64,000 bases of DNA from Ectobacillus panaciterrae DSM 19096 (GTDB lineage Bacteria; Bacillota; Bacilli; Bacillales; Bacillaceae_G). Location: NCBI RefSeq assembly GCF_000430785.1, contig NZ_AUMR01000038.1, positions 1 to 64,000 on the forward strand, given 5' to 3'. The notes beneath the pieces were generated by a model, which worked only from the letters and a program-made list of their open reading frames with translations, did no database searches and was not told where the DNA came from. Below are positions 1 to 64,000 of this stretch, in pieces. The position numbers and the translations under genes were made by a program. Position 1 is the stretch's first letter. Every line of letters begins with the position of its first letter.

Positions 1-92
1 CCCACCCGTTCTGCTTCACGAAAAGCAATCATTGTATTTTCCGGATGTGTGCCTTTTACGCCGCGGTGCGCAAAAATGAGGGGTTGCTTCAT
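1..92 (-). CDS. Glycerophosphodiester phosphodiesterase family protein, N-terminal part
   Basis: Only the first 30 codons lie in the window; the gene runs off the left edge. The protein begins MKQPLIFAHRGVKGTHPENT. The HRG...PENT signature is the N-terminal active-site strand of the GDPD (GlpQ/UgpQ) TIM barrel, which hydrolyses glycerophosphodiesters to glycerol 3-phosphate and an alcohol. A good ribosome binding site (AAGGAG) lies 7 bases before the ATG. There is no signal peptide, so a cytoplasmic UgpQ-like enzyme is more likely than a secreted GlpQ. Substrate cannot be judged from this fragment. Confidence 0.85.
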   Translation of the reverse strand, partial: MKQPLIFAHRGVKGTHPENTMIAFREAERV

Positions 93-186
93 AGAATCGC
101 TCCTTATCTATTGATATGTAATACAAATTATGAAGAGGCTTAGGGAACGAAACAAGTCGTTTTACAAAAAAATAACATAATTTTAC

Positions 187-374
187 ATATATATAAAACT
201 GAATAAAAAAATCGTCTTTTTATAGTGGGGCGAGAGCATCCGGCGACGTGCAGAAGCGGTCAAACCCTTGTAGTGGCCCATGCAAGGGTAAACCAGAGAG
301 AGGAAGTAAGTGCCAATGCTGTTTTGTTCGAAATAGCAAATAAAACGTCGAAATTATAAATCATTTACATATAG
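187..374 (+). repeat. Family A MITE-like repeat, copy 1
   Basis: This copy has the family hallmarks: an ATATATA-rich end followed by ACTGAATAAAA, the block CGTCTTTTTATAGTGGGG, a central hairpin formed by CCCTTG and CAAGGG, the block GGTAAACCAGAGAG, and a TCGAAATTATAAATCATTTA end. The termini are inverted relative to each other. It fills the gap between the gdpD-like gene and speE and contains no coding sequence. Confidence 0.85.
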
Positions 375-521
375 TTAAGAACATTCATAAAACTTAAGGT
401 GAATCACACAGGGCGTTAACACTTGCTTGCGTACTATACGGCGAAAGCTATACTCAATGCCGTTCAACGCTTCTACACCGTTAGTGTATTACAACAAAAC
501 AGCATTCAAAGAAGCTGGCTT

Positions 522-553
522 TTTCCGATTATAATTCTGCCTCCAATCGGAAA
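522..553. promoter_or_regulatory. 9-bp perfect inverted repeat upstream of speE
   Basis: TTTCCGATT (522-530) and AATCGGAAA (545-553) are perfect inverted arms separated by 14 bases. No T-tract follows, so it does not look like a terminator. It lies about 55 bp upstream of the candidate speE -35 box and could be a repressor operator or an upstream-transcript hairpin. Function is not established. Confidence 0.5.
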
Positions 554-609
554 CGATAAAACAGTAAGTTGTAAAAACTTCATCTTTTTTTTGTATTTTA
601 ACTATACAT

Positions 610-638
610 TTGAGACGTTTTGTTTTATTTTGTATAGG
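610..638 (+). promoter_or_regulatory. Candidate SigA promoter of speE
   Basis: TTGAGA (610-615), a 17-base spacer and TATAGG (633-638) lie about 50 bases upstream of the speE start. The -35 box is good, the -10 box is mediocre. Confidence 0.45.
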
Positions 639-687
639 GAAGATTAAGTTTGTCCTAAAATATGCAACGGAAGGCGTGATAAACACA

Positions 688-1515
688 ATGGGATTGTGGT
701 TTACAGAAAAACAAACAGAAAACTTCGGTATTACGTTAAAAATTAATCGTACTTTACATACAGAGCAAACAGAATTTCAAAAGCTTGATATGGTAGAAAC
801 GGAAGAGTTCGGCAACATGCTTCTTCTTGACGGCATGGTTATGACGTCAACAAAAGATGAGTTCGTATACCATGAAATGGTAGCGCATGTGCCTTTATTC
901 ACGCATCCAAACCCTGAGAACGTTCTTGTAGTAGGCGGCGGAGACGGCGGCGTAATCCGTGAAGTATTAAAGCACCCAAGCGTGAAAAAAGCAACGCTTG
1001 TAGAAATTGACGGCAAAGTAATCGAGTACTCTAAAAAGTACTTGCCTGAAATCGCGGGTGAATTAGAAAACCCTCGCGTAGACGTAAAAATCGATGACGG
1101 CTTCATGCACATCGCACAAAGCGAAAACGTATACGATGTAATCATGGTTGATTCCACAGAGCCGGTAGGACCAGCTGTAAACTTATTTACAAAAGGCTTC
1201 TACGCAGGAATTTCAAAAGCGTTAAAAGAAGATGGTATCTTCGTAGCGCAAACGGACAACCCTTGGTTCACACCGGACTTAATCTCTAAAGTATTCAGAG
1301 ACGTGAGCGAAATCTTCCCAATTACACGTCTTTACACAGCGAACATCCCGACTTACCCAAGCGGTCTTTGGACATTCACAATTGGATCCAAAAAGCATGA
1401 TCCGCTTGCAGTGAGCGAAGAGCGTTTCCATGAAATCGAGACAAAGTACTACACAAAAGAGCTTCACAAAGCAGCTTTCGTGTTACCTAAATTTGTCGGC
1501 GATTTACTTAAATAA
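688..1515 (+). CDS. speE: Spermidine synthase (polyamine aminopropyltransferase)
   Basis: The 275-residue protein transfers the aminopropyl group of decarboxylated S-adenosylmethionine to putrescine. The glycine-rich nucleotide motif [16 protein letters not shown], the acidic [10 protein letters not shown] segment with the catalytic Asp, and the [12 protein letters not shown] gate segment are present, and the length matches Bacillus SpeE. The start is ATG 688 ([14 protein letters not shown], matching Bacillus SpeE N-termini), not an upstream in-frame start. GGAAGG at 669-674 is a somewhat distant ribosome site. It is followed 60 bases later by speB, which makes putrescine, its substrate; the pair is likely an operon. 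Confidence 0.97.
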
Positions 1516-1527
1516 TAGAAGACGAAA

Positions 1528-1553
1528 AGAACGCCTTGTCCGAGGCGTTCTTC
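1528..1553 (+). promoter_or_regulatory. Intercistronic hairpin between speE and speB
   Basis: AAGAACGCC and GGCGTTCTT pair perfectly around an 8-base loop just after the speE stop. There is no proper U-tract, so partial termination or mRNA stabilisation/processing is more likely than full termination. Confidence 0.55.
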
Positions 1554-1575
1554 ATACATAAAGGAGGAAAACATT

Positions 1576-2457
1576 ATGCGTTTTGATGAAGCATACTCTG
1601 GCAATGTCTTTATTAAAAGTCACCCAAACTATGAAGAAGCAGAAGCGGTTATCTACGGCATGCCGATGGATTGGACAGTAAGCTTCCGTCCCGGCTCCCG
1701 TTTCGGCCCGGCTCGTATCCGCGAAGTGTCTATCGGTCTTGAAGAGTACAGCCCGTACATGGATCGCGAATTGGAAGAAGTAAAATACTTTGACGCTGGC
1801 GATATTCCGCTTCCGTTCGGCAACCCGCAGCGCAGCATCGATATGATCGAGGAGTATATCGACGGACTATTGGCTGACGGCAAGTTTCCAATCGGTCTTG
1901 GCGGTGAGCACTTAGTATCTTGGCCGGTTATTAAAGCAATGCACAAAAAATATCCGAATCTTGCAATCATCCATATGGATGCGCACACAGACCTTCGCGA
2001 ATCTTACGAAGGCGAGCCGTTATCTCACTCCACGCCAATTAAAAAAGCGTGTGACTTGATTGGTCCGAAAAACGTGTACTCTTTCGGAATCCGCTCCGGT
2101 ATGAAAGAAGAGTTCCAATGGGCGAAGGAAGTGGGCATGCCGTTATTCAAATTCGATGTGCTAGAGCCGTTGAAAAAAGTATTGCCTGAGCTTGCAGGCC
2201 GTCCTGTATACGTAACGATCGATATTGATGTATTAGATCCGGCACACGCTCCAGGAACAGGTACATTAGAAGCTGGCGGCATTTCATCCAAAGAGCTATT
2301 AGCATCTCTTGTTGAAATCGCAAACTCTGATATTAAAGTAGTGGGTGCAGATGTAGTGGAAGTAGCACCTGTGTATGACCACAGCGAGCAAACACCGATT
2401 GTCGCAAGTAAAATCATCCGTGAAATCATTCTTGGTTTAGCGCAAAAAAATAAATAA
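1576..2457 (+). CDS. speB: Agmatinase
   Basis: The 293-residue enzyme hydrolyses agmatine to putrescine and urea. Ureohydrolase manganese-binding motifs are all present: GLGGEHLVSW, HMDAHTDLRESY and TIDIDVLDPAHAPGTGT. A strong ribosome site (AAAGGAGG) precedes ATG 1576. The gene follows speE in the order known for Bacillus, giving a putrescine-to-spermidine unit. The arginase family is excluded by the strong match to Bacillus SpeB length and motifs. Confidence 0.97.
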   Translation: MRFDEAYSGNVFIKSHPNYEEAEAVIYGMPMDWTVSFRPGSRFGPARIREVSIGLEEYSPYMDRELEEVKYFDAGDIPLPFGNPQRSIDMIEEYIDGLLADGKFPIGLGGEHLVSWPVIKAMHKKYPNLAIIHMDAHTDLRESYEGEPLSHSTPIKKACDLIGPKNVYSFGIRSGMKEEFQWAKEVGMPLFKFDVLEPLKKVLPELAGRPVYVTIDIDVLDPAHAPGTGTLEAGGISSKELLASLVEIANSDIKVVGADVVEVAPVYDHSEQTPIVASKIIREIILGLAQKNK

Positions 2458-2461
2458 TCTT

Positions 2462-2499
2462 AAAAGCTAACTCTTGATGCAGGAGTTAGCTTTTCCTAT
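2462..2499 (+). terminator. Rho-independent terminator after speB
   Basis: AAAAGCTAACTC (2462-2473) pairs with GAGTTAGCTTTT (2483-2494). A T-rich stretch follows. Confidence 0.8.
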
Positions 2500-2618
2500 T
2501 TTTTCACAAGACGGACGTGTTTTTTTTTGGTATGATGAGAGAAGTGTGTTTAAAAATGAATAATTCATGCTTATGCTAGATTTATTATATCTATACAGGT
2601 TGGAAAGGTGTGCGGAAC

Positions 2619-3059
2619 ATGGACAAGCAGCCTGCGGGTGTACCCATTCAATTAAAATTTGTAACACAGATTCGTGACGGCGCACGGAAGGAAACTATTG
2701 CTTTTGATACAAATGGTCTATACTATGAAAAGGGTCAAAGTACATATTTAACGTTTCAAGAGCCGAATGAGCAGGGCGAAGTGAATACGGTTGTTAAAAT
2801 TCAGGGCACTGATGTGCTGATTATGCGTTCTGGAGCGGTGTCCATGCGGCAAACGCACAAAAAAGGGCAGCAGACGAACGGAATGTACACAAGTGAACTC
2901 GGCGCCTTTGCGTTACAAACAAAAACGGACAACGTTCTTTTTGAATGGTCGGAGAAAACGAAAAAAGGACGGTTGTTTTTAACGTATGCGCTGCTTCTTA
3001 ACGGAAGCGACGCAGGACGATATGCAATTACCATTACCTTTAAGGAGGAGAAGAAATGA
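2619..3059 (+). CDS. ywiB: DUF1934 family protein (YwiB)
   Basis: The 146-residue protein is a small beta-barrel (calycin-like) protein of unknown function conserved directly upstream of argS in Bacillus. It shows alternating beta-strand patterns ([30 protein letters not shown]) and a calycin-like closing strand AITITF. GTG 2610 is also in frame, but GAAAGG sits 10 bases before ATG 2619, so ATG 2619 is preferred. Its TGA overlaps the argS ATG (ATGA), implying translational coupling. Confidence 0.85.
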
Positions 3060-4726
3060 ACTCTCTGGAGCAAGTAAAAGATCTAGTAAAAGAAGAGATT
3101 AAAGCCGCTGTACAAAAGGCTGGTTTAGCAACTGAAGAACAAATTCCAAATGTTGTGCTTGAAGTGCCGAAAGATAAATCACACGGTGATTATTCTACGA
3201 ACATGGCGATGCAGTTAGCGCGCGTTGCGAAAAAAGCGCCCCGCATGATTGCAGAAGAGCTTGTGAACAGCTTTGATAAAGAAAAAGCATCTATTGAGAA
3301 GATTGAGATTGCCGGTCCTGGCTTCATCAACTTTTATATGGATAATAGCTACCTGACAGATTTGATTCCTGCCATTTTAGAAGCGGGAGAAAAATATGGA
3401 GAAACAGGTACAGGAAACGGGCAAAAGGTACAAGTGGAGTTCGTATCCGCTAACCCTACAGGCGATCTTCATTTAGGGCATGCCCGCGGCGCGGCTGTCG
3501 GCGATACATTATGCAACGTGCTTGCAAAAGCAGGCTATGATGTATCCCGTGAATACTATATCAACGATGCAGGTAACCAAATTCATAATCTTGCATTGTC
3601 TGTAGAAGCGCGTTACATGCAGGCGCTTGGCTTGGAAAAAGAAATGCCGGCAGACGGCTACTACGGTGAAGATGTAATCAATATCGGAAAGAGCTTGGCA
3701 GAAGAGTTCAGCGACCGTTACGTGAACGTTGATGAAAAGGAACGCTATGATTTCTTCCGTGAATACGGCTTGAAGTACGAATTAGAAAAGCTGAAGAAGG
3801 ACTTGGAGAGCTTCCGTGTCGGCTTTGACGTATGGTATTCTGAGACATCTCTATACCAAAACGGCAAAATCGACGAAGCTTTGGCAGATCTGAAGAAGAG
3901 CGGCGAAATATATGAACTGGACGGCGCAACTTGGTTCCGTTCTACAACATACGGCGATGATAAAGACCGTGTATTAATTAAACAAGACGGTTCTTACACA
4001 TACTTAACACCTGATATTGCGTACCACCGTGATAAAATTGAGCGCGGCTTTGAAAAACTGATCAACATTTGGGGTGCGGACCATCACGGTTACATTCCTC
4101 GCATGAAAGCGGCGATTCAGGCGCTTGGTCATGACAAAGATACGCTGGAAGTAGAAATCATCCAAATGGTGCAATTGTACCAAAACGGCGAAAAAGTAAA
4201 AATGAGTAAACGTACGGGCAAAGCGGTTACGCTTCGCGAATTAATGGAGGAAGTAGGCGTAGATGCAATGCGTTACTTCTTCGCAATGCGCAGTGCAGAC
4301 TCTCATCTTGATTTCGATATGGACTTAGCTGTATCCAAATCTAACGAGAACCCTGTATACTACGCGCAATATGCACACGCACGCGTATGCAGCATCCTTC
4401 GTCAAGGCGAAGAGCTTGGCTTACCGGCAGAAGGTTCCGTGAATTACAAGCTGATCGACTCCGAAAAAGAATTCGAACTGCTGAAAAAGCTTGGAGATTT
4501 CCCTGCAGCAGTAGCAGAAGCGGCGCAAAAACGTCTGCCGCATCGCATGACAAACTATGTGTTTGATCTTGCTTCTGCCCTTCACAGCTTCTACAACGCT
4601 GAAAAGGTGCTTGACCGCGACAATATGGAGAAGAGTCAAGCCCGTTACGACTTAATGAAGGCTGTACAAATTACGCTTCAAAATGCTTTAGCGTTAATTG
4701 GTGTTTCTGCGCCGGAGAAAATGTAA
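3056..4726 (+). CDS. argS: Arginyl-tRNA synthetase
   Basis: This 556-residue class I synthetase charges tRNA-Arg. The HIGH motif appears as [15 protein letters not shown] and the KMSKS motif as [11 protein letters not shown]. An N-terminal Add-1 tRNA-binding domain and a C-terminal DALR anticodon domain ([15 protein letters not shown]) give the full family layout. AAGGAGG lies just before the start, inside the ywiB end. Length and motifs are complete. Confidence 0.99.
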
Positions 4727-4738
4727 ATATAATGTTAG

Positions 4739-4778
4739 AAAAAGCTTCGTTTATCTGGATAAACGAAGCTTTTTAATT
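4739..4778 (+). terminator. Terminator after argS
   Basis: A perfect 17-base stem, AAAAAGCTTCGTTTATC against its complement, with a very small loop and a T-rich end. It would work on both strands. Confidence 0.9.
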
Positions 4779-4809
4779 TTAAATACGATTGAGGACAGGG
4801 GAGCTGTGC

Positions 4810-5124
4810 ATGTTTCTGGATGTGAACAGAGTTCATAAGCAGTCCTATGAGGATGGATATACAATTGGTGCTTCCATCCCATCGTACACCGCATTACAGA
4901 ATTATGTATTGAAGCTGCGCTATTTGCGCCGGAAATCGTTCGAAGAGGGCTGGTCGCCTGAAGTGAAGGATGACTTGTACACGGATATATTGCGCATGTG
5001 CTATCGCAGAAAGTGTCCGCCGCCTTTATTTTTGCTGGAAACGGATTCTTCTTATTTGCATCATTATTTTCTTCAGTACGTGGAAGGGGTGGAGGAGGCG
5101 CTTGGGCAGAGGGAGGAAATATGA
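4810..5124 (+). CDS. Small protein of unknown function
   Basis: I do not recognise this 104-residue protein. It starts MFLDVNRVHKQSYEDG, is rich in Tyr, Leu and Arg, contains CYRRKCPPP and ends acidic. No signal peptide or membrane helix is visible, and a small alpha-helical cytoplasmic protein is plausible. ATG 4810 is preferred over in-frame TTG 4789 because GGGGAG lies 7 bases upstream of it. It is flanked by terminators on both sides, so it is a single-gene unit; its own promoter was not identified. Confidence 0.6.
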   Translation: MFLDVNRVHKQSYEDGYTIGASIPSYTALQNYVLKLRYLRRKSFEEGWSPEVKDDLYTDILRMCYRRKCPPPLFLLETDSSYLHHYFLQYVEGVEEALGQREEI

Positions 5125-5131
5125 AAAGGAG

Positions 5132-5157
5132 GCTCATGCGGGTGCATGAGCTTTTTT
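5132..5157 (+). terminator. Terminator of the small unknown gene
   Basis: GCTCATGC and GCATGAGC flank a GGGT loop and are followed by six T residues. Confidence 0.9.
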
Positions 5158-5296
5158 AAAAAAGATAAAAATTTCCGTTAATGCTTCCAAGTCCTGTCCT
5201 TCTGTTGAAACCCAGGGTATACGCTACACCAAAGATACATGTTTAGAAACACAGGGCAGGGTGTCTTAAAAGCCCTGACCGTTACTATACTCAGGC

Positions 5297-5334
5297 AACT
5301 ATAAAATCCTTGGAAAGCCAAGGATTTTATAGTT
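5297..5334. terminator. 17-bp perfect hairpin overlapping the map stop codon
   Basis: AACTATAAAATCCTTGG (5297-5313) and its exact complement (5318-5334) enclose a 4-base loop. The map TAA (5327-5329, minus strand) is inside the stem. No long T-tract follows on either strand, so it may act as a weak bidirectional terminator between convergent genes or as a 3'-end stabiliser. Confidence 0.7.
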
Positions 5335-6070
5335 GTGTTAAAATAATAGGTTCGCCTTTTGTCACGACAATCGTGTGTTCGCACTGCGCTACCAGGCTTT
5401 TATCAGGTGTTACAAACGTCCAGCCGTCTCCTGATTCAACGATATGGTTGGCTCCTGCAGAGATAAACGGCTCCACCGCAAGTACCATGCCTTCTTTAAG
5501 AAGCATGCTGTCCATCGGATCAAAATAGTTTAAGATGTGCTCCGGCTCTTCATGCAGGCTTAACCCGATGCCGTGGCCTGTCAGGTTTTCAATGACATTG
5601 AATTTATTTTTTCTCGCTTCGTTCATCACCGCGCGGCCGATTTGATTCTTTCTCGCGCCGGCTTTTGTTTTCTTCATCGCCGCCCAGAATGCGTCTTCTG
5701 CAGTTTTGCAGAGACGTTCTTTTGCTTCATCCTGCCCAAGCACGAATGAAATGCCTGTATCCCCATAATAGCCGTCTAATGCAGCGGAGATATCAACATT
5801 TATTAAATCGCCTTCTTGTAAAACGCGGTCACCAGGGATGCCGTGCGCAACCTCTTCGTTTACGCTGATGCACGTTACGCCAGGGAAATCATATTCCTTT
5901 TGTGGCGCGGACATCGCACCGTGCTCATCCAGTACGCGCTTTCCGATTAAATCGAGCTCTTTCGTTGTCATCCCGGGCTTCGCAAGGCTTTTCATTTCCT
6001 CGCGCGCCAATGCCACAATGCGGCCGATTTTTCGCAATCCCTCTAAATCCTGTTCATTTCGAATAATCAT
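5327..6070 (-). CDS. map: Type I methionine aminopeptidase (YflG-like)
   Basis: The 247-residue enzyme removes N-terminal methionine from nascent proteins. Metal ligands are recognisable: the two Asp of DISAALDGYYGDTG, the His of GHGIGLSLHEEP, and the Glu of VEPFIS and CEHTIVV. It resembles the second Bacillus aminopeptidase (YflG/MapB: MII.N.QDLEGLRKIGRIVALAREEM) rather than the ribosomal-operon copy. ATG 6070 fits the family N-terminus and has GGAAG upstream; a longer in-frame start (6112) is disfavoured. The last codons run into a perfect hairpin. Confidence 0.95.
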   Translation of the reverse strand: MIIRNEQDLEGLRKIGRIVALAREEMKSLAKPGMTTKELDLIGKRVLDEHGAMSAPQKEYDFPGVTCISVNEEVAHGIPGDRVLQEGDLINVDISAALDGYYGDTGISFVLGQDEAKERLCKTAEDAFWAAMKKTKAGARKNQIGRAVMNEARKNKFNVIENLTGHGIGLSLHEEPEHILNYFDPMDSMLLKEGMVLAVEPFISAGANHIVESGDGWTFVTPDKSLVAQCEHTIVVTKGEPIILTQL

Positions 6071-6138
6071 TCCTACACTTCCTTCTTGTAAGTACTTAAA
6101 TGATAGTATCATTTTTCCTGCAATCGTTCAAAGCTTTC

Positions 6139-6168
6139 ATGACATTTGTCATCTTCATCTTATGACAT
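6139..6168 (+). promoter_or_regulatory. Candidate LuxR-type response-regulator operator upstream of the ABC/two-component operon
   Basis: A perfect 14-bp palindrome ATGACATTTGTCAT (6139-6152) is followed by a third half-site ATGACAT (6162-6168), 60-90 bases before the ABC gene. Paired half-sites of this size are typical for dimeric NarL/LuxR-type regulators such as the DesR-like protein encoded in the same operon. Autoregulation is inferred from position only. Confidence 0.5.
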
Positions 6169-6229
6169 CTCTTACTGTTTGAAGCGATGGGAAATTCATA
6201 CAATGAGAGTAGAACATGGAGGTGGAACG

Positions 6230-7129
6230 ATGGAAAAAGTAATTGATGTAAAGGGAGTTTCCAAGGTTTTTAAAAATAAAAAGGCTGTAGATGATGTTTC
6301 GTTTTCCATAGAAAAGGGCACGGTGACGGCTATTCTCGGTCCGAACGGGGCAGGGAAGACTACGACTATTTCTATGCTTTTAGGACTGCTGGACCCGTCT
6401 GAAGGAGAAATGAAGATATTTGGAAAAAAACCGAAGGATAGCTATGTGCGCAATCGTATGGGAGCGATACTGCAGGAGGTCAGCGTCATCGACCGCGTGA
6501 CTGTCGGGGAAACGATTGATTTGTTCAGAAGCTACTATTCTCATCCGTTCTCAAAGAAAAAGCTGCTGGAAATGGCGAATTTGGCATCGGAAGAAAAAGT
6601 AATGGCAGAAAAGCTGTCGGGCGGACAAAAGCGGCGCCTTGGATTTGCGCTGGCACTGGCAGGGAATCCTGATTTGCTGTTTTTAGATGAACCGACAGTT
6701 GGGATGGACATTTCTTCGCGAAAGCGGTTTTGGGAAAGTATTCGCGAGCTTGCGGGCACCGGCAAAACGATTATTTTGACAACGCATTACTTGGAAGAAG
6801 CAGATCAGCTCGCAGACCGTATCATTCTTGTCGCAGACGGAAAAATTATTGCCGATGGCGCACCTTCTGACATGAAATCGTCGTTTACGAAAAAAGCCGT
6901 TTCGTTCCGAACGCATGGAATGCTTGCGCTTGGAGAGTTTTCGGCACTTCCTTATGTAACAGAGGTTGCGGCAGAGGGAGATGTGATTTCAATTTCCACA
7001 ACGGACTCTGATGCGGTACTCCATTATATTTTCGATAAGAAGCTTCCTGTTTACGATGTGTTTGTAGAACGCGGAGGGTTGGAAGAGGCATTTGAGAAGC
7101 TTGTACAAAGGAAAGGGGAAGCTGTATGA
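6230..7129 (+). CDS. ABC transporter ATP-binding protein (YvfR-like)
   Basis: The 299-residue ATPase has Walker A GPNGAGKTT, the signature LSGGQKRRLGFALALAG, Walker B LLFLDEPTVGMD and the switch His (TTHYLEEAD). It belongs to the DRA/CcmA type that pairs with ABC-2 permeases. ATG 6230 has a strong site (GGAGGTGG). It overlaps the permease gene by 4 bases. Order and lengths (ATPase, permease, kinase, regulator of 299/244/373/200 residues) match the B. subtilis yvfRSTU locus. Substrate is unknown; drug or lipid export is the usual role. Confidence 0.93.
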   Translation: MEKVIDVKGVSKVFKNKKAVDDVSFSIEKGTVTAILGPNGAGKTTTISMLLGLLDPSEGEMKIFGKKPKDSYVRNRMGAILQEVSVIDRVTVGETIDLFRSYYSHPFSKKKLLEMANLASEEKVMAEKLSGGQKRRLGFALALAGNPDLLFLDEPTVGMDISSRKRFWESIRELAGTGKTIILTTHYLEEADQLADRIILVADGKIIADGAPSDMKSSFTKKAVSFRTHGMLALGEFSALPYVTEVAAEGDVISISTTDSDAVLHYIFDKKLPVYDVFVERGGLEEAFEKLVQRKGEAV

Positions 7130-7860
7130 ATATGTTTATATCACAGTGCAGGATGGAAATATTGCGGGTGCTGCGAAATCGTCGTTTTATTATTGCATCG
7201 CTTATTATGCCGCTTATGTTTTATTATATTTTCACAAATATCGCAGGCGGGGCGTCGAACAGTAAGGAATGGCAGGCGCAGTATTTAATTTCTATGACGA
7301 CTTTCAGTATTATCGGCTCTGCCATCAACACGCTCGGTCTTCGTCTCGTTCAGGAAAGAACGCAAGGCTGGTCTCGACTCATCCAAATTACTCCTCTGCC
7401 GGCGGGTGCCTATCTAACTGCAAAAATGGCAGCGCAAACGCTCATTAATCTATTTTCTATCATTGTTATTTTCTTGACGGGTGCTTTAATTAATAACGTT
7501 GAACTGACTGCGCTGCAGTGGATTGAAAGCGGATTGTGGATTTTAATAGGAGCATTTCCATTTTTGGCTCTTGGAACATTTATCGGTTCCTTCAAAAGCA
7601 TTGATACGGCTGCGGCGGTAGGTAATATTCTGTATATGACACTCTCGATTCTTGGCGGTCTTTGGATGCCGCTTGAAGTTTTGCCAAAAACGCTGCGTAC
7701 AATCGGGGAATGGCTGCCGACATACCGTTTTGGCCATGGCGCATGGAATATCGTTGCCGGCAAGGCACCTGATGTAACAAGTATAGCGCTCTTAGGAGGA
7801 TATCTCGTTTTCTTTGTAGTATTATCTGTATATACAAGAAAACGTCAGGAAGCGGTGTAA
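7126..7860 (+). CDS. ABC-2 type transporter permease (YvfS-like)
   Basis: The 244-residue integral membrane protein has about six hydrophobic segments (FIIASLIMPLMFYYIF, LINLFSIIVIFLTGALI, LWILIGAFPFLALGTFIG, ILYMTLSILGGLWMPLEVLP, IALLGGYLVFFVVLSVY). It is the membrane partner of the ATPase encoded just upstream, with overlapping start (ATGA). The LGGLWMPLEVLP turn is typical of ABC-2 exporters. It is likely regulated with the two-component genes that follow. Confidence 0.9.
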   Translation: MNMFISQCRMEILRVLRNRRFIIASLIMPLMFYYIFTNIAGGASNSKEWQAQYLISMTTFSIIGSAINTLGLRLVQERTQGWSRLIQITPLPAGAYLTAKMAAQTLINLFSIIVIFLTGALINNVELTALQWIESGLWILIGAFPFLALGTFIGSFKSIDTAAAVGNILYMTLSILGGLWMPLEVLPKTLRTIGEWLPTYRFGHGAWNIVAGKAPDVTSIALLGGYLVFFVVLSVYTRKRQEAV

Positions 7861-8982
7861 ATGCAAATTAAAAAATTTCAATTGTTCCCGGATAAACACG
7901 GCTACTTTCCTCTTATTTGGCTTGTGTATCTCTTCTTCCCCCTTCACTATCTTATGGAAGAGCCTCGCCTGAAAATGATCGTCGGCTACTTACTGCTGGC
8001 GATTTTTATTGTAGCTTACCGGCAAGTGTATTTTGCGAAAAAACGCATGTTTTCTCTTTGGGTCATGATACAAATTGGTATTATCTTTACGTACTCTGCT
8101 TTTTATCATATCAATTACGTATATATGCACTTTTTCGTAGCAACTTTTGTGGGAATGGCATTTACAAGAAAACAATTTATACAGCTTTTTAGTATGTTTG
8201 TCAGTTCCATTGCATTTTCCTTGATTTTGCAGCGCGGTACATGGAGTTTAGATGATATTTTGAATATGCTGCCAATGCTTATTTTAATGCTGCTGTTTCC
8301 ATTTGGCCTTCAGGCGGGCAGAAAGCGCAAGGAGCTTGAGGGAAAGTTGAACAAAGCAAATGAACAAATACAAGAACTAGTCAAACGCGAGGAACGCCAG
8401 CGCATTGCCCGTGATCTACATGATACGCTTGGTCATACGTTATCGCTTATTACATTGAAAAGCCAGCTTGTGGAGAAGCTCGTCACGAAAGATCCAGAGC
8501 GGGCGAAGCTTGAAGCGAAGGAAATTGAACAAACATCCCGCGCTGCTTTAAAGCAAGTGAGGGAGCTTGTTACGGAAATGCGCTCTATCACGATCGCGGA
8601 AGAGATAGTACAGGTGCAAGCGATTCTGCAAGCTGCAGGTATTGCTTTTCAGTATGAAGAAGAAGCGGACACTGCTAATATCGCCCCTCTTACGCAAAAT
8701 ATAATGGGGATGTGCCTTCGTGAAGCGGTAACGAACGTTGTGAAGCATAGTCAGGCCACTGTTTGTACTGTGAGAGTTTATATTACGAAGGGGGAAACTG
8801 TACTTGAGGTAAAGGATAATGGCGTCGGCATTCAGAGTGCGGAGGGAAACGGATTAAATGGCATTCAGGAACGGCTTGCCTTGCTTGAGGGCGTGCTTAA
8901 GCTTGCATCGGGGAATGGCGGGACAGAGGTTGCGATTTCAATCCCGCTCGTTCGAAAGGAAAAGGACGGGATGACAGGATGA
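7861..8982 (+). CDS. Sensor histidine kinase, DesK/YvfT-like
   Basis: The 373-residue HisKA_3-type kinase has five or six N-terminal membrane helices with no large extracellular loop, then the phosphoacceptor motif ERQRIARDLHDTLGHTLSLI and an ATPase domain (LREAVTNVVKHSQAT, VKDNGVGI, NGLNGIQERL). The catalytic half closely resembles B. subtilis DesK, the membrane-fluidity sensor, so an intramembrane signal is likely. It starts directly after the permease stop and its TGA overlaps the regulator ATG. No desaturase gene is nearby; the co-transcribed ABC exporter is the probable output. Confidence 0.93.
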   Translation: MQIKKFQLFPDKHGYFPLIWLVYLFFPLHYLMEEPRLKMIVGYLLLAIFIVAYRQVYFAKKRMFSLWVMIQIGIIFTYSAFYHINYVYMHFFVATFVGMAFTRKQFIQLFSMFVSSIAFSLILQRGTWSLDDILNMLPMLILMLLFPFGLQAGRKRKELEGKLNKANEQIQELVKREERQRIARDLHDTLGHTLSLITLKSQLVEKLVTKDPERAKLEAKEIEQTSRAALKQVRELVTEMRSITIAEEIVQVQAILQAAGIAFQYEEEADTANIAPLTQNIMGMCLREAVTNVVKHSQATVCTVRVYITKGETVLEVKDNGVGIQSAEGNGLNGIQERLALLEGVLKLASGNGGTEVAISIPLVRKEKDGMTG

Positions 8983-9581
8983 TACGTATTGTAATTGCAG
9001 AAGACCAGCGGATGCTTCGGGGAGCCCTCGGGGCATTGCTTGATTTGGAAGATGATATTGAAGTCGTCGGGCAAGCGGCGAACGGGGAGGAAGCCCTGAA
9101 GCTTATACAATCCATGCAGCCGGACATATGCTTAATGGATATTGAGATGCCGCTCAAGAGCGGCTTGGACGTTGCAGAGGAGCTAAGGAAGCAACAATCG
9201 CCTTGCCGCGTTATGATTTTGACGACATTCGCTCGTCCCGGTTATTTTGAGAGAGCGATGAAGGCAGGCATTCACGGGTATTTGCTTAAGGATGGACCGA
9301 GCGAGGATTTGGCGGCATCCATCCGCAATGTTATGAAAGGCAAGCGCGAGATCTCGCCGGATTTAATGTTCGGCATGTGGCAAGAGGAAAATCCGCTGAC
9401 AGATCGCGAGAAGGAGCTGCTCGTGCTTGCACGGGAAGGAAAAACGACAAATGAAATCGCAAACATGCTGTACTTATCTTCAGGCACTGTGCGCAACTAC
9501 ATGTCAGAGATTCTAAATAAGCTCGGGGCGCGCAACCGCATCGAAGCGATTGCAGCTGCAGAGGAAAAAGGCTGGATATAA
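8979..9581 (+). CDS. Response regulator, DesR/YvfU-like (NarL/LuxR family)
   Basis: The 200-residue protein has a receiver domain (acidic pocket IAEDQRM, phosphorylated Asp in CLMDIEMPLKSG, Lys of GYLLKDGPSED) and a C-terminal LuxR helix-turn-helix (LTDREKELLVLAREGKTTNE, SGTVRNYMSEIL, NRIEAI). It is very similar to DesR. It likely binds the ATGACATTTGTCAT palindrome before the operon. Its TAA stop uses the first two A residues of a family B repeat. Confidence 0.94.
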   Translation: MIRIVIAEDQRMLRGALGALLDLEDDIEVVGQAANGEEALKLIQSMQPDICLMDIEMPLKSGLDVAEELRKQQSPCRVMILTTFARPGYFERAMKAGIHGYLLKDGPSEDLAASIRNVMKGKREISPDLMFGMWQEENPLTDREKELLVLAREGKTTNEIANMLYLSSGTVRNYMSEILNKLGARNRIEAIAAAEEKGWI

Positions 9582-9711
9582 GAAAAGCGGAACCGGCTCG
9601 CTCAGGCACAGAGCCTAAGGTTCTCCGCCCTAAAAGGCGCTTTTTGCCTTTTTGTGGCGGAGGTTCTTAGGCGGCAGTGCCTAGCCGGTGGAGCTGGACA
9701 TGAAGAAAAGC
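9580..9711 (+). repeat. Family B structured repeat, copy 1
   Basis: Unit from AAGAAAAGC to CTGGACATG, followed by the AAGAAAAGC start of a further unit. Paired arms: AGGCAC with GTGCCT, CCTAAG with CTTAGG, CTCCGCC with GGCGGAG, and a terminal AAAGGCG/CTTT stem. It begins inside the stop codon of the response-regulator gene and separates it from the convergent GGDEF-EAL gene, where it may terminate transcription on both strands. Confidence 0.9.
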
Positions 9712-9718
9712 AGGATTC

Positions 9719-11731
9719 CTATAAAGAAAGCATGTTTTTTGATGCCAGCTTAATGCGGTTGGACAGCAGGACATCCCATACTTTGTCTGCGTCAACCGGC
9801 TTGCTTATATAAAATCCTTGGATTTGATCGCATTGCTGTCTGCTTAAAAAAGACCACTGTTCGTTCGTTTCCACACCTTCTGCGATGACCGTCAGCTGCA
9901 GGTTTTTGGCCATCATAATAATGGATGAAATAATCGCTTCTTCCTGCGGGTTGTTTTGAATTTCCTTAATAAATTCCCGGGCAATCTTCAATGTATGAAT
10001 CGGATACTTCGTTAAGTAAGATAAAGAAGAATAGCCCGTGCCGAAATCATCAATGGAGATTTGGACGTTCAACCGCTTTAACTGATTCAATTTTTTAATG
10101 ACTTGCTCCTCTTTTTTCATCGCGACGCCTTCTGTAATTTCTAAATCCAGCAAATGCGCCGGCAGCTTTGTTTCTTCCAGTATACTTGAAACGAGCTCTA
10201 CAAGGTTGGACTGGTTGAACTGCAGAGGAGATAAATTCACGCCCACCTTTAAATGTGCATAGCCCCTATCGTGCCACTCGATAGCTTGCTGACAAGCCGT
10301 TCGGAGAATCCATTCTCCGATAGGAATGATAAGCCCGGTTTCTTCAGCGATCGGGATAAATTCAGCAGGAGATACCATCCCAAATTTCGGATGCTTCCAG
10401 CGCAGCAATGCTTCAAAGCCTATGATTTCATGCGTTTCCATATTCACCTGCGGCTGATAATGAAGAACAAGCTCATTGTTTTGCAGAGCCTGATTCAGTT
10501 CTCCTTCTAAGAAATGCTTCTCATCCTCTACATCACTCATTTCTTGGGAATAAAATATGTATTTGTTTTTTCCGCTTGCCTTGGCTCGATACATAGCGAT
10601 ATCCGCGTTTTTCATAAGTTTTGTTACATTTGTGCCGTGAGAAGGATGAAGAGCAATTCCGATGCTTGGCGTAATTTTTAATTCATTTCCGCTGACATAT
10701 ATAGGTTCATTTAATAGCTCCAGCAAGCGCTCCGCAGTAAGCGCAGCTCCTTGTTGCGAGAAGACATCGGTGAGAAGAACCGTAAATTCATCTCCACCTT
10801 GGCGTGCTACAATATCTTTAGAGCGCAGAGATTGCTGAAGCCGTTTGCTGACCTCAATAAGCAGGAGGTCGCCGATATCATGTCCGAGACGATCATTAAC
10901 CTTTTTGAATCGGTCTAAATCAATGAACAGAACAGCTGTCATCGTTTCACGCTTCGTTGCTGTTTTCAGAGCTTCTGCCAAGCAATTCTCAAACTTTCTT
11001 CGATTCGGCAAGCTTGTGAGAGCATCGTGGAATGCCATATGCTCTACTTGCCGCTGTTTTTGCTTCAATTCTGTCGTATCCCTTGCAATGCCATACATGC
11101 CGATAGTTTTATTGCCTACCAAGGTGGGGATTAAGGTAACTTGCAAATAAGAGAACTCCTTCTCTTTGTCGCAGGCGCGTACTTCAAAAGTTTGCGATAA
11201 ACCAGTTTTCGCCTGGCGTATAGCGTCACGTGCCATATACTGATCGTCTTCTACCACATAATTCAAGAAGGATTGTCCATTTAGCTCCTCGAATGTGTAG
11301 CCTAGGATTTCCATGCAGGATGTATTGGCACTTTGGAAATTTCCACTCATATCTAAGGAAAATACGGCATCCGGATGATTTTCAAACAATGTTTTATATT
11401 GTTGCTCGCTTTTAGAAAGAGCTTGAATGCCTTCATTGACTTTATCTTCGAGCTGTTCGTTCAAGCTATGATACGTGCGAAGAAGCTGCCGGTTATCACG
11501 CCACATGAAGATTTGCCGGAAAAACAATAATGCGAAGGCCGTGCAAAGTCCTATCCTCATAAAACGATCTTGCGCTATGTCCAGCACAGTGAACTTGAAA
11601 ATAATGAGAATGTAAATATAAAGGGAAAAAAAGCGGATGTAATGCCAACTTGTAAGATACTTTGCGGAATGTACTTCCTTTAAGGTTTCCTTATGAAATC
11701 TATCCATTTCTATATACTCCATTTCTGGCAT
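9719..11731 (-). CDS. Membrane PAS-GGDEF-EAL cyclic-di-GMP enzyme
   Basis: The protein of up to 670 residues has two N-terminal membrane helices (about residues 30-75), a short coiled linker, a PAS domain (about 105-225), a GGDEF domain with intact RQGGDEF and an RxxD inhibition site (RSKD) five residues before it, then an EAL domain with EALLRW, DDFGTGYSSLSYL and EGVET. Both cyclase and phosphodiesterase signatures look active, so it could make or degrade c-di-GMP. The start is uncertain: ATG 11731 lacks a ribosome site, whereas Met7 (ATGGATAGA) has GGAG upstream. Confidence 0.93.
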   Translation of the reverse strand: MPEMEYIEMDRFHKETLKEVHSAKYLTSWHYIRFFSLYIYILIIFKFTVLDIAQDRFMRIGLCTAFALLFFRQIFMWRDNRQLLRTYHSLNEQLEDKVNEGIQALSKSEQQYKTLFENHPDAVFSLDMSGNFQSANTSCMEILGYTFEELNGQSFLNYVVEDDQYMARDAIRQAKTGLSQTFEVRACDKEKEFSYLQVTLIPTLVGNKTIGMYGIARDTTELKQKQRQVEHMAFHDALTSLPNRRKFENCLAEALKTATKRETMTAVLFIDLDRFKKVNDRLGHDIGDLLLIEVSKRLQQSLRSKDIVARQGGDEFTVLLTDVFSQQGAALTAERLLELLNEPIYVSGNELKITPSIGIALHPSHGTNVTKLMKNADIAMYRAKASGKNKYIFYSQEMSDVEDEKHFLEGELNQALQNNELVLHYQPQVNMETHEIIGFEALLRWKHPKFGMVSPAEFIPIAEETGLIIPIGEWILRTACQQAIEWHDRGYAHLKVGVNLSPLQFNQSNLVELVSSILEETKLPAHLLDLEITEGVAMKKEEQVIKKLNQLKRLNVQISIDDFGTGYSSLSYLTKYPIHTLKIAREFIKEIQNNPQEEAIISSIIMMAKNLQLTVIAEGVETNEQWSFLSRQQCDQIQGFYISKPVDADKVWDVLLSNRIKLASKNMLSL

Positions 11732-11751
11732 AAGGCTATTACATTCAAATG

Positions 11752-11779
11752 ATATTACAAAATGTAAATATAACGTTAA
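11752..11779 (-). promoter_or_regulatory. Candidate promoter of the GGDEF-EAL gene
   Basis: On the minus strand TTAACG (11774-11779), a 16-base spacer and TAATAT (11752-11757) lie just upstream of the gene. The match is moderate. Confidence 0.35.
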
Positions 11780-11814
11780 ATTAATATTACGTTTTGTTGA
11801 ATGAATATGGAGGA

Positions 11815-12011
11815 TTACATTTCAAATGCGCCATCTACAAAATCAGCATACGAGCGAAATTCCTTTTCAGATTTGGGAGAAGAGAGATGCACCTTCGGAA
11901 TGATATTTGTATGCGTCTATGTAGCAAACACCACCGGAAGCATCATTGTTTTACGGGAGAGCAGTCCCAAAGCGCCAGGGCGTGAGATATATACTCAAAT
12001 TGAATTCTCAT
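11815..12011 (-). pseudogene. uvsE: Remnant of uvsE (UV damage endonuclease), internally deleted
   Basis: Read on the minus strand, a good ribosome site (AAGAAGGAG) precedes ATG 12011 and MRIQFEYISHALALWDCSPV, which matches the UvsE N-terminus, then a stop. Further on, in another frame, [21 protein letters not shown], a typical UvsE C-terminal segment, is followed by a stop at 11815. About 80 percent of a ~320-codon gene is missing between the two parts. In B. subtilis uvsE (ywjD) lies directly downstream of ywjE (cls), exactly as here. The gene is dead. Confidence 0.85.
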
Positions 12012-12032
12012 AGATTCTTCTCCTTCTTGTTC

Positions 12033-13226
12033 TTAGAGGAAAAATGCAACTGCTGTAGCCAGCCACTCCTTGCATCGTTTCGAAAACGGAAGATTTGATA
12101 TTTCTTCCAAGGTGAGAAGCTGGGAATTCTCCAAATCTTGATCAACCTCCTTTTTCACAACTTCAATGAAAGACTTATCATAAATAAAACAATTTATTTC
12201 GTGGTTAATATATAAGCTGCGTAAATCGAAATTCGCTGTGCCGATGTCGCAAATACGTCCATCAACCATTATGATTTTTGCATGAAAAAAACCGTCTTCA
12301 AATTGATAAATAGAGCAGCCTGCACGAAGCAAAGGCCGGCAGTATGGAAGCTTTGCTTCCCGGACGAGCGGATGATCTGCTTTTTTTGGCACTAGAATTG
12401 TAATGCGGATACCGCGCTCGGCTGCGCGAAGCAAAGCGCGCTGCAGCTTGCGTCCCGGAATGAAATACGGCGTGCCGATATATAAATCATGCTCGGCTTC
12501 CTCAATCAAATCCAGAAAGGCTTGCTGCAGGTAAGCGCCGTCTGTCGGAACGAAGCGATGCAGAGCGGAGCCTTTCGCAAGGGCGGGGTAATATTTCGAT
12601 TCTTTGATCAAATCTTCTTTTGTTTCATCGCGCCAATCGTGAAGAAACTGCACCTGTAAATCCTGTACGCCTTCACCTGTAAGGCGAAGATGATAATCGC
12701 GCCAATTGCCGAGCTGCGGATCGTGCCCCAAATATTCTTCACCGATGTTAAAGCCGCCGATATAACCGATTTTACCGTCAATAATAGTAATTTTCCGGTG
12801 ATTGCGCTGATTGGCTGAATAAAATAGAAATGGCAGCCGAATCGTGTGGCAAAATGAGAAATGAACACCGTTTTCGCGCAGCTGCCGAATGGAATCTTTT
12901 GATAGATGGTGGCTGCCGATGCGATCTAACAGCAGACGCACTTCAATTCCTTGCCTTGCTTTTTCCATTAAAAGCTCCAAAAATTTATGACTAACGCGGT
13001 CATTGTTCACAATAAAGAATAAAATATGAATATGATGGCGCGCGTGTTGTATATCAGCGAATAAATCATCATAAAGCGTCTGGCCGCATGTATATAAACG
13101 AAAATCGCTATGGCGCATCGGGAATTTGCGAACCTCCGCCCGCTTTAGCTGATTTCGTCTTCCGAGACAAAAATCCACGCCGGCCCATACGACAAGCAAG
13201 ACGAGGAAGCGAAAGAAAAAAGACAT
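12033..13226 (-). CDS. ywjE: Cardiolipin synthase-like phospholipase D family protein (YwjE)
   Basis: The 397-residue membrane enzyme has one N-terminal helix (FFFRFLVLLVVWAGVDF) and two HKD motifs: HRKITIIDGKIGYIGG and HAKIIMVDGRICDIGTAN. It probably condenses phosphatidylglycerols into cardiolipin. ATG 13226 follows a strong GGAGGGGG site and gives the 398-residue length of B. subtilis YwjE; the longer in-frame reading from 13328 has no support. The gene is divergent from fadF and was followed by uvsE, now destroyed. Confidence 0.94.
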   Translation of the reverse strand: MSFFFRFLVLLVVWAGVDFCLGRRNQLKRAEVRKFPMRHSDFRLYTCGQTLYDDLFADIQHARHHIHILFFIVNNDRVSHKFLELLMEKARQGIEVRLLLDRIGSHHLSKDSIRQLRENGVHFSFCHTIRLPFLFYSANQRNHRKITIIDGKIGYIGGFNIGEEYLGHDPQLGNWRDYHLRLTGEGVQDLQVQFLHDWRDETKEDLIKESKYYPALAKGSALHRFVPTDGAYLQQAFLDLIEEAEHDLYIGTPYFIPGRKLQRALLRAAERGIRITILVPKKADHPLVREAKLPYCRPLLRAGCSIYQFEDGFFHAKIIMVDGRICDIGTANFDLRSLYINHEINCFIYDKSFIEVVKKEVDQDLENSQLLTLEEISNLPFSKRCKEWLATAVAFFL

Positions 13227-13308
13227 AAAAACCCCCCTCCTGATACACTGGTTCTTATAGTTTCGCCTGAAGAGGAAAAAAAATTCTTTTGTTGTATAAC
13301 AAAAACTG

Positions 13309-13336
13309 TTGACTGAATGCTCACTCATACTATAAT
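13309..13336 (+). promoter_or_regulatory. SigA promoter of fadF with FadR-like operator in the spacer
   Basis: TTGACT (13309-13314), 16-base spacer, TATAAT (13331-13336). The spacer region 13314-13331 matches the B. subtilis FadR operator consensus TGAATGANTANTCATTCA at 12 of 16 defined positions. This indicates repression by a FadR-type regulator that is relieved by long-chain acyl-CoA. Confidence 0.8.
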
Positions 13337-13453
13337 AAAAGTAGATAAAAAATTCAGAAGATTTTTTTGGTTCTAAATGTTTAAAAAAGGGGGGTAAAAA
13401 TTTTTACTAGTTCCTCACGCAAATCGTATACATATAAAGAGAGGGGATGAAGC

Positions 13454-15559
13454 ATGAACGGCTGGCTTCTTGTAAACTGGTTAGCATTTCTCGGCATAAC
13501 GAGTTATGGCGTGTATCTGTTTGTATACCTCATTCAAACGAGACTTGCTTACATCAAATTGGGGAAAAAGGTTGAATTCGATAACAAAGTAAAAGAGAGA
13601 TGGGAACGCGTAAAAGTGAACGTGTTCGGACAAAAAAAGCTGCTCAAAGATAAGAAAAGCGGCATTATGCACGTTATGTTCTTCTATGGATTCATTCTCG
13701 TCCAGTTCGGAGCATTAGACTTCATTTGGAAAGGCTTAGCACCAGGATCACATCTTCCGCTTGGACCACTCTACCCTGCATTCACATTCTTCCAGGAAAT
13801 TGTTACATTCGTTATTTTAATCGCTGTGTATTGGGCTTTTTATAGACGTTATATTGAAAAGCTTGTTCGCTTAAAACGAAACTTTAAAGCGGGACTTGTT
13901 TTAATCTTTATCGGCGGCTTAATGCTTTCTGTATTGTTAGGAAACGGTGCAGGCATCATTTGGCACGGTGAAGAGCTGTCATGGAGCGAGCCAATCGCTT
14001 CCGGCATCGCTTATTTATTATCCGGCATCGGCACAACAGGCGCGATCGTCATTTTCTATATCGCTTGGTGGATTCACTTAACAATTCTATTAACATTCTT
14101 AGTATACGTGCCTCAATCGAAGCACGCCCATTTAATTGCCGGTCCTGCAAACGTTTACTTCGGGCGTTTGACGAATCCGGGCAAGCTTGAAAAAATCGAT
14201 TTTGAAGATGAATCACAGGAATCCTTCGGGGTCGGAAAAATTCAAGACTTTAAGCAAACACAGCTTATCGACTTGTACGCTTGCGTAGAGTGCGGCAGAT
14301 GTACGAATATGTGTCCAGCAACGGGAACAGGCAAAATGCTGTCTCCGATGGACTTGATTGTAAAACTGCGTGACCACTTAACAGATACAGGTGCGGCTGT
14401 TACGTCCCGCACGCCTTGGGTTCCGGCATTTGCATTTGCCAATACACAAGGAAATCAGTTGGCAATGGCTGCAGGACAGCAGGAATCCGCTGCGGCGCTT
14501 GCATACAGCCCGAGCTTAATCGGCGAGGTTATCACAGAAGAGGAGATTTGGGCATGTACAACGTGCCGTAACTGTGAAGACCAGTGTCCGGTTATGAACG
14601 AGCACGTGGATAAAATTATCGACCTGCGCCGCTACCTCGTATTAACAGAAGGAAAGATGGACGCAGATGCGCAGCGAGCGATGACAAATATCGAACGTCA
14701 AGGCAACCCTTGGGGCTTAAGCCGCAAAGAACGCGAAACTTGGCGTGAAGCAAGAGAAGATGTTCATATCCCGACTGTAAAAGAAATGTCCAAAGCGGGA
14801 GAAGAATTTGAATATCTCTTCTGGGTCGGATCTATGGGTTCTTACGATAATCGCAGCCAAAAAATCGCGCTATCCTTCGCGAAGCTTATGAACGAAGCTG
14901 GCATTAAGTTTGCGATTCTTGGAAACAAAGAAAAGAACTCCGGCGATACGCCGCGCCGTCTCGGAAATGAATTCTTGTTCCAAGACATGGCAGCGAAAAA
15001 CATCGAAGAGTTTGAAAAAGCAGGCGTGAAGAAAATTGTAACAATCGACCCGCATGCATACAACATCTTTAAAAACGAGTATCCAGACTTCGGTTTAGAA
15101 GCGGAAGTCTACCATCATACAGAACTATTGGCACAATGGGTACAAGAAGGAAAACTGAAGCCGAATCACGAAGTAAATGAAACGATTACGTACCATGATT
15201 CCTGCTACTTGGGACGCTACAACGAAGTATATGAAGCGCCTCGTTCCATTTTGAAAGCGGTTCCGGGCGTAAAGGTTGTGGAAATGGAACGCAACCGCGA
15301 AACAGGAATGTGCTGCGGCGCCGGCGGCGGTCTCATGTGGATGGAAGAGCACGCAGGCACTCGCATCAACGTAGCGAGAACCGAGCAAGCTCTTGCGGTC
15401 AAGCCAACCGTTATCAGTACAGGATGTCCGTATTGCTTGACGATGATCAGCGACGGAACGAAGGCGAAGGAAGCAGAAGAGCAAGTACAAACGCTCGACG
15501 TAACAGAAATCCTAGAGAAATCTGTTATAGGCATGAATGAAAGAACACCCGCAATTTGA
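13454..15559 (+). CDS. fadF: FadF: iron-sulfur (CCG-domain) oxidoreductase of fatty-acid oxidation
   Basis: The 701-residue membrane protein has several N-terminal helices (first about 250 residues), two 4Fe-4S clusters (CVECGRCTNMC and CTTCRNCEDQC) and two C-terminal CCG heterodisulfide-reductase-type domains (DSCYLGRYNE; MCCGAGGG). It is thought to pass electrons from acyl-CoA dehydrogenase/ETF to the quinone pool. The gene heads a beta-oxidation cluster and has a FadR-type operator in its promoter. The site GAGGGGATG precedes ATG 13454. Confidence 0.95.
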   Translation: MNGWLLVNWLAFLGITSYGVYLFVYLIQTRLAYIKLGKKVEFDNKVKERWERVKVNVFGQKKLLKDKKSGIMHVMFFYGFILVQFGALDFIWKGLAPGSHLPLGPLYPAFTFFQEIVTFVILIAVYWAFYRRYIEKLVRLKRNFKAGLVLIFIGGLMLSVLLGNGAGIIWHGEELSWSEPIASGIAYLLSGIGTTGAIVIFYIAWWIHLTILLTFLVYVPQSKHAHLIAGPANVYFGRLTNPGKLEKIDFEDESQESFGVGKIQDFKQTQLIDLYACVECGRCTNMCPATGTGKMLSPMDLIVKLRDHLTDTGAAVTSRTPWVPAFAFANTQGNQLAMAAGQQESAAALAYSPSLIGEVITEEEIWACTTCRNCEDQCPVMNEHVDKIIDLRRYLVLTEGKMDADAQRAMTNIERQGNPWGLSRKERETWREAREDVHIPTVKEMSKAGEEFEYLFWVGSMGSYDNRSQKIALSFAKLMNEAGIKFAILGNKEKNSGDTPRRLGNEFLFQDMAAKNIEEFEKAGVKKIVTIDPHAYNIFKNEYPDFGLEAEVYHHTELLAQWVQEGKLKPNHEVNETITYHDSCYLGRYNEVYEAPRSILKAVPGVKVVEMERNRETGMCCGAGGGLMWMEEHAGTRINVARTEQALAVKPTVISTGCPYCLTMISDGTKAKEAEEQVQTLDVTEILEKSVIGMNERTPAI

Positions 15560-15563
15560 GAAG

Positions 15564-15590
15564 AAAAGAGGTGCGCCTGCACCTCTTTTC
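15564..15590 (+). terminator. Terminator-like hairpin after fadF
   Basis: AAAAGAGGTGC and GCACCTCTTTT form an 11-base stem with a GCCT loop. The T-run is short (TTTTC), so read-through into the downstream thiolase gene is possible. Confidence 0.7.
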
Positions 15591-15620
15591 ACAGCAGCAA
15601 CATCGAGCGAGCGTTCAATC

Positions 15621-15773
15621 AAGAAAAGCGGAACCGGCTCGTTCAGGCGCAGAACCTAAGGTTCTCCGCCCTAAAAAGCGCTTTTTGCTTTTTTGAGGCG
15701 GAGGTTCTTAGGTGGCAGCGCCTAGCCGGCAGAGCTGGACATCAAGAAAAGCGGAATCGGCTCGTTCAGCTCC
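15621..15773 (+). repeat. Family B structured repeat, copy 2 plus partial next unit
   Basis: Full unit AAGAAAAGC to CTGGACATC, then the first 30 bases of another unit ending CTCGTTCAGCTCC. Paired arms: AGGCGC/GCGCCT, CCTAAG/CTTAGG, CTCCGCC/GGCGGAG. It lies between fadF and the thiolase gene. Confidence 0.9.
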
Positions 15774-15819
15774 AAAAATGAATTCTTTCAATTTCAAAAG
15801 TAACAAAGGGGGACTTTAC

Positions 15820-17001
15820 ATGGGGAAAACAGTAATTATTGGGGCGGCAAGAACGCCTATCGGTAAATTCGGCGGTGCTTTAAAAGACGTGAAGGCGGCA
15901 GAGCTTGGGGGAACTGCCATCAAAGCGGCTTTAGAACGAGCAAATGTTATACCGACTGATGTAGAGGAAGTTATTTTCGGTACAGTTGTGCAGGGGGGCC
16001 AAGGGCAAATCCCATCTCGTCAGGCAGCACGCAATGCAGAAATTTCCTGGGAAACGCACACGGAAACAATCAACAAAGTGTGTGCTTCCGGGTTAAGGGC
16101 GGTAACGTTAGCGGATCAAATCATCCGCGCTGGCGACCAATCGCTAATCGTGGCAGGAGGCATGGAATCCATGAGCAACGCTCCTTATATTCTGAAGGGA
16201 GCGCGCTGGGGATATCGCATGGGGCATAGCGAGGTAGTGGACCTTAACATCGCAGATGGATTAACGTGCTCCTTCTCCGGTGTTCATATGGGCACATACG
16301 GAAACGAAGTGGCAAGCGAAGACAATATTTCTCGCGAAGAGCAGGATGAGTGGGCATACCACAGCCATATGAAAGCAGTAACAGCTCGTAAAGAAGGCCG
16401 TTTTGAAGAGGAAATCGTGCCTGTAACTATTCCGCAGCGCAAGGGAGACCCGATTGTCGTGGCTCACGATGAAGCGCCTCGTGAAGATACGACTGTTGAG
16501 AAGCTCGCGAAGCTGAAGCCGGTATTTGGCGCAAACGGAACAATTACGGCAGGAAATGCGCCCGGCTTGAACGACGGAGCGGCAGCACTTGTTTTAATGA
16601 GCGAAGAACGCGCGCAAGCAGAAGGCAAAACGCCGATTGCGACAATCCTCGGCCAAGCGGCAATTGCGGTAGAAGCGAAGGATTTCCCTAGAACACCGGG
16701 TTATGTCATTAACGAGCTGTTAAAGAAAACAGGAAAAACAGTAGAAGAAATCGACTTGTTTGAAATCAACGAAGCATTCGCAGCAGTTGCGATTGCAAGC
16801 AGCCGAATTGCAGGCTTGGACTTGGAAAAAGTGAACGTAAACGGCGGTGCTGTAGCGATGGGTCACCCAATCGGCGCAAGCGGCGCCCGCATCATCGTAT
16901 CCTTGATTCATGCATTAAAGCAACGCGGCGGCGGCATCGGCATCGCAGCAATCTGCAGCGGCGGCGGCCAAGGCGATGCGATCATGATCGAAGTGAAATA
17001 A
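15820..17001 (+). CDS. mmgA: Acetyl-CoA C-acyltransferase (thiolase)
   Basis: The 393-residue thiolase has the acyl-binding Cys in [12 protein letters not shown], the His in [17 protein letters not shown] and the second Cys in [13 protein letters not shown]. It cleaves or forms acetoacetyl-CoA/3-ketoacyl-CoA. ATG 15820 ([15 protein letters not shown]) with AAAGGGGGA is the true start; the in-frame extension upstream is repeat sequence. With the following dehydrogenases it forms a beta-oxidation unit resembling mmgABC. Its TAA uses the first two A residues of a family B repeat. Confidence 0.95.
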
Positions 17002-17150
17002 GAAAAGCGGAGCCGGCTCGTTCAGGCGCAGAACCAGAGGTTCTCACCCCATAAAGGCGCTTTTTGCCTTTATGTGGGTGAGGTTCTCTGGTGGCAGCGC
17101 CTAGCCGGTGGAGCTGGACATAAAGAAAAGCGGAATCGGCTCGTTCAGCT
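17000..17150 (+). repeat. Family B structured repeat, copy 3 plus partial next unit
   Basis: The unit starts inside the thiolase stop codon. Paired arms: AGGCGC/GCGCCT, CCAGAG/CTCTGG, CTCACCC/GGGTGAG. A second unit start (AAGAAAAGCGGAATCGG to TCAGCT) follows. Confidence 0.9.
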
Positions 17151-17245
17151 TTCGATGATATGGGGATGCCCGCGGGACTGGCGAAATGGCTTTATTAAAA
17201 AGGTGGAGGCAAACCCTCTCCCTCTTAAAACAAGGAGGATGAAAT

Positions 17246-18097
17246 ATGAACGTTCAAAACATAGTGGTAATCGGCGCAGGACAAATGGGGTCTGGGATTG
17301 CGCAAGTATGTGCGATGGCAGGGTATTCCGTAAGCTTGCAGGATTTGAAGCAAGAGCAAATCGACAAAGGAATTGGCATTATTACGAAAAACCTTTCCCG
17401 TCAAGTGGAAAAAGGCCGCATGACAGAAGAGGAAAAGCAAGCTGTATTAGATAGAATTTCTCCGGCATTGGACCTTGCGTGCGCAAGGGAAGCGGATCTT
17501 GTCATTGAAGCGGCAGTAGAACGCATGGATATTAAAAAACAAATTTTTGCGCAGTTGGATGAAATTACACCTTCACATACCATTTTGGCTACAAATACTT
17601 CATCGCTCCCTATCACAGAAATCGCAGCAGCTACGAAGCGTCCGGAGCAAGTAATCGGCATGCACTTCATGAACCCGGTACCGGTCATGAAGCTTGTAGA
17701 AATTATCCGCGGACTCGCCACAACAGACGAAGTATATCAAACGATTGAAGACATCACGAAGAAAATCGGCAAAGTGCCGGTAGAAGTAAATGATTTTCCT
17801 GGCTTTATCTCCAACAGAATTTTGCTTCCAATGATCAATGAAGCCATTTATGCATTATATGAAGGTGTCGCAACGAAAGAAGCAATCGACGATGTGATGA
17901 AGCTTGGCATGAACCATCCGATGGGACCTCTTACACTGGCTGACTTTATCGGCTTAGATACATGTTTATACATTATGGAAGTGTTGCATGAAGGCTTGGG
18001 CGACAGCAAATACCGTCCGTGCCCGCTTCTTCGCAAATATGTAAGCGCAGGCTGGTTAGGCAAGAAAACAGGCCGCGGCTTCTACGTATACGAGTAA
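17246..18097 (+). CDS. mmgB: 3-hydroxybutyryl-CoA/3-hydroxyacyl-CoA dehydrogenase
   Basis: The 283-residue NAD enzyme has the Rossmann motif VVIGAGQMGSGIAQVCA, the catalytic-dyad region GMHFMNPVPVMKLVEIIRG and the C-terminal domain DDVMKLGMNHPMGPLTLADFIGLD. It oxidises 3-hydroxyacyl-CoA to the substrate of the upstream thiolase. AAGGAGGATG precedes ATG 17246. Full length for the family. Confidence 0.95.
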   Translation: MNVQNIVVIGAGQMGSGIAQVCAMAGYSVSLQDLKQEQIDKGIGIITKNLSRQVEKGRMTEEEKQAVLDRISPALDLACAREADLVIEAAVERMDIKKQIFAQLDEITPSHTILATNTSSLPITEIAAATKRPEQVIGMHFMNPVPVMKLVEIIRGLATTDEVYQTIEDITKKIGKVPVEVNDFPGFISNRILLPMINEAIYALYEGVATKEAIDDVMKLGMNHPMGPLTLADFIGLDTCLYIMEVLHEGLGDSKYRPCPLLRKYVSAGWLGKKTGRGFYVYE

Positions 18098-18177
18098 GGC
18101 AATACTTCACAAGCGGAGATTTCCCCAATGATGTTAAAGAGGAAGCAAGTCATAATTTCTACACCGAGGTGAGGGGC

Positions 18178-19308
18178 ATGCATCTTTTATTCACAGAAGA
18201 ACAAAACATGATGAGAAAAATGGTTCGTGACTTTGCGGAAAACGAAATTGCGCCATTTGTGCCGCGCATGGAGAAAGGTGAGTTTCCTAGAGAGGTATTG
18301 AAGAAAATGGGTGAGCTCGGCTTGATGGGCATTCCGATTCCGGAAGAGTATGGCGGGGCCGGCATGGATTTCATTTCTTATATTCTTGCAATCAATGAGC
18401 TATCCCGTGTGAGTGCAACGATTGGCGTTATTCTTGCAGTTCATACGTCTGTTTGCACAAATCCGATTCTTTACTTCGGCACGGAAGAGCAGAAGCGCAA
18501 GTATATCCCTAAGCTTGCGGGCGGGGAATATCTCGGCGCATTCGCTCTGACAGAACCGAGCGCGGGTTCTGATGCCGGCAGCTTGAAAACGCGTGCCGTA
18601 AAGGACGGAGATTTCTATAGAGTGAACGGTTCTAAGGTATTCATCACAAACGGCGGCGAAGCGGACACGTATATCGTGTTTGCTACCATGGATCCGACAG
18701 CAGGCACGCGCGGCATCTCTGCTTTTATCGTGGAAAAGGATACGCCAGGTCTCATTGTCGGCAAGGATGAGCACAAGATGGGTCTTTACGGCTCACGCAC
18801 TGTGCAGCTGATTTTTGAAGATATGAAGGTGCCGGCAGAAAATTTGCTTGGCGGTGAAGGGCAAGGCTTTAAGGTCGCAATGGCGAACTTGGATGCCGGC
18901 CGCATCGGAATCGGGGCGCAGGCATTGGGTATCGCTGAGGCGGCGCTGAAGTGCGCGAACGAATATGCAAGAGAGCGTCAGCAATTCGGCAAGCCAATCT
19001 CCACGCAGCAGGGAATCGGTTTTAAGCTGGCGGACATGGCAACGAGCGTGGAAGCAGCGCGTCTTCTCGTATATCGTGCGGCATCTCTTCGCGCACAAGG
19101 TATTTCCTGCAGCAAGGAAGCATCCATGGCGAAGCTGTTTGCTTCCAAAACGGCAGTGGACGTATCCATCGAAGCAATTCAAGTGTATGGCGGGTATGGC
19201 TATACAAAAGATTATCCGGTTGAGCGCTACTTCCGCGACGCGAAGGTATGCGAGATTTACGAAGGAACGAGCGAAATTCAAAGACTTGTAATCAGCAAAC
19301 AGCTTTAA
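18178..19308 (+). CDS. mmgC: Acyl-CoA dehydrogenase (first copy)
   Basis: The 376-residue FAD enzyme has [16 protein letters not shown], the [22 protein letters not shown] segment and the base-bearing C-terminal [18 protein letters not shown]. It introduces the alpha-beta double bond into an acyl-CoA. ATG 18178 ([19 protein letters not shown]) follows GAGGTGAGG; the in-frame extension overlapping the previous gene is not used. It is about two-thirds similar by eye to the next acyl-CoA dehydrogenase, so the two probably differ in chain length or branching preference. Confidence 0.93.
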
Positions 19309-19311
19309 AAA

Positions 19312-19495
19312 CATATATACAAGTGAATAAAAAACCGTCTATTTATAGTGGGGAGAGATTAAAAGACGTGAAGAAGCGGTCAAACCTTTGTAGCGGTTCA
19401 TGCAAGGGTAAACCAGAGAGAAGAAGTATGCAATACTCCCTTTTGGTTGCACATAGCACATGGAAATGTCGAGATTATAATTCACTCATATATAG
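19312..19495 (+). repeat. Family A MITE-like repeat, copy 2, inside the acyl-CoA dehydrogenase gene pair
   Basis: TATATACAAGTGAATAAAA at the left and TTCACTCATATATAG at the right are near-perfect inverted termini. The central hairpin and the GGTAAACCAGAGAG block are conserved. The right end abuts AGGAGG, the ribosome site of the next gene, so the element lies within the operon mRNA. Confidence 0.9.
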
Positions 19496-19509
19496 AGGAG
19501 GACTCATCC

Positions 19510-20649
19510 ATGCAATTCAAACTATCAGAAGAACATGAAATGATTAGAAAAATGGTTCGCGATTTTGCGAAAAATGAAGTAGCTCCTACAGCTGCAGAGC
19601 GTGACGAAGAAGAACGCTTTGACCGCGAGCTGTTCGATAAAATGGCAGAGCTTGGTTTAACAGGTATTCCATGGCCGGAAGAATACGGCGGCATCGGCAG
19701 CGATTACTTAGCTTATGTAATTGCGGTAGAAGAATTATCACGTGTTTGTGCGTCTACTGGCGTAACATTATCCGCTCATACATCTTTAGCGGGTTGGCCA
19801 ATTTACAAATTCGGTTCTGAAGAGCAAAAGCAAAAGTATCTTCGCCCGATGGCAGAAGGGAAGAAAATCGGTGCGTACGGCTTGACTGAGCCAGGCTCCG
19901 GCTCTGATGCCGGAGGTATGAGAACGACGGCGAAGCGCGACGGCGATCACTACATTTTGAATGGCTCTAAAATTTTTATCACAAACGGCGGTGTAGCGGA
20001 TATTTATGTTGTATTTGCATTAACAGATCTTGAATCTAAACAGCGCGGCACAACTGCATTCATCGTAGAAAGCGATACGCCTGGCTTCTCCGTAGGCAAG
20101 AAGGAAAGCAAGCTCGGTATTCGTTCCTCGCCTACAACAGAGATTATGTTTGAAGATTGCCGCGTTCCTGTCGAGAACCGTCTTGGCGAAGAAGGGCAAG
20201 GCTTCAAAATTGCGATGCAAACATTGGACGGTGGCCGTAACGGTATCGCGGCACAAGCTGTCGGTATTGCACAAGGTGCATTGGATGCGGCCGTCGGGTA
20301 TGCAAAAGAGCGTCAGCAATTCGGCAAGCCGATTTCCGAACAGCAAGGAATCGGCTTTAAGCTGGCAGATATGGCAACGAGCGTAGAAGCAGCGCGTCTT
20401 TTAACCTACCAAGCGGCATGGCTTGAATCCGAAGGTCTTCCTTATGGTAAAGAATCCGCGATGTCTAAACTGTTCGCAGGAGATGCGGCGATGAAGGTAA
20501 CGACAGAAGCGGTGCAAGTATTTGGCGGCTACGGCTACACGAAGGACTATCCGGTAGAACGCTACATGCGCGATGCGAAAATCACGCAAATTTATGAAGG
20601 AACACAGGAAATTCAAAGGCTGGTTATTTCCCGCATGATTGCGAAGTAA
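19510..20649 (+). CDS. acdA: Acyl-CoA dehydrogenase (AcdA-like, second copy)
   Basis: The 379-residue enzyme has [37 protein letters not shown] and [15 protein letters not shown], all expected of short/medium-chain acyl-CoA dehydrogenases. ATG 19510 ([16 protein letters not shown]) follows AGGAGG; the longer in-frame reading runs through the family A element. B. subtilis has acdA between fadF and rpoE, as here. Its TAA uses the first two A residues of a family B repeat. Confidence 0.93.
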
Positions 20650-20770
20650 GAAAAGCGGAACCGGCTCGTTCAGGTGCAGAACCAGAGGTTCCTCTCCCTC
20701 AAAGGCGCTTTTTGCCTTTGTGTGGAGAGGGTTCTCTGGTGGCAGCACCTAGCCGGAGTAGCTAGATATG
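20648..20770 (+). repeat. Family B structured repeat, copy 4
   Basis: The unit starts in the acdA stop codon. Paired arms: AGGTGC/GCACCT, CCAGAG/CTCTGG, CTCTCC/GGAGAG. The 3' flank is degenerate (CTAGATATG). Confidence 0.88.
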
Positions 20771-20806
20771 TCATCAAATTTTATATTTCCTTATTATGTA
20801 AATAAC

Positions 20807-20829
20807 GCGCAGGAGCGCCATTCCTGCGC
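20807..20829 (+). promoter_or_regulatory. 8-bp inverted repeat upstream of the TetR gene
   Basis: GCGCAGGA and TCCTGCGC flank a 7-base spacer, 20 bases before the tetR start. It could be the TetR operator or a leader hairpin. Confidence 0.4.
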
Positions 20830-20850
20830 CGGCAAGAGAGGTGAAGAGGG

Positions 20851-21477
20851 ATGGCGAAGCATAATGTCCACGCGTCTGTGAAGAATGAAAAGCTTGTAGC
20901 GATCCGCCGTGAACAAATGATTAAAGGGGCGGTTCAGCTTTTTAAGCAAAAGGGGTTTCACCGGACGACGACGAGGGAAATTGCAAAAGCGGCCGGGTTC
21001 AGCATCGGCACGCTCTATGAATATATCCGTACAAAGGACGATGTTTTGTATCTTGTGTGCGACAGTATCTATGAAAATGTAAAAATGCGGCTTGAGCAAG
21101 CGTTAAGCATGGAGAAGGTAAGCGTGGGAAGCTTGCGTCTTGCGATAGCCAACTACTTTAAGGTTATGGATGAGCTGCAGGAAGAGGTGCTCATCATGTA
21201 TCAAGAGGTAAGCTCTTTGTCAAAGGAGTCTGTTCCATACGTATTGAAGAAGGAGCTTGAAATGGTGGAGCTGTTTGAAGACATCCTGCATCAATGCGTA
21301 GAGAACGAGGAAATCGTATTAACAAGCGAAGAAATAGGGGTTATCGCTCACAATATTTTTGTGCAGGGGCAAATGTGGGGCTTCCGCCGCTGGGTTATGC
21401 AGAAGCTGTATACGCTCGAGGAGTATACGGAGCTGCAGACGAATTATTTGCTGCACGGCATGCATATGAAGAAATAG
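20851..21477 (+). CDS. TetR family transcriptional regulator
   Basis: The 208-residue protein has a TetR helix-turn-helix (MIKGAVQLFKQKGFHRTTTR, EIAKAAGFSIGTLYEYIRTK) and a large helical ligand domain. It sits 12 bases before icmF and after acdA, so it probably controls this acyl-CoA cluster with an acyl-CoA ligand. It is not clearly the B. subtilis FadR (YsiA) orthologue by N-terminal sequence. GAGGTGAAGAGGG precedes ATG 20851. Confidence 0.9.
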   Translation: MAKHNVHASVKNEKLVAIRREQMIKGAVQLFKQKGFHRTTTREIAKAAGFSIGTLYEYIRTKDDVLYLVCDSIYENVKMRLEQALSMEKVSVGSLRLAIANYFKVMDELQEEVLIMYQEVSSLSKESVPYVLKKELEMVELFEDILHQCVENEEIVLTSEEIGVIAHNIFVQGQMWGFRRWVMQKLYTLEEYTELQTNYLLHGMHMKK

Positions 21478-21489
21478 GGGGATGGAGAG

Positions 21490-24400
21490 ATGGCAGTGAT
21501 TGATGTATATCGTCCAAAGCATAAGGTGCGTTTTGTGACAGCTTCCAGCTTATTCGACGGTCATGATGCTTCTATTAATATCATGAGACGAATTTTGCAG
21601 GCAAGCGGCGCAGAGGTTATTCACCTCGGGCATAACCGTTCCGTGGAAGAAATCGTAAATGCAGCAATTCAAGAGGATGTGCAAGGGATTGCGATATCCT
21701 CCTACCAAGGCGGTCACGTAGAGTACTTTAAATATATGTGCGATTTATTAAAAGAAAAAGGTGCTGATCATATCCGCATTTACGGCGGCGGGGGCGGCGT
21801 TATCATTCCTCGTGAAATCGATGAGCTGCATGAATACGGCATTGCGAAAGTCTTCTCTCCGGAAGACGGGCGCCGTTTGGGGTTGCAGGGCATGATTAAT
21901 GAAATGCTGAAGGAATGCGATTTCCCGACGGCAGGAGACTTAACGAAGGAGCTTGAAAAAACAGAGCAGCTCGATACAAACACAATCGCAAAGCTGATTA
22001 CGCTTGCGGAGCAAAGTATCGGCAAAGGAAACGAGATTTTTAAGTCTCTTTCTGATCGCGTAAAGGAAGTTGCGCTGGTTCTTGGCATTACGGGAACAGG
22101 CGGCGCCGGAAAAAGCTCTTTAACAGATGAGATTATTCGCCGTTTCTTGCATGAATTCAAAGAAATGAAAATTGCGGTCATTTCCATCGATCCGACAAAG
22201 CAAAAAACGGGGGGCGCATTGCTTGGAGACCGCATCCGCATGAACGCAATTAATTCTCCGCGCGTGTACATGCGAAGCCTGGCGACGCGTGAATCACGCT
22301 CCGAGCTGTCTCTTGCGATTCAAGATGCAATTACAGTTGTAAAAGCGGCAGGCTTTGACTTAATTATCGTGGAAACGAGCGGAATCGGGCAAGGTGATGC
22401 CGGCATTACAGAGTACAGCGACATGAGTATGTATGTCATGACGAGCGAATTCGGTGCGCCGACACAGCTTGAAAAGATTGATATGATTGATTACGCTGAC
22501 CTGATCGTCATCAATAAGTTTGAGCGCAAAGGCTCTGAAGATGCGCTTCGCCAAGTGCAAAAGCAATATCAGCGCAGTCATATGCTATTTGAGCTGCCGC
22601 TTGAAGAAATGCCTGTATACGGCACAATTGCAAGCCAGTTCAATGATGCCGGCACAAACACTGTGTTCTTGAAATTAGTAGAATTAATGAATCAAAAGGC
22701 ACAAAAGAACCTGGAGCCGCAAACGATTAAGGCAGGGAAAGTCGAGAAGCAGCATGTAATCATCCCGAATGACCGTCGCTATTATTTGCGTGAAATCTCC
22801 GATGCGGTACGCAGCTATCACAAAAGTACAGAGCAGCAAGCAAAAACAGCAGAGCGTCTTTTCCAAATTGAAGGTGCAGTAGAAGCAATCAAAGAGCAAG
22901 GAGCGGATTTACAGGCTATCGAAACGTTAGAATCAGTTAAACGCAGCTACGGAAATGTCCTGTCTCCGCAAGCGAAGCTGATTCTTGATACGTGGGATAC
23001 AGTAAAAGAACAATATGCTGCCGATGAGTTTGTCACAAAGATTCGTGACAAGGAGATCCGCACACAGCTGAAAACAAAAACGCTGTCCGGTACGGAAATT
23101 CCGAAGGTTATGCTTCCAAAGTACAGCAACTACGGCGAAATTCTGCGCTGGGTGCGCAAAGAAAACGTACCTGGACAATTCCCGTATACTGCCGGCGTAT
23201 TCCCGTTCAAGCGTTCCGACGAAGATCCGAAGCGCCAGTTTGCAGGAGAAGGAACACCGGAGCGCACGAACCGCCGCTTCCATTACCTATGTAAAGATGA
23301 TCATGCGAAGCGCTTAAGCACAGCGTTCGACTCCGTAACTTTATACGGGGAAGATCCGTCCTACCGCCCGGACATTTTCGGAAAAATCGGCGAGAGCGGC
23401 GTAAACGTATGTACGCTCGATGACATGAAAAAGCTGTACGGCGGCTTTGACCTATGTTCTCCTTCTACATCCGTATCCATGACAATTAACGGTCCGGCAC
23501 CAATCATCCTGGCGATGTTCATGAACACGGCAATTGCGCAGCAGGTTGAAAAGACTGAAAAAGAGCTAGGTCGTACGCTGACAGCAGAAGAATATGAGCA
23601 AGTAACAGCGAAAACATTACAAACAGTACGCGGAACAGTACAGGCGGATATTTTAAAAGAAGATCAAGGACAAAACACGTGCATCTTCTCTACGGAATTT
23701 GCGTTGCGTTTAATGGGTGATATTCAGGCGTACTTTATCCAAAGTAAAGTAAGAAATTATTATTCTGTATCCATTTCCGGCTATCACATTGCCGAAGCGG
23801 GAGCGAATCCGATTTCTCAGCTTGCTTTCACGCTTGCGAACGGATTTACGTATGTAGAGTACTACTTGAGCCGCGGCATGAACATCGATGATTTTGCACC
23901 GAACCTATCCTTCTTCTTCAGCAACGGCTTGGATGCGGAGTACTCCGTAATCGGACGCGTAGCAAGACGCATTTGGTCTATTGTGATGAAGGAAAAGTAC
24001 GGAGCGAATGATCGCAGCCAAAAGCTGAAGTACCACGTGCAAACATCCGGACGCTCCTTGCATGCGCAGGAAATCGCATTCAATGATATTCGTACAACAC
24101 TGCAAGCGCTTATGGCTCTTCATGATAACTGTAACTCTCTTCATACGAACGCTTATGATGAGGCAATTACAACACCGACTGAGGAATCCGTACGCCGTGC
24201 CATGGCAATTCAGTTGATTATTACAAAAGAGCATGGCTTAACGAAGAATGAAAATCCGCTGCAAGGTTCCTTCATTATTGAGGAATTAACAGATCTTGTA
24301 GAAGAAATGGTATTACAGGAGTTCGATCGCATGAATGATCGCGGCGGTGTGCTTGGTGCGATGGAAACACAATACCAGCGCGGAAAAATTCAAGATGAAT

Positions 24401-24735
24401 CCATGCATTATGAAATGCAAAAGCATACAGGCGAGCTGCCGATTATCGGAGTAAACACATATTTAAACCCGAACCCGGCATCCGAGGAAGAGGTCAACAA
24501 TATGGAAATCGCCCGTGCTTCCTACGAAGAGAAAGAAACGCAGATTATTAATTTACAAGCATTCCAGGATGCGCATAAAGGTAAGACAGAAGAGGCACTG
24601 AAGCGCCTCCAGCAGACTGCCATTTCTGGCGGAAATATCTTTGCGGAGCTTATGGAAACGGTCAAAGCAGCGAGTCTCGGCCAAATTACAAGAGCATTAT
24701 ACGAAGTAGGCGGCCAGTATCGCCGCAACATGTAG
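21490..24735 (+). CDS. icmF: Fused isobutyryl-CoA mutase IcmF
   Basis: The 1081-residue protein fuses a B12-binding domain (DGHDAS with the cobalt-ligand His25; GGGGGVIIP near 99), a MeaB-type G-protein chaperone (Walker [13 protein letters not shown] at 199-210, NKFERKG) and the mutase barrel ([38 protein letters not shown]). It interconverts isobutyryl-CoA and n-butyryl-CoA, linking valine-type branched chains to the beta-oxidation genes upstream. [12 protein letters not shown] favours IcmF over methylmalonyl-CoA mutase, which usually carries SISGYHMQEAG. Starts 12 bases after tetR. Confidence 0.93.
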
Positions 24736-24757
24736 GGAAGTCATATTTGATTAACTG

Positions 24758-24797
24758 CGCCCTAACACATGACTCCCGTGTGTTAGGGCGTTTTATT
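24758..24797 (+). terminator. Terminator after icmF
   Basis: CGCCCTAACACA (24758-24769) pairs with TGTGTTAGGGCG (24779-24790), followed by TTTTATTCTT. It closes the fatty-acid cluster. Confidence 0.9.
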
Positions 24798-25119
24798 CTT
24801 ACATATTGTGTTTCTGGGGATGTTAATAACAAATGTTTGTGCTAAAATTAATTTTGTGGAAATAGATGGAAGTGGGGGCGTGTGGTTAAGAAAATGAAGT
24901 AAAATTCATACGTCAGCACGGGCTTGTCATTGGGGTTTTTTCCAAATAAGAAACAAGAGATACAAATTCCTCAAACCTTTCACTTTAGTGGATAGTTCAA
25001 TTCCCCCTTTTTTTGTAGCATAATTCATGATGAATTGTTTATAATGAATAGTATGTATTTTTTTGTACAGGCCTTATAATAATAGAGGATTATTTTGAGA
25101 GAAAGGAAGTGCCTCGCCC
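24798..25119 (+). promoter_or_regulatory. rpoE upstream region with palindrome and -10-like boxes
   Basis: This 320-base gap has no credible gene. It contains the odd palindrome AATTCATGATGAATT (25022-25036) directly before TATAAT (25040-25045), and another TATAAT at 25075-25080, about 40 bases before rpoE. Convincing -35 boxes were not found. The palindrome next to the first TATAAT could be an operator. Confidence 0.4.
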
Positions 25120-25653
25120 GTGAATTTAGAGCAATATTCACCAGAAGAGTTAAAAGAAATGTCCATGATCGAGCTTGCTTACTCCATTATGGAAGGGAAA
25201 AGGCAAGCAATCGCGTTTGCGGAACTTGTACAGGAAATCTCCGGAACGCTTAGCTTATCCCAAGACGAGGTAGCGACAAGACTGGCTCAATTTTATACAG
25301 ATCTGAACATCGACGGGCGCTTCATTAGTATTGGGGAAAATCGTTGGGGACTGCGCAGCTGGTATCCGTACGAACAAATTGATGAGGAAATACTGCCTCA
25401 AGCAAAACCTAAGAAGAAGCGCAAACAGGATGAAGAAGAATTTGATGAGTTCGTAGCGGAAGATGAAGAATACGATGAGTTAGATGAAGATGTAGATGTA
25501 GATGAATTAGATGAAGATGAGTTAGATGAAGAAGAGTTGGAAGACGACGAGCTTCTGGATGAAGAAGAGTTGGAAGAGCTAGACGATGACGAGGATTTCG
25601 TGGACGAAGATGAAGCGGAATACGATGAAGTCGAAGAAGAGGATGAACTATAA
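25120..25653 (+). CDS. rpoE: RNA polymerase delta subunit
   Basis: The 177-residue protein has a folded N-terminal domain ([34 protein letters not shown]), a basic patch KPKKKRKQ and a very acidic Asp/Glu C-terminal tail of about 85 residues, the layout of Bacillus RpoE. It increases transcription specificity and RNA polymerase recycling. GTG 25120 is the start, with AAAGGAAG upstream. The repetitive GAT/GAA coding of the tail explains an opposite-strand open frame, which is not a gene. Confidence 0.96.
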
Positions 25654-25656
25654 GCC

Positions 25657-25698
25657 TTGACTTTTCTATAGAGTCTATGTAGAATCATTTTTGGGCTC
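25657..25698 (+). promoter_or_regulatory. SigA promoter of pyrG and GGGCTC initially transcribed region
   Basis: TTGACT (25657-25662), 17-base spacer, TAGAAT (25680-25685); transcription likely begins at GGGCTC (25693). In B. subtilis pyrG starts with GGGCUC, and low CTP makes polymerase add extra G residues. The promoter begins 4 bases after the rpoE stop. Confidence 0.88.
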
Positions 25699-25735
25699 TT
25701 TAAAAAAGGATAACAATTACGTTTTATATAAAAAG

Positions 25736-25780
25736 AAAATAGCTCCCTATCATAGTTTAGGGGGCTATTTTCTTTTTTTG
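25736..25780 (+). terminator. pyrG leader attenuator
   Basis: AAAATAGCTCCCTA (25736-25749) pairs with TAGGGGGCTATTTT (25758-25771), then a T-run. The left arm holds GCTCCCT, complementary to a G-extended GGGGGCUC 5' end. This is the B. subtilis pyrG mechanism: extra 5' G residues made at low CTP pair with the terminator arm and prevent termination. Confidence 0.88.
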
Positions 25781-25832
25781 TTTAGAAATGCAAAAAAGTC
25801 TAACAATAAAACATATGGGCTGCTCCTTACAT

Positions 25833-25876
25833 ACGTTGCAAACAGCAACGTTTTATATAGGCTCTTAGCGTCCGTT
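25833..25876 (+). promoter_or_regulatory. Second hairpin and GCTCTTAGCGTCCGTT motif in the pyrG leader
   Basis: ACGTTGC and GCAACGT (25833-25851) form a hairpin followed by TTTTATATAG. The next 16 bases (25861-25876) are GCTCTTAGCGTCCGTT, which recurs as an inverted repeat inside a family B copy at 35.04-35.10 kb. It may be a remnant of a third repeat family. Confidence 0.45.
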
Positions 25877-25889
25877 CGAGCTTCTCTAG

Positions 25890-27551
<1,662 letters not shown>

Positions 27552-27553
27552 TT

Positions 27554-27716
27554 AAGAAAAGCGAAGCCGGCTCGTTCAGCTCCGGAAGGCAGAGGTTCTT
27601 CCCTCATAAAGGCGCTTTTTGCCTTAATGGGGGAAGGTTCTCTGACAGGAAGAGCTAGCCGGCGGAGCTAGACAACAAGAAAAGCGAAGCCGGCTCGTTC
27701 AGGCGCAGCTAGACAA
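27554..27716 (+). repeat. Family B structured repeat, copy 5 plus partial unit
   Basis: Begins 2 bases after the pyrG stop. Paired arms: AGCTCC/GGAAGAGCT-type pairing (AGCTC with GAGCT), CAGAG/CTCTG, CTTCCC/GGGGAAG. A truncated second unit (AAGAAAAGCGAAGCCGG to GCAGCTAGACAAACC) follows, missing its core. Confidence 0.88.
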
Positions 27717-27745
27717 ACCTAAATTTTATCATTTCGTACCTTTTG

Positions 27746-27780
27746 AAAAAGCAGCTCTTATATAAAAGAGCTGCTTTTTG
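27746..27780 (+). terminator. pyrG terminator
   Basis: AAAAAGCAGCTCTT and AAGAGCTGCTTTTT form a 14-base stem with a 6-base loop and T-tail. Confidence 0.92.
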
Positions 27781-27784
27781 TTTA

Positions 27785-27993
27785 CGATAAAAATTATAAA
27801 ATTTCGCGGCAATACTTTCCTTTGTTTACAAGCCATGCTGCTCGTAGTATACGATAAACAAACGAATCAACCTGTATGCTTCTTCTTTCTGGTTTACCCT
27901 TGCATGAACCGCTACAAAGGTTTGACCGCTTCTGCACGTCGCCGGATGCTCTCTCCCCACTATAAAAGACGGTTTTTTATTCACTTGTATATA
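27785..27993 (-). repeat. Family A MITE-like repeat, copy 3 (one end diverged)
   Basis: In reverse orientation, the conserved half (GGTTTACCCTTGCATGAACC, CTATAAAAGACGG, TTATTCACTTGTATA) is intact, while the other end (27785-27840) is strongly diverged. It lies between the convergent pyrG and ywjG genes. Confidence 0.75.
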
Positions 27994-28001
27994 AAACAAT
28001 T

Positions 28002-28036
28002 GAGCACGGGTTTCTCTCCCGTGCTCAGCGTTTTTT
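28002..28036. terminator. Bidirectional terminator between pyrG and ywjG
   Basis: GAGCACGGG (28002-28010) pairs with CCCGTGCTC (28018-28026). T-rich sequence flanks it on both strands, so it can serve ywjG on the minus strand. Confidence 0.85.
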
Positions 28037-28556
28037 AATATTCAGCTAGAATTTCCTGAGCGGTAAACTTCAGCCCATAATAGGCAAACAAAGCGGTCAT
28101 GCCGCTCGGAAAGCCGTAGCGTGTGCCGTCTTCATCCGGAATTAAAGCTTTTAGGAGCTTTGTATCAATATGAGCATCTGTAAATTGCTCTAAGGATTCT
28201 TCTCCTTCTTTTACGGCCGAAATGCCGACCACCGCATGTCCTTGTGTCTGCAATTCCTTCGCAAGCAGGATCGCTTCTTCGTCTGTGGAAAAGCGGCTGA
28301 TGAGGATGACCCGGTCAGCCGGTGTTACTTCTTCTATGGCTTCTCGCTTCAACTGCTTCGCTCTCTGCAATGGCTCTGCGCCGTATAACGCTTCAAGCAC
28401 AACGCCCTGCATCTCCTTCACGCCGTACATATAAATATGGCCGTCTCCTACAAGCGCCTGCGCGAGAAGACGGGCGCTGTCCTCTATGTTCATTTCTTCT
28501 TGTTCTGCGATGCGCTTGAAATAGCCGCTCAGCTGTGTGGAAAAAATTTTCAGCAC
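28035..28556 (-). CDS. ywjG: DUF2529 family protein (YwjG)
   Basis: The 173-residue protein matches Bacillus YwjG (MLKIFSTQLSGYFKRI; IDTKLLKALIPDEDGTRYGF; MTALFAYYGLKFTAQEILAEY). The fold looks SIS-like (MYGVKEMQGVVLEALYGAE, VILISRFSTDEEAI), suggesting sugar-phosphate binding, but no reaction is known. GTG 28556 is the start, with GGGAG about 8 bases upstream. It is conserved between pyrG and spo0F in Bacillus. Confidence 0.88.
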   Translation of the reverse strand: MLKIFSTQLSGYFKRIAEQEEMNIEDSARLLAQALVGDGHIYMYGVKEMQGVVLEALYGAEPLQRAKQLKREAIEEVTPADRVILISRFSTDEEAILLAKELQTQGHAVVGISAVKEGEESLEQFTDAHIDTKLLKALIPDEDGTRYGFPSGMTALFAYYGLKFTAQEILAEY

Positions 28557-28663
28557 GTTCGTTGCTCCCTTCCATACGTCTCGTAATATTATATAAGATT
28601 TTACTTAAAATCTAAAATCAGAAGGTAGCGCATAAAAATAAGAAGATATACAATAAGGAAGAA

Positions 28664-28693
28664 GCAGGAAAACATTTGTAATGCATAGAAGTA
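28664..28693 (+). promoter_or_regulatory. Probable SigH promoter of spo0F
   Basis: GCAGGAAAA (28664-28672), a 12-base spacer and ATAGAAGTA (28685-28693) match the SigH consensus RNAGGAWWW / RNNGAATWW with one mismatch. B. subtilis spo0F is known to use SigH. No clear Spo0A box was found nearby upstream. Confidence 0.65.
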
Positions 28694-28751
28694 GTTTTGA
28701 GGAAAAATATTAGGGAAAATTACATTTTATTGATAGAAAGGCTGGGGGAGA

Positions 28752-29120
28752 ATGGACGAGAAGATTTTGATCGTAGATGATCAGTACGGCATTCGTATCT
28801 TACTAAATGAAGTATTTCAAAAAGAGGGCTATCGGACATTTCAAGCGGCAAACGGTTTTCAAGCAATTGATATCGTGCTGAAGGACAAGCCTGATCTCGT
28901 CATTTTGGATATGAAAATCCCGGGAATGGACGGCATTGAGATTTTAAAACGCATTAAAGAAATTGACCAAGATATTAAAGTCATTTTAATGACAGCATAC
29001 GGTGAGCTTGATATGATTCAAGAAGCAAAAGACCTTGGAGCGATTATGCATTTTGCCAAACCGTTTGATATCGACGAAATGCGAACAATAGTGCGCCAAG
29101 AGATCGCTGTAAACGCCTAG
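28752..29120 (+). CDS. spo0F: Sporulation phosphorelay response regulator Spo0F
   Basis: The 122-residue single receiver domain has the acidic pair (VDDQYGI), the phosphorylated Asp in [17 protein letters not shown], the Thr of LMTAYGE and the Lys of MHFAKPFD. It relays phosphate from sporulation kinases to Spo0B. GGGGGAG lies just before ATG 28752. Length and position between ywjG and fbaA are as in B. subtilis. Confidence 0.98.
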
Positions 29121-29147
29121 CGTAAAAATTTTACAAAAAATATTTAG

Positions 29148-29161
29148 AGAAAGCGTTTCCA
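29148..29161 (+). promoter_or_regulatory. CcpA cre-like site before fbaA
   Basis: AGAAAGCGTTTCCA matches the cre consensus TGWAAGCGTTWNCW at 13 of 14 positions. It lies about 160 bases upstream of fbaA and 28 bases after spo0F. A weak promoter TTGAGT-17-TATCCT (29187-29215) lies downstream of it, where bound CcpA could affect fbaA. Confidence 0.55.
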
Positions 29162-29323
29162 TAAGGGTTGCGGCAGGTGAATTCAGTTGAGTTTTCTAAG
29201 ACAAGTTGGTATCCTATGGAGTGTAGAAGAAAGTCCGGTACGATTCGACACATAATTTTTTGTATTTAGTTGAAACTATACGGGAATTTATCGGATGCAA
29301 AAAATGTTTTAGGAGGATTCACT

Positions 29324-30184
29324 ATGCCTTTAGTTTCCATGAAAGAAATGCTGAACAAAGCATTAGAAGGTAAGTACGCAGTTGGACAGTTCAACATCAA
29401 TAACCTAGAGTGGACGCAAGCAATCTTAGCAGCTGCTGAACAAGAGAAGTCTCCAGTTATCCTTGGTGTGTCTGAAGGTGCAGCTCGTCATATGGGCGGC
29501 TTCAAGACTACAGTTATGATGGTTAAAGGTTTAATGGAAGATATGAAAATTACAGTTCCAGTGGCAATTCACTTAGACCACGGCTCCAGCTTCGACAAAT
29601 GTAAAGAAGCAATCGAGGCGGGTTTCACATCTGTTATGATTGACGCTTCTCATCATCCTTTCGAAGAGAACGTAGAAACTACTTTAAAAGTAGTAGAGTA
29701 TGCACATGCTCGTAACGTGTCTGTAGAAGCAGAATTAGGAACAGTTGGCGGACAAGAGGACGATGTAGTAGCTGAAGGCGTAATTTACGCAGATCCAAAC
29801 GAGTGCGCTGAGCTTGTGAAACGTACTGGCATCGACTGCTTAGCTCCAGCATTAGGCTCTGTTCATGGTCCTTACAAAGGTGAACCAAACCTAGGCTTTA
29901 AAGAAATGGAACAAGTTCGTGACTTAACTGGCGTACCATTAGTATTGCACGGCGGCACTGGTATCCCGACAAAAGATATCGAGCGCTCTATTTCTTTGGG
30001 TACATCCAAAATTAACGTAAACACTGAAAATCAAATTGCATTTACACAAGCAGTTCGCGAAGTGTTGAATACAAACAAAGAAGTGTATGACCCACGTAAA
30101 TATATTGGACCAGGACGCGATGCGATTAAAGCGACAGTAGTCGGCAAAATGCGCGAGTTCGGTTCCAACGGTAAAGCTGAATAA
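29324..30184 (+). CDS. fbaA: Class II fructose-bisphosphate aldolase
   Basis: The 286-residue zinc aldolase splits fructose 1,6-bisphosphate in glycolysis. Zinc and catalytic segments are visible: [34 protein letters not shown] and [12 protein letters not shown] 29324 ([21 protein letters not shown]) follows AGGAGG; the longer in-frame reading is not used. A TTCGACA motif (29244-29250), the sequence of a Spo0A box, lies upstream but may be chance. Confidence 0.98.
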
Positions 30185-30232
30185 GCGGAACCTTCATCAA
30201 TTGTATGATTTTTTACAGAAATTATACATTTT

Positions 30233-30266
30233 GGAAACCGTCTAGTCTTTTAGGCGGTTTCCTTTC
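30233..30266 (+). terminator. fbaA terminator
   Basis: GGAAACCG and CGGTTTCC (with CTA/TAG inside) form the stem, followed by TTTCGTTG. Confidence 0.8.
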
Positions 30267-30382
30267 GTTGTATAATGAAAGCGGCATCAGCTTACAAAAA
30301 TAGACAAGGTTCGCAAAAAGTTGGCTATACTGTGGAAAAAGCGGAAAAAATCAGTTGAAATTCAAACAAGGAGGCTTATAAA

Positions 30383-31024
30383 ATGAAATTTTTCATTGAT
30401 ACGGCAAATCTTGAAGAAATTAAAGAAATCAACAGCATGGGAATTATTGCGGGGGTTACGACAAACCCGAGCCTAGTAGCAAAAGAAAAGGGCGTATCAT
30501 TCCATGACCGTCTGCGTGAAATTACGGCGGAAGTAAAAGGCTCTGTAAGTGCAGAGGTTATTGCATTAAACGCAGAAGAAATGATTGAAGAAGGAAAAGA
30601 GCTTGCGGCAATCGCACCAAATATTACGGTTAAGGTTCCGATGACGGAGGATGGTTTAAAAGCAGTTAAGGCATTCAGCGACCTTGGAATTAAAACAAAT
30701 GTAACATTGATTTTTAACGCAAACCAAGCATTGCTTGCAGCTCGTGCGGGAGCTACATACGTATCTCCTTTTCTTGGACGTTTAGACGATATCGGTCAAG
30801 ACGGATTAGAATTGGTTGAAACAATTTCTGCTATCTTCCTTCAGCACGACATTAAAACAGAAATCATCGCAGCATCCGTTCGCCATCCTGTTCATGTAAC
30901 AGAAGCAGCACTTCGCGGCGCTCATATTGCAACGATTCCGTACAAAGTATTCGGACAATTAATGAAGCACCCATTAACAGATAAAGGAATTGAGCAGTTC
31001 TTGCAAGACTGGAACAATCGATAG
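30383..31024 (+). CDS. ywjH: Transaldolase / fructose-6-phosphate aldolase-like (YwjH)
   Basis: The 213-residue small transaldolase (TalC/FSA family) has the N-terminal [14 protein letters not shown], the TTNPSL motif, the Schiff-base Lys in [12 protein letters not shown] and the phosphate-binding IIAASVRHP. It acts in the non-oxidative pentose phosphate pathway. AAGGAGG precedes ATG 30383. Position after fbaA is the Bacillus order. Whether it is a transaldolase or an F6P aldolase cannot be settled from sequence alone. Confidence 0.95.
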
Positions 31025-31049
31025 GATGGTGCTGGAAAGGGGACGCGAG

Positions 31050-32336
31050 ATGGAAAAGTTACTCATTGAAGGCGGTAAACCTCTAAGCGGATCTGTTCGC
31101 ATCAGCGGTGCGAAAAACAGCGCTGTTGCTTTAATTCCTGCAACGATTCTTGCAGAAACTCCCGTTACTATCGGCGGTATTCCCAATATTTCAGATGTAG
31201 GTATACTGGGAGATTTGCTGGAGGAAATCGGCGGAGCTGTTACGTATCAAGAGCAAGAAATGACAATTGATCCTTCCAGAATGGTCGACATGCCTTTGCC
31301 TAACGGGAAAGTAAAGAAATTGCGGGCTTCTTATTATTTAATGGGCGCGATGCTGGGCCGGTTTAAAAAAGCGGTTATCGGTCTCCCGGGCGGCTGTCAT
31401 TTAGGACCGCGCCCAATTGATCAGCATATAAAAGGATTTGAGGCGCTCGGTGCGCACGTCACAAATGAACAAGGCGCCATTTATTTACGGGCAGATGAGC
31501 TGCGCGGCGCACGCATTTATTTGGATGTTGTAAGCGTAGGAGCGACGATCAACATCATGCTTGCAGCTGTACGTGCAAAAGGAAGGACCGTCATTGAGAA
31601 TGCGGCGAAGGAGCCGGAAATTATTGATGTGGCAACACTGCTTTCGAGTATGGGCGCGCGTATTAAAGGCGCCGGTACGGACGTGATCCGCATCGATGGC
31701 GTAGACTCCCTGAAGGGCTGTTATCACTCTATTATTCCAGATCGCATTGAAGCAGGAACGTACATGATTTTAGCGGCTGCGGCAGGGGAAAAGATTACCA
31801 TTGATAATGTAATCCCGCAGCACTTGGAATCTGTAACGGCGAAGCTTCGTGAGATGGGCGTGCAAATTGAAACGAACGATGACCAAATGGTAGTGACAGG
31901 CGGCAGCAACTTGAAGACTGTAGATGTGAAAACGCTCGTGCATCCCGGCTTTGCAACGGATCTGCAGCAGCCGTTCACATCGCTTTTGACAAAAGCGAAT
32001 GGGACAGGGGTAGTGACAGATACCATTTATGGTGCGCGTTTTAAGCACATTGATGAGCTGAGACGCATGAATGCAAATGTTAAGGTAGAAGGCCGTTCTG
32101 CTATTGTAACGGGTCCTATTGAACTGAACGGTGCGAAAGTAAAGGCAAGCGACCTTCGTGCCGGTGCAGCGCTCGTCATTGCAGGACTCATGGCACAAGG
32201 AACGACCGAGGTAACTGGCTTGGAACATATTGATAGAGGATATGAAGATTTAGAAGAAAAGCTGCGCGGTCTCGGCGCGCGTATTTGGCGGGAAAAGCTT
32301 ACCCAGAAAGAAATCGAACAAATACAAAGCTCGTAA
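31050..32336 (+). CDS. murZ: UDP-N-acetylglucosamine 1-carboxyvinyltransferase (MurA2/MurZ)
   Basis: The 428-residue enzyme starts peptidoglycan precursor synthesis by adding enolpyruvate to UDP-GlcNAc. The fosfomycin-target Cys is in [16 protein letters not shown]; the inverse barrel repeats start at [16 protein letters not shown]. This is the second Bacillus MurA, recognised by its position between ywjH and glpX. ATG 31050 follows GAAAGGGG; the upstream in-frame reading overlaps ywjH and is rejected. Confidence 0.97.
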
Positions 32337-32362
32337 TTTACAGAAGAAGGAGAGGTATTATT

Positions 32363-33328
32363 ATGGAGAGAAGTTTATCTATGGAACTGGTTCGTGTAAC
32401 AGAAGCGGCGGCTTTATCGTCTGCGCGCTGGATGGGGCGCGGCAAAAAGGATGAAGCAGATGAGGCGGCAACATCAGCTATGCGCGATGTGTTTGATACG
32501 ATTCCGATGAAGGGAACTGTAGTAATCGGCGAGGGCGAGATGGATGAAGCTCCGATGCTGTACATTGGAGAAAAGCTTGGAACAGGATACGGTCCGCGCG
32601 TTGACGTGGCGGTCGATCCGCTTGAAGGAACAAATATCGTCTCATCAGGCGGCTGGAATGCTCTTGCGGTCTTGGCCGTGGCAGACCATGGCAACCTGCT
32701 TCATGCCCCTGATATGTATATGGACAAAATTGCAGTCGGTCCGGAAGCTGTAGGAATGGTGGACATCAATGCATCGATTCTTGACAATCTCCGTGCGGTA
32801 GCAAAAGCAAAAGGAAAAGATATAGAAGATGTTGTTGCTACTATATTGAACCGTCCGCGCCATGCTCATATCATTGAAGAAATCAGAAAAGCCGGCGCGC
32901 GCATTAAGCTTATTAACGATGGCGATGTAGCAGGCGCTATCAACACAGCTTTCGACCATACCGGTGTAGATATCTTGTTCGGTTCCGGCGGTGCGCCGGA
33001 GGGCGTATTGTCTGCCGTAGCGCTGAAATGCCTTGGAGGAGAGCTGCAAGGTAAACTTCTTCCGCAAAACGAAGAGGAATTGAACCGATGCAAAGCTATG
33101 GGAATTGACGATGTAAACAGAATTCTTCGCATGGAAGATTTAGTGCGCGGCGATGATGCGATTTTTGCAGCAACGGGCGTAACAGATGGCGAGCTTCTGC
33201 GCGGCGTACAATTCAAAGGCACAGTCGGCACAACGCAATCAGTTGTTATGAGAGCGAAATCAGGAACGGTTCGTTTCATCGATGGCCGTCACAGCTTGCA
33301 TAAGAAACCAAATCTAGTGATGAAATAA
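32363..33328 (+). CDS. glpX: Class II fructose-1,6-bisphosphatase GlpX
   Basis: The 321-residue phosphatase for gluconeogenesis has [18 protein letters not shown], the metal-binding [11 protein letters not shown] and the [13 protein letters not shown] segment. ATG 32363 ([20 protein letters not shown]) has AGGAGAGG upstream. It is only 26 bases after murZ and likely co-transcribed with it. Confidence 0.96.
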
Positions 33329-33336
33329 TAGAATAG

Positions 33337-33366
33337 GCGAAGGCGTTTTGCCTTCGCTCCTTCTTA
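33337..33366 (+). terminator. glpX terminator
   Basis: GCGAAGGC, GTTTT loop, GCCTTCGC, then TCCTTCTTAT. Confidence 0.75.
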
Positions 33367-33440
33367 TATATGTTCTGCACTCCTATTCAAACAATCATCA
33401 TATATTTTCACATTAACAGCAGGATTTACGCAAACAGTGA

Positions 33441-33470
33441 TTGATTAAATGTGGAAAAAGAGGTTACAAT
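33441..33470 (+). promoter_or_regulatory. Candidate SigA promoter of rho
   Basis: TTGATT (33441-33446), 18-base spacer, TACAAT (33465-33470), about 100 bases upstream of rho. The leader is AT-rich with a poor ribosome site. Confidence 0.5.
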
Positions 33471-33570
33471 AGTGAATATTATTCTACATGTACTCACTCT
33501 TTCATAATACCTTCCGTTTTTTCCTTTCTATCCATAAAAAAAAGAGAATAAATTAAAGCGTGGTGTCCCA

Positions 33571-34842
33571 ATGAGTTTAACAATTTCTACATTAGAAAAT
33601 ATGAAATTAAAAGAGCTGTATGAACATGCGAAAGAGTTTAAAATTTCCTATTACAGCAAATTGACAAAAAAAGAATTGGTTTTTGCTATTTTGAAAGCAC
33701 AAGCAGAGAAAGAAGGATTTTTCTTCATGGAAGGCGTTCTTGAAATCATCCAATCTGAAGGATTTGGATTCTTGCGCCCAATCAACTACTCCCCAAGTTC
33801 GGAAGACATTTATATTTCCGCATCGCAAATTCGCCGATTTGACTTGAGAAATGGAGACAAAGTATCAGGAAAAGTACGTCCTCCAAAAGAGAACGAGCGT
33901 TATTTTGGACTGTTACAGGTAGAGGCAGTGAATGGAGACAATCCGGAGTCCGCGAAAGAACGCGTGCATTTTCCAGCATTAACACCACTATATCCGGATC
34001 GTCAAATGAAGCTCGAGACCGAGCCTAAAAACCTATCCACTCGCATTATGGATTTAGTTGCGCCGGTCGGCTTTGGACAGCGCGGTCTTATCGTAGCGCC
34101 GCCAAAAGCGGGTAAAACGATGCTGTTAAAAGAAATCGCGCACAGCATTACAACGAATCATCCGGAAGCGGAATTGATCGTGCTTTTAATTGATGAGCGC
34201 CCGGAAGAAGTGACAGACATCGAACGCTCCGTCGCAGGAGACGTAGTAAGCTCTACATTCGATGAAGTGCCTGAGAACCATATCAAAGTAGCGGAGCTTG
34301 TGCTCGAACGCGCTATGCGCCTTGTAGAGCATAAGAAGGACGTTATCATTCTTATGGACAGCATTACACGTTTGGCGCGTGCGTATAACCTTGTGATTCC
34401 GCCGAGCGGACGCACCTTGTCCGGCGGTATCGACCCTGCTGCCTTCCACCGTCCGAAGCGCTTCTTCGGTGCGGCCCGCAACATTGAAGAAGGCGGCAGC
34501 TTAACGATTTTAGCAACCGCTCTTGTAGATACAGGCTCCCGTATGGATGATGTAATCTACGAAGAGTTCAAAGGAACAGGCAACATGGAGCTTCATTTAG
34601 ACCGCTCCTTAGCAGAGCGCCGTATCTTCCCGGCAATTGACATTCGCCGCTCCGGTACGCGCAAAGAAGATTTGCTGATCCCAAAAGAGCACTTAGACAA
34701 GCTTTGGGTCATCCGCAAAACAATGACAGATACGCCGGACTTCACAGACCGTCTGCTGCGTACGCTGCGCAATACAAAATCAAACGAAGAATTTTTCCAA
34801 ATGATTACCCAAGAGCAAAAAGGCGTAGTCACGATGAAATAA
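33571..34842 (+). CDS. rho: Transcription termination factor Rho
   Basis: The 423-residue hexameric RNA helicase has the Rho N-terminal helix-hairpin ([20 protein letters not shown]), the cold-shock-like RNA-binding domain ([20 protein letters not shown]), Walker [16 protein letters not shown], the [17 protein letters not shown] strand and the Q-loop region [19 protein letters not shown]. The ribosome site before ATG 33571 is weak (only GTGGTG-like), suggesting low or regulated translation. A family B repeat starts at its stop codon. Confidence 0.98.
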
Positions 34843-34964
34843 AGAAAAGCGGAGCCGGCTCGTTCAGCTCCGGAAGGCAGAGGTTCTCTCCCCAAAAAGG
34901 CGCTTTTTGCCTTTATGGGGGGAGGTTCTCTGACAGGAGGAGCTAGCCGGCGGAGCTGGACATG
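34842..34964 (+). repeat. Family B structured repeat, copy 6a
   Basis: Starts at the last base of the rho TAA. Paired arms: AGCTCC/GGAGCT, CAGAG/CTCTG, CTCCCC/GGGGGG with a symmetric GTTCT internal loop. Directly followed by copy 6b. Confidence 0.92.
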
Positions 34965-35215
34965 AAGAAAAGCGGAGCCGGCTCGTTCAGGTGCAGAACC
35001 AGAGGTTCTCTCCCCAAAAAGGCGCTTTTTGCCTTTATCCCGCTCTAAGCGTCCGTAACAGGATTGCTTAGACAAGATGAACAAACGGACGCTAAGAGCC
35101 CGATTGATTCAACTAACATCCGTGGAGGAAAAATCATCTCCACGGATGAAGTTTCATCTTATGGTGGCAGCACCTAGCCGGAGGAGCTGGACACCAAGAA
35201 AAGCGGAGCCGATTC
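34965..35215 (+). repeat. Family B structured repeat, copy 6b, with its right core replaced
   Basis: The left half (AAGAAAAGCGGAGCCGG, AGGTGC, CCAGAGGTTCTCTCCCC, AAAGGCG) and the outer right arm (GGTGGCAGCACCTAGCCGG) are normal. The inner right arm is replaced by about 124 bases (35038-35161) with two other hairpins: GCTCTAAGCGTCCGT/AACGGACGCTAAGAGC and ATCCGTGGAG/CTCCACGGAT. A partial third unit starts at 35196. Confidence 0.85.
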
Positions 35216-35267
35216 CAGCACAAAAAATAAACGAAAAAGAAAAGTAAATAATGCTAAAAATAGGTAG

Positions 35268-35296
35268 TTGCAAAATGCATCCTACCTTGTTATAAT
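35268..35296 (+). promoter_or_regulatory. SigA promoter of rpmE
   Basis: TTGCAA (35268-35273), 17-base spacer, TATAAT (35291-35296). Confidence 0.85.
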
Positions 35297-35309
35297 TTCA
35301 TCATGTGTG

Positions 35310-35348
35310 TTTCATCGTTAGACTATGCTGCTATAGCATTTGATGAAA
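35310..35348 (+). ncRNA. Structured 5' leader of rpmE (candidate L31 leader)
   Basis: TTTCATC (35310-35316) pairs with GATGAAA (35342-35348), enclosing ATGCT/AGCAT (35325-35329/35335-35339). It sits in the ~90-base untranslated leader between promoter and rpmE. Ribosomal-protein autoregulatory leaders for L31 are known in Firmicutes; identity with that family is inferred, not shown. Confidence 0.45.
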
Positions 35349-35392
35349 AACTCTGTTTCTAAAATGATTCAGGGCGGAAGGAGATGAAAAGA

Positions 35393-35638
35393 ATGAAACA
35401 AGGAATTCATCCAGATTATAAGAAGGTTGTTTTCATGGATACTAACACAGGATTCAAGTTCTTAAGCGGATCTACTAAGTATTCTGCAGAAACAATCGAA
35501 TGGGAAGACGGCAACACTTATCCGCTGCTTAAAGTGGAGATCAGCTCCGATTCTCACCCATTCTACACAGGACGTCAGAAATTCGCTACTGCGGATGGAC
35601 GTGTTGATCGTTTCAACAAAAAATACGGCATTAAGTAA
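35393..35638 (+). CDS. rpmE2: 50S ribosomal protein L31, type B (zinc-independent)
   Basis: The 81-residue L31 ([40 protein letters not shown]) has no Cys, so it is the C-minus type B form, like B. subtilis YtiA, but it occupies the chromosomal position of zinc-binding RpmE between rho and tdk. ATG 35393 is preferred over ATG 35384 because GGAAGGAG abuts the latter but is well spaced from the former. No Zur-type operator is visible upstream, so it is probably constitutive. Confidence 0.95.
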
Positions 35639-35670
35639 TAGCTACGTTCCTAATGATATAATGGAAATAA

Positions 35671-35706
35671 AGCAGGCAAGCAGAGCTTGCCTGCTTTTTT
35701 TTTTTT
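35671..35706 (+). terminator. rpmE terminator
   Basis: AGCAGGCAAGC, AGA loop, GCTTGCCTGCT, and at least 11 T residues. Confidence 0.95.
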
Positions 35707-35812
35707 TGAAAAAAATTTATAAAATTCCGCGCTCTTTCCATTCCTTTTATTCGCAGTATGCACAAGCCTATGTGCTTAGTAAAAAGACACAGAGGAGCGG
35801 GTTTAACCGTTA

Positions 35813-35995
35813 CTATATATGAGTGAATGATCATTTCGACATTTTCATGTGCTATGTGCAACCAAAAGGGAGTATGGTATACTTCTTCTCTCTTTATCCT
35901 TGCATGAACCACTACAAAGGTTTGACCGCTTCTGCACGTCGCCGGATGATCTCTCCACTATAAAAGACGGTTTTTTTATTCACTTGTATATATAT
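35813..35995 (-). repeat. Family A MITE-like repeat, copy 4
   Basis: Reverse orientation, complete: CTATATATGAGTGAATGAT at the left and ATTCACTTGTATATATA at the right are terminal inverted repeats; the CCTTGCATGAACCACTACAAAGG hairpin is conserved. It lies between rpmE and tdk. The 35712-35810 stretch before it has weak resemblance to a diverged end of copy 3. Confidence 0.9.
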
Positions 35996-36085
35996 TCTGC
36001 AGGTGCTCTACGCCCATTTAAAAAGGATTGGACGGTTTTTTCTTACGATTTCGCTTCTTGCTTTTAAAACGAGGAGGCATTTTTT

Positions 36086-36682
36086 ATGTACTTAATGAAC
36101 CGAAATGGCTGGGTCGAGGTCATTTGCGGCAGCATGTTCTCTGGTAAATCAGAAGAGCTGATTCGCCGCGTGCGCCGTACGCAATTTGCGAAGCAACACG
36201 CAGTTGTGTTCAAGCCCAGTATTGATAAACGATACAGTGAAGAAGATGTAGTATCCCATAACGGTGCAAAGGTGACGGCTGTTCCGGTTACATCTTCAGC
36301 CGAAATATTGGATTGCGTAACAGAAGAACTAGATGTCATTGCAATAGATGAAGTGCAATTTTTTGATGAGGACATTGTGGAAGTGGTGCAAACCCTCGCA
36401 AACCGCGGCTATCGAGTGATTACAGCCGGTTTAGACCAAGATTTTCGCGGTCTACCATTTGGACAAGTTCCTCAGCTTATGGCTATTGCCGAACACGTAA
36501 CGAAGCTGCAAGCCGTATGCTCAGTATGCGGGGCGCCGGCAAGCCGTACGCAGCGCTTGATTGATGGAGAGCCGGCATCTTTTGATGACCCGATTATTTT
36601 AGTCGGCGCATCCGAATCGTATGAACCGCGCTGCCGTCATTGTCATATTGTACCGAGAGAAGTAAAGTGCAATCAGGATTAA
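36086..36682 (+). CDS. tdk: Thymidine kinase
   Basis: The 198-residue type II thymidine kinase has the P-loop [15 protein letters not shown], Walker B-like [11 protein letters not shown], the lasso loop and zinc Cys pairs (AVCSVCGAP and PRCRHCH). It phosphorylates thymidine in nucleoside salvage. GAGGAGG is well spaced before ATG 36086. Confidence 0.97.
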
Positions 36683-36816
36683 AACTCGCTGGAAAAGCGG
36701 GTTTTTTTCACAGAAGGAAACGGGGGAAAAAGATGCGGCTTTCGCTGCTGCATCTTGCTTTTCCTTCTTTACACAAGCTATACTATTTAAAGACTTAGGA
36801 TGTTGAGGTGAGTGAC

Positions 36817-37884
36817 GTGTTAGATCGTTTGCAGGCTGTAGAAGACCGTTACGAGAAACTGAACGAGCTTTTGAGCGATCCTGCTGTAGTAAATGATCCG
36901 AAGAAGCTTCGTGAGTATTCGAAGGAGCAGTCCGATATTCAAGAGACAGTACAAGTATATCGTGAGTATAAAATTGTACGCGATCAATTGAAGGATGCAA
37001 AAGCAATGCTTGAAGAGAAATTGGACGCAGATATGCGCGATATGGTAAAGGAAGAGATCTCTGAGCTCGAAGCACAAGAACGAGATCTTTCCGAGCGCCT
37101 GAAGGTATTATTGATTCCGAAGGATCCGAATGATGACAAAAACGTTATCATTGAGATTCGCGGCGCTGCCGGCGGAGACGAAGCAGCGTTATTTGCAGGC
37201 GACTTATACCGCATGTACAGCCGTTACGCGGAAGTGCAGGGCTGGAAATCTGAGGTTATTGAGGCAAGCTCAACAGGGCTTGGCGGCTTTAAAGAAATTA
37301 TCTTTATGATTAACGGTACAGGCGCATATTCCAAAATGAAGTTCGAAAATGGAGCGCACCGCGTACAGCGCGTACCGGAAACAGAATCAGGCGGACGTAT
37401 TCATACATCTACAGCGACTGTTGCGGTATTGCCGGAAGCAGAAGAGGTAGAAGTGGATATTCATGAAAAGGATATTCGCGTGGATACTTTCGCATCCAGC
37501 GGCCCGGGCGGACAAAGCGTTAACACGACGATGTCTGCGGTTCGTTTGACGCATATGCCGACAGGCGTTGTTGTATCATGCCAGGACGAAAAGTCCCAAA
37601 TCAAAAACAAAGAAAAAGCAATGAAAGTATTACGTGCCCGCGTTTACGATAAGTTCCAGCAGGAAGCGCAAGCGGAATATGATCAAAACCGTAAGCAAGC
37701 GGTAGGAACAGGCGACCGTTCCGAGCGTATCCGTACGTATAACTTCCCGCAAAACCGTGTGACAGACCATCGAATCGGCTTGACGATTCAAAAGCTTGAT
37801 CAAATTCTGCAAGGCAAGCTTGATGAATTCATCAACGCTTTAATCATGGAGGATCAAGCGAAGAAGATGGAGGCCGCGGAATAA
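36817..37884 (+). CDS. prfA: Peptide chain release factor 1
   Basis: The 355-residue factor recognises UAA/UAG. The GGQ loop is in [20 protein letters not shown]; the long N-terminal helical domain and the [20 protein letters not shown] block match Bacillus RF1. GTG 36817 is chosen: GAGGTG ends 6 bases upstream and the family starts (M)LDRLQ; an in-frame GTG 36808 lies inside the ribosome site. The GGQ glutamine is methylated by PrmC, whose gene overlaps the stop by one base. Confidence 0.96.
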
Positions 37885-38732
37885 TGCGCGTGTACGAAGC
37901 CCTTAAATGGGCTTCTTCTTTTTTGCGGGAAAAAGGACGCGAGGAAAATGCGGGAGATATGCTGCTTCTTCATATTCTGCAGACAAACAGAACGGGGCTC
38001 CTCATGAGAATGCGTGATGAACTGACCATAGAACAGGCTGCTGCCTTTCGTGAAATGGTAGAACGTCACGGCGAAGGTGTACCGATTCAATACATGACCG
38101 GCTATGAAATCTTTTACGGCCGGACGTTTCACGTCAATGGGGAGGTTTTGATTCCTCGCCCGGAAACAGAAGAGCTTATCCTTGGCGTGCTTGAACGCAT
38201 ATCCCATAAGTTTGGTTCGCAAGCCTTGGAGGTTGCAGATATCGGAACGGGAAGCGGCGCTATTGCGATTACCTTGGCGCTGGAAAATGAAAATCTTTCT
38301 GTTTCTACTGTAGATATCGCGCAGGAGTCCATTGAAGTGGCGAAAGAAAATGCACAAAGGCTAGGTGCTCGTGTTGCATTTTATCATGGAGATCTTCTGC
38401 AGCCGTTTATTGAAAGCGGAAAGAAGCTTGATATTGTTGTGTCCAATCCTCCTTACATTCCATATGAAGAGTGGGAAGGTCTGTCTCCGGTCGTAAAGGA
38501 GCATGAGCCTGTACGCGCATTGGTGGGCGGAGAGGATGGCTTGGACTTTTACCGCCGCTTTATGATTGAATTGCCGCAAGTGCTGAAGGAAAAAGCAATT
38601 GTCGCATTTGAATACGGTGCAGGCCAAGGAGAGGCAATCAAAGCCATGCTTGAAGAAACATTCCCTCATGCAGCCGTAGAAATCGTTTTTGACATCAACG
38701 GCAAGGACCGCATGGTATTCGCCCAGATGTAA
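37884..38732 (+). CDS. prmC: Release factor glutamine methyltransferase PrmC
   Basis: The 282-residue SAM-dependent methyltransferase modifies the Gln of the RF1/RF2 GGQ motif. It has the helical N-terminal domain, VADIGTGSGAIAITLA (SAM site) and the diagnostic NPPY (VVSNPPYIPYEEW). Its ATG overlaps the prfA TAA (TAATG), coupling enzyme and substrate. Confidence 0.97.
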   Translation: MRVYEALKWASSFLREKGREENAGDMLLLHILQTNRTGLLMRMRDELTIEQAAAFREMVERHGEGVPIQYMTGYEIFYGRTFHVNGEVLIPRPETEELILGVLERISHKFGSQALEVADIGTGSGAIAITLALENENLSVSTVDIAQESIEVAKENAQRLGARVAFYHGDLLQPFIESGKKLDIVVSNPPYIPYEEWEGLSPVVKEHEPVRALVGGEDGLDFYRRFMIELPQVLKEKAIVAFEYGAGQGEAIKAMLEETFPHAAVEIVFDINGKDRMVFAQM

Positions 38733-38735
38733 AAT

Positions 38736-38766
38736 GCCCTTTGCGAAACAAAGGGCTCTTTTTTTA
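38736..38766 (+). terminator. prfA-prmC terminator
   Basis: GCCCTTTG, CGAAA loop, CAAAGGGC, T-run. Confidence 0.9.
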
Positions 38767-38807
38767 ATACTATATATAACTGACTTATAGATTCGTCATA
38801 AAATTGA

Positions 38808-38912
38808 AATTTGGATAGTAGATGTGTGAATTTGGATAGTAAATGGTCCGAATCGGATAGTAAATGCATCATTTTGGATAATAAACGGTGCAATTTGAGA
38901 GATGAAGCGTTG
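38808..38912. repeat. Five-unit degenerate 21-bp tandem repeat
   Basis: GGATAG-type cores occur at 38813, 38834, 38855 and 38876, with a decayed fifth (GAGAGATGAA) at 38897, a strict 21-base period. A unit reads about AATTTGGATAGTAAATGNNCN. Because 21 is a multiple of 3, the minus strand reads as a 7-residue repeat of the type HLLSKFT. There is no ribosome site or promoter for such an ORF, so I call it a DNA repeat. Confidence 0.8.
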
Positions 38913-38944
38913 AAGAAACGAGCCAGCTTCGCTTTTCTGTATGT

Positions 38945-39126
38945 CTATATATGAATGATTTATGATTTCGACATTTCAATGTGCTGTGTATAGAGGCATT
39001 GGCGCTTTCTTCCTATCTATGGTTTACCCTTGCATGGACCACTGCAAGGGTTTGACCGCTTCCGCACGTCGCCGAATGCTCTCGCCCCACTGTAAAAAGA
39101 CGGTTTTTTTATTCAGTTGTATATAG
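38945..39126 (-). repeat. Family A MITE-like repeat, copy 5
   Basis: Reverse orientation, complete; ends CTATATATGAATGATTTATG and ATTCAGTTGTATATAG. The flanks (AACGAGCCAGCTTCGCTTTTC on the left, CTCCGCTTTTCTT on the right) look like ends of family B units, so this copy also appears to lie in a decayed family B array. Confidence 0.88.
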
Positions 39127-39215
39127 CTCCGCTTTTCTTAACAATTTTCTAGATTGCTAGTTTAGAAAACAGAAAATATGCCTACACTGTTTTACTGAAG
39201 GGGCGGTGTGGGAGA

Positions 39216-40037
39216 ATGAAAAAGCAAGTTATCGCATTTTTAATTTTATTGGTAATCGGCGCGCAGCTTACAGCGCATTTTGGATATACAAAAGCAGAAG
39301 CAAAGGTCATTCCGAATGAGGCGATTCGCCTTCGCATTTTGGCAAACAGCGATTCCGAGAAGGATCAAGCATTAAAGCGCAAGGTGCGTGATCAAGTGAA
39401 AGCGCAAATTGATACATGGGTAGCGGATTTAACTTCCATCGACGATGCGCGCCTCATCATTCAGAGCCGCATCCCGGAGCTTGAACAAACCGTAGCGCAA
39501 GTGTTAAAGGAAGAAGGAAGCAAGCAAAGCTATAAAGTAGAGTTTGGCAAGCACATCAAATTTCCGACAAAGCTGTACGGCAATTTTCTATATCCGGCAG
39601 GAGAGTACGAAGCAGTGTTAGTAACGCTTGGGAAAGGCGAAGGCGCAAACTGGTGGTGCGTGCTGTTCCCTCCGCTTTGCTTTTTAGACTTCTCAAGCGG
39701 CACAGCGGTTCGCAAGGAAGAAAAAGTGGCGAAAGCAGAAACGGTTAAAAAAGAAAATACAAAACCAGAAAAATCTACGGAAGAGATTGTGGATAAAAAA
39801 GAAACACCTTCTGTGGAAAGAATTGTGGATAAAAAAGAAAAGCCTGTGGTGAAAAAAGCAGTTGCAAAAGCAAAAGAAGCGGCACGCATCGCTAAAGAAG
39901 AAAAGCTGATGAAGGAATTAGAAGCAACCTCGGCGGAAAAGAAAGCAAAAGTAGAAGTGAAGGAAGTAAAAGAAGAGGAAGAAGTAAAGGTAAAGTTTTT
40001 CTTTGCAGAAGTCGTTGCCGCTTTATTTTCTAAATAA
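39216..40037 (+). CDS. spoIIR: Stage II sporulation protein R
   Basis: SpoIIR is secreted from the forespore and triggers processing of pro-SigE by SpoIIGA. The 273-residue protein has a signal peptide (MKKQVIAFLILLVIGAQLTA), then the family core (IPNEAIRLRILANSDSEKDQ to GANWWCVLFPPLCFLDFSS). About 100 extra residues rich in Lys and Glu (KAETVKKENTKPEKSTEE onward) follow, longer than the ~224-residue B. subtilis protein. A SigF promoter was not found with confidence. Confidence 0.96.
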   Translation: MKKQVIAFLILLVIGAQLTAHFGYTKAEAKVIPNEAIRLRILANSDSEKDQALKRKVRDQVKAQIDTWVADLTSIDDARLIIQSRIPELEQTVAQVLKEEGSKQSYKVEFGKHIKFPTKLYGNFLYPAGEYEAVLVTLGKGEGANWWCVLFPPLCFLDFSSGTAVRKEEKVAKAETVKKENTKPEKSTEEIVDKKETPSVERIVDKKEKPVVKKAVAKAKEAARIAKEEKLMKELEATSAEKKAKVEVKEVKEEEEVKVKFFFAEVVAALFSK

Positions 40038-40044
40038 GTTCTAA

Positions 40045-40093
40045 GCGGACGTCTCTTTTCATATCATGGATACAAGAAGGGAGAGATGTCCGC
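40045..40093 (+). promoter_or_regulatory. Hairpin covering the ribosome site of the GNAT gene
   Basis: GCGGACGTCTC (40045-40055) pairs with GAGATGTCCGC (40083-40093) with one G-U, ending 1 base before ATG 40095. The pairing partly hides AAGGGAGAG, so translation initiation may be regulated. Confidence 0.5.
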
Positions 40094-40094
40094 C

Positions 40095-40529
40095 ATGCGT
40101 TTTGCGACGGAACAGGATGTAGACAAGCTTATTCGTTTTCTTGGACAAGCTGAAGTGAACGGGACGAAAGTAGATCGTATTTATCCACAATTTATGCTTC
40201 TTGAAGATGAAAATGGAGTGATTCAAGCGACAATCGGCTACGAAAAAGCCGGCAGCGATGGACTGCTTCGCTCGCTTGTGCTGTCTCCTGCTGTGGATAA
40301 GGTGCAGTTTTTACGATTTTTTCAAGCATTTCTCATCTATATACAGCAACAAGGTGTAGAAAAATTGTATTTAATTACGAACAAAAAAGGATCATTGCCG
40401 CTTTTCCACACGTTCGGTTTTACAATTGTGGAAAAAGACAATGTTCCTGAGGGAATTCAAGATTTGGAGCATTTTCAAACAAGCATGAAACAGCAGGAAG
40501 CGTTTGTTCTGTTTAGTTGTACCGGATAA
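40095..40529 (+). CDS. ywlB: GNAT family acetyltransferase-like protein (YwlB)
   Basis: The 144-residue protein fits a GNAT fold: EQDVDKLIRFLGQAEV helix, FMLLEDENGVIQATIGYE strands, LLRSLVLSPA (motif C/D), KLYLITNKKGSLPLFHTFGF (motif B). Its substrate is unknown. ATG 40095 is used because AAGGGAGAG is too close to ATG 40086. It lies between spoIIR and ywlC as in Bacillus. Confidence 0.8.
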   Translation: MRFATEQDVDKLIRFLGQAEVNGTKVDRIYPQFMLLEDENGVIQATIGYEKAGSDGLLRSLVLSPAVDKVQFLRFFQAFLIYIQQQGVEKLYLITNKKGSLPLFHTFGFTIVEKDNVPEGIQDLEHFQTSMKQQEAFVLFSCTG

Positions 40530-40566
40530 TTCCGCTTTTCGTGTGAATTATCAGCTATTAACAAAG

Positions 40567-40747
40567 TTATCCACGGAATTTTGAGGTTTATCCACATTTT
40601 GTGGATAAACCTTGTTTGTGTTTTTTGTTTTCATCGTAGTAAACTATATATATCAAGGATTTTTTATGGAATAAGGACGTGAAGAAGAATGAATACAAAA
40701 TTATGGGTTGTGGATAAAGATGTTGAAAATAAAAACAGTTATCCACA
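40567..40747. promoter_or_regulatory. DnaA-box cluster at the ywlC promoter and 5' end
   Basis: Five boxes in 181 bases: TTATCCACG (40567-40575), TTATCCACA (40588-40596), TGTGGATAA (40600-40608), TGTGGATAA (40709-40717) and TTATCCACA (40739-40747). Four are perfect. The ywlC region is one of the DnaA-binding clusters described in B. subtilis, so this is a conserved site that titrates DnaA and probably regulates the gene. Confidence 0.9.
40586..40631 (+). terminator. Terminator of ywlB made from two opposed DnaA boxes
   Basis: GGTTTATCCACA, TTT loop, TGTGGATAAACC, followed by TTGTTTGTGTTTTTTG. The stem contains two perfect DnaA boxes. Confidence 0.75.
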
Positions 40748-41729
40748 AATAGAGGAAGCGGCTGTTTTGCTTCGGCAAAAAGAGGTTATCGCCTTTCCGA
40801 CTGAAACAGTATATGGGCTCGGTGCGGATGCCACAAGCGACGAAGCAGTAGCCAAAATTTTTGAAGCGAAAGGGCGCCCGAACGATAATCCGCTTATCGT
40901 ACATATCGCAAAACTTGAACAGTTGAATCATCTCGTATCAGCGGTTTCGCCTGTTGCACAGCAGCTGATCAAGCATTTTTGGCCGGGGCCTCTTACGCTC
41001 GTTCTTCCTAAAAAAGACGGCGTATCCGAAAAAGTAACGGCAGGCTTAGAAACGGTAGCGGTACGTATGCCGGACCATCCTGTCGCTCTTGCGTTAATCG
41101 CACAGGCAAATGTTTCTGTTGCAGCGCCAAGTGCCAATCGTTCCGGCCGTCCGAGCCCGACGCTTGCATCTCACGTATACGAGGACTTGAACGGTAAAAT
41201 TGCAGGTATCGTAGACGGCGGGGCAACAGGAGTAGGAGTAGAATCCACGGTGTTGGATTGTACAAGTGACATCCCGACAATTCTGCGTCCGGGCGGTGTA
41301 ACGAAAGAACAGCTGGAAGAAGTAATCGGGCAGGTGATGATAGATCCGGGGCTGGAAAACGAAACAGAGAAGCCGAAGTCTCCTGGGATGAAGTATACAC
41401 ATTATGCGCCGAAAGCGCCGCTTACTGTGGTGGAAGGTACGCGAAGCTATATCCAGCAGCTCGCCAAAGAAAAACAGGCAGAAGGGCTTAAAGTCGGTGT
41501 GCTGACAACAGAAGAAAATCACTCCTTCTATCAGGCGGACGCTGTGCTCTCGTGCGGTAAACGCTCGGAACCCGCTACTGTCGCTGCCAAGCTGTATGAG
41601 GCGCTGCGCGCATTTGATGCAGCAGGCGTGGATGTCATTTACAGCGAATCCTTCCCAAAAGAAGGCATCGGCATTGCTATCATGAACCGTCTCATCAAGG
41701 CAGCAGGGCACCAAATCATTGTAGAATAA
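40689..41729 (+). CDS. ywlC: L-threonylcarbamoyladenylate synthase (YwlC/TsaC, Sua5 type)
   Basis: The 346-residue enzyme makes threonylcarbamoyl-AMP for the t6A37 tRNA modification. YrdC core: EVIAFPTETVYGLGADATSD, KGRPNDNPLIVHI, VAVRMPDHPVA, SAPSANRSGRPSPT. A C-terminal Sua5 domain follows (SPGMKYTHYAPKAPL). The ATG is preceded by AAGGACG. Two DnaA boxes lie within the first 20 codons. Confidence 0.97.
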   Translation: MNTKLWVVDKDVENKNSYPQIEEAAVLLRQKEVIAFPTETVYGLGADATSDEAVAKIFEAKGRPNDNPLIVHIAKLEQLNHLVSAVSPVAQQLIKHFWPGPLTLVLPKKDGVSEKVTAGLETVAVRMPDHPVALALIAQANVSVAAPSANRSGRPSPTLASHVYEDLNGKIAGIVDGGATGVGVESTVLDCTSDIPTILRPGGVTKEQLEEVIGQVMIDPGLENETEKPKSPGMKYTHYAPKAPLTVVEGTRSYIQQLAKEKQAEGLKVGVLTTEENHSFYQADAVLSCGKRSEPATVAAKLYEALRAFDAAGVDVIYSESFPKEGIGIAIMNRLIKAAGHQIIVE

Positions 41730-41762
41730 AGATTCTGAACCTGTACAAAAATCACTTCTATC

Positions 41763-41805
41763 CTTCCTTGGACGTGCATATCTTTAATTAGCAAGTCCAA
41801 GGAGG
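41763..41805 (+). promoter_or_regulatory. Hairpin sequestering the mntP ribosome binding site
   Basis: CTTCCTTGGAC (41763-41773) pairs with GTCCAAGGAGG (41795-41805) with one G-U; the right arm contains the AAGGAGG of mntP. Unfolding would be needed for translation. It is much shorter than a yybP-ykoY manganese riboswitch. Confidence 0.6.
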
Positions 41806-41811
41806 GGGAGC

Positions 41812-42372
41812 ATGGACATTCAACATCTTATCGGTGAGCTTCTGACGCTCGCCATTATGGCATTTGCCTTAGGGCTCGATGCCTTTTCTGTAAGTCTTGG
41901 CATGGGTATGGTTCATCTTAGACTAAGGCAAATCTTTTACATAGGCCTTACCATCGGGGCTTTTCACGTCATCATGCCGCTTTTAGGCATATTAATCGGA
42001 CGCTTATTAACAGAAAAATTCGGCTCCATGGCCATAACAGCGGGCGGTATCCTGTTGATGGGGCTCGGCTTTCATATTATTTATTCCTCATTGCTCAAAT
42101 CAGAAGGCAGCAACATGGCTCCGTCCGGATTGGGTTTATATCTCTTTGCTTTCAGTGTCAGCCTCGACAGCTTCTCGGTCGGGCTCAGCCTTGGCATTTA
42201 CGGTGCCAGAACATGGGCGACCCTCGTCATCTTCGGTCTCACCAGCGCCATTTTAACATGGTCGGGCTTGCTGATGGGGCGCCACGCGAAAAAGGTGCTC
42301 GGCACATACGGCGAAATGCTGGGAGGCAGCATATTGGTGGGGTTCGGGTTGAAGCTATTGTTTCCTATATGA
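41812..42372 (+). CDS. mntP: Putative manganese efflux pump MntP (YwlD)
   Basis: The 186-residue protein has six membrane helices and the duplicated Asp motifs [18 protein letters not shown] and [18 protein letters not shown] that bind manganese. It exports Mn2+. ATG 41812 follows AAGGAGGGGGAG, which lies in a hairpin. Its B. subtilis neighbour ywlE is here displaced by a 5.6 kb insertion. Confidence 0.94.
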
Positions 42373-42406
42373 AAAAGCAAGGAGTCAGCTCCTTGCTTTT
42401 TTTGAT
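42373..42406. terminator. mntP terminator (bidirectional)
   Basis: AAAAGCAAGGAG, TCAG loop, CTCCTTGCTTTTTTT. The end of the convergent small membrane gene lies within it. Confidence 0.9.
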
Positions 42407-42582
42407 GAATCATATTGCATAACATTCAAAAGAATAGATATCATGCAAAATACAACGAAATACAGCACGGTCACAAGAGCGAGAAAAGGCAGCCTTTTTT
42501 CTTGTAGAGACGTGCTTATTATGAGTATGTAAGTGATGAATGCCATCTTCCAGCACTTAAATTCCACTTTTAAATATGTCAT
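42385..42582 (-). CDS. Small membrane protein of unknown function
   Basis: I do not recognise this 65-residue protein. It has two hydrophobic stretches (MAFITYILIISTS and FLALVTVLYFVVFCMISILL) with a basic turn (QEKRLP), consistent with a two-helix membrane protein with a charged C-terminus (SSKKARS). GGGAG lies 7 bases before ATG 42582, which supports real translation. It is convergent with mntP and shares its terminator. Confidence 0.55.
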   Translation of the reverse strand: MTYLKVEFKCWKMAFITYILIISTSLQEKRLPFLALVTVLYFVVFCMISILLNVMQYDSSKKARS

Positions 42583-42606
42583 ACAATTCTCCCTACCTCG
42601 TAAGAA

Positions 42607-42891
42607 TCATAATGCGCTTCGCTGAAACAGATATATGCGCTGAGAACAGAAAGTGCACGAATCATGGAAAACTCTCCTTCCTTTATGGCCGATTCTGTTG
42701 GCCCTGTACAGTATGGAAATATCGATTTGGCTTTAGAGTTTGCGTCAGAAGAAGAAGCCCGCAAAGCGTTTGAAGGCTTATCAAGAGGCGGAGAGGTGCT
42801 GATGCCGTTCGACCGCGTGTTTTGGGGTGCGATGTTCGGACGTGTAACGGATCCGTTTGGGATTAGCTGGAATATTATGGCAGAAACATAA
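42607..42891 (+). pseudogene. C-terminal remnant of a PhnB/YjdN-like VOC (glyoxalase-fold) protein
   Basis: The reading from about 42664 (ADSVGPVQYGNIDLALEFAS, GGEVLMPFDRVFWGAMFGRV, TDPFGISWNIM) matches the second half of PhnB-type VOC proteins of ~140 residues. Just upstream ASLK and IIMR-like pieces of the preceding strand appear in two frames, suggesting a frameshift. The N-terminal half and a ribosome site are missing. Confidence 0.7.
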
Positions 42892-42899
42892 CAAATGGA

Positions 42900-42975
42900 A
42901 GCCGCTCCTTGATGGGGCGGCTCTTTTTTGCGGATATAAAAAAAGCACGGCAGAACGCCGTGCTTTCTTTCATGT
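42900..42975. terminator. Two consecutive terminator hairpins
   Basis: AGCCGCTCC/GGGGCGGCT followed by CTTTTTT (42900-42931), then AAAGCACGGC/GCCGTGCTTT followed by CTTT (42947-42975). The second, read on the minus strand, can serve the flavin-reductase gene. Confidence 0.75.
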
Positions 42976-43010
42976 CCAGCCCCTGAACGAGCCGGCGCCG
43001 CTTTTCCTTT
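42971..43010 (-). repeat. Family B repeat, copy 7, core-deleted
   Basis: On the minus strand AAGGAAAAGCGGCGCCGGC, CTCGTTCAG, then directly GGGGCTGGACATGAAAG: the central hairpin is missing. It starts right at the stop codon of the minus-strand flavin-reductase gene, keeping the orientation rule of the family. Confidence 0.75.
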
Positions 43011-43620
43011 ATGTCGGGCGTACAATCTCAAACTGCTCTCCAAGCTTCGCGTAGCTGTTGCCGGCCAAGCGGCTCACAGGCTGCAGTCCTTCTGCATCAA
43101 TGCGTCCTTTTTCATATAAACGTTCTGCGACATGAAAGCGGACGACTCTGCCAATCAAAAGGTCGCAGGCTGGCTGCGCTTCGGTGCCCCCTAAGGGAAT
43201 GGCTCGCTCCAGTACGCATTCCATACGGATGCTTGCTTCTTGGACGCCCGGTACGGCGATGGCTTCGCTCTTGATTGGTGTCAGCTTCGCCAGTTCGATT
43301 TCGCTTTCGTTTGGAGGAAGCGGCGCTGCAGTTTCATTGATGGCCTCCACATACGTTTCGTCTGAGATATGAACGACAAATTCTCCTGCCCCTATTGCAT
43401 TTCGCGCGGTGTCCTTCTGATTGCCGGCCTGGCGTTGTACAGACACGGAAATCATCGGGGGATTGGCTGTAACGATGTTGAAGTAGCTGAACGGCGCGCC
43501 GTTCAATACGCCTTCTTTAGAAAGTGTTGTAACGAATGCGACGGGGCGCGGAATGATGCTCCCGGTCAGAAGTTTATAATTGTCTCGTTCACTTTGCGTA
43601 TTCGGATCGATAGAAAGCAA
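43009..43620 (-). CDS. Flavin reductase-like FMN-binding protein
   Basis: The 203-residue protein belongs to the flavin-reductase-domain/flavoredoxin family (SIIPRPVAFVTTLSKEGVLN, APFSYFNIVTANPPMISVSV, FVVHISDE, GRVVRFHV). It is probably an FMN oxidoreductase acting on quinones or aromatics. It is the last gene of a minus-strand quinone-stress operon, 20 bases after the esterase gene. ATG 43620 has AGGAGGAAGAG upstream. Confidence 0.9.
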   Translation of the reverse strand: MLSIDPNTQSERDNYKLLTGSIIPRPVAFVTTLSKEGVLNGAPFSYFNIVTANPPMISVSVQRQAGNQKDTARNAIGAGEFVVHISDETYVEAINETAAPLPPNESEIELAKLTPIKSEAIAVPGVQEASIRMECVLERAIPLGGTEAQPACDLLIGRVVRFHVAERLYEKGRIDAEGLQPVSRLAGNSYAKLGEQFEIVRPT

Positions 43621-43640
43621 CGTCTCTTCCTCCTTAATAG

Positions 43641-44249
43641 TTAAAAATTCGCTTCAAACCAGCGCTTCGCTGCTTCGACCTCGCTGCGCGTCAGCTGATG
43701 ACCGAAGTTTTCCCAATGCACCTGTACGCTGGCACCGGCTTCGCTTAAAAGCTTTTCAAGGTCAGTCGTTTCTTGCGGCGCGCAAATCGGATCATTTGTG
43801 CCCGCGCTGATAAAGATAGGCGTTCCGGTCAACAACGGCAAGGGAATCCCTCGTCTTGGCACCATCGGATGGTGAAGGATAGCACCTTTTAATGCGTTTT
43901 CGTAATGGAATAAAAGACTGCCGGCAATGTTCGCGCCGTTTGAGTAGCCGATTGCGACTACATTGCTGCGGTCAAAATCGTACTTCTCGGCGGCTTCCGC
44001 CAAGAAGCCGTGCAATTCTTTCGTGCGGAACACCAAGTCTTCCTCATCGAACACGCCTTCCGCCAAGCGGCGGAAGAAGCGCGGCATGCCGTGTTCCAAT
44101 ACATTTCCTCGTACGCTCAATACGTTGGAGGACGGGGAAATGATTTCTGCGAGGGGCAACAGGTCGTTCTCTGTTCCGCCTGTACCGTGCAGTAAAAGTA
44201 AGGTCGGTGCAGCATTATCTGTACCTTTTTGAAAGAGATGATGCATCAT
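43641..44249 (-). CDS. mhqD: Alpha/beta-hydrolase, MhqD-like carboxylesterase
   Basis: The 202-residue hydrolase has the oxyanion segment LLLHGTGGTENDLLP, the nucleophile VVAIGYSNGANIAG (GYSNG) and the terminal Asp/His region TNDPICAPQET and ENFGHQLT. It resembles B. subtilis MhqD/YodD, induced by methylhydroquinone. It overlaps the mhqO end by 4 bases, so the two are translationally coupled. Confidence 0.88.
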   Translation of the reverse strand: MMHHLFQKGTDNAAPTLLLLHGTGGTENDLLPLAEIISPSSNVLSVRGNVLEHGMPRFFRRLAEGVFDEEDLVFRTKELHGFLAEAAEKYDFDRSNVVAIGYSNGANIAGSLLFHYENALKGAILHHPMVPRRGIPLPLLTGTPIFISAGTNDPICAPQETTDLEKLLSEAGASVQVHWENFGHQLTRSEVEAAKRWFEANF

Positions 44250-45190
44250 TTATCCACCTCCAGTACGCGAACTTCGGCCGGGAGCAGGATGCTTTCAAGC
44301 TCAGCACGCTTCGGTTCCAGCCACGGCGGAAGCAGCAGCTTTTCACCCAATTGCTCGAACGGCTCGTTATGAAGGAACCCTGGCGGATCTGTCGCGATTT
44401 CAAACAGAATGGCACCCGGCTCGCGGAAGTAAATCGCATTGAAATATTGCCGGTCGATGATAGGCGTTACTTGCTGTCCATGCTGACTGACGTGCTCTCT
44501 CCAAGCTTCATGATCCTCATAATCATCTGCGCGCCATGCGATATGGTGCACCGTGCCAACGCCCATACGGCCGGGAATCGCGGTTTTCTTCACATCAATA
44601 ATATTGCCCATGTCGCCTGCTGCGCGGAAGCGGACAAAATCGTCTTCCTCGCCGATGCGTTCAAGTCCCATCACTTCTGTCAATACTTTCATAGTTTCAA
44701 GCGGATTGGCAGAAAGCAATACCGCACCGCCAAAGCCTTTAATCGCATGCTGGGCAGGGACGCCCCCAAAGGACCATTCGCTGTCTTGCCCTTCTTCGCG
44801 CTCTACAATTTCAAGATGCAGACCGTGCGGGTCGTCGAATTCCAAATACGTTTCGCCAAAGCGTGTGTACTTTGTAAATTCAATCTGAAATTTGTTTAAA
44901 CGTTCTTCCCAGAAAGCAAGGGAACCGACAGGAACAACATACGTTGTTACGCCTACCTGACCGGAACCGATCCGCCCTTGATAGGCGTCCGGCCACGGAA
45001 AGAAGGTAATGATGGTGCCCGGGCTGCCTTGTTCGTTTCCGAAGTATAAGTGATACGTACCCGGATCATCAAAGTTCACTGTTTTCTTTACGAGGCGAAG
45101 TCCTAAAACTCCTGCATAAAAATCAACATTTTCCTGTGGATTGCCAACAATTGCTGTAATATGGTGGATACCTGTTGTTTTCTTCATCAT
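44246..45190 (-). CDS. mhqO: Ring-cleaving dioxygenase of the VOC family (MhqO-like)
   Basis: The 314-residue protein contains two VOC modules (GIHHITAIVGNPQENVDFYA near the N-terminus; GTVHHIAWRADDYEDHEAWR near residue 210) with His and Glu metal ligands (HH, EFDDPHGLHLEIVER, GAILFEIATDPPGF). It likely cleaves hydroquinone-type rings, as MhqO does. An MhqR-like operator lies just upstream. GGGGTG precedes its ATG. Confidence 0.93.
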   Translation of the reverse strand: MMKKTTGIHHITAIVGNPQENVDFYAGVLGLRLVKKTVNFDDPGTYHLYFGNEQGSPGTIITFFPWPDAYQGRIGSGQVGVTTYVVPVGSLAFWEERLNKFQIEFTKYTRFGETYLEFDDPHGLHLEIVEREEGQDSEWSFGGVPAQHAIKGFGGAVLLSANPLETMKVLTEVMGLERIGEEDDFVRFRAAGDMGNIIDVKKTAIPGRMGVGTVHHIAWRADDYEDHEAWREHVSQHGQQVTPIIDRQYFNAIYFREPGAILFEIATDPPGFLHNEPFEQLGEKLLLPPWLEPKRAELESILLPAEVRVLEVDK

Positions 45191-45211
45191 TTTTCACCCC
45201 TGTAGGACTAG

Positions 45212-45229
45212 TGTCTCGAATTCGAGATA
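45212..45229 (-). promoter_or_regulatory. MhqR-like operator between the doxX gene and mhqO
   Basis: TGTCTCGAATTCGAGATA contains the perfect palindrome TCTCGAATTCGAGA and matches the known MhqR box of B. subtilis (TATCTCGAATTCGAGATA) at 17 of 18 positions. A promoter TTGCCT-17-TACACT may lie upstream of it within the end of the doxX gene. Confidence 0.85.
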
Positions 45230-45231
45230 TA

Positions 45232-45618
45232 TTAGAGTAAAGTGTAAGCGCCAGGACCGATTAAGGCAACTCCAATCGCTACTACAATTAGTATTAAGTT
45301 ATATTCATATCCGTTTTGTGTCACCCAGAAGCCGTTTTTGCCGTGTACTGTGAAGATCGCGACTAACATAGTAATGGTAATCAATGCTGCACCTGCCCAA
45401 GTGAATACACCGGCTGCGAAAAGAAGCCCTCCAAGCAATTCAGCTGCACCGGCCAAGAATGCCATAAATACGCCTGGTTTTACTCCGATTGACTCCAGCC
45501 AGCCGCCTGTGCCTTTTAAGCCGTAGCCGCCGAACCAGCCGAATAATTTTTGTGCGCCATGTCCCATAAATGTAATTCCTACAACTAAACGAATAAGTAA
45601 AAGACCTAAATTCACCAT
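45232..45618 (-). CDS. DoxX family membrane protein (MhqP/CatD-like)
   Basis: The 128-residue protein has four membrane helices ([30 protein letters not shown] start, [52 protein letters not shown]). Members MhqP and CatD are paired with quinone/catechol dioxygenases in Bacillus. ATG 45618 has AAGGAGG; an upstream in-frame start is rejected. The promoter carries a palindrome resembling YodB/CatR sites, so CatD identity is slightly favoured. Confidence 0.9.
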
Positions 45619-45653
45619 TATGAATTCCTCCTTAAAAATTATTATCAACTTAT

Positions 45654-45694
45654 CTTACGTAAGTAATGATAAAATTATTACTTACTTTTGTCAA
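45654..45694 (-). promoter_or_regulatory. doxX promoter with CatR/YodB-like operator
   Basis: On the minus strand TTGACA (45689-45694), 17-base spacer, TATCAT (45666-45671). GTAAGTAAT (45659-45667) and ATTACTTAC (45677-45685) are inverted arms covering the -10, and CTTACGTAAG (45654-45663) is a second palindrome. TTACTTAC/GTAAGTAA motifs are, as I recall, typical for HxlR/DUF24 quinone regulators; the assignment is inference. Confidence 0.7.
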
Positions 45695-45854
45695 GTAACT
45701 TATTAAAAATTATAAAGAGAAATTATTAACAATTGCATATCCTATACAAATGGAACAGGGTTGTTAAGATTTCTAGACAATTGGACAGAAAAACGGCAAA
45801 ATAAAAAAGACTACACTACAATATAAGTATGAGCTTAAAGGAGGATTTTATATA

Positions 45855-46358
45855 ATGTTTAAAAAATTATTCGGTTTAGGTTCTAAAGCACAAAAAGAAG
45901 AAACGATTGTAGCTCCTCTGACAGGAGAAGTAAAGAATATTGAAGAAGTACCAGATCCGGTTTTCGCACAGCGCATGATGGGAGACGGCATCGCAATTGT
46001 CCCGACGGAGGGTATAGTAGTATCTCCTGTAGACGGGGAAATTGTTCAGGTGTTCCATACGAAGCACGCGGTAGGCATTAAATCTAAAAACGGTTTAGAA
46101 ATTTTGATTCACGTTGGGTTAGAAACTGTAAGCCTGAACGGAGAAGGCTTTGAAGCTCACGTAGCTTCGGGACAAGAAGTGAAGGCAGGGGATAAGCTGT
46201 TAACATTTGATTTAGCCTTTATCGGAGAAAAAGCGAAAAGTATCATTACTCCAATGGTTATTACAAACGGCGATGCATTCGGCGCAATTGACAAAAATAT
46301 CGATACGCAAGCCCAAAAGGGTCAAACAACTGTTATGACGGTTACGCTGGGAAAATAA
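45855..46358 (+). CDS. crr: PTS glucose-type EIIA component (Crr/YpqE-like)
   Basis: The 167-residue protein is a stand-alone EIIA-Glc: IVAPLTGEVKNIEEVPDPVF, MMGDGIAIVPTEG, the first His in FHTKHAVGIKS and the phosphorylated His in ILIHVGLETVSLNGEGF. It passes phosphate from HPr to an EIIB of the glucose family. No EIIBC is nearby, so it serves a remote permease. AAAGGAGG precedes ATG 45855. Confidence 0.94.
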   Translation: MFKKLFGLGSKAQKEETIVAPLTGEVKNIEEVPDPVFAQRMMGDGIAIVPTEGIVVSPVDGEIVQVFHTKHAVGIKSKNGLEILIHVGLETVSLNGEGFEAHVASGQEVKAGDKLLTFDLAFIGEKAKSIITPMVITNGDAFGAIDKNIDTQAQKGQTTVMTVTLGK

Positions 46359-46470
46359 GTTCTGCTTATAGAAAAGTCTTTACAAAAACAAGCGTGAATT
46401 TTTACATTTGTATGTTAAGATTGAGCTGTACTTGGGAACAGGGCTTCACGATATATACCTCTATCAGAAA

Positions 46471-46507
46471 AACGCGCATTTCGTGTACGGGAAATGCGCG
46501 TTTTTCA
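46471..46507 (+). terminator. crr terminator
   Basis: AACGCGCATTTC pairs with GAAATGCGCGTT; TTTTC tail. Confidence 0.9.
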
Positions 46508-46540
46508 TTTTTGAAAGATAGGGAAGGATAAGTTTTAGAA

Positions 46541-46790
46541 CTGTCCAGCTCCATCGGCTATATACAACTGAATAAAAAAACCGTCTTTTTATAGTGGGAA
46601 AGAGCATCCGGCGGAGCATAGAAGCGGTCAACCCCTTTTCCTGCCCCATACAAGGGTAAGAGAGAGAAAGCGAGTGCAGGATCAGGATGCCTTTTGTTCT
46701 GTATAGCAGTTCCTATGTCGAAATTACAAATCATTTATATATAGGTGCAGAACCAGAGGTTCTTCACCTGAACGAGCCGATTACGCTTTT
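46541..46790 (-). repeat. Family B repeat interrupted by a family A element
   Basis: GTCCAGCTCCATCGGCTA (46543-46560) and GGTGCAGAACCAGAGG...ACCTGAACGAGCCG (46744-46785) are the two sides of a reverse-oriented family B unit with a shortened core; family A copy 6 separates them. Confidence 0.85.
46561..46741 (+). repeat. Family A MITE-like repeat, copy 6, nested; flanked by TA
   Basis: TATACAACTGAAT...ATCATTTATATA. The rebuilt empty site is CGGCTAGGTGC, as in intact family B copies; the filled site reads CGGCTA-element-TAGGTGC, consistent with a TA target duplication (46559-46560 and 46742-46743). Internal blocks are conserved but the hairpin is altered (CCCCTTTTC / CAAGGG). Confidence 0.85.
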
Positions 46791-46801
46791 CGGCATAATA
46801 T

Positions 46802-46830
46802 TTGACGATAAGAAGATTGTTTGTTATGAT
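46802..46830 (+). promoter_or_regulatory. SigA promoter of ohrR-ohr
   Basis: TTGACG (46802-46807), 17-base spacer, TATGAT (46825-46830). Confidence 0.85.
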
Positions 46831-46835
46831 TGTGT

Positions 46836-46862
46836 CAAATTTAATTGTGCACAACTAAATTA
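46836..46862 (+). promoter_or_regulatory. OhrR operator
   Basis: AATTTAATTGTGCACAACTAAATTA is a near-perfect inverted repeat just downstream of the -10 box. It resembles the ATTTAATTGTATACAATTAAAT-type site bound by OhrR in B. subtilis. OhrR encoded next to it would repress until its Cys is oxidised by organic peroxide. Confidence 0.8.
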
Positions 46863-46879
46863 ATGAAGGATTTGTGTTT

Positions 46880-47332
46880 ATGGAGAAAAATGATGTATTG
46901 AAACTTGAAAATCAGCTTTGCTTTTCGATATATGCGTGCTCTCGAGAAATCACGCGGTTATATCGTCCGTATTTAGAAGAAATGGGTCTTACGTATCCGC
47001 AATATCTTGTGCTTCTCGTGTTGTGGGAAAAACAGCGGGGGACGGTGAAGGAGCTGGGGGAGGAGCTATTCCTTGATTCCGGCACGCTTACTCCAATGCT
47101 GAAGCGTATGGAGGCAAACGGACTGGTTCGTCGTGAGCGCTGCACAGAAGACGAACGCAAGGTATATGTGGCAATTACAGAGCAAGGCGCAGCTTTAAAA
47201 GAACAAGCATATTGCATTCCCGAGACGTTAATGTCAGAGAGCGGCGTTTCTCAAACAGAATTCGCCGATTTATTGAGGCAATGCCAGAAGCTTTTACAAA
47301 CGATTCACCATCAAAATGAAAAAGGAGACTGA
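46880..47332 (+). CDS. ohrR: Organic hydroperoxide resistance regulator OhrR (MarR family)
   Basis: The 150-residue MarR repressor has the sensing Cys at position 14 (KLENQLCFSIYACSREITR), the Tyr residues that contact it (RLYRPYLEEMGLTYPQYL) and the winged helix (LFLDSGTLTPMLKRMEANGL, RRERCTEDERKVYV). ATG 46880 follows AAGGAT; GTG 46874 is less likely. Divided from ohr by only 3 bases. Confidence 0.95.
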   Translation: MEKNDVLKLENQLCFSIYACSREITRLYRPYLEEMGLTYPQYLVLLVLWEKQRGTVKELGEELFLDSGTLTPMLKRMEANGLVRRERCTEDERKVYVAITEQGAALKEQAYCIPETLMSESGVSQTEFADLLRQCQKLLQTIHHQNEKGD

Positions 47333-47335
47333 ACT

Positions 47336-47755
47336 ATGGAGCATCTATATACTGCAACTGTGACAGCAACAGGAGGAAGAAACGGGAAGGTCGTATCTAC
47401 TGACGGCGTGATTGATTTAGATGTGAAAATGCCAAAAGCACTTGGCGGTCCAGGCGGCGACGCTACAAACCCTGAACAATTATTTGCAGCCGGCTACGCA
47501 GCATGCTTCGACAGCGCATTGAACCTTGTAGCACGTACAAAACGTGTGAAAGTCGGTACGACAGAAGTAACAGCTCATGTGTCTATCGGCAAAGGTACTG
47601 ACGGCGGTTTCCAATTGGAAGCTGTATTGGAAGTAAAGGTACCGGGCGTAACGAAAGAAGAAGCAGAACAGCTTGTGAAGGAAGCGCACCAAGTTTGTCC
47701 GTATTCTAAAGCAACAAAAGGAAACATGAATGTAGAATTAAAAGTTACAGAGTAA
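47336..47755 (+). CDS. ohrA: Organic hydroperoxide resistance protein Ohr
   Basis: The 139-residue thiol peroxidase has both catalytic Cys (GYAACFDSALNLVA and HQVCPYSKATKGN) and the Arg/Glu framework (NPEQLFAAGYA). It reduces organic hydroperoxides. AAAGGAG precedes ATG 47336. It forms an operon with ohrR. Confidence 0.97.
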   Translation: MEHLYTATVTATGGRNGKVVSTDGVIDLDVKMPKALGGPGGDATNPEQLFAAGYAACFDSALNLVARTKRVKVGTTEVTAHVSIGKGTDGGFQLEAVLEVKVPGVTKEEAEQLVKEAHQVCPYSKATKGNMNVELKVTE

Positions 47756-47763
47756 GGAGAATT

Positions 47764-47859
47764 GATGAATCTGAAATACGAAGCAATCTTTCAGCCGATT
47801 GCACTTCGTTCCGGTGCTGAACTCAGCAACCGTACTGGCTGGTTTCCTGTTATAGATTA
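47764..47859 (+). pseudogene. 5' remnant of an Old Yellow Enzyme-like NADH:flavin oxidoreductase gene
   Basis: AAGGAGAATTG leads ATG 47764, encoding MNLKYEAIFQPIALRSGAEL, the N-terminal strand typical of YqiG-type flavin oxidoreductases, then SNRTGWFPVID and a stop. Normal members have about 370 residues. Only 31 codons remain and a terminator follows, so a deletion fused the 5' end to unrelated sequence. Confidence 0.7.
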
Positions 47860-47861
47860 AT

Positions 47862-47899
47862 GAAAAGCTGTCCGCAAAAAAAACGGACAGCTTTTTTTC
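47862..47899 (+). terminator. Terminator of the ohrR-ohr unit
   Basis: AAAGCTGTCCG, A-rich loop, CGGACAGCTTT, T-run. Confidence 0.92.
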
Positions 47900-47925
47900 A
47901 CATGATAAGGCTAAGGTATTATAAT
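47897..47925 (+). promoter_or_regulatory. SigA promoter of ywlE
   Basis: TTCACA (47897-47902), 17-base spacer, TATAAT (47920-47925). Confidence 0.7.
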
Positions 47926-47997
47926 AATGAATAAAGATAGGAAAACATTATAAAGATTGAAGAGATGATAAGAGCGTAAACTAAGGAGGGAGCGCCT

Positions 47998-48438
47998 ATG
48001 AAACGTATCCTATTTGTCTGTACAGGAAACACATGCCGCAGCCCTATGGCAGAAGCGGTGTTGCGTCATTATGGGGATGGAGCTTTTGAAGTGAAATCAG
48101 CGGGTGTATTTGCAGCGGCTGGCAGCGACGCCTCAGCGCATGCAAAAAGCGCTTTGGAAGAAAAAGGAATACAGATTAATCATACGGCAGCCCAGCTGCA
48201 TGAAGAGCAGCTGGAATGGGCTGATGCCGTATTGACAATGACCGGGAGCCATAAGCAGCTCATTCTGCAATATTTTCCGAACATGCAGGAAAAGGTGTTC
48301 ACATTATATGAAGCGACTGATGACAGAAGCCGCGATATCTCGGACCCGTTTGGCGGCTCTCTTGAAGTGTATAAGGCTACGCTTAATGAAATGGAGCAAT
48401 TAATTCAGCGTTTTATAAAAAAGCATAAAAACAAATAA
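47998..48438 (+). CDS. ywlE: Protein arginine phosphatase YwlE
   Basis: The 146-residue low-molecular-weight phosphatase has the P-loop FVCTGNTCRSPMAEAVL; the Thr in CTGNTCR is the residue that gives YwlE arginine-phosphate specificity. The general acid loop is RSRDISDPFGGSLEVYK. It reverses McsB arginine phosphorylation in protein quality control. AAGGAGGGAG precedes ATG 47998. Confidence 0.95.
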   Translation: MKRILFVCTGNTCRSPMAEAVLRHYGDGAFEVKSAGVFAAAGSDASAHAKSALEEKGIQINHTAAQLHEEQLEWADAVLTMTGSHKQLILQYFPNMQEKVFTLYEATDDRSRDISDPFGGSLEVYKATLNEMEQLIQRFIKKHKNK

Positions 48439-48499
48439 TCCGAAATGTCATCTTTCGTGTATAATACAATATTGGTTAAGACAATTGGAGGGGAAACAC

Positions 48500-48943
48500 A
48501 TGAAAGTAGTAGTGGCATCTGATCATGGCGGCATGAATATTCGCAAAGAAATTATCGGCCTTTTGGAAGAAATGGGAATCGAGCATATCGACCTTGGCTG
48601 CGAGTGTGAAGCCGGTTCTGTCGATTATCCGGATTTTGCATTCCCGGCAGCAGAAATGGTTGCAAAAGGCGAAGCGGACAAAGGAATTTTAATTTGCGGG
48701 ACAGGCATCGGCATGTCTATTGCGGCCAACAAAGTAAAAGGCATTCGCTGCGCGTTGGTTCACGATACATTCAGCGCGAAAGCAACACGCGAGCATAACG
48801 ACAGCAACATGCTTGCGATGGGTGAACGCGTAATCGGACCGGGCCTGGCAAGAGACATTGCACGTATTTGGTTAATGGCAGAGTATGAAGGCGGACGCCA
48901 CGAAAATCGCGTAGGCAAAATTAAGACATACGAAGCAGAATGA
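48500..48943 (+). CDS. rpiB: Ribose-5-phosphate isomerase B
   Basis: The 147-residue isomerase has VVVASDHGGMNIRKEI, the active Cys in GILICGTGIGMSIAANK and HDTFSAKATREHNDSNMLAMG. It interconverts ribose 5-phosphate and ribulose 5-phosphate. ATG 48500 is well spaced from GGAGGGG; an earlier in-frame start is rejected. Confidence 0.97.
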   Translation: MKVVVASDHGGMNIRKEIIGLLEEMGIEHIDLGCECEAGSVDYPDFAFPAAEMVAKGEADKGILICGTGIGMSIAANKVKGIRCALVHDTFSAKATREHNDSNMLAMGERVIGPGLARDIARIWLMAEYEGGRHENRVGKIKTYEAE

Positions 48944-49043
48944 TCCCATTCTTTTTAGAAAAAACGAGTATAATTCTTATTTCAATGCCTGAAACAAGCG
49001 TGATATAATTTGTTGAACTAACCCCGCGAAAGGAAGAATCGTG

Positions 49044-49616
49044 ATGGATGAGTTAGAACAATTAAGGGAGCAGCTACAGACGGCACTGTCAGATTTTCAG
49101 GAGCAAGCTCTTCTTAAAGAAGGAAATATTTTTGTTGTAGGCTGCAGCACAAGCGAAGTCATGGGGGCTCGAATCGGAACGTCCGGGACGATGGAAGTGG
49201 CAGAAGCCATTTTTACCGAGCTGAAACAATTTCAAGAGAAGACTGGCGTTTCTCTTGTTTTTCAATGCTGCGAGCATTTAAATCGTGCATTAGTAACAGA
49301 AAGAGAAATAGCTATGAAGCATGGCTGGGAAATTGTTTCTGTCCTTCCGGTGCGTTCAGCCGGCGGCGCTTTGCCTACGTATGCGTACTATAATATGAAA
49401 GAACCAGCGGTTGTCGAGTTCATCAAAGCAGATGCAGGCATGGACATCGGCGACACATTCATCGGCATGCATTTAAAGCACGTAGCTGTACCGGTGCGTA
49501 CGAGCGTTAAGAGAGTCGGTCAAGCGCATGTAACAATGGCAAAAACACGTCCGAAGCTCATTGGCGGCGCTCGCGCGGTATATGCTGAAAAGCAAGAATC
49601 GTTTACTTGTCAGTAG
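49044..49616 (+). CDS. ywlG: UPF0340 family protein YwlG
   Basis: The 190-residue protein matches Bacillus YwlG ([54 protein letters not shown]). Function unknown. It has conserved Cys in GCSTSE and QCCEH that could bind metal or be redox active. GTG 49041 is an alternative start one codon earlier. Position between rpiB and glyA is conserved. Confidence 0.9.
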
Positions 49617-49617
49617 G

Positions 49618-49641
49618 GGCCATCTTAGGATGGTCTTTTTT
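49618..49641 (+). terminator. ywlG terminator
   Basis: GGCCATC, TTAG loop, GATGGTC, six T residues. Confidence 0.88.
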
Positions 49642-49749
49642 GTATGTATAGTTACGACACAAGAAACCGATTTTCCCTCAATATGGAACGGATGCTGGGA
49701 AGGTCGCTTACCCCATACTAAAACATCAACTTGCAAAGGATGTGACGTA

Positions 49750-49911
49750 ATGGGCAAAACGAATCAACAAGGCGGTTCCATGAACAGATTCGGCGGCAAT
49801 GTCCGGGCCGGAAAAACGGCCTCCAGCCACCGGATGGATGAAGAGTTCGCAAGAGAGATGGAAGGGAATATGAATCGAGACCAGCTGATCAAGCAGTCGA
49901 AATCAAAATAA
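49750..49911 (+). CDS. Small basic/polar protein of unknown function
   Basis: A 53-residue reading frame (MGKTNQQGGSMNRFGGNVRA; AREMEGNMNRDQLIKQSKSK) with AAAGGAT 9 bases before ATG 49750 and a terminator-like hairpin after it. Gln/Asn/Gly/Lys-rich composition without hydrophobic segments resembles minor small acid-soluble spore proteins, but I cannot assign it to a named Ssp family. A longer in-frame reading overlaps ywlG and is rejected. Confidence 0.5.
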   Translation: MGKTNQQGGSMNRFGGNVRAGKTASSHRMDEEFAREMEGNMNRDQLIKQSKSK

Positions 49912-49925
49912 ATGGTTCAATTCAG

Positions 49926-49957
49926 ACAGCTCGCGGCAAGCCTCGGGCTGTTTTTTA
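49926..49957 (+). terminator. Terminator-like hairpin after the small protein gene
   Basis: ACAGCTCG / CGGGCTGT stem with one mismatch, followed by TTTTTT. Confidence 0.7.
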
Positions 49958-50174
49958 GATGTGTTTGGTTAATTGATGAATAAATGGGTAAAATTAGTGG
50001 GGGATTTGGCGTGATCAGCAAAGAAATTTACAGAATGAGTTCGGCAGTTCGGCTGGACGTTTTGTAAAAACAGCTATTTTGAAATAGCTTGGTGATTTTT
50101 TCTTCCAATGCAGTGCAAAGTCATGTTAGAATGAAGTTGAAAAAAACGTGAATGTTAAAATGAATTGTCGCTCT
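49958..50174 (+). other. glyA upstream gap
   Basis: No gene seen. It contains a short hairpin AGCTATTT-TG-AAATAGCT (50072-50089) followed by TTTTTT, and an extended -10-like TGTTAGAAT (50124-50132) that may belong to the glyA promoter; no good -35 box was found. Confidence 0.35.
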
Positions 50175-50230
50175 ATAATTCGTATTTTTGGTGTAAAATC
50201 CGAATTATTACAAGTTAAGCGCATAATTCG
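50175..50230 (+). promoter_or_regulatory. PurR-box-like operators of glyA
   Basis: AAATCCGAATTAT (50196-50208) fits the PurBox AWWWCCGAACWWT at 12 of 13 positions. ATAATTCGTATTT (50175-50187) is an inverted partner at 11 of 13. A third ATAATTCG lies at 50223-50230. glyA belongs to the PurR regulon in B. subtilis. Confidence 0.7.
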
Positions 50231-50251
50231 TTCAGAAAAAGGAGGATTTTC

Positions 50252-52230
<1,979 letters not shown>

Positions 52231-52233
52231 GAC

Positions 52234-52267
52234 CGAGAGAAGAAGGGGAACCCTTCTTCTTTTTTTT
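52234..52267 (+). terminator. upp terminator
   Basis: AGAAGAAGGG, GAA loop, CCCTTCTTCT, then a T-run that merges with a family A end fragment. Confidence 0.9.
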
Positions 52268-52284
52268 ATTCAGTTGTATATAAT
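52263..52284 (-). repeat. Family A end fragment
   Basis: TTTTTATTCAGTTGTATATA is the terminal 20 bases of the element in reverse orientation; the rest is gone. Confidence 0.65.
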
Positions 52285-52412
52285 TCTGCTTCCGTTCTAA
52301 CGAGCTAAGTATTGCTTGATCTGAATTAAACGTATTCCAAATGTAGCGCACCCTCTAATTTCTTCTCTACCTGCATTTCAACTCAATCAGGTTTTTTCCT
52401 TGTTTAACGAGT

Positions 52413-52452
52413 GGGAAATTATAGTCTGTTTTGATACATGAAATAATTTCCC
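52413..52452 (+). promoter_or_regulatory. 10-bp inverted repeat before the subtilase gene
   Basis: GGGAAATTAT (52413-52422) and ATAATTTCCC (52443-52452), perfect arms with a 20-base spacer, 35 bases before the start codon. It could be an operator or leader hairpin. No clear promoter seen. Confidence 0.45.
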
Positions 52453-52486
52453 GGGGAACAAGATAAAGGAATAAGGAGGAGTAGAC

Positions 52487-54667
52487 ATGATTCGTATTCT
52501 TTTGATTCTATCTTGTTTTCTGCTCGCATCAGAAGCGGAGGCCGCGACGTTTCCGGAGCATCCGTCCGCTCCGCCGCAGTATGAAAATGAATGGGAGATT
52601 GCAATTATCGAGGTGGCACCTGAGCGATTGGCTGCAATAGAAGTAGAAATCCGCAGCCGTTACCCGGGCGTTACGGTGCGTCATGTATATAAAACGGCGC
52701 TGCATGGCTTGAGCGTGAAGGGGCGCCGCAAAGAATTGCACGAGCTGCAGCGAATCCCGGGCGTTGTGCGGGTTACGCCGATTTCTACCTATAAAGCAGA
52801 TTTGGATCAAAGTGTTCCGCTGATTGGCGGAGATACGGTGCGCGGTTATTATGACCGGAGCGGAAACCGACTGACAGGAAGAGGAATCAAAGTCGGAATC
52901 ATCGATACGGGTATCGATTATGAGCATCCTGATTTGCGACGCAATTATAAAGGCGGCTATGATACGGTGGACGGCGACCATGACCCGATGGAGTCCAGAA
53001 GTGTAGGACCGACGCTGCACGGTTCGCACGTCGCCGGTATTATCGGGGCGAACGGGAAGCTTCGAGGCGTCGCACCGGATGCGGAAATCATTGCGTACCG
53101 CGCGCTTGGCCCCAGCGGTGTGGGTTCCACTGAAACGGTGCTTGCGGCAATTGAAAAAGCAATAGAAGACAAGGTGGATGTTCTGAATTTATCTCTTGGA
53201 AACGAGGTGAACGGTCCGGATTGGCCGACAAGCACTGCATTGAATAAAGCAGTCGAGCACGGAATCATAGCAGTCACCGCTTCCGGCAACTCTGGTCCTG
53301 GTGTCTGGACGGTGGGCTCTCCCGGCACGGCTTCAAAAGCGATTGCGGTCGGAGCCTCCTCTCCGCTTATGCGCGTTCCTTATGTACAAATAGCAGGAAG
53401 AGAGCTGCGCCTTGATATGATGGAGGGATCGCCGGCATGGAGCTTGTCCCGCGCCGCGGAGTGGGTGTATGCGGGTCTTGGGAAGCAAGCGGATATGAAG
53501 AATGTAAGCGGCAAGGTCGTGCTTGTGGAAAGGGGAGCCCTTACCTTTTCTCAGAAGGTGCAACATGCACAGAAGGCTGGCGCAGCCGCCGTAATCATTT
53601 TTAATAATATGAAGGGCTATTTCCAAGGAGCTGTGGAGGGCGTAACCATTCCGGTTGCCGTTTTGTCGGGAAGGGATGGGAAATGGCTGAAAGTGCAAAC
53701 GGAAACATTCCTTCGCACAACGTTCCGGAAAGAACAGGACCGCCTCGCTTCCTTCAGCTCGCGCGGACCAGTAACAGCTACATGGGATATTAAGCCGGAC
53801 GTCGTGGCTCCTGGCGTCAGCATTAAGAGCACAATTCCCGGCGGTTACCTATCGCTGCAGGGAACGAGCATGGCTGCGCCGCACGTAGCGGGTGCGGCAG
53901 CGCTTATGAAGCAAGCGCATCCCGAATGGAATCCTGAGCAGGTCAAGGCAGCGCTTATGAATACGGCAAAGCTTCTATATAATGAAAACGGAAGGCTGTA
54001 CACCGTTTACGAGCAGGGGGCAGGCCGCATTCAGATGGGGAAGGCGTTTAGGCCGGAAACGCTCGTATACCCTGCATCGCTCCCGTTTGGTCTTGTGGAA
54101 AAGAAAGACGGACAGTCGGTAAAGAAAATCCCTCTCGTAATCGATAACCAAAGCGATCGTGTGCAGAAATATGTTTTCCAAAGCCCGCGGCTGGCGACGG
54201 GTATACAATGGAGTCTGCCGCATACATTGTATGTAAAGCCGCATGAAAAGCAGCAGGTGAATGTGGAAATTGATATTAATCCTTCTTTTTTAAAAAGAGG
54301 ACTCTATGAAGGATATGTTACGATGCTGGGAGAGAAGGAAACGATCCGCCTTCCGTATTTATTCTTCGTGGAGGAGCCGAACTATCCGCGCATCATGGGT
54401 TTCCAATTTGCGCGGGGAGAAGGAGAAGGTATATATAAATATGAAATGTATTTGCCCGGCGGCGCCGACGAGATGGGAATCGTCCTCTATGATCCGGCAA
54501 CTTTCCGATATGTGGACTTCATTGATTATCGCCAAAATGTGACAAATGGAAAATACGAGCAAATTATATCAGTCAAACAATCCATTAAAGGAACGTATAA
54601 AGCTCTCGTATTCGTGAAAAAGGGACGGCGGGAAGACACATTCGAGACGGTGCTCACCTTTTCCTAG
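52487..54667 (+). CDS. Secreted subtilisin-like serine protease (Vpr-type)
   Basis: The 726-residue S8 protease has a signal peptide (MIRILLILSCFLLASEAEA), an I9-like propeptide (EIAIIEVAPERLAAIEVEIR), and the triad: Asp in VGIIDTGIDYEHPDL, His in LHGSHVAGIIGA, Ser in GTSMAAPHVAGAAALM. A PA domain is inserted between His and Ser (about residues 300-400), as in Vpr, and a C-terminal Fn3-like region follows. It is shorter than B. subtilis Vpr (806). AAGGAGGAG precedes ATG 52487. It interrupts the usual upp-atp adjacency. Confidence 0.93.
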   Translation: MIRILLILSCFLLASEAEAATFPEHPSAPPQYENEWEIAIIEVAPERLAAIEVEIRSRYPGVTVRHVYKTALHGLSVKGRRKELHELQRIPGVVRVTPISTYKADLDQSVPLIGGDTVRGYYDRSGNRLTGRGIKVGIIDTGIDYEHPDLRRNYKGGYDTVDGDHDPMESRSVGPTLHGSHVAGIIGANGKLRGVAPDAEIIAYRALGPSGVGSTETVLAAIEKAIEDKVDVLNLSLGNEVNGPDWPTSTALNKAVEHGIIAVTASGNSGPGVWTVGSPGTASKAIAVGASSPLMRVPYVQIAGRELRLDMMEGSPAWSLSRAAEWVYAGLGKQADMKNVSGKVVLVERGALTFSQKVQHAQKAGAAAVIIFNNMKGYFQGAVEGVTIPVAVLSGRDGKWLKVQTETFLRTTFRKEQDRLASFSSRGPVTATWDIKPDVVAPGVSIKSTIPGGYLSLQGTSMAAPHVAGAAALMKQAHPEWNPEQVKAALMNTAKLLYNENGRLYTVYEQGAGRIQMGKAFRPETLVYPASLPFGLVEKKDGQSVKKIPLVIDNQSDRVQKYVFQSPRLATGIQWSLPHTLYVKPHEKQQVNVEIDINPSFLKRGLYEGYVTMLGEKETIRLPYLFFVEEPNYPRIMGFQFARGEGEGIYKYEMYLPGGADEMGIVLYDPATFRYVDFIDYRQNVTNGKYEQIISVKQSIKGTYKALVFVKKGRREDTFETVLTFS

Positions 54668-54734
54668 GACTGCGTCCTCAATGTCGATAAATGTTGGATA
54701 TCTCTTAAATTTTTCGATTTTTTTCGATTTCTCG

Positions 54735-54764
54735 TTGACACTGTTAAACACACTATTGTATGCT
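54735..54764 (+). promoter_or_regulatory. Candidate SigA promoter of the atp operon
   Basis: TTGACA (54735-54740), 18-base spacer, TATGCT (54759-54764). TGTTAA and TTAACA (54742-54747, 54764-54769) form an inverted pair across the spacer. Confidence 0.55.
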
Positions 54765-54796
54765 TAACAATGGCGATAGATGATAGGGTTTTCAGT

Positions 54797-54874
54797 AGTA
54801 ACTTTTCATCTATTTTTTGACAAAAAAGTAACTTTTTCAGCTTTTCAAAATGATTCTCTCGAAAATAAGTTACT
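54797..54874 (+). promoter_or_regulatory. Repeated AGTAACTT motif in the atp leader
   Basis: AGTAACTT occurs at 54797-54804 and 54827-54834 (exactly 30 bp apart) and inverted as AAGTTACT at 54867-54874. A second TTGACA lies at 54817-54822. The set could be a regulator site or alternative RNA stems. Confidence 0.4.
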
Positions 54875-54933
54875 ATTATCTCATCACAATGTTTCTGCAT
54901 TAACTCCCCACACTCGTTTGGAGGGATGAACGT

Positions 54934-55157
54934 ATGCAAAAAAAACAGCGCAACCCAATGAAGGCTTATGCTTTAATGACCGGCATCCTTTCCCAGCTCG
55001 TAGGTTCCATTTTGGTCGGAATTTTCTTGGGCAAGTGGATTGACGGCAAGCTTAATACGTTTCCCTTATTTCTCATTATTGGATTATTGCTAGGTCTTGC
55101 AACAGGTACTTACGCAATGACTGTGCTTATTCAAAAATTTAACTCAGGAGATCAGCA

Positions 55158-55161
<4 letters not shown>
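54934..55161 (+). CDS. atpZ: AtpZ/AtpI-family small membrane protein
   Basis: The 75-residue protein has two membrane helices (AYALMTGILSQLVGSILVGIF and FPLFLIIGLLLGLATGTYAM). The family is found at the start of Bacillus atp operons as the extra gene atpZ and has been tied to magnesium handling and assembly. Its TGA overlaps the atpI ATG. Confidence 0.88.
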
Positions 55162-56280
<1,119 letters not shown>

Positions 56281-56310
56281 TAAATTTCAGTAAACTATAC
56301 TTTTTTCTAA

Positions 56311-56550
<240 letters not shown>

Positions 56551-56568
56551 GGAATGCTCCTTACTATA

Positions 56569-56604
56569 AATGGCGAAGATCGTTTGCAAGCCTTCTTCGC
56601 CATT
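56569..56604 (+). promoter_or_regulatory. Intercistronic hairpin after atpE
   Basis: AATGGCGAAGA pairs with TCTTCGCCATT around a 14-base loop. Without a T-run it probably protects the 3' end of atpE mRNA or attenuates transcription rather than terminating it fully. Confidence 0.6.
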
Positions 56605-56611
56605 GCTTTAT

Positions 56612-56768
56612 AAGAAAAGCGGAGCCGACTGCCCAGATGCGGAAGCAGAGGTTCTTTCCCCAGAAAGGCGTTTTTTGCCTTTTTGTGGGGAAGGTTCTCT
56701 GCAGGAGCATCTAGGAGGCGAAGCTAGACATCAAGAAAAGCGGAGCCGACTGCCGGCGAAGCTGAATA
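56612..56768 (+). repeat. Family B structured repeat, copy 8, inside the atp operon
   Basis: Unit plus partial second unit between atpE and atpF. Paired arms: AGATGC/GCATCT, CAGAG/CTCTG, CTTTCCCC/GGGGAAG. Co-directional with the operon. Confidence 0.9.
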
Positions 56769-56822
56769 CATGCCAAAAATTGAGGCTTTTTTTTGTCAAG
56801 TTGAAACTACTGAAGGGAGTGA

Positions 56823-59381
<2,559 letters not shown>

Positions 59382-59382
<1 letters not shown>

Positions 59383-59410
59383 AACAAGCGGAGCCGGGTT
59401 AGCTCCGAAG
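59382..59410 (+). repeat. Family B relic between atpA and atpG
   Basis: ACAAGCGGAGCCGGGTTAGC resembles the unit start and outer arm; the core is missing. It begins at the atpA stop codon. A hairpin AGAGAGTAGG/CCCTATTCTCT follows at 59421-59447. Confidence 0.6.
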
Positions 59411-59480
59411 TAATAAATAAAGGAGAGAGTAGGCTCGCCCTATTCTCTTCGTATGCCTACTTCCGACTAAAAGGTGGTGA

Positions 59481-60347
<867 letters not shown>

Positions 60348-60436
60348 AATACTTACTCTAGTAAAGTACATCAATTGGGTTTTTATTACGGTCGCCTCTA
60401 GGGGCTTCCTGTCAGTAAAAACGGGACCAAAAATAA

Positions 60437-61861
<1,425 letters not shown>

Positions 61862-61870
61862 CAGGTCTAG

Positions 61871-62284
<414 letters not shown>

Positions 62285-62292
62285 TTACAAAG

Positions 62293-62326
62293 CCGCAAAG
62301 GGTTTCCCTTTGCGGTTTTATTTTTA
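62293..62326 (+). terminator. atp operon terminator
   Basis: CCGCAAAGGG, TTT loop, CCCTTTGCGG, TTTTATTTTT. Confidence 0.93.
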
Positions 62327-62327
62327 G

Positions 62328-62456
62328 GGAGTATGGTATGCTCCTTCTCTCTGGTTTCTCCTTGCATGAACCACTACAAAGGTGTGAGCGCTTCTGCACG
62401 TCGCCGGATAATCTCTCCCCACTATAAAAGACGCTTTTTTATTCACTTGTATATAT
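62328..62456 (-). repeat. Family A MITE-like repeat, copy 7, truncated
   Basis: The half with CTTGCATGAACCACTACAAAGG, CTATAAAAGACG and TTATTCACTTGTATATA is present in reverse orientation; about 55 bases of the other end are missing, cut next to the atp terminator. Confidence 0.85.
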
Positions 62457-62573
62457 TTGAAAGTGTCGGGGCAAGAACAGACTGAGGCAGCGGCTTAATA
62501 TAATAGAAAGACAATAAGCATTGACGGCAGCAGGATGCTTTCTTTTCATGAAGAAAGAGTAAAGCAGGCACAT

Positions 62574-62602
62574 TTGTGCGTGTAATTGATGTTTTGTATA
62601 CT
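62574..62602 (+). promoter_or_regulatory. Candidate promoter of the Uma2 gene
   Basis: TTGTGC (62574-62579), 17-base spacer, TATACT (62597-62602), giving a very short leader to the ribosome site at 62611. Confidence 0.4.
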
Positions 62603-62623
62603 GAAGTAAAGGAGTTCATGAAT

Positions 62624-63187
62624 ATGCCGGATGCGAACTTGCGAAAGTATACGTATGAAGATTATGAGCAGTGGGAAGGCCGTTGGGAACTCATACAGGG
62701 AATCCCATATAATATGACGCCAGCTCTGTCCACTAAGCATCAATATGCGGTAGGGGAACTATACGGACATTTGCGAGCTTTTTTCTCAAGCCGCGGCTGT
62801 CATGTGTTCGTCGCTCCTTTTGATGTTCGTTTCAGCGAAACAGATGATTATTCTCAGGCGGATACGGTTGTACAGCCGGATATTTCTGTATTCTGTCATA
62901 GGAAGCAGCTGGATCAATCGGGAGCGAAGGGAGCTCCCAGTTTGACGGTAGAAGTACTATCTCCTTCAACTGCTGTAAAGGACCGGAATAAAAAGTTCAA
63001 GCTATACGAAAAGTATGGGGTAAAAGAGTATTGGATTGTAGATCCCGTACATGAGACAGTAGAAATATATAATTTACAAGAGGGGAACTATCATCTAGGA
63101 GAGGTGTACGGCACAGAGCAAATACTGCAGTCCATTCACTGGGAGGAACTGCAGATTCCGATCGAATCCTTGTTTCTCTCATTTTAG
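62624..63187 (+). CDS. Uma2 family (DUF820) PD-(D/E)XK nuclease-like protein
   Basis: The 187-residue protein has the restriction-endonuclease fold core: Glu near WELIQGIPY, VVQPDISVF (Asp), LTVEVLSPST (Glu), then RNKKFKLYEKYGVKEYWIVD. Uma2 proteins are common in multicopy families, and their biological role is unclear. ATG 62624 is spaced 9 bases from AAGGAG; ATG 62618 and GTG 62576 are less likely. It forms a single-gene unit with its own terminator. Confidence 0.88.
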   Translation: MPDANLRKYTYEDYEQWEGRWELIQGIPYNMTPALSTKHQYAVGELYGHLRAFFSSRGCHVFVAPFDVRFSETDDYSQADTVVQPDISVFCHRKQLDQSGAKGAPSLTVEVLSPSTAVKDRNKKFKLYEKYGVKEYWIVDPVHETVEIYNLQEGNYHLGEVYGTEQILQSIHWEELQIPIESLFLSF

Positions 63188-63228
63188 CTTTTTCGACAGC
63201 GTCGTATCCCTTAGGAAATTTCATATAC

Positions 63229-63266
63229 AAAAAACACATTCTGTTGCCGTGGAATGTGTTTTTTTA
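63229..63266 (+). terminator. Terminator of the Uma2 gene
   Basis: AAAAAACACATTC pairs with GAATGTGTTTTTTT around a 10-base loop. Confidence 0.88.
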
Positions 63267-63274
63267 TTTCTTTA

Positions 63275-63552
63275 AGCTGAGCGAGCCGGTTGCGCTTTTC
63301 TTGGTGTCCAGCTCCATCGGCTAGCTCCTCCTGTCAGAGAACCTCCCCCCATAAAGGCAAAAAGCGCCTTTTTGGGGAGAGAACCTCTGCCTTCCGGAGC
63401 TGAACGAGCCGATTCCGCTTTTCTTGGTGTCCAGCTCCACCGGCTAGGCGCTGCCGCCTAAGAACCTCCGCCACAAAAAGGCAAAAAGCGCCTTTTAGGG
63501 CGGAGAACCTTAGGCTCTGCGCCTGAGCGAGCCGGTTGCACTTTTCTTGGTA
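63275..63552 (-). repeat. Family B structured repeat, tandem of two units (copies 10a, 10b)
   Basis: On the minus strand unit one carries arms AGGCGC/GCGCCT with CCTAAG/CTTAGG, and unit two AGCTCC/GGAGCT with CAGAG/CTCTG, joined by ACACCAAGAAAAGC. A partial third start is at the left edge. Here no gene stops next to the element on its own strand. Confidence 0.9.
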
Positions 63553-63618
63553 GCATATCCACCTTTTCCTGCGAATACAATCTTAATAGTTTGGCATCAT
63601 CAGGAGGGGATCAGAGAT

Positions 63619-64000
63619 ATGACGAGCGATTTAAAGAAAAAGGCGTTGGCCTCATTGGAAGGCAAGTGGGGCTTGGGAGCTGGCGTGACATTTTTATATT
63701 ATATTCTTACTGCTGCAGGGATATATTTGGTTCTTGGCGCCGTTATGCTGCTTATGATTCCGCTTATGGGCTCTGATATGGAAGAGATTTGGAGCGGTTT
63801 GCTACATCTGATTTATATGGTTGTATCGCTGTTCATTACGGGTATTATGATGTTAGGGCTGCTGAATGTATATTTGAAGCTGGCACGGGGGGAGAATGCG
63901 GGAGCAGAGGATTTATTTCGTTATTTCCGCGGCAAGAGCCAAATGTGGCTAGCGTTTAAAAGTGTATTTCTAGTAGGGCTTTATACGCTTTTGTGGTCTC
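63619..64000 (+). CDS. DUF975 family membrane protein, 5' part
   Basis: The reading starts MTSDLKKKALASLEGKWGLG (ATG 63619, AGGAGGGG 10 bases upstream) and runs off the right edge. The LEGKWGLGAGVTFLYYIL opening and several hydrophobic helices (YLVLGAVMLLMIPLMG, LIYMVVSLFITGIMMLGLL) are typical of DUF975 integral membrane proteins, whose function is unknown. Confidence 0.8.
   Translation, partial: MTSDLKKKALASLEGKWGLGAGVTFLYYILTAAGIYLVLGAVMLLMIPLMGSDMEEIWSGLLHLIYMVVSLFITGIMMLGLLNVYLKLARGENAGAEDLFRYFRGKSQMWLAFKSVFLVGLYTLLWS

What the first reader, a model, noticed from the sequence alone, without database searches (positions are those of the whole stretch)
9580..63552. Family B: interspersed ~125-bp palindromic element with strong base-pair covariation
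Full or partial copies occur at 9580, 15621, 17000, 20648, 27554, 34842, 34965, 42971, 46541, 56612, 59382 and 63275 (two units). All follow one plan: AAGAAAAGCGG start, a CCGGCT/AGCCGG outer stem, a bulge CGTTC, a variable arm, an inner arm, a symmetric GGTTCT internal loop, a third arm, an AAAGGCG stem, and GCTGGACAT end. The variable arm reads AGGCAC/GTGCCT, AGGCGC/GCGCCT, AGGTGC/GCACCT, AGCTCC/GGAGCT and AGATGC/GCATCT in different copies; the inner arms CCTAAG/CTTAGG and CCAGAG/CTCTGG change together too. Paired changes in several independent stems mean the folded RNA or DNA form is selected, while loop and bulge are fixed.
Basis: partly seen in the sequence, partly recalled or inferred. 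Interest (0 to 1): 0.85.

Follow-up and report, generated by a model that had tools for sequence, protein, structure and literature searches.

The report
Stop-codon-docked hairpin repeat of Bacillus relatives
A roughly 123-base DNA repeat that folds into one long hairpin is scattered in more than a hundred copies through this bacterium's genome and through many related genera, and copies that lie behind a gene read in the same direction mostly start right at that gene's stop codon.

Summary
The repeat is real: nine full units, one broken unit and fragments in the window, at least 135 units in this Ectobacillus genome. On 90 distinct copies 97.1% of pair cells form standard pairs and 24 of 40 pairs change on both sides. 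Wobbles favour the forward strand (G-U 64, A-C 23), equally in docked and undocked copies, so the folded forward strand itself seems to be what is kept. The model hits 47 of 60 genomes; matching left arms are named in about 14 genera. New: behind a same-strand gene the repeat starts at the stop codon (26 of 37 arrays here, 29 of 41 in named relatives). Four docked sites are empty in relatives, with the stop at the same codon. Terminator-like hairpins are found more often beyond the array than before it. Arrays gain, lose and homogenise tandem units. Best reading: a non-autonomous, hairpin-borne mobile repeat that settles behind stop codons and before terminators. No mobilising enzyme was found: IS200-type genes do not track it by eye and none of 34 such loci holds a unit. 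A 3'-UTR RNA role is the main rival. No Rfam match; my text searches showed no description.

The parts
9580..9702 (+). full hairpin unit docked on the TAA of a response-regulator gene (8979-9581), followed by a short 5'-end fragment from 9703
   Evidence: R1 152 bits; ORF end 9581; Pfam
15621..15743 (+). full unit, 61 bases after the previous stop (not docked), followed by a partial unit from 15744
   Evidence: R1 146.9 bits; distance
17000..17122 (+). full unit docked on the TAA of a thiolase gene, followed by a partial unit from 17123
   Evidence: R1 149.4 bits; no repeat at this stop in three relatives; Pfam
20648..20770 (+). full unit docked on the TAA of an acyl-CoA dehydrogenase gene
   Evidence: R1 141.1 bits; no repeat at this stop in three relatives; Pfam
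27554..27676 (+). full unit 2 bases after the stop of the CTP synthase gene, followed by a hairpin-deleted unit from 27677
   Evidence: R1 119.5 bits; no repeat at this stop in three relatives; Pfam
34842..34964 (+). full unit docked on the stop of the rho gene
   Evidence: R1 127.9 bits; no repeat at this stop in three relatives; Pfam Rho domains
34965..35195 (+). second tandem unit, interrupted in its right arm by another sequence
   Evidence: R1 30.3 bits for the left part; right part at 35162
42971..43008 (-). hairpin-deleted remnant (left arm joined to right end)
   Evidence: sequence; no R1 hit
46541..46560 (-). about 20 bases of a unit's right end fused to another repeat family
   Evidence: sequence; no R1 hit
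56612..56732 (+). full, divergent unit, not docked, followed by a hairpin-deleted unit from 56733
   Evidence: R1 111.3 bits
63305..63425 (-). full unit, second of a tandem pair, with a further 5' end at 63277-63302
   Evidence: R1 126.1 bits; BLAST places
63428..63548 (-). full unit, first of the tandem pair
   Evidence: R1 149 bits; BLAST place

Best explanation
A non-autonomous mobile repeat. One unit of about 123 bases (AAGAAAAGCGG ... GCTGGACAT) folds as a single long hairpin on its forward strand. That folded strand, as single-stranded DNA or as RNA, is probably what an unidentified enzyme recognises (inferred). New copies settle in intergenic DNA, often on the 5' side of a terminator hairpin. 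If the gene upstream is read in the same direction the copy mostly starts at its stop codon, so the 3' UTR and not the gene takes the insertion. Once in place, units multiply, are lost and become alike by recombination between tandem copies; loss of the hairpin leaves short left-arm remnants. Shown: dispersal, fold, docking, sites without the repeat in relatives, tandem turnover. Inferred: movement by an enzyme, the form recognised, and gain rather than loss at the empty sites.
For: At least 135 units in 102 arrays in one genome; 47 of 60 genomes hit, this one included. Copies at different places up to 97.6% alike, median nearest 92.8%, while most syntenic blocks differ by about 20% from the sister species. 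Four docked window sites lack the repeat in three relatives, with the gene ending at the same codon; gain here is simpler than three losses. Docking: 26 of 37 arrays with a same-strand upstream gene at -3..+3, none at 4-60 (80 of 102 arrays examined); 29 of 41 in named relatives, and 29 of the 35 within 400 bases against 1.3 expected. Terminator-like hairpin found within 150 bases downstream in 24 of 80 arrays against 3 hits in the 80 upstream flanks; 18 of 93 against 3 in named relatives. Forward fold: G-U 64, A-C 23, alike in docked (18:6) and other copies (46:16), as expected if the fold matters for the repeat and not for the host transcript. Turnover and homogenisation within arrays between E. 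antri and its sister: 19 of 20 loci compared.
Against: No mobilising gene was found: Y1 transposase (PF01797) has no hit in the one-contig sister genome with 43 unit hits, and R1 finds no unit in 34 Y1 loci (some of these come from genomes without any unit hit). No target-site duplication was recognised by eye. All 19 loci compared between the two closest genomes are shared at least as a remnant, so no fresh insertion was caught. The extra docked unit of E. antri after the gene matching window 57868-59382 is no clean gain: the sister keeps a left-arm-like remnant there. 53 of 80 arrays are not docked and do not sit on hidden reading frames either, so one target rule does not cover all. The terminator detector found nothing downstream in 56 of 80 arrays. 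No match in plasmid or phage records to the one unit tried.
Confidence: 0.5

Rival explanations
1. A 3'-UTR RNA device. Directly behind the stop codon the hairpin, whose main stem starts about 10 bases after the stop, acts on the mRNA: it blocks 3' exonucleases, shapes termination, or hinders the terminating ribosome as REP sequences near stop codons are reported to do in E. coli (recalled). Docking would then be kept by selection.
For: Docking across eight named genera; forward-strand wobble excess; main stem start seen in the alignment.
Against: Most arrays are not docked: 53 of 80, and 30 of 80 lie antisense to both neighbours; yet undocked copies keep the fold and the wobble bias equally. 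The five docked window genes are unrelated in function (response regulator, thiolase, acyl-CoA dehydrogenase, CTP synthase, rho), and relatives do without the repeat at four of them (the fifth was not compared).
Confidence: 0.25
2. No selected fold: the covariation comes from DNA processes. Arm-to-arm copying inside a palindrome and recombination between units keep the arms complementary, and the repeat is passive debris.
For: Strong homogenisation inside arrays between two sister genomes; correction of imperfect palindromes by copying between arms is known (recalled). The wobble excess is smaller in the relatives' alignment (72:51).
Against: Arm copying would not by itself favour G-U over A-C (64:23; unpaired transitions 4.8-6.7%) nor keep the one-sided bulge and the GGTTCT motif nearly fixed. 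It does not explain docking.
Confidence: 0.15
3. A transcription insulator: read on the reverse strand the unit is a terminator-like hairpin followed by CCGCTTTTCTT, placed behind the terminator of the facing gene to stop read-through.
For: The downstream neighbour faces the array in 58 of 80 arrays of this genome; GAAAAGC, a very constant block, is T-rich on that strand; a terminator-like hairpin is found beyond some arrays.
Against: The T tract is short and follows a 3-pair stem with an internal loop; the wobble bias favours the other strand; the downstream neighbour is read the same way as the array in 18 of 80 arrays here and 31 of 93 in named relatives.
Confidence: 0.08

Closest known systems
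bcr1-bcr3 of the Bacillus cereus group (passages of PMC6542083 and PMC3446304 read)
   Same: Interspersed repeats (the bcr set spans 100-400 bp) described as MITE-like, bcr1 averaging 39 copies per strain, often in UTRs or inside operons.
   Different: bcr1 is described as restricted to the B. cereus group and its mobility as tied to a TTTAT motif; among the 80 left flanks printed I see TTTAT at the junction twice. No stop-codon docking is mentioned in the passages read.
REP/BIME palindromes with RAYT transposases
   Same: Extragenic palindromes in high copy, in clusters; an effect on translation next to stop codons is reported (recalled, Liang and colleagues 2015, not held; the one review passage I saw, PMC12320835, speaks only of RNase R and REP mRNAs).
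   Different: REPs are 20-40 bp with a GTAG or CGTC tag (title and abstract start of PMC3733652, listing); this unit is about 123 bases with another end, and no unit lies in 34 loci of the transposase family.
MRSC-65-2 motif (passages of PMC11109978 read)
   Same: A single long stem with strong covariation, often dozens of copies per genome, judged a selfish element whose DNA form may matter.
   Different: It carries repeated UYCCGG, which the consensus lacks on either strand (by eye); reported from diverse phyla; no docking is mentioned in the passages read.
Bhal-1 and Bhal-2 stem-loop families of Bacillus halodurans (table passages of PMC2267715 read)
   Same: Stem-loop families of tens of copies in a Bacillus relative.
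   Different: 74 and 76 bases, the second noted as containing CRISPR repeats; their sequences were not seen, so kinship is untested.

Membership tests
REP/BIME with RAYT | 20-40 bp palindrome with GTAG or CGTC tag | tested here: not met
   unit of about 123 bases, left end AAGAAAAGCGG
REP/BIME with RAYT | flanks or co-occurs with a Y1 transposase | tested here: not met
   R1 finds no unit in 34 Y1 loci; G003 has 43 unit hits and no Y1 hit
bcr1 | restricted to the B. cereus group | tested here: not met
   found in Ectobacillus, Rossellomorea, Cytobacillus and others
bcr1 | TTTAT motif at the ends | tested here: inconclusive
   seen at 2 of the 80 left junctions printed, by eye; right ends not checked
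MRSC-65-2 | single long covarying stem in many copies | tested here: met
MRSC-65-2 | repeated UYCCGG | tested here: not met
   absent from the consensus on both strands, by eye
MITE | terminal inverted repeats | tested here: inconclusive
   in this genome a right-end tail TTTTATACTTTCTTA mirrors the left TAAGAAAA; 39 of 80 arrays have a loose match within 174 bases, some by chance; 64 genome matches against 23 for the control, but the tail also ends another repeat family, and no shared tail stood out in named relatives
MITE | target-site duplication | tested here: inconclusive
   none recognised by eye in the flanks; no clean empty site from a close relative
intrinsic terminator | GC-rich stem directly followed by a U tract | tested here: inconclusive
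   forward strand: no; reverse strand: short T tract after a 3-pair stem
any Rfam family | score at or above the gathering threshold | tested here: not met
   only the L31 leader in the window; two sub-threshold hits of unrelated families on one unit

The most novel reading that the evidence does not exclude
A mobile element whose insertion is steered by translation ends: a folded RNA, or DNA copied from it, is joined at mRNA stop codons or near the 3' ends of transcripts. The stop codon itself would be a preferred target shared across a bacterial order.
Probability: 0.1. Interest if true: 0.9.

Novelty: new variant of a known kind. Interest (0 to 1): 0.62.

Why it matters
Short interspersed palindromes are common in bacteria, but I know of few with a long covarying hairpin, a wide range over many genera and an exact positional rule (recalled, not surveyed). 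Docking on stop codons gives a sharp, testable clue to how such repeats move or what they do to mRNAs, and the homogenising arrays offer a natural system for separating selection on a fold from DNA-level correction of palindromes. It would also add a family to Rfam-type annotation, where it is now missing.

Tried and rejected
IS200/IS605 or RAYT mobilisation: PF01797 counts across 60 genomes do not follow unit counts by eye (no correlation was computed; G003, G009 and G012 have 43, 27 and 23 unit hits and no Y1), and none of 34 Y1 loci holds a unit. Other transposase or reverse-transcriptase families were not searched. Plasmid or phage carriage: no match with one unit as query. Rfam: none. A replication-strand rule looked strong in G003 (19 of 20 arrays on the C-rich strand), but the window's plus strand is G-rich and carries most of its units forward, and in this genome local skew goes with context (docked 14 G-rich, 13 C-rich; other 9 and 44), so I did not adopt it. 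Hidden small ORFs under undocked arrays: stop triplets there (20 of 53) have open frames no longer than control stops. A forward promoter at undocked left ends: no excess of -10-like sites in 52 flanks. Reading through the stop into the unit: considered and dropped without a test. Presence/absence pairs among the 120 named stretches: four candidate gaps, none a clean insertion of one array into an empty site. Text searches for the repeat's letters and for repeats of this kind listed nothing that I recognised as this repeat; one search listed 30 of 125 papers. A passage of PMC12306157 only tabulates B. subtilis.
Full report
WHAT IS THERE. The window belongs to a 5.41-Mb genome in 189 contigs. 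Its genus is that of E. antri: the same-genus genome G001 is Ectobacillus antri SYSU K30001, since the named record L324 is identical to G001 sequence over 3141 bases. The reported repeat is real. A 31-copy alignment gives the plan AAGAAAAGCGG, outer stem, one-sided bulge, variable arm, inner arm, GGTTCT motif, inner hairpin, and back to GGAGCTGGACAT. RNAalifold predicts 40 pairs, 17 with both sides changed and kept. Model R1 built from it finds 135 units in the genome, grouped in 102 arrays of 1 to 4 units; only 150 candidates were scored, so 135 is a floor. In the window it finds 9 full units and one broken one; the places 42971, 46541 and 59382 are remnants at most.

THE FOLD. On 92 aligned matches of this genome (90 distinct rows; 70 sources given) 97.1% of 3491 cells pair, 24 of 40 pairs have changes on both sides, no shuffle of 500 reaches the observed values, and slid structures pair 34-49%. 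The alignment was fitted to the model, which favours it somewhat. Leaving out three columns where G-U is the rule, wobble-type cells are G-U 64 and A-C 23. On the opposite strand these would swap, so the forward strand looks like the one whose fold is kept. In unpaired columns the four transitions run at 4.8-6.7%, so a mutational bias does not explain this. The ratio is alike for docked (18:6) and other copies (46:16). Copies are related, so these counts are not independent; in the alignment of relatives' copies the excess is smaller (72:51, one poorly aligned column giving 21 of the A-C cells). The GGTTCT motif pairs with itself through G-U pairs on the forward strand.

DOCKING. I fetched flanks for 80 of the 102 arrays (mainly those with a unit above 100 bits; the other 22 were not examined). 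With a simple codon-model gene finder, 37 arrays have a same-strand gene upstream. The distance from its stop to the array is -3 to +3 in 26 (18 at -2, where a genomic T and the unit's AA make TAA), none lies at 4-60, and the other 11 lie at 61 to 1309. By a second count (ORFs of 90 codons or more) 27 of 80 arrays are docked. In them a pattern search found 93 arrays away from stretch ends and with distinct left flanks (arrays near stretch ends were dropped uncounted); 41 have a same-strand upstream gene, and in 29 the stop lies at -1 to +5 of GAAAAGC, the next values being 37 and 105. They come from Rossellomorea, Cytobacillus, Bacillus, Lysinibacillus, Ureibacillus, Robertmurraya, Metabacillus and Ectobacillus. 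By their left flanks at least seven of the 29 fall into three shared places (L304/L366, L347/L376, L330/L375/L384), which leaves about 25 different ones. Uniform placement in the gap would dock 1.3 of the 35 arrays within 400 bases; observed 29. Arrays whose upstream neighbour is antisense (37 in this genome, 43 in the named set) show no such rule.

SITES WITHOUT THE REPEAT. Syntenic stretches of three relatives (mostly 70-91% identical blocks) lack the repeat right after the thiolase, acyl-CoA dehydrogenase, CTP synthase and rho genes, and their genes end at the same codon. One of them, G006, has an antisense left-end fragment further down behind the dehydrogenase gene. The site at 9580 could not be compared, and at 56612 two relatives keep a short hairpin. 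Pfam matches run to the C-terminal end of thiolase and of the dehydrogenase, so these genes are whole. E. antri has a docked unit behind the gene that matches window 57868-59382 (ATP synthase alpha, recalled), where its sister G003 has no full unit but a left-arm-like remnant. A terminator-like hairpin is detected within 150 bases downstream in 24 of 80 arrays, against 3 hits in the upstream flanks; 18 of 93 against 3 in the named set (a strict detector, so 56 of 80 show none). Arrays thus lie behind a stop codon, or a facing gene's start, and often before a terminator.

TURNOVER. E. antri and G003 are mostly 92-95% identical in the compared region. Of 20 G003 arrays, 19 were found in E. antri, each with at least a remnant at the same place. 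Unit number differs in many (for example 5 against 2 full units, 3 against 1), unit types are rearranged, and variants special to a place are shared by its units, often including partial ones. This is concerted evolution within arrays. It warns that covariation here may be helped by recombination.

RANGE. R1 hits 47 of 60 genomes searched, this one included, in 33 of 45 genera (58 candidates per genome scored, so counts are floors). The left arm alone is named in about 14 genera. No plasmid or phage record matched the one unit tried. No Rfam family matches.

HOW IT MAY WORK. The best-supported account is a non-autonomous mobile hairpin repeat that lands behind stop codons and before terminators and then lives as a tandem array. 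That copies spread within the genome after the species parted is shown indirectly (copies at different places up to 97.6% alike). That an enzyme recognises the folded strand is inferred. Y1 transposases do not fit; other families were not searched. Docking remains the open point: random insertion with later selection would need many lost insertions, while a pure stop-codon target leaves the undocked arrays unexplained. A 3'-UTR RNA role is the chief rival; the equal fold and wobble bias of undocked copies speaks against it as the sole reason.

KNOWN KINDS. It works like REP/BIME and bcr-type repeats and resembles the covarying selfish motif MRSC-65-2 (passages read), but fails a tested feature of each, so I do not file it with them. 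I call it a new variant of a known kind.

Noticed in passing
window 228-341, 19348-19461, 27874-27993, 35813-35993, 38945-39123, 46559-46675, 62336-62455: A second repeat family (core GAAGCGGTCAAACC..., ends like TATATACAAGTGAATAAAAAACCGTC and ATTCATATATAG); a third, related kind elsewhere in the genome starts near GAGAAAAACCG or TAAGAAAAACCG and ends AATTTTATACTTTCTTA.
   Followed up: partly
L186 near base 1500 (own genome): A roughly 40-base sequence with little more than TAAGAAAAACTG and TTTTATACTTTCTTA, looking like bare ends of that third repeat kind; L202 joins a left end of the present family to its right part.
   Followed up: partly
window 35030-35160: The second unit behind rho is interrupted by a sequence (GCTCTAAGCGTCCG ... 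CGGACGCTAAGAGC ... CATCTTATG); similar letters appear in arrays on contig C4 near 26.6 and 28.4 kb, so another repeat seems to enter this one.
   Followed up: no
window 35351-35383: L31-Firmicutes ribosomal protein leader (Rfam RF03156).
   Followed up: no
G003 (L206-L225): 19 of 20 arrays lie on the C-rich strand; plus-strand arrays at 0.63-2.22 Mb, minus-strand arrays at 2.82-3.45 and 0.07-0.09 Mb: a possible replication-strand bias confounded with gene direction.
   Followed up: partly
L278, L375 downstream of arrays: The terminator-like hairpin there resembles the inner hairpin of a decayed unit, as if a unit had become the terminator (by eye).
   Followed up: no
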